Positions 1 to 38,160 of a DNA stretch of 38,160 bases are shown here, in pieces; within the stretch, counting starts at the first letter, position 1, and each line of letters begins with the position of its first letter. This DNA comes from Eubacterium sp. Its GTDB lineage: Bacteria; Bacillota; Clostridia; Oscillospirales; Acutalibacteraceae. The notes beneath the pieces were generated by a model that saw only the letters and a program-made list of their open reading frames with translations, made no database searches and had not been told where the DNA came from. The translations under genes were made by a program, and so were the position numbers. The DNA is taken from assembly GCA_017446095.1 (NCBI GenBank), contig JAFSRN010000014.1:1-38160 (forward strand), written 5' to 3'.

Positions 1-138
1 ACCGACGAGGACAGAAAGTATTACTACAAAAATCTGGAGTTTGACGAAGAAGCACTTGAAGAAGTTAAGAACATAACAGAACTTGACATAAAACAAATAT
101 TAATTGACACAATAAAGAAAAAGTTTAAGAAATTATAA
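1..138 (+). CDS. C-terminal fragment of an unrecognised protein
   Basis: An open frame runs from the first base of the window to a TAA at 136-138 and gives the last 45 residues of a protein whose start lies outside. The fragment is strongly charged (TDEDRKYYY... ending KKKFKKL), with acidic residues first and a lysine-rich helical end. I do not recognise the family. Support for it being real is the open frame up to a stop that is followed 44 bases later by a clear intrinsic terminator (182-205). Nothing more can be said about its role. Confidence 0.55.
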   Translation, partial: TDEDRKYYYKNLEFDEEALEEVKNITELDIKQILIDTIKKKFKKL

Positions 139-181
139 GTGTAACCAGACAACTTCTGATTTATCGAGTATCAGGTATAAC

Positions 182-205
182 AAAAGCAGGGAAACCCTGC
201 TTTTA
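182..205. terminator. bidirectional terminator between convergent genes
   Basis: A perfect 10-bp stem, AAAAGCAGGG / CCCTGCTTTT, with an AAA loop is followed by a T-rich run on the plus strand. It ends the gene at 1-138 and, read the other way, overlaps the stop codon of spoVAC. Confidence 0.85.
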
Positions 206-643
206 TTTTGTCACCAAGTAGTAGATTAACCCGTAAATAACGCTGGTTGCGGTGCCGTAGACTATTACGGGGCCGGCTATGGAAAACATCTGCGCGGCGG
301 TGCCGAGTATATAGCCCTCGTGCTGAAATTCAAGCGCGGGCGCGACGACGCTGTTTGCAAATCCGCTTATCGGTACTATGGTGCCTGCGCCGGCGTGGCG
401 GGCGATTTTGTCGTATACGCCGATGCCCGTGAGGATTGCCGTGATGATTATTATCAGCGACGGCGTGGCAAGCTTTACTGTATCCTCACCGATGCCCATA
501 CCCTCAAATACAAAGTTCATTATCTGCGCAAACAGGCAGATTCCGCCGCCGAACACAAACGCTTTAACGCAGTTAAGGATAACAGGGGAATTTGGGCTTG
601 CCTTGTCGGTCATTTTTGAATAGTCGCTGTTTGATATTGACAT
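203..643 (-). CDS. spoVAC: Stage V sporulation protein AC
   Basis: Membrane subunit of the SpoVA channel, which moves calcium-dipicolinate into the forespore and releases it at germination. The 146-residue product matches the SpoVAC family along its length: NCVKAFVFGGGICLFAQ near residue 30, LTGIGVYDKIARHAGAGTIVPISGFANS in the middle and ALEFQHEGYILGTAAQMF before the last membrane segment, with about four to five hydrophobic segments. A longer frame opens with TTG at 661, but AAGGAG at 651-656 sits 7 bases before the ATG at 643, so I take 643. SpoVAC genes are usually followed by spoVAD and spoVAE; here the downstream side ends at once in a terminator, and spoVAE lies 1 kb upstream behind an opposing gene. 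Expression by a forespore sigma factor is expected from the family but I cannot read a convincing promoter. Confidence 0.93.
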   Translation of the reverse strand: MSISNSDYSKMTDKASPNSPVILNCVKAFVFGGGICLFAQIMNFVFEGMGIGEDTVKLATPSLIIIITAILTGIGVYDKIARHAGAGTIVPISGFANSVVAPALEFQHEGYILGTAAQMFSIAGPVIVYGTATSVIYGLIYYLVTK

Positions 644-697
644 ATTTGTACTCCTTGACAATTGGTTATAATATAGTATAATTAATAATGATTAAGG

Positions 698-825
698 CTT
701 TAAGTGTTAAGTGTTGAGTGTTGAGTGTTAAGCTTGTGGTTACTCGCTTCGCTCAAACAATATGATGAGTGTGAGCGCAGCTTACCCTTGAGCTTAAAAC
801 TTAAAACCTAAAGCTTAAAACTAAT
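698..825. repeat. heptamer-armed palindromic element, copy A
   Basis: The left arm is a run of 7-base units (TTAAGTG, TTGAGTG); the right arm is roughly its reverse complement (AAAACTT units). Between them lies a core with a short GTGAGC/GCTTAC-type hairpin. It fills the gap between the divergent spoVAC and ABC ATPase genes. See the finding on this family. Confidence 0.8.
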
Positions 826-838
826 TCAGGGTGATACC

Positions 839-1585
839 ATGCATCTTATTGAAGTAAGAAATGTTTATAAAATCTACAACCCCGGCGAAAACCAGGTTAA
901 CGCGCTTGACGGCGTTTCGCTCACTATTGATGAGGGCGAGTTTGTTGCGATTATCGGTCAGTCGGGCTCGGGTAAATCCACGCTGATGAATATGCTCGGT
1001 CTGCTTGACACACCCACAGAGGGTGAGTACTACATAAACGGCAAGCTTGTTGACGACCTTACCGACGATCAGATGAGCGTTATCCGCAACGAGCAGATTG
1101 GTTTTATCTTCCAGGGATTTAACCTTATTTCGTCGCTCACCGCGCTTGAAAATGTGGAACTGCCGCTTGTTTACCGCGGTATGCACAGCGCCGAGAGGCA
1201 CGAGATTTCCATTGCCGCGCTTGAAAAGGTCGGCCTTGGCGACAGGCTTGACCACCTGCCGACTGCGCTTTCCGGCGGTCAGCAGCAGCGTGTTGCGGTT
1301 GCGCGTGCGATTGCCGCAGCACCGCCTGTTATACTTGCCGATGAGCCAACGGGTAACCTTGACACAAAGTCCACAAAGGACGTTATGGCTATCCTGCACA
1401 CGCTTAAGAACGAGGGCAGGACGGTTATTGTAATCACCCACGATAATGAGATTGCTATGGAAGCGGAACGCGTGGTGCGTATACGCGACGGCAAGATTGT
1501 AGAGGATTACATCAACCCGGGATTTGAGGAAAAGTACGGCAGAAAAGCGAAGTACGATAACCAGAATCCGATTGATTTAGGATAA
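839..1585 (+). CDS. ABC transporter ATP-binding protein, MacB/LolD type
   Basis: Cytoplasmic ATPase of 248 residues that would power a MacB/FtsX-like membrane partner (drug, peptide or lipoprotein export, or envelope signalling). Walker A is GQSGSGKST at residues 40-48, the Q-loop is at FQGFN (91-95), the signature LSGGQQQR is at 144-151, Walker B is VILADEP at 164-170 and the switch histidine is in ITHD. The spacing and the NLISSLTALENVELPL stretch are typical of the MacB/LolD branch. The start ATG has a modest AGGGTG site 5 bases before it. It is an orphan: no permease gene lies beside it, and it is inserted in the opposite direction between spoVAC and spoVAE. A terminator overlaps its stop codon, so it is transcribed alone. 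Its substrate cannot be inferred. Confidence 0.9.
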   Translation: MHLIEVRNVYKIYNPGENQVNALDGVSLTIDEGEFVAIIGQSGSGKSTLMNMLGLLDTPTEGEYYINGKLVDDLTDDQMSVIRNEQIGFIFQGFNLISSLTALENVELPLVYRGMHSAERHEISIAALEKVGLGDRLDHLPTALSGGQQQRVAVARAIAAAPPVILADEPTGNLDTKSTKDVMAILHTLKNEGRTVIVITHDNEIAMEAERVVRIRDGKIVEDYINPGFEEKYGRKAKYDNQNPIDLG

Positions 1586-1607
1586 AAGCACCGAAAGGTG
1601 CTTTTTT
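1584..1607 (+). terminator. intrinsic terminator of the ABC ATPase gene
   Basis: Stem AAAAGCACC / GGTGCTTTT with a GAAA loop, ending in six T. The stem begins inside the TAA stop codon. Confidence 0.9.
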
Positions 1608-1608
1608 A

Positions 1609-1731
1609 ATTGAGAATTGAGAGTTGAGAATTGAGAATTGATGGCGGGACACCCGCACCCGATTATATAATAGGTGTGGACGAAGTCCACCCGAAATTCT
1701 CCATTCTCCATTCTACATTATCAATTCTACT
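1609..1731. repeat. heptamer-armed palindromic element, copy B
   Basis: Left arm of TTGAGAA units, right arm of TTCTCCA units, which are complementary. The core carries ATTATATAAT followed by the hairpin GTGGAC-GAA-GTCCAC. The outer edge of the right arm supplies the TAG stop codon of spoVAE (1727-1729). Confidence 0.8.
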
Positions 1732-2086
1732 TGTCCTTTGGTTTTGTGACGAGTGCTGTGATTAGCCCGCAGAGCACGGCGACTGTTACACCGCCTGCCA
1801 TCGCGGTTAGCGCACCTGTCAGCACGCCCATAAAGCCCTGCTCGCGCACGGCTTCTTTTACACCTTTTGCAAGCGCGTTGCCGAAGCCCGTCAGCGGAAT
1901 CGTTGCGCCTGCGCCTGCAAAATCGACCAGCTCGTCGTATACGCCGAGTCCGCCGAGCACCACGCCTGCACATACAAATGTAACAAGTATCCGCGCCGGC
2001 GTCATTTTTGTTATGTCAATAAGCAGTTGCCCGATTACGCAGATTGCACCGCCCACCAAGAATGCCTTTAGGCACATTAAAAACAT
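1727..2086 (-). CDS. spoVAE: Stage V sporulation protein AE
   Basis: Small membrane protein of the SpoVA dipicolinate channel, about 119 residues with three to four hydrophobic segments. Family features are KAFLVGGAICVIGQLLID at the N-terminus, the LTGFGNALAKG stretch after AGAGATIP, and a C-terminal ALVTKPKDK. The start is uncertain. An ATG at 2098 has no ribosome site; the ATG at 2086 is preceded by GGGTGATTTT, whose GGTGAT can pair with the AUCACC part of the anti-Shine-Dalgarno region, and gpr in this window uses the same arrangement. I prefer 2086. The ribosome site lies in one arm of a long hairpin (2088-2126). The stop is TAG, contributed by repeat copy B. spoVAD is absent from the window. 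Confidence 0.88.
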   Translation of the reverse strand: MFLMCLKAFLVGGAICVIGQLLIDITKMTPARILVTFVCAGVVLGGLGVYDELVDFAGAGATIPLTGFGNALAKGVKEAVREQGFMGVLTGALTAMAGGVTVAVLCGLITALVTKPKDK

Positions 2087-2087
2087 A

Positions 2088-2126
2088 AAATCACCCATTG
2101 GTATTGTTTGTACCAGTGGGTGATTT
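2088..2126 (-). promoter_or_regulatory. hairpin covering the spoVAE ribosome site
   Basis: A 16-bp stem with a single G-T pair and a 7-base loop. On the minus strand its second arm contains GGGTGATTT, the presumed spoVAE ribosome site, and T-rich sequence follows, so it could also act as a terminator for transcription arriving from gpmI. Confidence 0.55.
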
Positions 2127-2139
2127 ATTCATTGTCAGG

Positions 2140-2258
2140 TATTAAGTTTTAAGTGTTAAGTGTTAAGCTTTTGGTTACTCACTTCGTTCAAACAAATAAA
2201 CGGGTGTGGGCAGAGCCCGCCATAAAGCTTAAAACTTAAAGCATAACACTTAAAACTA
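2140..2258. repeat. heptamer-armed palindromic element, copy C
   Basis: Left arm of TTAAGTG units, right arm of AAAACTT/ACACTTA units, core with GGTGTGGGCAGAGCCCGCC. It lies directly behind gpmI, and its edge supplies the gpmI stop codon TAG (2256-2258). Confidence 0.8.
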
Positions 2259-3788
2259 CTTTATAATTGATTCTCCTGTCATTTCTTCCGGCTGCGGAAG
2301 GTTCATAACTTTGAGCATTGTCGGTACGATGTCGCAGAGTTTTCCGCCCTCGCGCAGCTCAACATCGCCGCAGTTGCATACGATAAACGGAACTTCGTTT
2401 GTTGTGTGCGCGGTGAACGGCGAGCCGTCGGGCTCTTTCATCTGGTCTGCGTTGCCGTGGTCGGCGGTTACAAACAGCGTGCCGCCGTTTTCCATAACCG
2501 CGTTGTACAGCGAGCCAACGCAGGTGTCAACCGCCTCAACAGCGGCTACAGCAGCGTCAAACACGCCAGTGTGGCCAACCATATCGCAGTTTGCAAAGTT
2601 AACAATAACCACGTCGTACTTGCCCGACTTAACGGCTTCATCAAGCTTTTCGCTTACAAGATAAGCGCTCATTTCGGGCTGCAGGTCGTATGTAGCAACC
2701 TTGGGTGAGGGGATAAGTATTCTGTCCTCGCCCTCGTTAACAGCTTCAACGCCGCCGTTAAAGAAGAAGGTTACGTGCGCGTATTTTTCCGTTTCGGCAA
2801 TGCGCAGCTGAGTCATATTGTTCTTTGCAAGGTATTCGCCAAAAGTGTTTGTAAGCACCTGCGGCTTAAACGCGATGTCAACGTTCGGCATAGTCGCGTC
2901 GTACTGCGTCATGCAAACATAGTTAACCTTAAAGTACTTTCTGTCAAAGCCTGTGAACTCGGTGTCAACAAAGGTCCTTGTAATCTCCCTTGCGCGGTCG
3001 GGGCGGAAGTTGAAGAATACAACGCTGTCGCCTTCGCCGACTCTGCCTTCGTTTTTGAGTGTAACAGTCGGCATAATGAACTCGTCGGTGAGGTTCTTGC
3101 CGTCGCCGTCAATCGTTTCGTACGAAGCCTTGATAGCCTCAACCGGGTCGTCTGCCTGAATGCCTTCACCGAATACAAAAGCGTTGTACGCCTTCTGCAC
3201 TCTGTCCCAGTTACTGTCACGGTCCATAGCGTAGTATCTGCCGGTTACGGTTGCAACCTTGCCCACGCCGATTTCGTTCATTTTGTCAATCGCCTCGGCA
3301 ACGAAATCCTTGCCAGATGTAGGTGGAACGTCACGTCCGTCCATAATGCAGTGCAGGTAAACCTTGTCCTGACCGAGCCTTTTTGCAAGCTCAAGCAGCC
3401 CCCAGATGTGGGTGTTGTGCGAGTGTACGCCGCCGTCGCTCATAAGCCCCATAAGGTGCAGGGAAGTGCCGTCCTCAACGGATTTGCTGATAGCCTTAAC
3501 CAGCGCCTCGTTTTCAAAAAAGTCACCGTCTTCAATGGACTTTGTAATTCTTGTAAGCTCCTGATACACAACTCTGCCGGCGCCCATATTGGTGTGGCCG
3601 ACCTCGGAGTTACCCATCTGACCGTCCGGCAGACCTACATTGAGCCCCGACGCGCCGATGTATGTGTAAGGATATTTTTCCATAAGCATATCAAGGTTCG
3701 GCTTTTTAGCGGCAGCAATAGCGTTGCCGTATTCGCTCGGGTTGTGGCCGAAACCGTCCATAATGCAAAGTACGTTAGTCTTTTTCAT
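2256..3788 (-). CDS. gpmI: 2,3-bisphosphoglycerate-independent phosphoglycerate mutase
   Basis: Converts 3-phosphoglycerate to 2-phosphoglycerate in glycolysis, cytoplasmic and dependent on two Mn2+ ions. The 510-residue length is normal for the family. The first metal aspartate is D11 in MDGFG, the phosphorylated serine is S61 in QMGNSEVGHTNMGAGR, the HSHNTH region follows near residue 120, and the C-terminal metal site reads TADHGNADQM. The start ATG has a strong GGAGG 7 bases upstream. The gene is the third of the pgk-tpiA-gpmI run, but palindromic elements separate each pair, and a terminator stands between tpiA and gpmI, so it may be partly independent. The stop is TAG at the edge of repeat copy C. 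Confidence 0.97.
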   Translation of the reverse strand: MKKTNVLCIMDGFGHNPSEYGNAIAAAKKPNLDMLMEKYPYTYIGASGLNVGLPDGQMGNSEVGHTNMGAGRVVYQELTRITKSIEDGDFFENEALVKAISKSVEDGTSLHLMGLMSDGGVHSHNTHIWGLLELAKRLGQDKVYLHCIMDGRDVPPTSGKDFVAEAIDKMNEIGVGKVATVTGRYYAMDRDSNWDRVQKAYNAFVFGEGIQADDPVEAIKASYETIDGDGKNLTDEFIMPTVTLKNEGRVGEGDSVVFFNFRPDRAREITRTFVDTEFTGFDRKYFKVNYVCMTQYDATMPNVDIAFKPQVLTNTFGEYLAKNNMTQLRIAETEKYAHVTFFFNGGVEAVNEGEDRILIPSPKVATYDLQPEMSAYLVSEKLDEAVKSGKYDVVIVNFANCDMVGHTGVFDAAVAAVEAVDTCVGSLYNAVMENGGTLFVTADHGNADQMKEPDGSPFTAHTTNEVPFIVCNCGDVELREGGKLCDIVPTMLKVMNLPQPEEMTGESIIK

Positions 3789-3804
3789 ATATAATCCTCC
3801 GGAT

Positions 3805-3921
3805 TAGTATTCAGTATTCTGTGTTCGGTGTTCAGTTTGCCGGTCACTTCGTTCCGATTATAATCGGGTATGGGCGGAGCCCATCTCCGGCTGAAAACTG
3901 AGAACTGAATACTGTAAACTA
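3805..3921. repeat. heptamer-armed palindromic element, copy D
   Basis: Left arm with TTCAGTA, TTCTGTG and TTCGGTG units, right arm with complementary CTGAAAA/CTGAGAA units. The core has CCGATTATAATCGG followed by TGGGCGGAGCCCA. It begins only about 5 bases upstream of the gpmI ribosome site. Confidence 0.82.
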
Positions 3922-3952
3922 AATAAGGCGACGCTCGGTCGCCTTATTTTTA
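3922..3952 (-). terminator. terminator downstream of tpiA
   Basis: Perfect 11-bp stem AATAAGGCGAC / GTCGCCTTATT with loop GCTCG, next to the tpiA stop codon. The T-run is better on the plus strand than on the minus strand, so its strength for tpiA is uncertain. Confidence 0.7.
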
Positions 3953-4720
3953 TTATCTGCTTGCAGCCTTTACAATAATTGAAAAGTCCTCTGCCTTAAG
4001 TGAAGCGCCGCCGATAAGACCGCCGTCAACGTTCTCTTTATCGGTAAGTTCTTCAGCATTTTTAGCGTTCATAGAGCCGCCGTACTGTACAACAAAAGCG
4101 TCTGCAGCTTCCTTGCTGTAAAGGTCAGCGATTACGCCGCGGATGTAGCCGTTAACTTCGTCAGCCTGGTCAGCAGTAGCGGTTTTGCCTGTGCCGATAG
4201 CCCATACCGGCTCGTAAGCGATGATAACGTTTTTGAGCTCGTCCTCCGTAACGCCCTGAAGCGCAACCTTTGTCTGCTTGCCAACGATTTCAAAAGTAAC
4301 GCCCTGTTCTCTCTCTTCAAGAACCTCGCCAACGCAAAGGATAACGGTAAGACCGTTGTCAAGCGCAGCGCGAACTCTCTTGTTAACAGTTTCGTCAGTT
4401 TCGCCGAAATACTGGCGTCTTTCGCTGTGACCGATGATTACATACGGTACACCCATAGCTTTAAGCATAGGTGCGGAAACCTCGCCTGTGAAAGCGCCTT
4501 TTTCTGCCCAGTGGCAGTTTTCAGCACCGATTTTGATGTTAGAGCCTGCTGCTGCGTCAAGCGCTGCCTGAAGGTCAACAAACGGTGCGCAGATAACTAC
4601 GTCGCAGTCTGCGTCAGCAACAAGGGGTTTCATTTCGTTGATAAGTGCAGTAGTTTCAGCAGGGGTGTTGTTCATCTTCCAGTTACCTGCGATAACTGCT
4701 TTTCTGAGTGATTTGTTCAT
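3953..4720 (-). CDS. tpiA: Triosephosphate isomerase
   Basis: Interconverts dihydroxyacetone phosphate and glyceraldehyde 3-phosphate; a soluble TIM barrel acting as a dimer. The 255-residue protein has all active-site residues: N13 and K15 in GNWKMN, H98 in IIGHSERR, E170 in AYEPVWAIGTG, then the phosphate-binding YGGSMN and GGLIGGASL loops. The start ATG has AGAGGT 7 bases upstream. It lies between pgk and gpmI on the same strand, the usual clostridial order, with palindromic elements D and E in both gaps. Confidence 0.98.
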   Translation of the reverse strand: MNKSLRKAVIAGNWKMNNTPAETTALINEMKPLVADADCDVVICAPFVDLQAALDAAAGSNIKIGAENCHWAEKGAFTGEVSAPMLKAMGVPYVIIGHSERRQYFGETDETVNKRVRAALDNGLTVILCVGEVLEEREQGVTFEIVGKQTKVALQGVTEDELKNVIIAYEPVWAIGTGKTATADQADEVNGYIRGVIADLYSKEAADAFVVQYGGSMNAKNAEELTDKENVDGGLIGGASLKAEDFSIIVKAASR

Positions 4721-4744
4721 AATATTTACCTCTTTATTTGGTTT

Positions 4745-4861
4745 TATGTTTTAAGATTTAAGGTTTAAGCTTTCGGGCGGACTTTGTCCGCACCTATTAT
4801 ATTAGGTATGGGCAACGCCCATCATTTGACTTAACACTTAACACTCAAAACTTAACACTAA
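4745..4861. repeat. heptamer-armed palindromic element, copy E
   Basis: Left arm TTTAAGA/TTTAAGG units, right arm ACTTAAC units. The core has GGGCGGACTTTGTCCGC, ACCTATTATATTAGGT and ATGGGCAACGCCCAT. It occupies the whole gap between pgk and tpiA. Confidence 0.82.
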
Positions 4862-6058
4862 TTATTTGTCGTTAAGCGCTACGATGCCCGGCAGTTCCTT
4901 ACCCTCAAGGAATTCAAGCGACGCGCCGCCGCCTGTTGAAATATGGCTCATCTTGTCTGCAAAGCCGAGCTTTGTAACTGCAGCAACGCTGTCGCCGCCG
5001 CCGATGATTGAGATTGCGCCGCTGTCTGCAACTGCTTTAGCAACTGCAACTGTGCCGGCTTCAAACTCTTTCCATTCGGAAACGCCCATAGGACCGTTCC
5101 AGATTACAGTGCCTGCGCCCTTGATAGCGTCAACAAAGAGCTTCTGCGTAGCAGGACCGATGTCAAGACCCATCCAGCCGTCCGGAATCTCGTCAGAGTT
5201 AACAATCATAGCCTCTGTGTCCTCGCTGTATTCCTTGCCAACCTTGTTGTCGATAGGAATAAGGAACTTAACGCCCTTCTTGTCAGCCTCTTTCATCATT
5301 TCGCCGGCTTTGTCAATCCAGTCAGACTCGAGCAGGGAAGTACCGATTGAGTGACCGAGGTACTTCATAAATGTGTAAGCCATGCCGCCGCCGATGATGA
5401 TAGTGTCGCACTTCTCAAGCAGGTTTGTGATAACGCCGATTTTGTCGGAAACCTTTGCGCCGCCGAGGATTGCAACAAGCGGTCTTTCAGGGTTAGCAAG
5501 CGCGCCGCCCATAAACTCGATTTCCTTCTGAATCAGGAAGCCGCAAACTGCAGGCAGGTATGCTGCAACGCCTGTTGTTGAGCAGTGAGCACGGTGAGCA
5601 GTACCGAATGCGTCGTTAACAAAGATGTCTGCAAGCGAAGCAAGCTCTCTTGAGAAGTTTTCCGCATTGCTTGTTTCTTCCTGGCGGAAGCGTACGTTTT
5701 CAAGCAGCATAACTTCGCCGTCCTCAAGGTGCTTTGCCATAGTCCTTGCGTTGTGACCAACAACTTCCTTGTCCTCTGCAAGCTTAACTTCCTTGTCAAG
5801 GTACTCAGAAAGTCTTTCTGCAACAGGTGCAAGGCTGAATTCGGGCTTATACTGACCCTTCGGTCTGCCAAGGTGGGAACAAAGGATAACCTTTGCGCCG
5901 TTTTCGATTAAATACTTGATAGTCGGCAGAGCAGCAACGATTCTTTTATCGTTTGTAATGCTTGTGCCGTTAAGCGGTACATTGAAGTCGCAACGAACCA
6001 AACATTTTTTGCCGCGAACATCAATATCTTCAATTGATTTTTTGTTTAATGCATCCAT
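4862..6058 (-). CDS. pgk: Phosphoglycerate kinase
   Basis: Transfers phosphate from 1,3-bisphosphoglycerate to ADP, the first ATP-yielding step of glycolysis. The 398-residue protein shows the hallmarks in order: [18 protein letters not shown] (residues 14-31), the [10 protein letters not shown] motif, [18 protein letters not shown], the hinge around [13 protein letters not shown], and the nucleotide site [11 protein letters not shown] with the GGGASLE end. The start ATG has AGGAGAG about 9 bases upstream. It is the first gene of the pgk-tpiA-gpmI run and has its own promoter at 6101-6129. The glyceraldehyde-3-phosphate dehydrogenase gene that often precedes pgk is not here. Confidence 0.98.
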
Positions 6059-6100
6059 TGAAAAATCTCTCCTTAAAATTGTTTATAATATAACAAATAC

Positions 6101-6129
6101 ATTATATAATAATTTTTTCCAATATGCAA
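6101..6129 (-). promoter_or_regulatory. sigma-A type promoter of pgk
   Basis: On the minus strand TTGCAT, a 17-base spacer, then a perfect TATAAT, 43 bases before the pgk start. The same -35 box is used by ilvC (30562). Confidence 0.65.
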
Positions 6130-6157
6130 CACTTTTTTCTGTGTTTAGTATATTCGC

Positions 6158-6187
6158 AGAGGATTTATTATAAGAGGATTTATTATA
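6158..6187. repeat. tandem 15-base direct repeat upstream of pgk
   Basis: Two perfect, adjacent copies of AGAGGATTTATTATA lie between the divergent pgk and subtilase promoters. The position would suit a regulator-binding site; no protein can be named. Confidence 0.6.
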
Positions 6188-6188
6188 T

Positions 6189-6217
6189 TTGACTAATATG
6201 TGCCGTTGTGGTAAAAT
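6189..6217 (+). promoter_or_regulatory. sigma-A type promoter of the subtilase leader
   Basis: TTGACT, a 17-base spacer and TAAAAT. Transcription would start near 6224, right at the edge of the long inverted repeat, leaving a leader of about 190 bases. Confidence 0.6.
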
Positions 6218-6223
6218 GTTGTT

Positions 6224-6402
6224 GCCAAATATCCACATTTTAATATCTGTGATAGTTAAACGGAATAGGCATATTCTATTTTTAGAAAAATGCTTACTCT
6301 GTTTATGCTTATACCTTGACTATCAATGATATAAGTGTGGATTGTTTGGCGACAGTCAGAGCAAGCGTTTTTGGCGTACGGCTATGGCTGTACGCATTTT
6401 TT
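6224..6402 (+). promoter_or_regulatory. structured leader with terminator-like end before the subtilase gene
   Basis: 6226-6354 is an imperfect inverted repeat: GCCAAATATCCACA pairs with TGTGGATTGTTTGGC, and TGATAGTTAA further in pairs with TTGACTATCA. Its tip is TTCTATTTTTAGAA. At 6374-6395 a second hairpin (GCGTAC...GTACGC) is followed by six T (6397-6402), 15 bases before the start codon. Together with the promoter at 6189 this reads as an attenuated leader or as a separate short RNA. The rest of the gap 6059-6223 holds only the pgk promoter and the tandem repeat. Confidence 0.45.
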
Positions 6403-6417
6403 GTTTGGGGCGAGAAT

Positions 6418-9400
6418 ATGAAAAAGAAAATACTTGCATTACTACTTTGCGTCACGCTATTAATCGGTTTTATTCCGTTGGCAATCGGCGCGCTGCACAG
6501 AGCAAAAGAAATCTCTGCGAAGGAGTTCATAAGTGAATATGAGACATTACATAGTGAGTACAAGGATAGCCCCGTGTCTGAACTCATTATGGTGAAATCA
6601 GCCTATGAAGTGCCGAAACTTGACAGCGTTGCATCAGCAGAAGGCTACGCCGATTTGCATTTTATGCAGTTTGACAACACGTCCAGCGCAGAAAAAGCAC
6701 TCACATATTATCAGCAGCTGCCTACTGTGGAGTATGCCGAAGCAGACAGCAGGGTATATACTGCTGAATCAAATAATTATTCTTCATATAGCAGTGTAAG
6801 TTCTACCGCCTCATCGAGCACTTCCCATCTTTCGTGGGGTGGTGAAGTTATCGGCGTAGATGAATTTGTCGAAAAACTCGGTGACACCGCTGACAGCTTG
6901 CCCACTGTAACTGTTGGAATTGTTGATTCCGGAATTGATACAGGGCATTCGTTTTTGAAGAGACGAATTATCTCGACCGGAGTAAATTACAGCAGCAGCG
7001 GGGAAAAGAATTCTGAGTATGACGACAACGGTCACGGCACTCACGTAGCGGGAATTGTTGTTGATAACACCACGGATAATGTAAAAATCCGCGGCTACAA
7101 ATGCCTGAATAAAAACGGCTACGGCGATGAAAGCGCGGTTTGTGCAGCGCTCATTAAGGCTGTAGATGACGGCGTGAATGTAATAAATCTCAGTCTTGGC
7201 AGAAAGGATGAGCAGGAAGACGAAACCCTGCGATATCTTATTGAAGACGCTATTGATCAGGGCGTTACGGTTTGTATTGCTGCGGGCAACGATGCTATGG
7301 ATGCCGCAGGATACTATCCTGCTAACGTGGAAGCTGCTATTACTGTAGGCGCAGTAAATATGACCGAAGAGCTCTGCAAATTCAGCAACTATGGCAATTC
7401 GGTTGATTTGCTTGCGCCCGGTAGTTTAATTGAAAGCTGTTGGCCCAATAATCAGTACCTATTCTTACAAGGCACATCTATGGCTGCGCCGTTTGCATCA
7501 GCCGCTTCGGCAATGGTGCTGGGCGTTCATCCCGATTACACCTGCGATGATATTTGTCGGCTTTTAATGCGGTGCGGACGCGATATTGGCAACAGCAAAA
7601 TACCAAGGGGAAGGCTGATAAACATCAGCGCAACCGACAGCGAGAGCGCCGAGCCGCCAATAATCAGCACGCATAGCGGAAGCTATGTGGACGAAGTACG
7701 CCTGACTATGACCTGCCCAACGGAAAACGCAGATATATACTACACAATATATGGCTACAAGCACACAGAATACGGAGATAATAGATATCGCATAGTTTCG
7801 GATGTGAAATATGACGGCGGCGAAGTGGTTATAAACCAAACTGCTTTTGTTAAAGCGTATTCAAAGAGCGCAAACGGAGCCAAGGGCGGAATAGCAACTG
7901 CCTATTACTACGTGACCCATACCGATAACGAACAATTTGAAATTGATGAAAACGGTATTATTACAGCATATCACGGCAACCAACCGTATCTCGCGGTACC
8001 TGACGAGCTGGACGGTGTTGCTGTGCGTGGTATTGGCAATGATGTTTTTGCACAGACCTTTGCTACGCACGGCGGCGATGATGATTTTCTTATATATATT
8101 TCTCTGCCGGATACCTGCACATATATCGGTGAAAATGCGTTTTTGTATAACAGCAATTTGCAAAAGGTGATTGCCGATAATCTGCAAATTGTTGATAAGA
8201 ATGCGTTTGCTTATGCAAATAATCTTGCGGAAATTGATATGACATCATTGACATCTCTCGGTGAATATGCTTTTGCCAAAGTTCCTGTAGGCAGCATATA
8301 TAATAAGCATTTGACCGAACTGCCGAGAAATGTGTTTGATACTGCAAGTATATTTGAAGTTTATCTGCCGAATGTAACGCAACTTGGTGACTATGCGTTT
8401 TACCATGCCGTAGGTTTGAAAGCTGCTGATTTTCCGAAGGTTACGTATATAGGCAGGGGTGCGTTCCGCGAGGTTAATAGTCTTTCGTATGTAAATATGC
8501 CGCAGCTTCAGGAATTTGCTCCGGGTGGGTATCAGTTTAAGGATTGTCCCATAACAACCGACAGCCTTAATATCGGCGATTTCAGCGGCACTCTGCCGCA
8601 AAACGTGTTTTACGGTACGCAACTGCAGTGTTTTGATAATGAAAATGTTACTCAAATAGACCAATACGCTTTCGGCGAAACGCCGCTTGAATACGTTAAA
8701 CTAAAGGCTGCGCAGCAGGTAAATTACAGTGCCTTTTATAATTGCTCGCAGTTGAAAACTGCTTATCTCCCGTCCGTGGAAATACTGCAGGCAAATGTGT
8801 TTAACAAAACTGATTTGCAAACGTTATTTGCACCGCAGCTGCAGGAACTTGACGTTACATCACTACACACCGATGCACATAATGCCGCTACATCAGCGGG
8901 TAATCCCGTAAACATATACTGTATGGGTGGGTTGAGCACGGTAAATAATATAAGCCGTTTCAAAGATGATGTAGTTGCAACATTTGCCTACACGTTTATT
9001 ACGCCGTCGGGTAGCTCTACGGAACAGATATGTTCAGAAAAAGGCTGGAGCAAAATAGATAGCGACACTATGGCGGACACAGTCGGTACGCACAATAATA
9101 ATAGCGGTGAAACGGTATTTGAATTTGGCTGGAAGAGCATTGAAGAAATTGAGCAGTATGCCGATTCGCTAATGTTTGGTTTCGGTGATGTTTACGATTC
9201 TGATATTTTTGTCGCTAAAAATGGGAACACGTATTTCGGTGTTGCTTCAAATGAAGATACGGCAAGATGCTGCGTTAATGTAGACGGTATGATTTTCCGC
9301 TCCGCCTCATTGACGATTGGTGAAAACGAAACAGAACCTGAAAATGGATGTACGCACGACTGGCAGCCTGTGTACAGCGTTCCGATTCAAAACGATAGTA

Positions 9401-9552
9401 TTATTGTGTTAAAGTGCGCAAACTGTAATGAGTATTATCGCGTTAGCTTTGCCGCATATATTAATGATAATTACGCGCCGGTCGATCTCAACGGCGACGG
9501 CATAGTCAACGGCAGGGATTATGCAATACTCAAATCATACAATGCATCGTAG
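6418..9552 (+). CDS. Secreted subtilisin-like serine protease with BspA-type leucine-rich repeats and a half dockerin
   Basis: Extracellular protease of 1044 residues. I start at ATG 6418 because the signal peptide (MKKKILALLLCVTLLIGFIPLAIGA) begins there after GGGGCGAG; the frame is open further upstream but without a start signal. Order: signal peptide, I9-like propeptide to about 115, subtilase domain with D170 (VGIVDSGID), H206 (NGHGTHVAGI) and S354 (GTSMAAP), a beta-rich stretch about 430-500, then LRR_5/BspA-type repeats (IGENAFLYNSNLQKV, SLGEYAFAKV) to about 830, a CxxC module (HDW...CANC), and a final DLNGDGIVNGRDYAILKSY, which is the first calcium loop of a type I dockerin. A full dockerin needs two such loops; the second is missing, and the TAG stop is the first bases of a GTAGGG repeat. 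Adhesion plus proteolysis is a reasonable inference. Confidence 0.9.
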   Translation: MKKKILALLLCVTLLIGFIPLAIGALHRAKEISAKEFISEYETLHSEYKDSPVSELIMVKSAYEVPKLDSVASAEGYADLHFMQFDNTSSAEKALTYYQQLPTVEYAEADSRVYTAESNNYSSYSSVSSTASSSTSHLSWGGEVIGVDEFVEKLGDTADSLPTVTVGIVDSGIDTGHSFLKRRIISTGVNYSSSGEKNSEYDDNGHGTHVAGIVVDNTTDNVKIRGYKCLNKNGYGDESAVCAALIKAVDDGVNVINLSLGRKDEQEDETLRYLIEDAIDQGVTVCIAAGNDAMDAAGYYPANVEAAITVGAVNMTEELCKFSNYGNSVDLLAPGSLIESCWPNNQYLFLQGTSMAAPFASAASAMVLGVHPDYTCDDICRLLMRCGRDIGNSKIPRGRLINISATDSESAEPPIISTHSGSYVDEVRLTMTCPTENADIYYTIYGYKHTEYGDNRYRIVSDVKYDGGEVVINQTAFVKAYSKSANGAKGGIATAYYYVTHTDNEQFEIDENGIITAYHGNQPYLAVPDELDGVAVRGIGNDVFAQTFATHGGDDDFLIYISLPDTCTYIGENAFLYNSNLQKVIADNLQIVDKNAFAYANNLAEIDMTSLTSLGEYAFAKVPVGSIYNKHLTELPRNVFDTASIFEVYLPNVTQLGDYAFYHAVGLKAADFPKVTYIGRGAFREVNSLSYVNMPQLQEFAPGGYQFKDCPITTDSLNIGDFSGTLPQNVFYGTQLQCFDNENVTQIDQYAFGETPLEYVKLKAAQQVNYSAFYNCSQLKTAYLPSVEILQANVFNKTDLQTLFAPQLQELDVTSLHTDAHNAATSAGNPVNIYCMGGLSTVNNISRFKDDVVATFAYTFITPSGSSTEQICSEKGWSKIDSDTMADTVGTHNNNSGETVFEFGWKSIEEIEQYADSLMFGFGDVYDSDIFVAKNGNTYFGVASNEDTARCCVNVDGMIFRSASLTIGENETEPENGCTHDWQPVYSVPIQNDSIIVLKCANCNEYYRVSFAAYINDNYAPVDLNGDGIVNGRDYAILKSYNAS

Positions 9553-9642
9553 GGGCGATTCACGAATCGCCCGCAGATACAACCGTAGGGGCTGGCGTCC
9601 TCGACAGCCCGCAAAACCGTAGGGGCGGATACCATCCGCCCG
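9549..9642. repeat. three tandem GTAGGG palindromic elements
   Basis: Three modules start at 9549, 9585 and 9619, each GTAGGG followed by a short palindrome: GGGCGATTCACGAATCGCCC, GGGCTGGCG...CGACAGCCC and GGGCGGATACCATCCGCCC. The first supplies the TAG stop of the subtilase gene. Confidence 0.85.
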
Positions 9643-9652
9643 AAATAACAAA

Positions 9653-9691
9653 AACAAAGAAAGCACGGTATAACGCCGTGCCCTCTTTGTT
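9653..9691 (-). terminator. strong hairpin in the spoVT-subtilase gap
   Basis: AACAAAGA pairs with TCTTTGTT around an inner stem GCACGG / CCGTGC. The T-rich continuation is on the minus strand (CTTTGTTTTTGTTATTT), so it should stop transcription coming from spoVT. Confidence 0.7.
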
Positions 9692-9710
9692 TGTGGAGTA
9701 AAATTTATGT

Positions 9711-9813
9711 AAAAAATCTAAAAAGCTATATCGGAAGGCTGCCGTGCAGCCGTTGTTGTTATATGTAAATGAGGGTGAGCCAGTTGGTTATCGCTCGTTC
9801 TTCCCTCAACTTG
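9711..9813 (-). ncRNA. candidate small RNA downstream of spoVT
   Basis: On the minus strand a promoter-like TTGCAT - 16 bases - TATAAT spans 9820-9847 and would start RNA near 9813. The roughly 100-base RNA would form a GAGGG/CCCTC hairpin with an inner GAGC/GCTC stem (9771-9807), then a perfect GGCTGC-ACG-GCAGCC hairpin (9737-9751), then U-rich sequence (9724-9711). No open frame of note lies in it, and I do not recognise a known RNA family. It could also be a long 3' end of the spoVT message. The rest of 9643-9925 shows nothing further. Confidence 0.3.
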
Positions 9814-9925
9814 ATTGCAATTATACACCCAAATTTTCAAAATGCAAGTGTTTTTTGCTCATTTTTACCCATTGTCTACATTATACAAAGGAATGCAACA
9901 TATTTTGTACAAACTGCACAAAAGT

Positions 9926-10462
9926 TCACTCCATCTGCTTGCCCAAAAACGCCGCCGCAACCTGCACAAGCTTGATATCGGTTTCGCTCGGAAGCTCGTG
10001 GCTGCCGTCCTCAAGCATCGCAATCGCGCCGCTTACATCGCCGCCGTAGATAATCGGGTACACCACCTCAGCCTGCCTGTCGTAGCCTTCAATGGCGTTC
10101 ATGCCAGGCACCTTGTCGGTTTTGATGTGTATCTGCCGCTGTTCCATCAGGTCCTCAAGGTTTTTGGTCACGCGCCTTTCAAGCACTTCACGCTTACTGA
10201 TGCCCGAGCAGGCGATAACGTGGTCGTTATCCATAATCGCAATCGGCAGCCCGCCGCTCTTGTGCAGCACCTCGGCATACTGCCCGGCAAAGTTCGACAG
10301 CTCGCCAATCGGCGAATACTTTTTAAAAATAACCTCGCCTTCCGCATCAGTATAAATCTCCAATGGGTCGCCCTCCTTTATTCTGAATGAGCGTCTGATT
10401 TCCTTCGGTATAACAATTCTTCCCAAATCATCTATTCTTCTTACAATTCCCGTTGCTTTCAT
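9926..10462 (-). CDS. spoVT: Stage V sporulation protein T, AbrB-type regulator
   Basis: DNA-binding regulator that tunes sigma-G genes in the forespore and thereby spore coat, cortex and germination behaviour. The 178-residue protein has the AbrB swapped-hairpin domain at the N-terminus (MKATGIVRRIDDLGRIVIPKEIRRSFRIKEGDPLEIY, nearly invariant in SpoVT) and a C-terminal GAF-like ligand domain (about 55-178) ending in ALVQ-like helix KLVQVAAAFLGKQME. The start ATG has GGAGA 6 bases upstream. It is a single gene between two surface-protein genes; the stop is TGA, and a minus-strand terminator follows at 9653-9691. Confidence 0.96.
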   Translation of the reverse strand: MKATGIVRRIDDLGRIVIPKEIRRSFRIKEGDPLEIYTDAEGEVIFKKYSPIGELSNFAGQYAEVLHKSGGLPIAIMDNDHVIACSGISKREVLERRVTKNLEDLMEQRQIHIKTDKVPGMNAIEGYDRQAEVVYPIIYGGDVSGAIAMLEDGSHELPSETDIKLVQVAAAFLGKQME

Positions 10463-10568
10463 AAATACTCTCCTTAAGTTTTCTTACTGTTATATTTTGC
10501 ACACAAAAAAGGAACATATGTAAAAGAGGAATTGAGAATTTTTGTCAATATTCAAATTGTTTTTATTA

Positions 10569-10597
10569 TTGATTTTAAATAATACTTGAGTTATAAT
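10569..10597 (+). promoter_or_regulatory. sigma-A type promoter of the sortase-type surface protein gene
   Basis: TTGATT, 17-base spacer, perfect TATAAT, giving a leader of about 28 bases to the ATG at 10632. Confidence 0.65.
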
Positions 10598-10631
10598 TGT
10601 GTTAGTTTTAAGGAATCGGAGGGATTTGATT

Positions 10632-12086
10632 ATGAAAACGGCAAAATCCATCAGAGCTTTAATTGCATTTGTTTTAGTTGCGGTTCTCGTTTGCGTTAAC
10701 GTGCCGTTTGCGGCACTGGCTGCAGTTGACGACGTGTTTGAGGGCGGCAATCTTCTTTACTTTGTCACCGCCGAGGGCAACGGCAGCGAGCCCGGCACGG
10801 TAACTGCTGCGTTTAACGAAAATGTTTCGCCTGAAACCGTAACCAGCATCAAGGTGCCCGGCACAGTTAAAAACGGCGACAGAAGCTATACCGTAACGGA
10901 ACTCACGAATAACGCATTCGCCGGCTGCACGGCACTGGCTTCGCTTGATATGTCGGAGTGCACGGGGCTGACATCTATCGGCGTTGGTACGTTTTGCGAT
11001 TGCGAAAAGCTTAAATCCATTTCCGTTGCATGTAACTTTAATAACGAGTTGTTTGCAGATACCGGCGTTATTCCGGACGGCAACACATTTAAGATTGAAT
11101 ACACGGCTATCAGCAACCTTGAGGGCGGCGCGCCGACTACCGTAACTGTAGTAACCGGCGGCACGCTCACTTATGTGCACAACTGGACGGTTAACGACAA
11201 AAATTATGCAGAGCATATCTGCGCAAACTGTTCCCAAAAGGGCAAGCACAGCTGGACGCCCGATAAAAACAATTCGGCGCAGCACAAGTGCACGGTGTGC
11301 CGGTATGCTGAAGCGCACTATGGCGGAACTGCAGATTGCAACGGAAAAGCAAAATGCGCCGCCTGCGGCAAAGAATACAAAAAGAACACAACCGGCAAAC
11401 ACGATTGGGAAGTGATCCCCGGCAAGATTGGCGCAACCTCCGCTGAATATGAGTGCAATACCTGCCGGAAGGTTGAGGAGCAGAAAATCAGCTCGGATGC
11501 TAATACAGTTGACATTGAAGGAAAAAAGTTAAAAGTAATATTACAGGACCCGTACAAGGTTTTGCCCGACGGAACACAGTTAAGCAGCAAAGCGGTAACC
11601 CCCGGCTCCGCAAGGCACAACGAGCTTCTTGGGCAAATGGATAACATCGACGATGTTCTTAATCTTGCGTTTTTTGAAATAGAGTTATTCAAATCAGACG
11701 GTAAACAAATCAGCGGGCAAATAGCCGGAAAAGTCAGGATTCTGCTCCAGATTCCCGACGGTTGGGATAAAAGAGATTTGGAAGCAGTTCTGATTATGGA
11801 CGGCGTCGATATTGAGTTTGAGGAAAGCGTAATAACCATTGACGGCGTTGATTATCTGGCGTTCTGGACAGACCACTTCAGCCCGTACGCGCTGATTGAA
11901 GAGTCAGCTCAGAAGGAAGACGAAAGCACCACCAACAGCAACACCGAGGGCAGCACCACAAGCAACAACGCAAACACATCGCCTGCAACAGGCAACACGG
12001 ACTTTGAGCGCATATCTGCACTCGCAGTAGCATCAGCGGCTGTAATCAGCCTTATCGTTTACGGAAGGAAAAGAAGAATAGAGTAG
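10632..12086 (+). CDS. Surface protein with leucine-rich repeat, CxxC modules and sortase-type tail
   Basis: Predicted exported wall-anchored protein of 484 residues. The ATG at 10632 follows GGAGG by 9 bases; the frame is open back to a GTG at 10599, which has no ribosome site. Parts in order: signal peptide (to about 30, ending PFAALAA), a short BspA-type leucine-rich segment (YTVTELTNNAFAGCTALASLDMSECTGLTSIGVGTF), then a cysteine-rich stretch about 190-285 with four CxxC pairs (CANC, CTVC, CAAC, CNTC), each preceded by an H-x-W motif, a beta-rich domain about 300-435, a Ser/Thr/Asn-rich linker, and an end SPATG plus hydrophobic segment plus RKRRIE. SPATG resembles an LPXTG sorting signal but is not canonical. 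No sortase is in the window. The function is unknown; adhesion is a guess. Confidence 0.8.
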   Translation: MKTAKSIRALIAFVLVAVLVCVNVPFAALAAVDDVFEGGNLLYFVTAEGNGSEPGTVTAAFNENVSPETVTSIKVPGTVKNGDRSYTVTELTNNAFAGCTALASLDMSECTGLTSIGVGTFCDCEKLKSISVACNFNNELFADTGVIPDGNTFKIEYTAISNLEGGAPTTVTVVTGGTLTYVHNWTVNDKNYAEHICANCSQKGKHSWTPDKNNSAQHKCTVCRYAEAHYGGTADCNGKAKCAACGKEYKKNTTGKHDWEVIPGKIGATSAEYECNTCRKVEEQKISSDANTVDIEGKKLKVILQDPYKVLPDGTQLSSKAVTPGSARHNELLGQMDNIDDVLNLAFFEIELFKSDGKQISGQIAGKVRILLQIPDGWDKRDLEAVLIMDGVDIEFEESVITIDGVDYLAFWTDHFSPYALIEESAQKEDESTTNSNTEGSTTSNNANTSPATGNTDFERISALAVASAAVISLIVYGRKRRIE

Positions 12087-12114
12087 GCGCAGAGTAACCG
12101 CCAACTGCTAACTT

Positions 12115-12140
12115 AAAAGCCACCCATGTGGGTGGCTTTT
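12115..12140. terminator. bidirectional terminator between convergent surface-protein genes
   Basis: A perfect palindrome, AAAAGCCACCCA / TGGGTGGCTTTT, with A and T runs on both sides. It serves both the gene at 10632-12086 and that at 12147-13376. Confidence 0.88.
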
Positions 12141-12146
12141 CTAATA

Positions 12147-13376
12147 CTATTTAACAGTCACAACAACCTTTTTTGATACGCCGTTGTTTGCGTATATGTA
12201 GATTGTTGCCTTGCCCTTTTTCTTTGCGGTGATTTTGCCGTTTTTGTCTACCGTTGCAACCTTTTTGTTGGTTGAATAGTAGCGCAGCGCCGCAACGTGG
12301 TCAATCGGCTTTTTGTTCTTGTTTTCAAGCGTTACGGTTGCTTTTATCTTCGCTGTTTTGCCCTTCTTAACGTTGAACTTGTTCTTCTTGACCGTTATCT
12401 TTTTGGCGTTGGTGTATTTTGAACTGTAACCTGCAACGTGCAGGCAGATGCTCTTTGACAGCTTAACGTACTTCTTGCCCTTCTTTTTGTATGCAACAAC
12501 GTACGCCTTGACGTTCTTCTTTGGGTTAAGCGCCTTGCCGCCGAGCTTTGCGATATCGTACTTCGTTACATTGCCCTTAACAGTTGCAACCTTTTTGTAC
12601 TGGTTCTTTTTGCCGATACTGTAGCCGTCAATACCACCGACATCGGAGACTCCGTCACCATTGTTAACACCCTTAATATTTCCGGTGTTATAGCAGTTCT
12701 CAATTACGTTGTTGGTTCCGGAATCGATGCCGACAATACCGCCGCAATAGGTGCTGGTACCGCTACTTCCGGCAGTTACGCTTTCGGAGTGGCGGCAGTT
12801 CGTCACAAAGGCATAGTTAGCACCCACTAAACCGCCGGCACAGGCAAAGTAACCGCCTTGAGCGGTGACAGCAACGTTGCAGCAGCAGTTTATCACTGCG
12901 CCATCGTTACGTGCCGCTATACCTCCGGCGTAAGCATTTCTAAAACCTGTTATTCCGTCTGTAATCGCGCCGCTAATCGTACCTCTGACGGTCAGGTTCT
13001 GCACCGTGCCGTTGGAGCCGATACCTCCGAACAGACCGGCAAATACATCATTGTCAGAAGTGATGTTTACATTAAGTCCGGAAACAGTATAACTCTGTCC
13101 GTCAAAAGTGCCGTTGAATCTTTTGTAGTATGTACCGTCGCCGATCGGCGTCCACTCCTCGTTGTTGAGGTCAATATCCGCCGTCAGCACGGCGCAGATG
13201 TCGCGCTGTCCGTCGTTTACTAGGTCGCGGAATTCCTTAAGCTCGGCTGCCGTGCCGATTTTGTAAGGTTTTTTCGCAGTACCCTCGCCGTCAAGCGCGT
13301 GCGCCGCAAACGGCATAGCCGAAAGTGTGGTCACTACCATCAGTAACGACAGTAGAATTGATAATACCTTCTTCAT
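12147..13376 (-). CDS. Secreted GLUG-repeat protein with a lysine-rich Ig-like C-terminus
   Basis: Exported protein of 409 residues. A signal peptide (MKKVLSILLSLLMVVTTLSAMPFAAHA) is followed by the GTAAELKEFRDLVNDGQ start seen in many clostridial surface proteins. Then come GLUG-type repeats (GLFGGIGSNGTVQNLTVRG, YAGGIAARNDGAVINCCC, AGGLVGANYAFVTNC, GGIVGIDSGTNNVIENCYN), which usually form a beta-helix. After about residue 255 the composition changes sharply to a very lysine-rich segment ending in a Big_2-like fold (KKVATVDKNGKITAKKKGKATIYIYA). A conserved ATG follows GGAGG by 7 bases. No cell-wall anchor motif is visible; the basic C-terminus might bind wall polymers, which is inference. 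The switch from GLUG repeats to the basic segment is abrupt, as if two domains were joined. Confidence 0.82.
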   Translation of the reverse strand: MKKVLSILLSLLMVVTTLSAMPFAAHALDGEGTAKKPYKIGTAAELKEFRDLVNDGQRDICAVLTADIDLNNEEWTPIGDGTYYKRFNGTFDGQSYTVSGLNVNITSDNDVFAGLFGGIGSNGTVQNLTVRGTISGAITDGITGFRNAYAGGIAARNDGAVINCCCNVAVTAQGGYFACAGGLVGANYAFVTNCRHSESVTAGSSGTSTYCGGIVGIDSGTNNVIENCYNTGNIKGVNNGDGVSDVGGIDGYSIGKKNQYKKVATVKGNVTKYDIAKLGGKALNPKKNVKAYVVAYKKKGKKYVKLSKSICLHVAGYSSKYTNAKKITVKKNKFNVKKGKTAKIKATVTLENKNKKPIDHVAALRYYSTNKKVATVDKNGKITAKKKGKATIYIYANNGVSKKVVVTVK

Positions 13377-13458
13377 AATAAATCCTCCACAAAAATTTAC
13401 GAGAAATATGCTATTTTAATAACAACATAATTAAATTTTATTATCAAGGCGGATATAC

Positions 13459-13497
13459 AAAAAACAAAACCGCCGCACGGTTGACCTGCAGCGGTTT
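13459..13497 (-). terminator. terminator of the rpsF-ssb-rpsR operon
   Basis: On the minus strand AAACCGC...GCGGTTT forms the stem and TGTTTTTTG follows, 13 bases after the rpsR stop codon. Confidence 0.8.
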
Positions 13498-13509
13498 GAC
13501 TTCGTTTTG

Positions 13510-13743
13510 TTAGTCTGAAATGTAGGGAAGCATTGCAAGGTGGCGAGCTCTCTTGATTGCTGTGGTGAGTTCGCGCTGATGCTTTGCGCAAGTGCCGGTT
13601 ACACGGCGGGGAAGAATCTTTGCTCTTTCAGAAGTGAACTTTCTGAGCTTTGCAACATCCTTGTAGTCGATAGTTTCAACCTTATCTACGCAAAACTGAC
13701 AAACCTTTCTGCGTCCTTTTCTCGGACCTTTGTTGTATGCCAT
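13510..13743 (-). CDS. rpsR: 30S ribosomal protein S18
   Basis: Small-subunit protein that sits next to S6 on the platform of the 30S subunit. At 77 residues it is a normal length. The core [39 protein letters not shown] is diagnostic. CQFC near the N-terminus and C52/H55 (CAKH) form the zinc-type version of the protein. ATG with GGAGA 7 bases upstream. Last gene of the rpsF-ssb-rpsR operon, the order typical of Firmicutes. Confidence 0.99.
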
Positions 13744-13762
13744 AGTTGTTCTCCTTTACAAA

Positions 13763-14203
13763 TTAGAATGGAAGATCGTCGTCATCGTCGAGAATTTCTT
13801 CAAAATCGCTGCTGTCAGCGTTTGAGTAGCTCGGTGCGGGCTGGTTGTATTCCTGCTGCTGCGGTGCAGCGTTGCCCGTTTCTGCCTTTGAACCGCAGAA
13901 CGATACATTGTTTGCAACGACCTCTACTGCTTTTCTGTTCTGACCGTTTTTGTCGGTATAATTTCTTGTCTGAATGGAACCTTCAACTGCAATCATTGAA
14001 CCTTTGTGGAAGTAGCGGCTGATAAACTCAGCAGTCTGACGCCACGCAACGCAGTCGATAAAGTCAGCCTGACGTTCCTGCCCGCTTGCCTGATAACTTC
14101 TGTCGCAGGCAACCTGGAAGCTGATAACGGAAAGTCCGGAGTTTGTGGTTCTGAGTTCAGGCTCGTAAGTGAGTCTGCCCATTAAGGCTACCATATTAAT
14201 CAT
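13763..14203 (-). CDS. ssb: Single-stranded DNA-binding protein
   Basis: Coats single-stranded DNA during replication and repair and recruits partners through its tail. The 146-residue protein has the OB fold in residues 1-105 (MINMVALMGRLTYEPELRTTNSGLSVISFQVACDR, FIDCVAWRQTAEFISRYFHKGSMIAVEGSIQTRNY), a disordered Gln/Asn/Pro linker and the conserved acidic tip DDDDLPF. The ATG at 14203 has GGAGG 7 bases upstream, and this ribosome site lies next to the rpsF stop codon, so the two are probably translated together. Confidence 0.98.
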   Translation of the reverse strand: MINMVALMGRLTYEPELRTTNSGLSVISFQVACDRSYQASGQERQADFIDCVAWRQTAEFISRYFHKGSMIAVEGSIQTRNYTDKNGQNRKAVEVVANNVSFCGSKAETGNAAPQQQEYNQPAPSYSNADSSDFEEILDDDDDLPF

Positions 14204-14215
14204 ATTTTAGCCTCC

Positions 14216-14506
14216 TTATTCGCCCTTAGCAATGATGAGCGAACGCAGAACGCCGTCGGTAATGTTGATTACACGGTCAAGCTCTGCCGGGAAATCTTCC
14301 TCACTTGCAAAGTTGATAAGCACATAATAACCGTCGGTCTCATAGTTGATAGGATAAGCAAGCTTTCTCTTGCCCCATTCTTCAACTTCGCCGAGAGTGC
14401 CATTCTTTGAAATAAGGTCAGTGAACTTTGCCTTTAAAGCCTCTACTGCCTCGTCACCCTTTGTAAGAGAGTAAACCATAACGATTTCGTAATTTCTTAA
14501 TGCCAT
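14216..14506 (-). CDS. rpsF: 30S ribosomal protein S6
   Basis: Partner of S18 on the 30S platform; about 96 residues. The frame is open up to 14551, but the protein family begins MALRNYEIVMVYS and the ATG at 14506 has GGAGG 8 bases upstream, so I set the start there. VEEWGKRKLAYPINYETDGYYVLINF is the typical centre. It is the first gene of the rpsF-ssb-rpsR operon and has a consensus promoter at 14582-14610. The leader of about 70 bases forms two small hairpins (GCGTG...CACGC and GCTTGC...GCAAGT). S6-S18 autoregulation is known in bacteria, but I cannot confirm the binding motif here. Confidence 0.97.
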   Translation of the reverse strand: MALRNYEIVMVYSLTKGDEAVEALKAKFTDLISKNGTLGEVEEWGKRKLAYPINYETDGYYVLINFASEEDFPAELDRVINITDGVLRSLIIAKGE

Positions 14507-14581
14507 TCTTAGCACCTCCTTCTGGACATTGGCGTGATTTTCCTCACGCAAGGATATTTACTTGCTTCTGCAAGCTTTAAC

Positions 14582-14610
14582 ATTATAACAGTATTATATT
14601 ATAATGTCAA
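14582..14610 (-). promoter_or_regulatory. consensus promoter of rpsF-ssb-rpsR
   Basis: On the minus strand a perfect TTGACA, a 17-base spacer and a perfect TATAAT, the strongest promoter match in the window. Confidence 0.85.
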
Positions 14611-14625
14611 GAATTTTTTAATAAT

Positions 14626-14831
14626 GTAGGGGTCGGCGTCCCCGACGACCCGTTAAAATTGTAGGGGCGATTCACGAATCGCCCGCGGACCGATGTGCCC
14701 TTGGAGCGGGCGCCTCACCCTTTTGTCACCTGTGGTGACATTTTTGCTAGCGCAGACGCTCCCCTCTGTCACTTTGTGACATCTCCCCGTTAATCGGGGA
14801 GTACCTCACAGGGGAATCTCATCGGTCCCTA
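14626..14831. repeat. nested GTAGGG palindromic elements
   Basis: Two GTAGGG modules (14626, 14661) are followed by a larger structure bounded by GGACCGATG (14687-14695) and its inverse CATCGGTCC (14820-14828). Inside are TGTCACC-TGT-GGTGACA, TGTCACTTTGTGACA and CTCCCCGTTAATCGGGGAG. The same inner modules recur at 36226-36337. The right edge supplies the TAG stop of the next gene. It fills the 322-base gap before 14829 except for the rpsF promoter and leader. Confidence 0.85.
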
Positions 14832-15734
14832 CTTCAATTCGTATGCTTCAAAGTTCTTTGCGCACAGGTACAGGCAAAGTACAAGTGCCAGCACTGAGAA
14901 AGCAGCATTGAAAATAAGCGACGGAGCAAGCGCTGTTAACGCTTTTAATAACACTGCTGTGTCAGTCGGATTTTGAAGAATACTCGAAGCTGCTTCCTGC
15001 GATGTCTTAAGCGGGGTCAACGCCGTAATAAAAACGATGACGTAATTAAACAGTGTGGGAATGATTATCAGAAAAATGTTTGGTACAAACAGCATACGCG
15101 TATTTTTGTCAATACTTTTAAGCGCAACGTTAAAGAAGGCGTAGATGATTAACAGGTGCAACACAATTCCTATTGCGTTTGTAATCGGTGTGAGAAATGC
15201 ACCCGCAAAATTGCTTACCGTATTTATTATTGATATTACAAAGCCGCCGACTAAATCACCAACGAGCAAAAACCACCACTTGCTTTTTAAACGAAACTCG
15301 CGAGGAAAAACCAATGACGATTTTTCCTCATAAAGCGCAGCGTAGCGGTTGACAAGCTTTGTATAACCGAGCAGGCATATTATCAGAGTAATAACCGAGG
15401 TTATTGCATATTGCACCGATGCGTTAACAAGGTGATCGCCGAAGCCGGAAAACAAATCAGCAAGGCTGTACAGAGCACTGTTTGTGAAAGAAAACAGCCC
15501 GACGGGCAGCAACAGCAGCGGAATTGATTTGTATTTGTTTTGCTCAAAGCCAACTGTCTTTCTGAACATAACCGTGATTATCACGAGAAGCAGTACTACC
15601 CTCGCAAACGCCGTTATATCATCAATACTCGGCACGAAATGCAGCAGTGCCGTAACGCCCGCGATTATAATCGCCAGCGCGGCGTAAACGATTACCGCCT
15701 GCTTGTAGTATTTAGTCAGTTTGTAGGTTTCCAT
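14829..15734 (-). CDS. Polytopic membrane protein of unknown function
   Basis: A 301-residue protein with about seven to eight hydrophobic segments and a short cytoplasmic N-terminus (METYKLTKYYKQ). Notable stretches are VVLLLVIITVMFRKTVGFEQNKYKSIPLLLLPVGLFSF and KSKWWFLLVGDLVGGFVISIINTVSNF. I do not recognise a family, and no transport or catalytic motif stands out. The ATG has GGAGA 7 bases upstream. It lies downstream of the ClC gene on the same strand, but a terminator and several palindromes lie between, so co-transcription is doubtful. The final codons are AAG TAG, the TAG being the first bases of a GTAGGG-type element. Confidence 0.75.
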   Translation of the reverse strand: METYKLTKYYKQAVIVYAALAIIIAGVTALLHFVPSIDDITAFARVVLLLVIITVMFRKTVGFEQNKYKSIPLLLLPVGLFSFTNSALYSLADLFSGFGDHLVNASVQYAITSVITLIICLLGYTKLVNRYAALYEEKSSLVFPREFRLKSKWWFLLVGDLVGGFVISIINTVSNFAGAFLTPITNAIGIVLHLLIIYAFFNVALKSIDKNTRMLFVPNIFLIIIPTLFNYVIVFITALTPLKTSQEAASSILQNPTDTAVLLKALTALAPSLIFNAAFSVLALVLCLYLCAKNFEAYELK

Positions 15735-15751
15735 AGTCGTTCTCCTGTTTA

Positions 15752-15914
15752 TAGGGGTCGGCGTCGCGACGACCCGTTATAATGGGTGAGGGCAAAGCCC
15801 TCCCTAAATTCATAAAAAAGCCAATGCGGTGAGCAAAAAACCTCAGTGCAACCTCAGGTTGCACATTGCAAAACCGTTTGTTTTGCAATGGGCTGTCGGG
15901 GACGCCAGCCCCTA
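15752..15914. repeat. cluster of palindromic elements behind the ClC gene
   Basis: On the minus strand the series starts with GTAGGGGCTGGCGTCCCC, which contains the ClC stop codon, then CATTGCAAAAC / GTTTTGCAATG, then GTGCAACC-TGA-GGTTGCAC, and ends near 15752 with a GGGTCGTCGCGACGCCGACC palindrome. Confidence 0.8.
15835..15864 (-). terminator. terminator of the ClC gene
   Basis: 8-bp perfect stem GTGCAACC / GGTTGCAC with a TGA loop, followed on the minus strand by TGAGGTTTTTTG. It lies within the repeat cluster. Confidence 0.7.
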
Positions 15915-17477
15915 CTTTTTAATTAGTTCACATATGCGCTTGACGTCCTGGGAGAAGCGGCGCTGGGATATCAGCATCACAAGCGTGTCGCCCTCTTTTA
16001 GCAGGGTGTCGCCCTTGGGCGTAATCGGTGTTTCGCCGCGCTCAACGCTTACAATCAGGCAGTGCTTGCCCCAGTCGATGTCGGCAATCTTTTTGCCTGC
16101 AACGCTGCTGCCGACGGGTATTGTAAACGTCTGAATAACCTTTTCCACATCCTTGGTGTTGAGGGTGGGGGAGTCGGTGTTTTCAACCGCCTTTTCAAAC
16201 AGAATTGAGTAAAATGGCGCGGTGCCGATAGTGTTCGCTACGGCGTAGGAAATAAGGCTTACCGTCGCTATCGGAAGCAGCGAATGCATATCGCCCGTCA
16301 GTTCAAACACAAGTATAATGCCTGTAAGCGGCGCACGCACGATTGACGAAAACAGCCCTGCCATACCGATTACAACAAACTCCTCATACAGCCCTTCGCG
16401 TATGCCGATCTGGTTGATTGCAATGTTGCCGAAGATTGCGCCAATATACGCGCCGAGCACGCAAAGGGGATACAGCGTGCCGCCCGGTGCGCCCGACGCG
16501 AATGAGAACGCGCCGAACAGGAACTTCGCCGCAAGCAGCACAAACAGCGCGGTGAGTTCGGGGCGGTCTGTCATAAGCGTTGCCGCCATGCTGTGTCCGC
16601 CGCAGAGGATTTTAGGGAACGTCAAGCCCACAATTCCGCTTACGAGGAATACAAACGCGAACTTAATCGGTGTCGGGATTTTTGTGATTTTTTTAAACAT
16701 CTTCTGCGCCCAGACCATCGCAACGTTGTAGCCTGCGCCTGCAAAGCCAAGCACAATGCCCATAAGCACAAGTATCCAGTAGTGGTGCAGGGCAAGGGTA
16801 ACCGTGTCGTAGTTAAACGTGGTTTCGTGCCCGAAGAATGCAATGGAAATAAAGTCGGCGGTGATGCTTGCAACAATGCTCATACAGAGAATTGATTTGT
16901 CAAGCGAGTGGTGAATTTCCTCAAGCACAAACATTGTGCCTGCAATCGGCGCGTTGAACGCGGCTGCCATACCTGCGCCTGCGCCGCAGGAAATCATACG
17001 CAGTTCCGTGGTTTTATCGGACTTCGTAATGCGCGCAACGCCCTTTGCCGCCATACCGCCGAGCTGTACGGACGGACCCTCTCTGCCAAGCGACAGACCG
17101 CTGAAAACAGAAGTTGTGCCGCCGATGAACTTTGCAATAATTACACGCCACCAGTTGAGCGAAAAGTGTCCGCGGATTTCGCCCGAAGTCTGCGGAATAC
17201 CCGAGCCTGCTGCGTCGGGTTCCCACTTGTTTATATAACTTACCATAACGCCGAGCGCGCACAAAAGCAGCAGCCAAAGCGCAATTCGCGCAGGGTTGCC
17301 CTTAACAAAATCGAGCGCCTGCATCAAGCCTTTTTCGGCGTATTCAAGGGCAAAACGGTACAAAACGCAAACAAGACCTGAAGCGATTCCGACTTCAAGT
17401 CCTCTGATGATAAGATATATGCTCTCACTTTTATGAAAGCCGACTTTGCGTATGGTGGTCTTTTCCTGATTTCGCAT
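15912..17477 (-). CDS. ClC-family chloride/proton exchanger with TrkA-C domain
   Basis: Membrane protein of 521 residues. The ClC fold covers about residues 20-430, with GSGIPQTSG (anion site) and GREGPSVQLGG, which carries the gating glutamate, and AFNAPIAGTMFVLEEIHHS, whose glutamate pair matches the internal proton glutamate of the E. coli exchanger. GLFSSIVRAPLTGIILVFELTGD is the third signature. With both glutamates present a Cl-/H+ antiporter is more likely than a channel. The C-terminal 80 residues are a TrkA-C/RCK-C ligand domain (SVAGKKIADIDWGKHCLIVSVERGETPITPKGDTLLKEGDTLVML). The ATG at 17477 has no ribosome site; see the possible leaderless promoter. The last codons are AAG TAG at a repeat edge. 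Confidence 0.93.
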   Translation of the reverse strand: MRNQEKTTIRKVGFHKSESIYLIIRGLEVGIASGLVCVLYRFALEYAEKGLMQALDFVKGNPARIALWLLLLCALGVMVSYINKWEPDAAGSGIPQTSGEIRGHFSLNWWRVIIAKFIGGTTSVFSGLSLGREGPSVQLGGMAAKGVARITKSDKTTELRMISCGAGAGMAAAFNAPIAGTMFVLEEIHHSLDKSILCMSIVASITADFISIAFFGHETTFNYDTVTLALHHYWILVLMGIVLGFAGAGYNVAMVWAQKMFKKITKIPTPIKFAFVFLVSGIVGLTFPKILCGGHSMAATLMTDRPELTALFVLLAAKFLFGAFSFASGAPGGTLYPLCVLGAYIGAIFGNIAINQIGIREGLYEEFVVIGMAGLFSSIVRAPLTGIILVFELTGDMHSLLPIATVSLISYAVANTIGTAPFYSILFEKAVENTDSPTLNTKDVEKVIQTFTIPVGSSVAGKKIADIDWGKHCLIVSVERGETPITPKGDTLLKEGDTLVMLISQRRFSQDVKRICELIKK

Positions 17478-17485
17478 AATAAGAT

Positions 17486-17512
17486 ATTATCACAAACAAA
17501 TCAGTATTGCAA
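17486..17512 (-). promoter_or_regulatory. possible extended -10 promoter very close to the ClC start
   Basis: On the minus strand TTGCAA, a 15-base spacer, then TGTGATAAT (extended -10). Only 8 bases separate the -10 box from the ATG, so the message would be nearly leaderless, which fits the lack of a ribosome site. Confidence 0.35.
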
Positions 17513-17520
17513 GACGTATG

Positions 17521-17553
17521 TTTACTGAAAACCGAACACCGAAAACTGAAAAC
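17521..17553. repeat. solo arm of the heptamer repeat family
   Basis: ACTGAAAACCGAACACC and further CGAAAACTGAAAAC units match the right arms of copies D and F, but there is no left arm or core. It directly precedes the terminator at 17554. Confidence 0.6.
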
Positions 17554-17579
17554 AAAAAAGCGCCATATGGCGCTTTTTT
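17554..17579 (-). terminator. terminator of the ftsE-ftsX-M23 operon
   Basis: Perfect palindrome AAAAAAGCGCCAT / ATGGCGCTTTTTT ending at the stop codon of the M23 gene. Confidence 0.9.
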
Positions 17580-18856
17580 TATAAGTAATTCAGCGGATTA
17601 ACTCTTGTGCCGTTGATACGAACCTCGAAGTGGCTGTGAGGACCTGTTGAGTTACCTGTTGAGCCGCTCTTTGCGATAACCTGACCTTTCTTAACGTGGT
17701 CGCCGATGCTTACAAGAAGCTGCGAGTTATGCGCATACAGCGTGGAAAGTCCGTTGCCGTGGTCGATGATTATGTAGTGACCGTAGCTGTAGTACAGCGC
17801 TTTTACAAGAATTACCGTGCCGCCTGCAGCTGCGTAAACGTTGCTGCCTGTCGGAACAGGGAAGTCGATACCGCCGTGGTAACGTCCGCTTGAGTAGTTC
17901 GGGAAGCCTGCGGAAATCGTTCTGCCGTCTGTCGGGTAGCCAAGCTGACCGCTGTGCGAGCCGTCGCCCGTGCTGCCGTTAATCTGACCTGTGCCTACAG
18001 AGCTGCCGCTGCTGCTTTGCGAAGCCCTTGCGATTGCGGCCTGAATTTCAGCCTCAACCTTTGCAAGTCTTGCCTGGTCTGCGTCAATGGATTCCTGATA
18101 CTCGTCGGTGGTTTTGCTCAGCTCGCTGATTGCGTTGTTGAGCGTGTTGATTTCGGAATTAAGGCTTGCCTTTTCCTCTGCAACTGTTGCAATGTTGCTT
18201 TCAAGCGCAGCCTTGTCGGTGTTAAGCTTTTCTTTCTGTTTATTGAGTTTAACACGCGCTTTTTCAAGTCTTGCTTTCTGCTTTTCAATTTCGCTCATTT
18301 TGTTCATAAGCGAATCGAGCGTGTTGTTGTCCTTTTTAGCAACGGACTTAATCATTTCCGACCTGGTGAGGATGGAACTGATGTCGGTGCTTGTAAAGAT
18401 AACCTCAATATTGTTTACGCTGCCTGAAACGTACATTGCACGCAGGCGCTGGCAGTATTCCTCGTAAGTCTTGTCAAACTCAGCCTGAAGTCGGTCAATC
18501 TCTTTCTGAGTTCTTTCGATTTCAGCCTCAGTCTTTTCAATGCTTGCCTGAACCTTGTCGATGTCTTCCTGCAGTGCGTCAGCCTCAGCCTCAAGCACGT
18601 TGATTTTGTCCTGCTTAAGCTTAACCTTTCTGTCAAGCTCACGCACATAGTTCTGTGTTTTGTCTTTCTTTTTGTTGAGTTCGTCAACCTTTTCCTGCGC
18701 TTCGTCAATCTGCGCCTGAATTTTCTCTTTCTTCTCGTTGAGTTTTGAGGTGCTCTCGGTCGCCAAAGCGGTAGAGCCGAAAGTAGTGAATAACAGGCAC
18801 AGGCTTAACAGAAGTGAAAGGATTTTAGCAGTCCTGTTAAATCTCACTAATTTCAC
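17579..18856 (-). CDS. Coiled-coil M23 murein hydrolase of the EnvC/PcsB type
   Basis: Exported enzyme, or activator, that cuts peptidoglycan cross-links under control of FtsEX. The 425-residue protein has a signal peptide (SLLLSLCLLFTTFGSTALA), a long coiled coil about 35-265 rich in Lys, Glu and Gln, a Gly/Ser linker about 270-300, and an M23 LytM domain at the end. The metal ligands are intact (H and D in YHGGIDF, and HSHFE), so it should be an active endopeptidase rather than a pseudo-enzyme activator. The start is GTG at 18856, or a GTG nine bases further on; both overlap the end of ftsX in another frame. Coiled-coil plus LytM directly behind ftsEX is the classic EnvC/RipC-like arrangement. 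Confidence 0.9.
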   Translation of the reverse strand: MKLVRFNRTAKILSLLLSLCLLFTTFGSTALATESTSKLNEKKEKIQAQIDEAQEKVDELNKKKDKTQNYVRELDRKVKLKQDKINVLEAEADALQEDIDKVQASIEKTEAEIERTQKEIDRLQAEFDKTYEEYCQRLRAMYVSGSVNNIEVIFTSTDISSILTRSEMIKSVAKKDNNTLDSLMNKMSEIEKQKARLEKARVKLNKQKEKLNTDKAALESNIATVAEEKASLNSEINTLNNAISELSKTTDEYQESIDADQARLAKVEAEIQAAIARASQSSSGSSVGTGQINGSTGDGSHSGQLGYPTDGRTISAGFPNYSSGRYHGGIDFPVPTGSNVYAAAGGTVILVKALYYSYGHYIIIDHGNGLSTLYAHNSQLLVSIGDHVKKGQVIAKSGSTGNSTGPHSHFEVRINGTRVNPLNYL

Positions 18857-19775
18857 TTCCTTCCTTGTTAAGATATCTTCTCATCGTAATTACTGAGCCG
18901 CCTACACCGCTGAGGATACCGATGCCGATAAAGATGCCGAGCATCGGAAGCGCATAGTTGATAAACGGAAGCGCCGTGAGCGAAAGCCCTTTAAGAATAT
19001 CCTTAAACAGATAAACCGCAAGCTCGTAAACGCCCCATACTGCGCCGAGCGACAGCGCGCCTGAAATTACGCCGAGCACGCAGCCCTCAACCACGAAGGG
19101 AAGCCTTACAAACGAGTTTGTTGCGCCAACCGACTTCATAATGCTGATTTCGAGGCGGCGTGAATATACGGTGAGTTTGATTGTGTTAGCGATGATGAAC
19201 AGCGAAATTGCAAACAGTACGGAAATTATTACAATAGATATAATGCTTACCGCACGGCTGACCGTGTCAATCTTACGGGCAAGCTCGTTGTTCTCTCTTA
19301 CTGTAACGTGTTCGATTTTTTTGATTTCTTTTACCGTGTCGTTAAAACCGCTGAGTTCCTTAACGGTAACCTTGTAAGCGTCGGGCAGCGGAATTTCGTC
19401 GCTGACTGTGGTAAAGAATTCAGCCTGCGCTTTTTCCATTGTCTTAAGCTGCGCTTTCCATGCGGATTCCTTGCTTACAAATTCAACGCTTTCAATATTA
19501 TTAAGGCTCTTGAGTGTTTTGCCAATCTCTTTAACGCCTTTTTCGGTAACGGTGAGGTTGCCGTCCTTGTCCTTATCCTCAATGTAAACCATTATAACGT
19601 TTTCGTTTTCAATGCGCTCAACAAGCGTGTTGATGTTGAGGAATATCATTGCGGTGGAACCGATGATTACAAGGCACGAGAGCAGTACACAGATAGATGC
19701 AACGGACATCATTCTGTTTGACCATGTGTTGTGAAAGCCCTCTTTAATAAGGTATTTTAAACTTGTCCAATTCAT
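18837..19775 (-). CDS. ftsX: Cell division protein FtsX
   Basis: Integral membrane partner of FtsE. The complex does not transport but switches on wall hydrolases at division or elongation sites. The 312-residue protein has a short cytoplasmic N-terminus, a first membrane segment at about 22-48 (MSVASICVLLSCLVIIGSTAMIFL), an extracellular loop of about 120 residues that would contact the hydrolase, then three segments about 170-300 with the FtsX motif SRRLEISIMKSVGATNSFVRLPFVVEG. The ATG overlaps the ftsE stop codon as TAATG, and GGAGGTGA precedes it, so translation is coupled. Confidence 0.96.
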   Translation of the reverse strand: MNWTSLKYLIKEGFHNTWSNRMMSVASICVLLSCLVIIGSTAMIFLNINTLVERIENENVIMVYIEDKDKDGNLTVTEKGVKEIGKTLKSLNNIESVEFVSKESAWKAQLKTMEKAQAEFFTTVSDEIPLPDAYKVTVKELSGFNDTVKEIKKIEHVTVRENNELARKIDTVSRAVSIISIVIISVLFAISLFIIANTIKLTVYSRRLEISIMKSVGATNSFVRLPFVVEGCVLGVISGALSLGAVWGVYELAVYLFKDILKGLSLTALPFINYALPMLGIFIGIGILSGVGGSVITMRRYLNKEGSEISEI

Positions 19776-20701
19776 TACTGCTCACCTCCGTCTTCATTTT
19801 CAGAGGATATTTCGGCAGCGTCCTCGGCAGCTTCTTCAACAGCGGGGGATTCCTCAACTTCGGCTGTATCTTCAGCCTCGGCTGCGTTATTGCCCTCAGC
19901 CTCGTCGATGGTGTTAACCATTTCCTCAAGGTTGTCAAAGATTTCGCTTACATTGTCCTGCTTAACGTCCTCTTCATAGTAGAACATATCGGTGATTTTT
20001 TCCTGCTCCTGCGATTTGAACTTTGCAAATGTCGGGTCAGGGGTATCGGAAACTACTGCGCCGTTCTGAATAACGATAACTCGTCTCTGGAATGAGCGCA
20101 CAAGCTCGTGCTCGTGAGTAACCATAACAACGGTTGTGCCGGAATTGTTGATTTTTGTGAGAAGGTCAACGATTTCGTGGCTCATCTCGGGGTCAACGTT
20201 ACCCGTGGGCTCGTCCGCAATAATAAGCTCAGGGTTGTTAACAAGCGCTCTTGCAAGCGAAACACGCTGTGCCTCACCGCCGGAAAGCTCGTTTGGCATT
20301 GAGCGCGCCTTTTTTGAAAGACCTACAAGGTTAAGGATGTAGGGAACGCGCTTTCTGATTTCCGCCTCCTTAGCGCCGATAACGCGCATTGCAAATGCAA
20401 CGTTGTCATAAACAGTCATTTTAGGTATAATTCTGAAATCCTGGAAAACTATACCCATTGTTCTTCTGTAATAGGGAACCTTGCGCTTTTTAAGCGTTTC
20501 AGACGAATAACCGTTAACAATTACTTCGCCTTCCGTAGGCTTTTCCTCGTGCATAATAAGCTTTAAAAATGTGCTTTTGCCGGCACCGGACGCACCAACT
20601 ACGAATACAAATTCGCCGTCCTCAATCTTGATATTTACACTGTCAAGTGCCTTTGTGCCGTTACTGTCATAAACCTTTGTGACATCTTTAAATTCTATCA
20701 C
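19775..20701 (-). CDS. ftsE: Cell division ATP-binding protein FtsE with a long acidic tail
   Basis: Cytoplasmic ATPase of the FtsEX complex. Walker A is GASGAGKST at residues 36-44, the Q-loop FQDFRIIPK is typical of FtsE, the signature is LSGGEAQRV (139-147), Walker B is LIIADEP (159-165) and the switch is VTHEHEL. FtsE is normally about 225-230 residues; this one has 308. The extra 55-60 residues at the end are almost wholly Glu, Asp and Ala (AEDTAEVEESPAVEEAAEDAAEIS), likely disordered. The start is GTG, with AGGAGA 8 bases upstream, and a promoter lies at 20771-20799. First gene of the ftsE-ftsX-M23 operon. Confidence 0.95.
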   Translation of the reverse strand: MIEFKDVTKVYDSNGTKALDSVNIKIEDGEFVFVVGASGAGKSTFLKLIMHEEKPTEGEVIVNGYSSETLKKRKVPYYRRTMGIVFQDFRIIPKMTVYDNVAFAMRVIGAKEAEIRKRVPYILNLVGLSKKARSMPNELSGGEAQRVSLARALVNNPELIIADEPTGNVDPEMSHEIVDLLTKINNSGTTVVMVTHEHELVRSFQRRVIVIQNGAVVSDTPDPTFAKFKSQEQEKITDMFYYEEDVKQDNVSEIFDNLEEMVNTIDEAEGNNAAEAEDTAEVEESPAVEEAAEDAAEISSENEDGGEQ

Positions 20702-20770
20702 GGCTTTTTCTCCTAACTAATTATAATTATTGGAAAGTCCGCAGGGCGCACTTCCTTTTATACAAATCAT

Positions 20771-20799
20771 ACTATACACCACACTTTAGCAAGTTTCAA
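20771..20799 (-). promoter_or_regulatory. sigma-A type promoter of ftsE
   Basis: On the minus strand TTGAAA, a 17-base spacer and TATAGT, about 70 bases before the GTG start. Confidence 0.55.
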
Positions 20800-20936
20800 G
20801 TGTTTTGTGTTATTTTTTTGTAAATTTTGTAACTTTTTTGTAAATGTACCAACAATACTTTGTAAACGTCTGCGATAATCGGTCAAATTGCGCAAATATT
20901 GATTGCGAAAACAGGGTTTATTCTATGTTATGTTAA

Positions 20937-20965
20937 TTGACTTTGCAATTTTATAAGAGTATAAT
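20937..20965 (+). promoter_or_regulatory. sigma-A type promoter of rpe
   Basis: TTGACT, 17-base spacer, perfect TATAAT, 36 bases before the rpe start. Between this and the ftsE promoter (20800-20936) I see only AT-rich sequence. Confidence 0.7.
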
Positions 20966-21001
20966 AACTAAACAATCTATAAAACTTATTCGGAGTAGTG
21001 T

Positions 21002-21649
21002 ATGGAAGTTAAAATTTCACCGTCAATTTTATCAAGCGATTATGCAAATCTCGAGTCGGAACTCAGCCGCATCAGCAATGCGGATATGGTTCATATCGAT
21101 GTAATGGACGGCCATTTTGTGCCAAATATTACAATCGGTATGCCCGTGATTAAAGCGCTTAAAAAAGTGTGCGATATTCCGTTTGATGTGCATCTTATGA
21201 TCAGCAATCCGTACGATTACGTTGATTCTTTTGCAAAGGCGGGCGCGGATATTATCTGCTTCCATACGGAAAGCAGCAGCAACATCCAGGCTACAATTGA
21301 CAGGATTTTGTACCTCGGCAAAAAGGCTGCGCTTGCAATTAAGCCGGACACGCCGGTTGGCGATGTTCTGCCGTACCTTGACAAGCTCGATATGGTGCTT
21401 GTTATGACGGTTGAGCCGGGCTTCGGCGGTCAGAGTTTTATGGAGAGGGTACTGCCCAAAATCAAAGCAATCCGTGAAAGACGCAGCGATATCGATATTG
21501 AGGTTGACGGCGGCGTTGACTTTTCCACAGTTGCACTTGCGGCAGAGGCAGGCGCAAACGTGTTTGTTGCAGGCTCTGCGGTGTTCGGCAGCGATTGCCC
21601 GTGCGACGCGATTGACACCTTAAAAAATAACGCATATTCTGCGCTGTAA
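21002..21649 (+). CDS. rpe: Ribulose-phosphate 3-epimerase
   Basis: Interconverts ribulose 5-phosphate and xylulose 5-phosphate in the pentose phosphate pathway; a TIM barrel with one metal ion. The 215-residue protein has the expected ligands: S7 in SPSILSSD, H31 and D33 in VHIDVMDGHFVPN, H64 in DVHLMI, and D169 in EVDGGV, with the phosphate loop VFVAGSAVFG near the end. The ATG follows CGGAG by 6 bases. It is the first gene of a plus-strand run whose other members are envelope proteins; the next gene starts 3 bases after its stop. Confidence 0.97.
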   Translation: MEVKISPSILSSDYANLESELSRISNADMVHIDVMDGHFVPNITIGMPVIKALKKVCDIPFDVHLMISNPYDYVDSFAKAGADIICFHTESSSNIQATIDRILYLGKKAALAIKPDTPVGDVLPYLDKLDMVLVMTVEPGFGGQSFMERVLPKIKAIRERRSDIDIEVDGGVDFSTVALAAEAGANVFVAGSAVFGSDCPCDAIDTLKNNAYSAL

Positions 21650-21652
21650 GAT

Positions 21653-22696
21653 ATGAAGAAGAAAAGATTTTACAACGATAAAAAGCGAAATCAGAAGTGG
21701 ACCGAGCCCGAAACGGGCAGGAAAATCGATTTTGCCGACAAGTACATAGAAGGCGGCACATCGGATAAGTTTGACAGCAAGCGCCCCAAGCGCAAGGGTT
21801 ATTCTGCCGAAAGTCAGTCGCTTAAGGAAATTCGCCGCAAACGCCTTATAGTGTTTGTGTGTTGCGTTGCGCTTATCGCAGTGGGCTATACGGGTATGGA
21901 TGTTTACATCACGCGTAATGCCACGCCTGCGATTAATTCCGTTGACACGCAAAAGGACGCGGGCTCGCTTTCGGGTATGAAGGTTGAGTTTTCCGCAGAG
22001 CTGGTGGACGGCATCGGGCTCGACGATTCCGTTATGCTTTCCGCTGTGATGAAGCAGACTCAGCAGCGCGGCTTTACGGGCGTTGCGTTTGAGGCAAAGC
22101 GCGCAAACGGCACAGTCGGCTACAAGTCCTCGCTTGCTTCCGTAGACGCTTTTTCCGCAATCAGCTTTGCTTCCGAAAAACCGCAGCAGTCGGTTAAGGA
22201 AATGCTGTCTAACGACGTTCTTCCCGTGGCTGTTATCCACTGCTACAAGGATAACGTTGTGCCTGCGCAGGTGAACAGCGCCGCGGTTATGGACGGCACA
22301 AAGCTGTACGAGGATTCCGAGGGTAACAACTACCTTAACCCGAACAGCGATTTTGCGTACAACTACATCAAGGATATTATCACCGAGCTCAACACCTACG
22401 GCGTTACTGTTTTTGTTCTTGACAGCTGCACTCTGCCTGAGGAAATCAGCGGCAAGTACAACGACGGTTTTGAGGCTATTGCAAAGCGCCTTTACAGCGA
22501 TATCGAAGGCAACGTCAAGTTCCTTGAAGCGGTTGACGTCAACGTGCTTGAAGCATCGCAGGCGGACAACTACAAGGCGCTCAAAAAGCTGAACCGCCAC
22601 AAGGTTTACGTTGTAAACACCGATTTAAACAGCACCAAGGTGCGCAAGGCGCTGCAGAAAAAATCCATCACCACATTTATCATAAAAACTAACTGA
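21653..22696 (+). CDS. Membrane-anchored DUF4015-like putative glycoside hydrolase
   Basis: A 347-residue protein with a basic cytoplasmic N-terminus of about 60 residues, one membrane segment (LIVFVCCVALIAVGYTGMDVYI) and an extracellular domain. That domain resembles DUF4015, a putative glycosidase barrel: GFTGVAFEAKRANGTVGY corresponds to the usual DVKDDSGxVxY strand, LPVAVIHCYKDNVVP to the next, and YLNPNSDFAYNYIKDIITELNTYGVTVFVLDSCTLP to the NPYxxEVxxY...GFDEIQFDYIRFP motif. Key aspartate-containing motifs are altered (FEAK, LDSC), so catalysis is uncertain. The start lies 3 bases behind rpe without its own strong ribosome site, implying coupling. The assignment rests on motif memory only. 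Confidence 0.6.
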   Translation: MKKKRFYNDKKRNQKWTEPETGRKIDFADKYIEGGTSDKFDSKRPKRKGYSAESQSLKEIRRKRLIVFVCCVALIAVGYTGMDVYITRNATPAINSVDTQKDAGSLSGMKVEFSAELVDGIGLDDSVMLSAVMKQTQQRGFTGVAFEAKRANGTVGYKSSLASVDAFSAISFASEKPQQSVKEMLSNDVLPVAVIHCYKDNVVPAQVNSAAVMDGTKLYEDSEGNNYLNPNSDFAYNYIKDIITELNTYGVTVFVLDSCTLPEEISGKYNDGFEAIAKRLYSDIEGNVKFLEAVDVNVLEASQADNYKALKKLNRHKVYVVNTDLNSTKVRKALQKKSITTFIIKTN

Positions 22697-22707
22697 GAGG
22701 TTATCAG

Positions 22708-23547
22708 TTGAAAAAAATAATATCAGCAGTACTGCTGTGCTTTGTTATACTCACCGCGCTGTTGCCTGTAACGGCTTTTGCGGCGGAAGGCGAAGTGCCG
22801 CAGTTGAAGTCTATAACATTTAAAAATGCAACGGCTACCGAAGCGTTTTCGCCCAAAAAGCACAACTACCTGCTTGTGCTTGACGACACAAGTGTTACCC
22901 CCACGCTTGATACCTACGAGCTGGACGGCGAGGCGAACATCTTTGTAAACTATGTTTACGACACCGCGCGCCACCAGACGGGCGTCAAGGTAACTATGGA
23001 ATACGCAAACGGCACGTTGATTTACGATTTTAAGTATAAAAACATTGAATATTACAACGAGAGCGACGATAATTATCTGCGTGCGCTGATGTGCAACCTC
23101 GGCGTTGTTTACCCCGAGATTGACGACTATACCACGGAATACACAATTTATATTCCGAAGGATCTGACCGTGCTGGAACTCTCTGCCGCAACGTGCGACA
23201 CAGGCGCTTATTGCGAAGTGCCAAACGAGATTTCGCTCACGTCAGAGCAGGAACTCAATATTCCGCTTACGGTTATCGCCTCAAACGGCGATATCAGGGC
23301 GTACACATTTTCCGTGCACCGCACCGATAAATCAAGCAAGGAATTTGCTCGTGCAATCAGGCACGGCAATACGGACGCGCTTGTTAAAAACGAGATTTTT
23401 TATCAGCGTCCCGAGTTTGTAATCATAACTGTCGGCACGCTGTGTGTGCTGCTTGTAATACTGATTCTTGTAAAAATGTTCAAGCGCCTCGCTATTGAAG
23501 TTGAGGACGGCGATGAGCAGGAATTCTTTGCCGACGGCGAAGAATAA
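22708..23547 (+). CDS. Membrane-anchored protein with cadherin-like beta-sandwich domains
   Basis: A 279-residue envelope protein starting at TTG, which follows GAGAGG by 7 bases. A signal peptide (MKKIISAVLLCFVILTALLPVTAFA) is followed by two beta-sandwich units similar to the cadherin-like Pfam family (LKSITFKNATATEAFSPKKHNYLLVLDD, and YTTEYTIYIPKDLTVLELSA...DIRAYTFSVHR). Then come a short linker, a membrane segment about 239-259 (FVIITVGTLCVLLVILILVKMF) and an acidic cytoplasmic tail. The topology places the sandwiches outside. It lies 11 bases behind the DUF4015-like gene and 21 before mgtE, so the two surface proteins may act as a pair. No function is known. Confidence 0.7.
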   Translation: MKKIISAVLLCFVILTALLPVTAFAAEGEVPQLKSITFKNATATEAFSPKKHNYLLVLDDTSVTPTLDTYELDGEANIFVNYVYDTARHQTGVKVTMEYANGTLIYDFKYKNIEYYNESDDNYLRALMCNLGVVYPEIDDYTTEYTIYIPKDLTVLELSAATCDTGAYCEVPNEISLTSEQELNIPLTVIASNGDIRAYTFSVHRTDKSSKEFARAIRHGNTDALVKNEIFYQRPEFVIITVGTLCVLLVILILVKMFKRLAIEVEDGDEQEFFADGEE

Positions 23548-23568
23548 GCGATTTAAGAAAGGGGTTGA

Positions 23569-24957
23569 ATGACTATGGAATTTGAATTTGAAGAACTGAT
23601 TGAGCAAATCCAGAACCATTACGAAAACAGGGAACTTTCAAAAATCAAAGAAATACTCAGCGAAATCAACCCTGCCGATATCGCGGCAATACTTGAAGAA
23701 CTGCCCGAAAATCAGCGCCTGCTGTTCTTCCGCCTGCTGTCAAAAGAGGACGCGGCGGACACCTTTGTAGAACTCGACGGCGACACGCAGGAAGCCCTGA
23801 TTCACGGCATTTCGGACACCGAGCTGCGTGAAGTGCTTGACGAGCTCTACCTCGACGACGCCGTTGATATCATTGAGGAAATGCCTGCAACCCTTGTAAA
23901 GCGTATTCTTAAGAACACGGACAGGGAAACACGCAAGGCGATTAACATTTTGCTTAAGTATCCCGACGATTCCGCAGGCTCGATTATGACGCCTGAGTTC
24001 GTCGACCTTAAAAAGGATATGACCGTTGAGGACGCGTTCAAGCGCATCCGCCGCACCGGTGTGGATAAGGAAACGGTTTATACCTGCTACGTAACCGACG
24101 CGTCGCGCCATCTGCTTGGCGTTACCACGGTTAAGGATTTGCTGCTGCACGATTACGACGACAGCATTGAGGATTTTATGGAAACCAACGTAATCTACCT
24201 CAACACGCTTGACGACCAGGAGCTTGCAGCGCAGTACTTTGATAAGTATAACTTCCTCGCGCTTCCCGTTGTTGATATGGAAGAACGTCTTGTCGGTATC
24301 ATCACCATCGACGATGCTCTTGATGTCATCCAGGAAGAGAATACCGAGGATATCCAGAAGATGAACGCTATGCTTCCTACGGAAAAAACGTACCTCAAAA
24401 CCACTGTGTTTGAAACGTGGAAGAGCCGTTTTCCGTGGTTGCTGCTGCTCATGGTTTCCGCAACGTTCACAGGCTCGATTATCACGGGCTTTGAGGACAA
24501 GCTCGCAACGCTTACAATCCTCACCGCGTTTATCCCGATGCTTATGGACACGGGTGGTAACTCCGGCGGTCAGGCAAGCGTTACGGTTATCCGTGCAATG
24601 AGTCTTGGCGAGGTAAATTTCCGCGATTACTTCAGGGTAATCTGGAAGGAAATCAGGGTTGGTCTGTACTGCGGACTTACGCTTGCAGCGGTAAACTTCC
24701 TCAAAATCTGGCTTATTGATAAGCTCGCTTTCCAAAACGACGAAATCACGCTTTTGATTGACGTGGCAATCTGCCTCACGCTCGTAGTGGAAATAGTGTT
24801 CGCAAAGTTCATCGGCGCGTCGCTGCCAATGCTCGCAAAGCGCATAGGTTTTGACCCTGCGGTAATGTCGTCACCGTTCATAACAACAATAGTAGACGCG
24901 GTTTCGCTACTCGTATTCTTCGGTATTTCAAGCGCGGTAATCCCGCAATTGCATTAG
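23569..24957 (+). CDS. mgtE: Magnesium transporter MgtE
   Basis: Mg2+-gated magnesium channel of the inner membrane. The 462-residue length is normal. Order: cytoplasmic N domain about 1-135 with superhelical repeats (LPENQRLLFFRLLSKEDAADTFVELDGDTQEALI), two CBS domains about 136-260 (SAGSIMTPEFVDL, LVGIITIDDALDVI), the plug helix, then five membrane segments about 285-460 with SATFTGSIITGFE and PMLMDTGGNSGGQASVTVIRAMSLGEV, the conserved pore stretch. ATGs at 23569 and 23575 both follow AAAGGGG; I use the first. It is last in the plus-strand run from rpe, and the stop TAG lies at the edge of an inverted repeat. Confidence 0.96.
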   Translation: MTMEFEFEELIEQIQNHYENRELSKIKEILSEINPADIAAILEELPENQRLLFFRLLSKEDAADTFVELDGDTQEALIHGISDTELREVLDELYLDDAVDIIEEMPATLVKRILKNTDRETRKAINILLKYPDDSAGSIMTPEFVDLKKDMTVEDAFKRIRRTGVDKETVYTCYVTDASRHLLGVTTVKDLLLHDYDDSIEDFMETNVIYLNTLDDQELAAQYFDKYNFLALPVVDMEERLVGIITIDDALDVIQEENTEDIQKMNAMLPTEKTYLKTTVFETWKSRFPWLLLLMVSATFTGSIITGFEDKLATLTILTAFIPMLMDTGGNSGGQASVTVIRAMSLGEVNFRDYFRVIWKEIRVGLYCGLTLAAVNFLKIWLIDKLAFQNDEITLLIDVAICLTLVVEIVFAKFIGASLPMLAKRIGFDPAVMSSPFITTIVDAVSLLVFFGISSAVIPQLH

Positions 24958-24960
24958 AAA

Positions 24961-24982
24961 AAGGCTTCCTTTTGGAAGCCTT
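24961..24982 (+). terminator. terminator-like hairpin behind mgtE
   Basis: Stem AAGGCTTCC / GGAAGCCTT with a TTTT loop, 4 bases after the mgtE stop. There is no T-run behind it, so termination may be weak here and completed by the copy at 25258-25282, which has five T. Confidence 0.5.
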
Positions 24983-25131
24983 GAGGCTGTCGAAAAAGTA
25001 CATAACCACGCCGAAATACTATTTAGGAGAAATAGTAGGGAGCGGCGACCCCGACGCTCCGCGTGCGAAGCACCTGATAAAAAATATCTATGAAAACCCG
25101 CAGAAACATTGAGTTACTGCGGGTTTTGGCG

Positions 25132-25193
25132 TTTCCCGTTTTTTGCTCACAAGCGGTACCGTCGTACAGCAAAGTTCGCAAGAAAACGGGATT
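25132..25193. repeat. structured element, copy 1
   Basis: TTTCCCGTTTTTTGC at the left pairs with GCAAGAAAACGGGATT at the right, with GTAC-CGTC-GTAC at the tip. It aligns over about 78 bases with 31713-31790. Confidence 0.7.
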
Positions 25194-25283
25194 CTGCATC
25201 TTTTTCGTTCATCCTCACAGCGTGCCGAATTTGTTTCTTAGGTTTTTCGACACGCTGAAGGCTTCCTTTCGGAAGCCTTTTTA

Positions 25284-26771
25284 TTATTGCTTACGCTCGA
25301 TAAGCTTGCACTTAACTTCAAACGTTTTGATTGAATTGTTTTCCACTCTTGCGATTGTCAGGGTTACTGTGTCGCCCGGCTTTGAATCCGCGAGCTTGGA
25401 GGTCATAACGTCAGTTGACGTCAGCGTTTCGCCGTCAACTGCAACAATCATATCATACTGCTTAACGTCCTTGCTCTTAAGGTCGCTGTCATCGCTGATT
25501 GTCTGAATAACCATTGTGCCCTGTGCGTCCTTAAAGCCTTTTTTAGCAAGTGCTTCAAGTATGCTGTCGGCGCTGTTGTAAGCCGCAAGCGAGTTGTACT
25601 CAATGCCGATTTGCGCTCTGCCTGCAACGTAGCCGTTTTTAATCAGCGCGTTTGCTGTTTTAACCGCTGTGCTGCTCGGTACTGCAAAGCCCATACCTTC
25701 ATATTCTGTGGAAGCAATCTTTGACGAGTTAATGCCGATTACCTGACCCTGCATATTGAACAGTGCGCCGCCCGAGTTACCCGGGTTAATCGGTGCGTCA
25801 ACCTGAATACACTCGTTTTTGTAGCCGATTGACGACTGCACAGGTGCTGCGAGCGCGGATACAATACCCTGCGTTACGCTGTTTTTGAACTCAAGACCGC
25901 CGGGGCAACCGATTGCCACGCAAGCCTGACCGAGTTCAACATCGTCGCTGTTGCCGAAGGTTGCAACCTTAAGTCCCGTTGCCTTTATTGCAAGCACGCC
26001 GATATCGGTCTGGCTGTCGTAGCCAACCATTGTAGCGTCGTACTCCTTGTCATTTTCAAGCGTTACTTTGAAGGAACTGCCGTCCTCAATAACGTGAGCG
26101 CAGGTCATAATGTAAGTTGTGCCGTTTTCCTCAGCCATAATTACGCCCGAGCCCTCGCCGGAAGCCTGCTCTTTGCCGTTGCTGCTCTGATTGCCGTAGT
26201 TGTAGAAGTTGTAGTAATCGGTCTGGTTTGTGTAAACCGTAATACCCACGCACGAATCAATCGTCTTTTTAACTACGCCGACTGCGGTGAGGTTGCCGTC
26301 CTCGTCCTTTTCGGGATTAGCTTCGCTGTCCTCAACCTTTGCTTCGGCATTGCCGTTAACAGAGCCACCGTTATCGTCGTCTTTTTCCTCGTCCTTATCG
26401 TTACTGTCGGACTGTGAGGTTGAGTCGCTTACATTCTCGTAAACCACGCCTGCAACTATGCCGAAAGCCGCAATAGCAAAGCACAGAATACCTACAACAA
26501 TTATAACGATAAGCGCGGTATTCTTTTTCTTTTTAGGGGTGTAAGGCTGCATACCGGGCATCATCGGCTGGAAGTTGTTCTGCGCAACAGGTGCCGCAGG
26601 GCGCTGCGCGTTAAAGTAGTCCATTTTCGGTGACGGCGGTTCAGGCTTCTGATCTGCCGGTGCGTAGCCGCTGCTTACAGGCGGTACGGGTTTATACTCG
26701 TTTTCTGCGTTTGTGTTTTGTTCCTTTTCAGGTTCTTCAGAGTTGTTGAATTCTTTGAAAAAATCATCCAT
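25284..26771 (-). CDS. htrA: Membrane-anchored HtrA/DegP-like serine protease
   Basis: Envelope quality-control protease of 495 residues. A disordered, Pro- and Gln-rich cytoplasmic N-terminus (1-82) precedes one membrane segment about 84-110. An acidic linker (DSNDKDEEKDDDNGG) leads to a trypsin-like domain with H226 (TCAHVI), D256 (TDIGVLAI) and S333 (GNSGGAL), and a single PDZ domain closes the protein about 390-490. The domain order is that of B. subtilis HtrA. The ATG has GGAGA 8 bases upstream. It lies 70 bases behind the sensor kinase gene on the same strand, which links it to that two-component system as in CssRS-HtrA or WalRK-HtrA loci. Confidence 0.95.
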   Translation of the reverse strand: MDDFFKEFNNSEEPEKEQNTNAENEYKPVPPVSSGYAPADQKPEPPSPKMDYFNAQRPAAPVAQNNFQPMMPGMQPYTPKKKKNTALIVIIVVGILCFAIAAFGIVAGVVYENVSDSTSQSDSNDKDEEKDDDNGGSVNGNAEAKVEDSEANPEKDEDGNLTAVGVVKKTIDSCVGITVYTNQTDYYNFYNYGNQSSNGKEQASGEGSGVIMAEENGTTYIMTCAHVIEDGSSFKVTLENDKEYDATMVGYDSQTDIGVLAIKATGLKVATFGNSDDVELGQACVAIGCPGGLEFKNSVTQGIVSALAAPVQSSIGYKNECIQVDAPINPGNSGGALFNMQGQVIGINSSKIASTEYEGMGFAVPSSTAVKTANALIKNGYVAGRAQIGIEYNSLAAYNSADSILEALAKKGFKDAQGTMVIQTISDDSDLKSKDVKQYDMIVAVDGETLTSTDVMTSKLADSKPGDTVTLTIARVENNSIKTFEVKCKLIERKQ

Positions 26772-26841
26772 AACAAAAATCTCCTTTACTCTAATTTGAG
26801 CTCATTATAAGGTAAGAATATTAAATAAAAGTTAAAATTTT

Positions 26842-28338
26842 CTATTCTTTTGGCAAAGTAAATGTGAACTCTGCCGTGGTGGAAGAATTGGACTGCGCCC
26901 AGATTCTGCCGCCGTGCATTTCAACCATCATCTTAACAATATAAAGTCCCAGTCCTGCGCCGCTTGCGTCAAGCGAACGTGATTTGTCCACCTTATAAAA
27001 GCGTTCAAACAGGTGCGGCAGCTCGGCGGAATTAATGCCATCGCCGCTGTTTTTGATTGTGATTTGCACCATGTCCTCAAACTCGGTAACATTTACGCCA
27101 ATGTATCCGCCGATGTTGGTAAACTTAACCGCGTTGTCAAACAGGTTGTAGATTACCTGGTAAATCATATCGGGGTCTGCATTTACGCGGTGCGGCTTCA
27201 TATGGTCAAGCCCGAGTATTTCAATATGCTTTTTCTCTATATTCTGCTCAAAGGTCAGCAGTATCTGCACAATCTGGTCGGATATGTTATAGTTCTTCGG
27301 CTTCATCTCAAAGTCGCCCGATTCCATCTTGCTCATATTAAGCATAGCCACAACAAGGCGCGAAAGTCGGCGAACCTCGTCAGACACTAATTTAAGGTAG
27401 TAATCCTGCTTCTCGCGCGGGATTGTGCCGTCAAGTATACCGTCAATAAAGCCTGCAATCGAGGTCATAGGCGTTTTCAGCTCGTGCGATACATTTGCAA
27501 CGAACGAACGGCGCGAGCTCTCCAACTTATCAAGCGCGTCCGCCATATCGTTAAACGCAATACCCAAATCGGCAAGCTCGTCGTTACCGCTTATGTTAAC
27601 ACGGTACGAAAAATCGCCCACCGCAAACCTCTTTGCGGCTGCGCTCATCTGCTGCAGGGGAGTTACCATCTTTTTGGTGAGCATCCATATCATCACAAAG
27701 CCCACGCCCATGCAAATCAGCGCAACTACGGTGAACATCTTTATAATCGAGGTAACAATCTGCGCCGTGCCGTTTTCCGCAATAGCAAAGACTGAACCTA
27801 TAATCTCGCCCTCTGCGTCGTCCTTTGTGGCAGGCAAAGACCTGATAACGGTGCTCACAACAAAGCATTTTCTGCCGTCGAAGGTGGCTGTGGTAACTGC
27901 GGTGCCGCTCTCGCTCTCGTAGGCGTTTTGTATAAGCCTGTCGTCCATAACGGTGCCGTGATCCTCGCACACAAGCGACTTGCGCTGTACGCTGCCAATC
28001 TGATCCTTGCACATAATTATATTGCCAGAGGTATCGCACACAAAAACATCGGAATCAATGCAGCGCGACACAACGTTAAGCGAGTTGCATATGCTTGCTT
28101 TTTCATCCGTGTATTTTGAATTCATATCGTTTGCGATCAGGTTCCTTGACACATAGTCGGCAAGTTCCATTGTGTTTTCGCTTAACAAATCCGTTTTTTC
28201 GTTAACGGAATACGAGTCCACAAGGAAAATCAGCGACGTGCCGAGCGTAACAAAAGTCACAAGGAAAATCGACGCAAACAGTATGAAATACGTTACATAT
28301 ATATTGCCTCTGGCTTTTTTGTTTTCACTATTTCCCAT
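26842..28338 (-). CDS. Sensor histidine kinase (PhoR/WalK-like)
   Basis: Membrane kinase of 498 residues that would phosphorylate the regulator encoded just upstream. First membrane segment about 15-40, an extracellular sensor of about 155 residues resembling the dCache/sCache type, second segment about 200-220, a HAMP domain about 221-274 (PLQQMSAAAKRFAVGDFSYRV), the HisKA site with H285 in FVANVSHELKTPM, and an HATPase domain with N (NLFDNAVKFT), G1 (NSGDGI) and G2 (GAGLGLYIVK) boxes. The ATG at 28338 has no recognisable ribosome site; a GTAGGG palindrome fills the short gap to the regulator gene. Confidence 0.95.
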   Translation of the reverse strand: MGNSENKKARGNIYVTYFILFASIFLVTFVTLGTSLIFLVDSYSVNEKTDLLSENTMELADYVSRNLIANDMNSKYTDEKASICNSLNVVSRCIDSDVFVCDTSGNIIMCKDQIGSVQRKSLVCEDHGTVMDDRLIQNAYESESGTAVTTATFDGRKCFVVSTVIRSLPATKDDAEGEIIGSVFAIAENGTAQIVTSIIKMFTVVALICMGVGFVMIWMLTKKMVTPLQQMSAAAKRFAVGDFSYRVNISGNDELADLGIAFNDMADALDKLESSRRSFVANVSHELKTPMTSIAGFIDGILDGTIPREKQDYYLKLVSDEVRRLSRLVVAMLNMSKMESGDFEMKPKNYNISDQIVQILLTFEQNIEKKHIEILGLDHMKPHRVNADPDMIYQVIYNLFDNAVKFTNIGGYIGVNVTEFEDMVQITIKNSGDGINSAELPHLFERFYKVDKSRSLDASGAGLGLYIVKMMVEMHGGRIWAQSNSSTTAEFTFTLPKE

Positions 28339-28350
28339 ACTATTCTAATT

Positions 28351-28374
28351 GTAGGGGAGGGTTTGCACCCTCCC
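28351..28374. repeat. GTAGGG palindrome between response regulator and kinase
   Basis: GTAGGG overlaps the left half of GGGAGGG-TTTGCA-CCCTCCC. It is the only feature in the 63-base gap and sits 13 bases upstream of the kinase start. Confidence 0.75.
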
Positions 28375-28401
28375 TTGATGTAATACGATTTATGCAAAAG
28401 A

Positions 28402-29097
28402 TTAATCTTTTGTTTCAAACTTGTAGCCAACGCCCCATACTGTGCGCAGTTCCCATTTGTCCGACACGCCTTCAAGCTTTTCGCGCAGGCGCTTAACGTG
28501 AACGTCAACAGTTCTGCTGTCGCCGTAGTAGTCAAAGCCCCAAACCTCGTCAAGCAGCTGGTCGCGCGTGTAAACCCTGTTCGGGTTGGACGCAAAGTGG
28601 TAGATGAGTTCAAGCTCTTTGGGCGGTGTGTCAACCGGCACGCCGTCAACCTTCATCTCATAATTTGTGATGTTGATTTCAAGCTTGTCGTAAATAACGG
28701 TTTTCTTTTCGTCAGAATCGCCGTCGCCCGCGCCCTTTGTGCGGCGAAGCACAGCCTTAACGCGAGCCATAACCTCTTTGGCGTCAAACGGCTTAACAAC
28801 GTAGTCGTCCGCACCGAGCTCAAGACCGAGCACCTTGTCAAAGGTTTCGCCCTTTGCGGTGAGCATAATAATCGGCGCAGCTGAAGTTTTGCGGATTTCC
28901 CTGCAAACCTGCCAGCCGTCCATCTTCGGCAGCATAATGTCAAGCAGCACAAGGTCGGGCGTTTTAGCGTGGAAGGTGTCCACAGCCTCCTGCCCGTCGT
29001 GTGCGGTAAACACAATGTAGCCGTCGTTTTCAAGGTAAAGTTTTAATAATTCGCTAATGTTGAGATCGTCGTCAACAACAAGAATTTTATCTGCCAT
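28402..29097 (-). CDS. OmpR/PhoB-family response regulator
   Basis: DNA-binding regulator of 231 residues. The receiver domain has the acidic pocket D10/D11, phosphorylation site D53 (VLLDIMLPKMDGW), T80 and K102 (VVKPF); the C-terminal winged helix (about 128-228) includes YTRDQLLDEVWGFDYYGDSRTVDVHVKRLREKL and WGVGYKF. The ATG follows GGAGG by 6 bases. It is followed by the kinase and HtrA on the same strand, and together they look like an envelope-stress system. Specific naming (walR, phoP, cssR) cannot be settled from sequence alone. Confidence 0.95.
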   Translation of the reverse strand: MADKILVVDDDLNISELLKLYLENDGYIVFTAHDGQEAVDTFHAKTPDLVLLDIMLPKMDGWQVCREIRKTSAAPIIMLTAKGETFDKVLGLELGADDYVVKPFDAKEVMARVKAVLRRTKGAGDGDSDEKKTVIYDKLEINITNYEMKVDGVPVDTPPKELELIYHFASNPNRVYTRDQLLDEVWGFDYYGDSRTVDVHVKRLREKLEGVSDKWELRTVWGVGYKFETKD

Positions 29098-29198
29098 AAT
29101 AGTCCTCCTGTTTTATATTCTGATTGAATTTATATCATAAAAATTTGTTTTCATTTTTAAAGTCGGGTAAACAATATATAAATTTTGTTAATAATATT

Positions 29199-30428
29199 TT
29201 ACCAATCCTTGCCCTGGCGGATTGACGCTTCAACGTAGTCAACAAACTGCTTTGCGCATCTCGGTGAACGTCCGCCGCGGCGGCGCGCCCAGTTTTCCGC
29301 TTCAATAAGCAGACGGTCTGTGTCAAAGTCAATGCCTCTGTCGCGGGCAATCTGCTCGGTTATATCAAGGTATTCCTTTTTGTCGGGGTTCATAAACGTA
29401 ATCGTCAAACCGAATCTGTCGGACAGCGAAAGTTCTTCCTGCATAGTGTCGCTGCGGTGAATATCGTTTTCGCGGTCGGAGTGGTTTTCCTTAATCAGGT
29501 GGCGCCTGTTCGACGTTGCGTAAATCAGCGTGTTGCTCTGCCTGCCCGAAAGGGAACCCTCAAGCGCCGCTTTGAGTTCGCCAAACGAATCGTCGCGCGC
29601 GTCAAAGCTGAGGTCGTCGATAAAGATAATGAACTTCATCGGGCTGCCTGCAATGCGTTCGCGTATCTGCGTAAGGTCGCCGATATCGGCTTTTGCAATC
29701 TCAATCATACGCAAGCCGCGGAACTTGTAGGCGTTAAGCACGGCGTGCACAGTGGAACTCTTGCCCGTGCCTCTGTCGCCGTAAAGCAGGATGTTGTTTG
29801 CCGGCAGACCGTCGAGGAACGCCTCCGTATTTTCAAGCACCTGGCTGCGCTGCCGCTCATAGTTTTTAAGCTCTGCAAGTTCAATCGGGTCGGTGCTTGT
29901 AATCGGCATAAGCTCGCCGCCGTGCCACGCAAATGCGCTGTGCGTTGCGTACACGCCGTAGCCGTTGATTTCGTGGTATTCAACAAGGTCGTCAATCTGA
30001 TCTGCCCAGTTTACGGACAGCGGCTCTCTTGCCTTGCCCACTTCCCACTTCGGCAGGGTGAGCAGTACCTTTTCAACCTCGCCGTATGTGCCGTCAATAA
30101 CCTCGTCGGTGCTGATTTTTGAAATCGCTTCAAGCTTTTTCAAATCGCTTTTAACACCTTGCATAATCGCCGCGCTGAGCGAATCCGCGTCGTACGCCGC
30201 AGCCGCTTTTGTAAACGCGTTGTCGTCCGTCAGCACGAATTCTGAAACGTAGTCGCCAAGCGATTTGTACTTCGTGAGTTTCCTGAAAAACGTGCTGTAA
30301 AGCTTTGGCATATTCTCGCCGCCAATGCCGTAAAGCAGGTCGCGCAGGCTCATGATAATATCGTCGTCGCTTGCATCGTACACGCATAGGGAATCAATAT
30401 AGTATTTATACTCTTCAAGTCTTTCCAT
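29199..30428 (-). CDS. DUF815 family AAA-type ATPase
   Basis: Cytoplasmic ATP-binding protein of about 409 residues. The ATG at 30428 has GAGGT 8 bases upstream; the frame also has an ATG 15 bases earlier without a ribosome site. After a helical N-terminal region (1-180), Walker A reads LLYGDRGTGKSS, Walker B FIIFIDDLSFD, with sensor-1 IYATSNRRHL, then LSDRFGLTITF as the arginine-finger region and a C-terminal helical lid with RRGGRSPRCAKQFVDYV. These are the marks of DUF815, a conserved but uncharacterised clostridial ATPase. It lies upstream of the response regulator in the same direction with a 101-base gap, so a shared role is possible but not shown. Confidence 0.85.
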   Translation of the reverse strand: MERLEEYKYYIDSLCVYDASDDDIIMSLRDLLYGIGGENMPKLYSTFFRKLTKYKSLGDYVSEFVLTDDNAFTKAAAAYDADSLSAAIMQGVKSDLKKLEAISKISTDEVIDGTYGEVEKVLLTLPKWEVGKAREPLSVNWADQIDDLVEYHEINGYGVYATHSAFAWHGGELMPITSTDPIELAELKNYERQRSQVLENTEAFLDGLPANNILLYGDRGTGKSSTVHAVLNAYKFRGLRMIEIAKADIGDLTQIRERIAGSPMKFIIFIDDLSFDARDDSFGELKAALEGSLSGRQSNTLIYATSNRRHLIKENHSDRENDIHRSDTMQEELSLSDRFGLTITFMNPDKKEYLDITEQIARDRGIDFDTDRLLIEAENWARRRGGRSPRCAKQFVDYVEASIRQGKDW

Positions 30429-30561
30429 AACGTAATACCTCATAATGATTTTACCCTATTTGTTAACAATTTACAAGTGGGTTATTGTAAAAACTGACTA
30501 AAAATAGTAAAAATATTCAATTACTCTCGTTAATTTTTTTATATTTTGTTACAAATTACAC

Positions 30562-30590
30562 TTGCATAAATGGAAGTATTAATTTATAAT
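30562..30590 (+). promoter_or_regulatory. sigma-A type promoter of ilvC
   Basis: TTGCAT, 17-base spacer, perfect TATAAT. The leader of about 50 bases is too short for a T-box. Confidence 0.7.
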
Positions 30591-30618
30591 ATATTGCGCT
30601 AACACAAAAAAGTGCTAA

Positions 30619-31665
<1,047 letters not shown>

Positions 31666-31682
31666 TAAAAGGCGCATAACCA

Positions 31683-31715
31683 CGCCCAAACTGTCGCGGC
31701 AGTTTGGGCGTTTTT
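31683..31715 (+). terminator. intrinsic terminator of ilvC
   Basis: Perfect 11-bp stem CGCCCAAACTG / CAGTTTGGGCG with a TCGCGG loop and five T. It directly abuts structured element copy 2. Confidence 0.9.
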
Positions 31716-31790
31716 CGTTTTTTGCTCGGGAGCAGTACCTTTGTACAGCACCCGCTCGCAAGAAAACGAAATTCTGCATCCTTTTCTTTA
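31713..31790. repeat. structured element, copy 2
   Basis: TTTTTCGTTTTTTGC pairs with GCAAGAAAACGAAATT, with GTAC-CTTT-GTAC at the tip. Compared with copy 1, two C-G pairs of the outer stem are T-A pairs here. Confidence 0.7.
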
Positions 31791-31816
31791 TTTCTCAATT
31801 ATTTCTGTTTTGCAGA

Positions 31817-31851
31817 CATAATTCCGAACTCCGAATTCCGAAATCCGAATT
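31817..31851. repeat. solo heptamer arm (TCCGAAN units)
   Basis: Four or five tandem 7-base units TCCGAAC, TCCGAAT, TCCGAAA, TCCGAAT. They look like one arm of the heptamer family without core or partner. Confidence 0.55.
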
Positions 31852-31864
31852 AATAAAATAATGC

Positions 31865-31893
31865 TTGTATTTATACTAATAATATGTTAGAAT
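31865..31893 (+). promoter_or_regulatory. sigma-A type promoter of the ABC-F gene
   Basis: TTGTAT, 17-base spacer, TAGAAT, about 30 bases before the ATG. Confidence 0.55.
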
Positions 31894-31923
31894 ACCCGCA
31901 GACTTTTACGGGAGGTAACTCTT

Positions 31924-33531
31924 ATGATTAGTGCAAATAATATATCCGTTCAGTTTGGCGGCAGGTCGCTGTTTGAAAGGGTTAACGTTGCGTTTACCCC
32001 GGGCAACTGCTACGGCATCATCGGTGCCAACGGCGCAGGCAAGTCCACCTTTTTAAAGGTGCTGTCCGGCGACCTCGAACCCAGCAAGGGCGAAATTCAT
32101 ATTACACCGGGCGAGCGCCTTTCCGTGCTCAAGCAGGATCACTTTGCTTTTGACGAGTACGAGGTTGTTCGCACCGTGCTTATGGGCAATCCGCGCCTTA
32201 TCGAGATCATGGAGGAAAAGGACGCCCTTTATATGAAAGAGGACTTTTCCGAAGAGGACGGCATCCGCGCAGGCGAGCTTGAGGCTGAGTTTGCAGACCT
32301 CGACGGCTGGACTGCGGAGAGCGACGCAGAGTTTATGCTCAACAAGCTCGGCGTGTCCGACGAGTACCACTATCTTAAAATGGAAGAGCTTCCGTCCGAC
32401 CTCAAGGTTAAGGTGCTTCTTGCGCAGGCGCTGTTCGGCAATCCCGATATCCTGCTGCTCGACGAGCCTACAAACCACCTCGACCTCACGGCTATCTCGT
32501 GGCTTGAAAACTTTTTGCTCGACTTTCCGAACACGGTCATCGTTGTATCGCACGACCGTCACTTCTTAAATAAAGTCTGCACGCATATCTGCGACGTTGA
32601 CTACGGCAAAATCACGCTGTACACAGGTAACTACGACTTCTGGTTTGAGTACACCCAGATGCGTCAGCGCCAGCTACGCGACCAGAACAAGAAGAACGAG
32701 CAGAAGATTAAGGAACTGCAGGACTTCATCAACCGCTTTTCTGCAAACGCCGCAAAGAGCAAGCAGGCTACAAGCCGTAAAAAACAGCTTGACGCGCTTG
32801 AGATGATTGAAATGCCGGTAAGCTCACGCCGCTTCCCGTACGTTGACTTTAAGCCGGATCGCGAGTGCGGCAACGACCTGCTTCGCGTTGATCACCTTAC
32901 AAAAACTATCGGTGACCGCAAGGTGCTTGACGATATTTCGTTTGTTATCCATCCGCGCGAAAAGGTTGCTTTTGTCGGTTCCGACGTTGTGGCAAAGACC
33001 ACGCTGTTCAAGATTATTATGGGCGAAATGGAACCCGACGAGGGCTCATACAAATGGGGCGTAACGACTTCGCAGAGCTACTTCCCGTCCGACAACAGCG
33101 AATATTTTGATGGCGTTGAACTCAACCTCGTTGACTGGCTGCGCCAGTACACAACCGAGCAGCTTGAAGCCGACATCCGCGGCTGGCTCGGCAGGATGCT
33201 CTTCAGCGGTGACGAGGCGCTTAAGATGGCAAACGTCCTTTCGGGCGGCGAGCGCGTGCGCTGTATGCTGTGCAAAATGATGCTCTCGGGCGCTAATGTG
33301 CTTATCCTTGATGAGCCTACAAACCACCTTGACCTTGAGTCAATCACCGCGCTCAACAACGGACTTATCCGCTATCCCGAAACGGTGCTGTTCACCTCGC
33401 ACGACCACCAGTTTGTGCAGACCGTGGCAGACAGAATTATCGAAATCAGCGGCAACAATTACATCGACCGCAAGGGCTCATACGACGAATTCCTTTCCGT
33501 ATTTGACGAAGAGCAGCTGCGTAAATATTAA
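31924..33531 (+). CDS. ABC-F family ATPase, YkpA/YbiT type
   Basis: Soluble tandem ATPase of 535 residues; ABC-F proteins act on the ribosome and have no membrane partner. It follows B. subtilis YkpA closely from MISANNISVQFGGRSLFERVN onward. First ATPase: Walker A GANGAGKST, Walker B ILLLDEPTNHLDL, and the linker with KSKQATSRKKQLD. Second: Walker A is degenerate (GSDVVAKTT, with Ala before Lys), while the signature LSGGERVRCML and Walker B LILDEPTNHLDL are intact. The first signature is also off: ELPSDLKVKVLLAQ where LGGSEKVKVLLAQ is usual. The start has GGGAGG 8 bases upstream. A terminator follows at once. Confidence 0.92.
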   Translation: MISANNISVQFGGRSLFERVNVAFTPGNCYGIIGANGAGKSTFLKVLSGDLEPSKGEIHITPGERLSVLKQDHFAFDEYEVVRTVLMGNPRLIEIMEEKDALYMKEDFSEEDGIRAGELEAEFADLDGWTAESDAEFMLNKLGVSDEYHYLKMEELPSDLKVKVLLAQALFGNPDILLLDEPTNHLDLTAISWLENFLLDFPNTVIVVSHDRHFLNKVCTHICDVDYGKITLYTGNYDFWFEYTQMRQRQLRDQNKKNEQKIKELQDFINRFSANAAKSKQATSRKKQLDALEMIEMPVSSRRFPYVDFKPDRECGNDLLRVDHLTKTIGDRKVLDDISFVIHPREKVAFVGSDVVAKTTLFKIIMGEMEPDEGSYKWGVTTSQSYFPSDNSEYFDGVELNLVDWLRQYTTEQLEADIRGWLGRMLFSGDEALKMANVLSGGERVRCMLCKMMLSGANVLILDEPTNHLDLESITALNNGLIRYPETVLFTSHDHQFVQTVADRIIEISGNNYIDRKGSYDEFLSVFDEEQLRKY

Positions 33532-33553
33532 AAGACTCCGCAGGAGTCTTTTT
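33530..33553 (+). terminator. terminator of the ABC-F gene
   Basis: Stem AAAGACTCC / GGAGTCTTT with a GCA loop and T-run, starting at the stop codon. Confidence 0.88.
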
Positions 33554-33672
33554 GTTTTCGGTGTTCAGAGTTCAGTGTTCAGCTTGTTGGTGCTACGTAT
33601 GGCTATTATAAATAGGTATGGACGGAGTCCATCTTTAACTGAAAACCGAACACAGAAAACTGCAAACCAAAA
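33553..33672. repeat. heptamer-armed palindromic element, copy F
   Basis: Left arm of TTCAGTG/TTCGGTG units, right arm CTGAAAACCGAACAC. The core has GGCTATTATAAATAGGT then ATGGACGGAGTCCAT. It lies between the convergent ABC-F and patatin genes. Confidence 0.82.
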
Positions 33673-33706
33673 AGTAAGGGACTTATTTCATAAAGTCCCT
33701 TACTTT
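33671..33706 (-). terminator. terminator containing the end of the patatin gene
   Basis: Perfect 14-bp stem AAAGTAAGGGACTT / AAGTCCCTTACTTT. On the minus strand the first arm encodes the last sense codons (KVRDF) and the stop codon lies at the loop edge. Confidence 0.85.
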
Positions 33707-34525
33707 TTCAATATTCTTCAAGCCCTGCGTATATCCGAGCTGGTAGATTGCCTCGAGCTTTTCAGGGCTTTTTTCAAGCGCGTTGCAGTTCAGCGGAGTC
33801 AGCGGCTGAATCACAAGCAGTTTGCCCTCTGCTTCAAGCTTGTGTATTTCCTCAATCTGGTTGTTGTAAATGATGCTGCGGTTGATAATCGCGTCGCCAA
33901 TCAGCGGATAGGTGTTGGCAAACGGTTTTTTGAAGTTCCTGTTTGTCACGCGCTTAACGTAGCCCTTGTGCTGGGTGAGGATTGTAACCGCCTTTTCGCA
34001 GCCGTCCTCAAGCGCGCGCTTTGCCGGGATAGAATCCGCAAGTCCGCCGTCAAAATACAGTTCGCCGCCGATTTCCGTCCCCTTTGTTACGCCGGGCATA
34101 CTGCACGACGCGCGTATTTCAGGGCATTCGTTGCGCAGCGATTTCGGGTAAAAGTACTCCGCCTTGCCCGTTTTTGCGTTTGTTGCAACCACGCAGTAAA
34201 CCGCGTTCGATTTTTCAAATTCATCCTGGTCAAGCGGGAACAAGTCGTAGCTAAGTTCGCCGAACGTCCAGTCAAAATTGCAGTATTCGCCGCGTTCGCG
34301 CAGGTTGGTAAAGCTCATATACCTTTTGTCTTTTGCGGAAAACAGAATTACATCGTGCTGGCGCTTAATCGCTTTGCCGAGGTACGACGCACCGCAGCAG
34401 CTGCCCATGGACACGCCGATAACATAGGGGAATTCTATATCGTTTTCCATAAAAGCGTCAAGCACGCCTGCGGTGTAAATTCCGCGCGAGCCGCCGCCCT
34501 CAAGCACAAGTCCGCATTTGTACAT
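33683..34525 (-). CDS. Patatin-like phospholipase, YjjU type
   Basis: Predicted cytoplasmic acyl hydrolase of 280 residues acting on lipids; the substrate is not known. The Ser-Asp dyad is intact: oxyanion loop GGGSRG at 10-15, nucleophile S39 in GVSMGS, and D159 in YFDGGLADSIP. The C-terminal part (ILTQHKGYVKR, then NCNALEKSPEKLEAIYQLGYTQG) is typical of the bacterial YjjU branch rather than of plant patatins or ExoU. The ATG follows AGAAGAG at 9-10 bases. No signal peptide. It is followed by its own terminator. Confidence 0.92.
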   Translation of the reverse strand: MYKCGLVLEGGGSRGIYTAGVLDAFMENDIEFPYVIGVSMGSCCGASYLGKAIKRQHDVILFSAKDKRYMSFTNLRERGEYCNFDWTFGELSYDLFPLDQDEFEKSNAVYCVVATNAKTGKAEYFYPKSLRNECPEIRASCSMPGVTKGTEIGGELYFDGGLADSIPAKRALEDGCEKAVTILTQHKGYVKRVTNRNFKKPFANTYPLIGDAIINRSIIYNNQIEEIHKLEAEGKLLVIQPLTPLNCNALEKSPEKLEAIYQLGYTQGLKNIEKVRDFMK

Positions 34526-34553
34526 AAAACCATCTCTTCTCGTTTAAAAAATT

Positions 34554-34579
34554 GTAGGGAGGGCGTTTATTCCCTCCCG
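34554..34579. repeat. GTAGGG palindrome
   Basis: GTAGGGAGGGCG then GGGAGGG..CCCTCCC pairing, in the gap between the small membrane protein gene and the patatin gene. Confidence 0.7.
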
Positions 34580-34587
34580 ATAATTCA

Positions 34588-34824
34588 TTATTCAGCCTTT
34601 TTGTTTGCTTTTTTAGCCTTCTTTTCTTCTTTAGGTTCCTCTTCAGGTTCGTCCTTAACCTCTACAATTTCAAGGTCGTTGTTGCACTCAAAGAAGTCAT
34701 TGTCGTCAAAGTATTCAGGCTCGTCTTTGTCGGTGAGTTTTTTAACTGCATAGTAAGCTGCAGCAGCAAGTGCGCAAATAGCTGCGATAATTGCAATAAT
34801 TTTGCATATTTTCTTAAAAGTCAT
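34588..34824 (-). CDS. Small single-pass membrane protein with acidic-basic tail
   Basis: A 78-residue protein with one membrane segment about 6-27 (ICKIIAIIAAICALAAAAYYAV), then a very acidic stretch (DKDEPEYFDDNDFFECNNDLEIVEVKDEPEEEPKEE) and a lysine-rich end (KKAKKANKKAE). The ATG has a strong GGAGG 7 bases upstream, which supports a real gene. No family recognised. Clostridia often carry such small YtxH-like or uncharacterised proteins; a role cannot be given. Confidence 0.75.
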   Translation of the reverse strand: MTFKKICKIIAIIAAICALAAAAYYAVKKLTDKDEPEYFDDNDFFECNNDLEIVEVKDEPEEEPKEEKKAKKANKKAE

Positions 34825-34903
34825 AATATTTCCTCCACATAAAAACTTATATCATCTATATTATATAACATTTTATCATAAAGTCAAGAAGTTTTATGTA
34901 ATT

Positions 34904-34928
34904 GTAGGGGCGATTCACGAATAGCCCG
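34904..34928. repeat. GTAGGG palindrome
   Basis: GTAGGGGCGATTCACGAATAGCCCG, with one mismatch to the copies at 9549 and 14661. A solo heptamer-type arm (CCGAGAACCGAACACGG) follows to about 34960. Confidence 0.75.
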
Positions 34929-34962
34929 ATAACCGAGAACCGAACACGGAAAACCGCAAACA

Positions 34963-34988
34963 AAAAAAGCGACCGTCAGGTCGCTTTT
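34963..34988 (-). terminator. terminator of rpsT
   Basis: Stem AAAAGCGACC / GGTCGCTTTT with a 4-base loop; seven T follow on the minus strand. Confidence 0.9.
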
Positions 34989-34990
34989 AG

Positions 34991-35248
34991 TTACGCCTTA
35001 TTTGCCTTGTTTGCAAGATTACTCTTCTTTCTTGCAGCGCAGTTCTTGTGGATAAGGTTCTTGCTTGCAGCCTGGTCAATCTTCTTGATTGCGTCCTTTA
35101 CAAGTACGTCCTTATCTTCTGCATCGTTTTCAATAGCAGCGTTTGCCTTTTTGATAGCGGTCCTAAGAGCAGAGTTACGTGCCTTATTATTAGCAGCCTT
35201 CTTGGCATTAACCTTTACTCTCTTTTTTGCTGATTTGATATTAGCCAT
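34991..35248 (-). CDS. rpsT: 30S ribosomal protein S20
   Basis: Helical protein that binds the 5' domain of 16S rRNA. The 85-residue protein begins MANIKSAKKRVKVNAKKAANNKARNSALRTAIKKA, the standard S20 start, and ends with LIHKNCAARKKSNLANKANKA. The frame opens with GTG nine bases earlier, but AAGGAG lies 7 bases before the ATG at 35248, so I choose that. Single gene with its own terminator, divergent from gpr, which is the common arrangement in Clostridia. Confidence 0.98.
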   Translation of the reverse strand: MANIKSAKKRVKVNAKKAANNKARNSALRTAIKKANAAIENDAEDKDVLVKDAIKKIDQAASKNLIHKNCAARKKSNLANKANKA

Positions 35249-35401
35249 TTCTTTCACTCCTTTGCGAGTTGATGTTTATATTTGAGGTTGAACATATAAA
35301 TTAATGCTTATGTATAGTATCACAACTCAAAACAAAATGCAAGCATTTTTTTATTTTTGGGCATACTTTTATTGAAAATAATTGTTTAAGCGGTGATTTT
35401 T

Positions 35402-36214
35402 ATGGCAAATCGCAGCGATTTGGCTGTTGAAAGTTATGAGGAAGGCGGCAAAACGCGGCTGCGCGGCGTTGTTGTTAAAGAGGATGACGGCGTAACCACG
35501 GTTGACGTAATCAGCAACGAAGGCGCGGCGGCAATCGGCAAGCCGGTCGGCAGGTACATCACGCTTGAGGTAAATTCTTTTGTGTACGATACCGATATCT
35601 TTGACGGCAGGCTTGACGACTTTGCCGATATTCTGCGTGCACTTTTGCCGGAAAATGTAAATTCCGTGCTTGTGGCAGGACTTGGCAACGTCAACATTAC
35701 TGCGGACGCGCTCGGCGTGCGCACAGGTGAATATATTTTGCCCACGCGGCATATAATTAATGATTTAAAAAAGGCGTTCGGCACGGATAACATTATGTCC
35801 GTGGCGTCAGTCGCAACGGGTGTGCTGGGCGATACGGGTATCGAAACTGCGGAAATTATCAAGGGCGTTGCCGCACAGATTCAGCCGTCGTGCGTTATTG
35901 CGGTGGACGCGCTTGCAGCCGGCTCTGCAGACAGGCTCGGCACTACCGTTCAGTTTGCAAACACGGGCATAACGCCGGGCTCGGGCGTGGGCAACCACCG
36001 CCACGAAATTTCGGGCAAAACGCTTGGCGTGCCTGTGATTTCCGTTGGTATTCCCACCGTCGTGCTTGACAGCCGCCGCGGCGAAAACGCCTACGTCACC
36101 CCGCGTGAGATTGACCGCATTATCCAGCAGGGCGCAAAGCTTATCGGTATGGGCATCAACGTCACCCTGCAGCAAAACCTCACCGCGCAGGATATATACG
36201 CACTGGTAGGATAA
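35402..36214 (+). CDS. gpr: Germination protease (GPR)
   Basis: Aspartic-type endoprotease that degrades small acid-soluble spore proteins when the spore germinates; made as an inactive zymogen in the forespore. 270 residues. The N-terminus ANRSDLAVESYE matches the RTDLAxE start of the family. Further marks are LVAGLGNVNITADALGVRT, the VASVATGVLGDTGIET stretch, SCVIAVDALAAGS and TGITPGSGVGNHRHEISGKTLGVPVISVGIPTVV. ATG 35402 follows GGTGA by 5 bases, similar to spoVAE; the in-frame GTG at 35393 lies inside that ribosome site. It pairs with spoIIP downstream as in other spore-formers. GCATA upstream could be a forespore sigma -35, but no matching -10 is clear. Confidence 0.97.
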   Translation: MANRSDLAVESYEEGGKTRLRGVVVKEDDGVTTVDVISNEGAAAIGKPVGRYITLEVNSFVYDTDIFDGRLDDFADILRALLPENVNSVLVAGLGNVNITADALGVRTGEYILPTRHIINDLKKAFGTDNIMSVASVATGVLGDTGIETAEIIKGVAAQIQPSCVIAVDALAAGSADRLGTTVQFANTGITPGSGVGNHRHEISGKTLGVPVISVGIPTVVLDSRRGENAYVTPREIDRIIQQGAKLIGMGINVTLQQNLTAQDIYALVG

Positions 36215-36225
36215 CTGCGCGAACC

Positions 36226-36337
36226 GTAGGGGCGATTCACGAGATTCCCCTATTAGGGGAAATGTCACCATAGGTGACAAAAGGGTCTGGCGACCGCCCC
36301 AAGGTTCGCCCGCGGGTCAGTCGTGATTGACCCCTAC
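36226..36337. repeat. nested GTAGGG elements between gpr and spoIIP
   Basis: It begins GTAGGGGCGATTCACGA and ends in the inverse CCCCTAC. Inside lie GATTCCCC-TATTA-GGGGAA and TGTCACCATAGGTGACA, the same modules as in 14687-14828, here in the opposite orientation. Confidence 0.85.
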
Positions 36338-36363
36338 AAAACTGTAACCATTGTGGAGAATAT

Positions 36364-37491
36364 ATGAAAAAGCAACTATTTATAATGTTATTAAATACTA
36401 TTATATTATTCGGCTGCGCAGGCATCTGCCTTAATTTCCTGCCGCTTATTGCACCGCAGGCAGCAGCAGCTTCGGTTTCGCTCGTCAGTATCGCTTCGCC
36501 CGAGCAGCGCGCAAAAAAGCCAGAAATTTCATCTGATAAAACCAAGCCTGCGGAACAAACTACTAACACCCGAACCGACTCTGCGGTGATGAATGTAATA
36601 GGTTCAAAGGATAGCGATGACGGTTACGATATCACCAAAACGCCTTCCGACGTGCAGAAACTGATGCAAAAGGCAAAGGGGAAGTACACCAAAAAGAACG
36701 CAAGCGGCAAAACGAGTGAGGAACCTTATCAGGGCGGCGGTACGCTGATTAAGCACGGCAACGTGCAGATTCAAAGCAAAATCCCCGCATCCTTTTACAA
36801 GCCGGATATCAAAAAGCTGCTTGCCGAGGGTACTGACCTCAGGATTAAGAACAGGGAAAAACCGACTATTTTGATTTACCACTCGCACACCTCGGAGGCG
36901 TATGCGCTTGCCGATTCGGGTTATTATATAGTTTCCGACTCGAGCACCTCGGACAAATCGAGGAACGTCGTTCGGGTCGGAAACGAGCTCGCTGCCACGC
37001 TCAAAAAGGCTGGCTACAACGTGATTCACGATACCGCTACGCACGACACAAAGTACAACGACAGCTACAATAACTCGCGCAAAACGGTGGAAAAGTATCT
37101 TGAAAAATACCCGTCAATCGAAATCACAATCGACCTTCACCGCGACGACATTACATATTCCGACAAAACCAAGGTCAAGCCCACCGCTGTTGTAAACGGC
37201 AAAAAGGCGGCGCGTATGATGATTATTTCGGGCTGCGAATACGGCAGCGTGGCGAATTTCCCCGACTGGGAATACAACCTGCGCTTTAACGCCGCCGTGA
37301 TGAATCAGGTGAACTCAATGTATCCCGACCTGATGCGCCCGATTCTGTTTGCTGAGCGCAAGTATAATATGTTTGAAACGCATACGTCATTTTTGCTCGA
37401 GGTCGGCACCGATGCAAACACGCTTGACGAAGCGTGCTATTCCGCGCGCCTGTTCGGCACCGCCTTCGCAAAATACCTCGACACACTGTAG
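36364..37491 (+). CDS. spoIIP: Stage II sporulation protein P, peptidoglycan hydrolase
   Basis: Amidase and endopeptidase that works with SpoIID and SpoIIM to thin septal wall and drive engulfment of the forespore. The 375-residue protein has an N-terminal membrane anchor (FIMLLNTIILFGCAGICLNFL), a low-complexity linker to about 150, and the amidase_3-like catalytic domain with H173/H175 in ILIYHSHTSEAY, the HRD in IDLHRDDI, and E346 in FLLEVGTDANT. All catalytic residues are present. GGAGA precedes the ATG. The usual gpr-spoIIP pair is kept although a 112-base repeat cluster separates them. The stop codon TAG is the first part of a GTAGGG element. Confidence 0.96.
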   Translation: MKKQLFIMLLNTIILFGCAGICLNFLPLIAPQAAAASVSLVSIASPEQRAKKPEISSDKTKPAEQTTNTRTDSAVMNVIGSKDSDDGYDITKTPSDVQKLMQKAKGKYTKKNASGKTSEEPYQGGGTLIKHGNVQIQSKIPASFYKPDIKKLLAEGTDLRIKNREKPTILIYHSHTSEAYALADSGYYIVSDSSTSDKSRNVVRVGNELAATLKKAGYNVIHDTATHDTKYNDSYNNSRKTVEKYLEKYPSIEITIDLHRDDITYSDKTKVKPTAVVNGKKAARMMIISGCEYGSVANFPDWEYNLRFNAAVMNQVNSMYPDLMRPILFAERKYNMFETHTSFLLEVGTDANTLDEACYSARLFGTAFAKYLDTL

Positions 37492-37515
37492 GGCGCGATG
37501 CCTACGTCGCGCCGC
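37488..37515. repeat. GTAGGG palindrome at the end of spoIIP
   Basis: GTAGGGCGCGATGCC then TACGTCGCGCCGC: GGCGCGA pairs with TCGCGCC. It contains the spoIIP stop codon. Confidence 0.75.
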
Positions 37516-37544
37516 ATATATAATGAATAATATTAAGGAATAAT

Positions 37545-37766
37545 ATGAAGCAGTTTAAGATTCTCACTCTCGCAACTGTGGTATTCGCCGTTTGCATCGT
37601 TATTGCGTACCACAACACCGCCTCGCTCGGCTACGGCAGGGAACATCTTATCTATTACGACTTTGAAGGTGTGGAGGTTATGGGTGTTCGTGTGGAGTAC
37701 CAATATATAAAGGATAAAATTAATTATTTTAAAGATTTAATGCCGGACGATTATGTGGCTATATAA
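37545..37766 (+). CDS. Small membrane-anchored protein of unknown function
   Basis: A 73-residue product with one N-terminal hydrophobic segment (ILTLATVVFAVCIVIAY) and an extracellular part of about 48 residues (GYGREHLIYYDFEGVEVMGVRVEYQYIKDKINYFKDLMPDDYVAI). AAGGA lies 5 bases before the ATG. It follows spoIIP by 53 bases in the same direction and may be co-transcribed, which would suggest a sporulation link, but nothing in the sequence proves it. No family recognised. Confidence 0.6.
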   Translation: MKQFKILTLATVVFAVCIVIAYHNTASLGYGREHLIYYDFEGVEVMGVRVEYQYIKDKINYFKDLMPDDYVAI

Positions 37767-37925
37767 TGGTTACAATCCTGTAATAATTAGATGCAGCACA
37801 ACATATGGTGTATATTATAAGAACACCGCAGGCAAGTAAACTACATTTTGAAAAGATCAAAAAACGGAACACACGGCGGCGTGTTTAGAGTTGAAAAAAT
37901 TGCTCAAAAAAATTCAAAAAAAGCC

Positions 37926-37954
37926 TTGACTTTTGTTTTTTTATCTGTTATTAT
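37926..37954 (+). promoter_or_regulatory. strong promoter with UP-like element, probably of an rRNA operon
   Basis: TTGACT, 17-base spacer, TATTAT, preceded by A-rich runs (37896-37921) like an UP element. The DNA between 37767 and 37895 shows only a weak AACAC/GTGTT hairpin near 37868-37886. Confidence 0.65.
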
Positions 37955-38160
37955 TGTCAAGCCGTCGCGAGAGAGGGCTAAACCTCTTGCGGTTGTTTTT
38001 TTCAACCATTTTGCGATTGGCACAAGGACCTTGAAAATTAAACAACGACGAAAAGGAACCCGATTTAATTTTAAATTGAGTAACTGAACTCCGGCTCTTT
38101 TGTAATAAGAGCTAAACAGTAATGAATGACGACAGCGAAGAGCTGATCGGCTATTAAAAT
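37955..38160 (+). other. probable 5' leader of an rRNA operon
   Basis: No gene-like frame lies here. A hairpin CGC..AGAGG / CCTCT.GCG (about 37965-37992) is followed by GTTGTTTTTTT, then ACCTTGAAAATTAAACAACG, a string that resembles rRNA spacer regions of Clostridia, and a small GCTCTT / AAGAGC hairpin near 38093-38113. The 16S gene itself, if present, would begin beyond the window. The alternative is the leader of some other strongly expressed gene. Confidence 0.45.

Follow-up and report, generated by a model that had tools for sequence, protein, structure and literature searches.

What makes a gene end in TAG exactly where a palindromic repeat begins? In the window, by which we mean the whole 38,160-nucleotide stretch of DNA analysed here, from the gut bacterium Eubacterium sp., an earlier note had placed six TAG stop codons at repeat edges, and all six were found there: those of spoVAE (1727), gpmI (2256), the subtilase (9550), the membrane protein at 14829, ClC (15912) and spoIIP (37489). 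Four of them (spoVAE, gpmI, 14829 and ClC) read AAG TAG, which is AA followed by GTAG. Our home-made gene caller returned 34 genes in the window, ending in TAA (22), TAG (10) or TGA (2); the claim that nearly all the other genes end in TAA thus stands for the majority (22 of 28) but is weaker than worded, given four further TAG and two TGA stops.

Two kinds of element are involved. The stops of the subtilase with leucine-rich repeats (6316..9552, plus strand; PF00082, PF13306), the membrane-protein gene (14829-15734, minus strand), the ClC gene (15912-17477, minus strand) and spoIIP are the GTAG feet of GTAG-tagged repetitive extragenic palindromes (REPs), while those of the spoVAE-like gene (1727..2098, minus strand; PF03862) and gpmI are edges of a different element, the heptad family. 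An Rfam search of the window at gathering scores returned no match. Judging from the sequence, we consider it highly probable that the TAG stops at 9550, 14829, 15912 and 37489 are the feet of multiplied REPs, tolerated over stop codons and probably moved by a lone REP-associated tyrosine transposase (TnpAREP/RAYT). Under the proposed mechanism, REPs made of GTAG and a short palindrome would have multiplied in this clostridial genome, presumably through its one such transposase, and the foot of a copy laid over a stop codon would turn NNA TAA into NNG TAG; because the protein would keep its length, the insertion would be tolerated. The excess at stops may stem from tolerance, from target choice or from both.

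GTAG-tagged REPs in the window and the genome

Each REP consists of GTAG followed by a palindrome such as GGGCGATTC-AC-GAATCGCCC, and the units occur singly and as head-head pairs. The feet at stops occupy 9549-9552 (+), 37488-37491 (+), 14829-14832 (−) and 15912-15915 (−). Three plus-strand REPs follow one another at the 3' end of the subtilase gene (9549..9573, whose foot forms the stop at 9550-9552; 9585..9611; 9619..9642). Past the end of the 14829 gene lie two more on the plus strand (14626..14652 and 14661..14685), next to the minus-strand REP whose foot is the stop of that gene (14687..14832, read by eye) and whose loop is split by a nested element (14696-14819). The ClC stop belongs to a REP at 15890..15915 (−) and that of spoIIP to one at 37488..37513 (+). 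Another REP, at 34904..34928 (+), lies away from any stop codon, and an inverted pair (GTAG ... CTAC) at 36226..36337 carries a nested element in the loop of its first hairpin. Sequence similar to the nested element of the 14829 REP also occurs in G006, one of three genomes of other species compared below.

The REP sequence GTAGGGGCG is present in 112 copies in the whole genome (G000), compared with 4 for the reversed control. The counts in the closest relatives (16 in G034, control 4; 29 in G006, control 23; 1 in G036, control 5) are not a clean series.

REPs overlap stop codons more often than neighbouring positions

The distribution of REPs was determined in 738,160 of the 2,091,105 bases (about 35%) of the draft genome, window included, in which the same caller found 604 genes (422 TAA, 94 TAG, 88 TGA). 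Searching for TAGG with a G-rich hairpin yielded 179 sites in these 738 kb, and in 162 of the hairpins so found the TAG is preceded by G. Exactly at a gene stop lay 13 hairpins, downstream of a same-strand gene end 94 and elsewhere between genes 64; the rest fell in an opposite-strand gene (5), in a same-strand gene (2) or at a contig edge (1). REPs are thus dispersed, numerous and mostly intergenic, with 7 of 179 within called genes, and of the 107 oriented with the foot towards a gene end on the same strand, 13 form the stop of that gene. The first, smaller sample had given 8 of 88 REPs at a stop. Thirteen is a low count, because the split REP at 14829, with its long loop, and a degenerate REP at C2:30997 escaped the search; 4 of the 13 genes have a coding score below 50.

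Counted as offsets from the stop, REP feet were found at 0 (13), 5 (1), 7 (3), 8 (5), 11, 12, 14 (3) and further. The 13 at offset 0 compare with 14 summed across offsets 3-14, or 1.17 per offset (Poisson 4e-10). The tabulation of stop type against distance to the nearest element that the earlier note called for showed an excess of TAG near REPs: genes with a REP foot at most 14 nt from the stop (n = 27) end in TAG 14 times, TAA 11 times and TGA twice, compared with 80 TAG, 411 TAA and 86 TGA among the other 577 called genes (one-sided Fisher 7e-6), a comparison in which, for 13 of the 14 TAG genes, the overlap with the foot itself dictates TAG. The base before TAG is G at all 13 REP stops and at 20 of 81 other TAG stops. 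That TAG and REPs should meet by chance is conceivable in principle, as TAG ends 94 of the 604 called genes (16%) and REPs are common; with the Poisson and Fisher values given above this explanation becomes extremely improbable for REPs, although it stands for the heptad family. A broader test, in which any hairpin after a stop was counted, gave no excess (TAG 7 of 58, TAA and TGA together 24 of 305; p 0.31) because intrinsic terminators after TAA dominate it, and the restriction to TAGG hairpins with G-rich arms was chosen after that result.

Tolerance alone, with REPs inserting anywhere and the surviving copies being those that leave proteins intact, either over the stop or downstream of it, is a serious possibility that we hold just short of an even chance. 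It agrees with the preponderance of REPs that face a same-strand 3' end (107, compared with 64 elsewhere between genes) and with the few inside called genes. Where feet met gene ends, 13 genes were in the frame that makes a stop and 1 in another frame (binomial about 6e-6 if a random third were expected, calculated by hand), a skew that selection against read-through would equally yield. The ABC transporter gene on C6 reads through two REPs in the other frame and ends in VGDGVLDVPKNTVGDGVLDVPNDKEGV, and this C-terminal tail suggests that such additions are tolerable. Tolerance predicts, however, a smooth density past the stop, which is at odds with 13 REPs at offset 0 and a total of 1 at offsets 1-6, a gap that is partly forced by the sequence itself, offsets 1 and 2 being impossible and offset 3 requiring a TAG stop.

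Gene ends in related species

Homologous places in three genomes of other species, G034, G006 and G036, were found for parts of the genome, allowing 82 gene ends to be compared. Eight REP-ended genes fell within the compared regions, and six of them had an orthologue; none was found there for the subtilase or for C2:30997. In three of these six, a relative that has no REP at its stop terminates at the same codon, twice with TAA and once with TAG. The ClC gene ends in AAA TAA at the same codon in G034, which lacks the element, and is 2 codons longer in G036 and 6 in G006. For C5:63787, G006 has ATA TAA at the same codon, G034 is one codon longer and the G036 copy is cut by a contig end. For C2:113335, both G036 and G006 read AAA TAG, and in G006 a separate REP follows within a few bases. 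In the other three comparable genes the protein end is shifted by −1 to +5 codons in relatives: C2:182470 by −1 and +3 codons, spoIIP by +5 codons in G034 (in G006 no stop is reached within the stretch), and the 14829 gene by +3 codons in a relative of only 50% identity. Both heptad-ended genes of the window keep their codon, spoVAE with AAA TAA in all three relatives and gpmI with TAA in G036 and G006, while G034 has TAG and a repeat of its own slightly downstream.

The suggestion that the elements come to sit on stop codons and leave TAG there is borne out by the 13 REP overlaps with stops and by these five gene ends with the same codon in element-free relatives. An orthologue that lacks the element and already ends in TAG, which the earlier note took as contrary evidence, was seen at one of the five (C2:113335), the other four having a relative with TAA. 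Since the relatives are different species, a same-codon end could also reflect later change. Among the 82 genes, no case was found in the three relatives of a gene ending in TAG with a REP at the stop. Empty sites between genes were mostly unreadable in G034, G006 and G036 at about 75-88% identity, and the genus of G041 offered no closer genome pair (66-82% identity among the matches listed).

At all five same-codon ends, ATAA or ATAG in the relative corresponds to GTAG in G000. This would be expected if REPs chose their targets, inserting at tetranucleotides that have a central TA and favouring those rich in A, ATAA for example, with the TA kept and the outer bases becoming G, and C for paired REPs; a last codon ending in A together with TAA forms an ATAA site, so that stops would be struck more often than neighbouring positions. 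We regard such target choice as credible but rather unlikely. The spike of 13 REPs at offset 0 agrees with it, yet selection alone could produce that spike, and the agreement at gene ends is tempered by the presence of TA in TAA and TAG stops anyway and of A before the stop in 230 of 503 other genes ending in TAA or TAG. Away from stops, REP pairs (GTAG...CTAC) lie within heptad cores at three places where another copy that matches well has ATAA (CCCATT ATAA TTATTG), ATAA (CAATAA ATAA AATCGGG) and ATAA or TTAT; these are, however, chosen copies of a variable repeat rather than true ancestors, further heptad copies have the TA out of register, and ATAATTATTG was found in only 2 of 14 REP-free core matches. 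As target choice would have it, the sequence preceding the foot is rich in A and T (for example, A at −4 in 96 of 156), but one REP foot in G006 reads GCAG, as does the element-free sequence of G036, and a TA is thus not required. Comparing flanks inside the sampled sequence gave readable sites in 2 of 112 clusters by one method and 3 of 108 by another, two sites being common to both.

The sharper proposal, that the target can be defined as a TA-centred tetranucleotide, typically ATAA, overlaid by GTAG (in pairs also by CTAC) with its TA kept, and that NNA TAA stops are natural landing sites, seems to us unlikely on present sequence comparisons. If it were true, the spread of REPs would turn TAA into TAG with proteins unchanged, part of the TAG usage of REP-rich genomes would be explained, and a testable rule would be available for how REPs insert, a point that published accounts, in the portions drawn on here, leave open.

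The heptad element

The heptad element has a hairpin core flanked by inverted arms that are made up of degenerate 7-nt units. One copy (1608..1730) fills the gap that separates spoVAE from an ABC-transporter gene, and the right edge of this copy makes the spoVAE TAG; a second (2138..2259, left limit approximate) lies between spoVAE and gpmI and makes the gpmI TAG in the same manner. The first copy is absent in G036 and G006, and the insertion is clean: both relatives read CTTTTTTATTTGTC, where G000 has CTTTTTTA, the element and TACTTGTC, which is consistent with an insertion with TA at both ends.

In the first sample (438 kb), 80 arrays of 7-nt units were detected, 77 of them intergenic, compared with 1 in letter-shuffled sequence. 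Stops at most 10 nt from an array start (n = 28) comprised 17 TAA, 6 TAG and 5 TGA, those 11-60 nt away 14 TAA and 1 TGA, and those with no array nearby 224 TAA, 52 TAG and 44 TGA. No TAG excess at heptad arrays is therefore seen in these 438 kb, and the idea that two unrelated repeat families produce TAG gives way to a link with the REP family alone. As far as the sample tells, heptad elements also settle at gene ends, and as they adjoin stops without favouring TAG, the TAG of spoVAE and gpmI is incidental. Classifying the heptad element as a REP was considered and rejected, its edges being variable and its arms 7-nt arrays, with no TAG enrichment and no GTAG foot with a short palindrome.

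The TAACTGA repeats of Beggiatoaceae (PMC4679880) resemble it in forming intergenic arrays of a 7-nt unit; the heptad element differs in its inverted arms of degenerate units, its hairpin core and its position next to stops.

A single REP-associated transposase

A single gene of the genome, L081:1300-1806, matches the Y1-transposase family. It scored 23.2 and 25.8 bits against Pfam PF01797, barely above the cut-off of 23, and 64.4 bits (E 9.8e-18) against NCBIfam REP_Tyr_transpos, below the cut-off of 80. Its motifs are MPNHVH, LWQRS and YIDENP. Within the unbroken reading frame lie two inverted GTAG hairpins similar in kind to the REPs of the genome: GTAGGGGAGGGTTTCCCAACCCTCCC occurs in the frame and its reverse complement follows later in it, one on each side of MPNHVH. 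Of 81 homologous frames (the L081 gene and 80 from a genome scan), 40 contain one or more hairpins tagged with GTAG or CTAG and 31 have one in each of the two orientations, both being raw counts. At 20 of 23 closely inspected loci an inverted pair was seen in frame; in most of these the two members match or almost match each other, and they differ from gene to gene.

The gene is closest in its features to TnpAREP subclass 2.4 as described by Quentin et al. 2018 (PMC6006769), sharing NHVH, WQ, a Y motif that resembles YIxNNP, double-foot REPs and REPs in frame within the transposase gene; relative to the motif set of that subclass (HuH NH[IFV]H, WQ, YIxNNP) it has E for N at one position, and in this genome one hairpin stands before and one after the HuH motif. 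In-gene REPs were dropped as a new finding because PMC6006769 already describes them. A cognate RAYT/TnpAREP gene is published as accompanying REPs often, not always.

Relation to known REPs

The proposal that the element brings its own stop is supported, GTAG being the defining foot of these REPs, and the effect has been published. In the account of GTAG-tagged REPs by Di Nocera, De Gregorio and Rocco 2013 (PMC3733652), flanking ORFs frequently owe their TAG stop to the foot. That paper reports such REPs from Proteobacteria, Cyanobacteria, Chloroflexi and the PVC group, and its main text does not contain the word Firmicutes. The same paper terms the TAG stop opal, whereas TAG is amber. The REPs described here share the GTAG foot, a stem of 6-13 bp, a mostly short loop, an arrangement as single units or head-head pairs and a location mostly near gene 3' ends; they differ in belonging to a clostridial genome and in having element-free relatives that end at the same codon. 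Since stop donation (PMC3733652) and in-gene REPs (PMC6006769) are already published, the effect is of a known kind, and what is added here is its clostridial occurrence.

The donation of stop codons by REPs, which is known but has received little study, is thereby placed in a clostridial lineage. Relatives of this lineage have no element at these gene ends, which allows the state before and after a single insertion to be compared. A hairpin that begins at the stop codon might also influence termination, and REPs have reportedly been described by Liang, Rudd and Deutscher in 2015 as regulating translation.

REPs within coding frames

An inverted pair of REPs (repetitive extragenic palindromes) lay within the frame in 20 of the 23 transposase loci that were closely inspected (L081, L082-L100, L106, L108, and L118). 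In the Y1-transposase gene of the window's genome, the HuH motif was flanked by its two REPs, one before it (L081:1432-1457) and one after it (L081:1606-1631), in inverted orientation. Translation of REPs was also seen in an ABC transporter gene on the minus strand of C6 of the same genome, whose C-terminal tail is the translation of two tandem REPs and contains VGDGVLDVP twice; this peptide was also present inside the transposase frame of the homologous locus L082.

In G041, a genome from another family of the same order, GTAGGGGCG occurred at 190 sites vs 7 for the control, and 10 stretches were inspected; G041 is another REP-rich lineage.

Other repeat elements

A further element, reading AGATTCCCC ... 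CCAAGG on one strand and containing GTGACA-centered inner hairpins, is present at 14696-14819 and 36242-36304 in the window and near L002:13593-13685; in the copies inspected by eye it sits within a GTAG REP's loop. Several close matches to it were found in G006, a relative of a different species.

Heptad-array elements, the second repeat family (e.g., 1608-1730 and 2138-2259 in the window, with more elsewhere), started ≤10 nt from the stop in 28 of 363 genes in the first sample (438 kb). By eye, a terminator directly preceded several of them.

A repeated block, GAGGCTGTCGAAAAAGT...CATAACCACGCCGAAATACTATTT, at 24953-24997, 25243-25287, and, in a third place, downstream of C2:16703, is perhaps a mobile-element remnant. 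Terminator-like hairpins adjoin this block.
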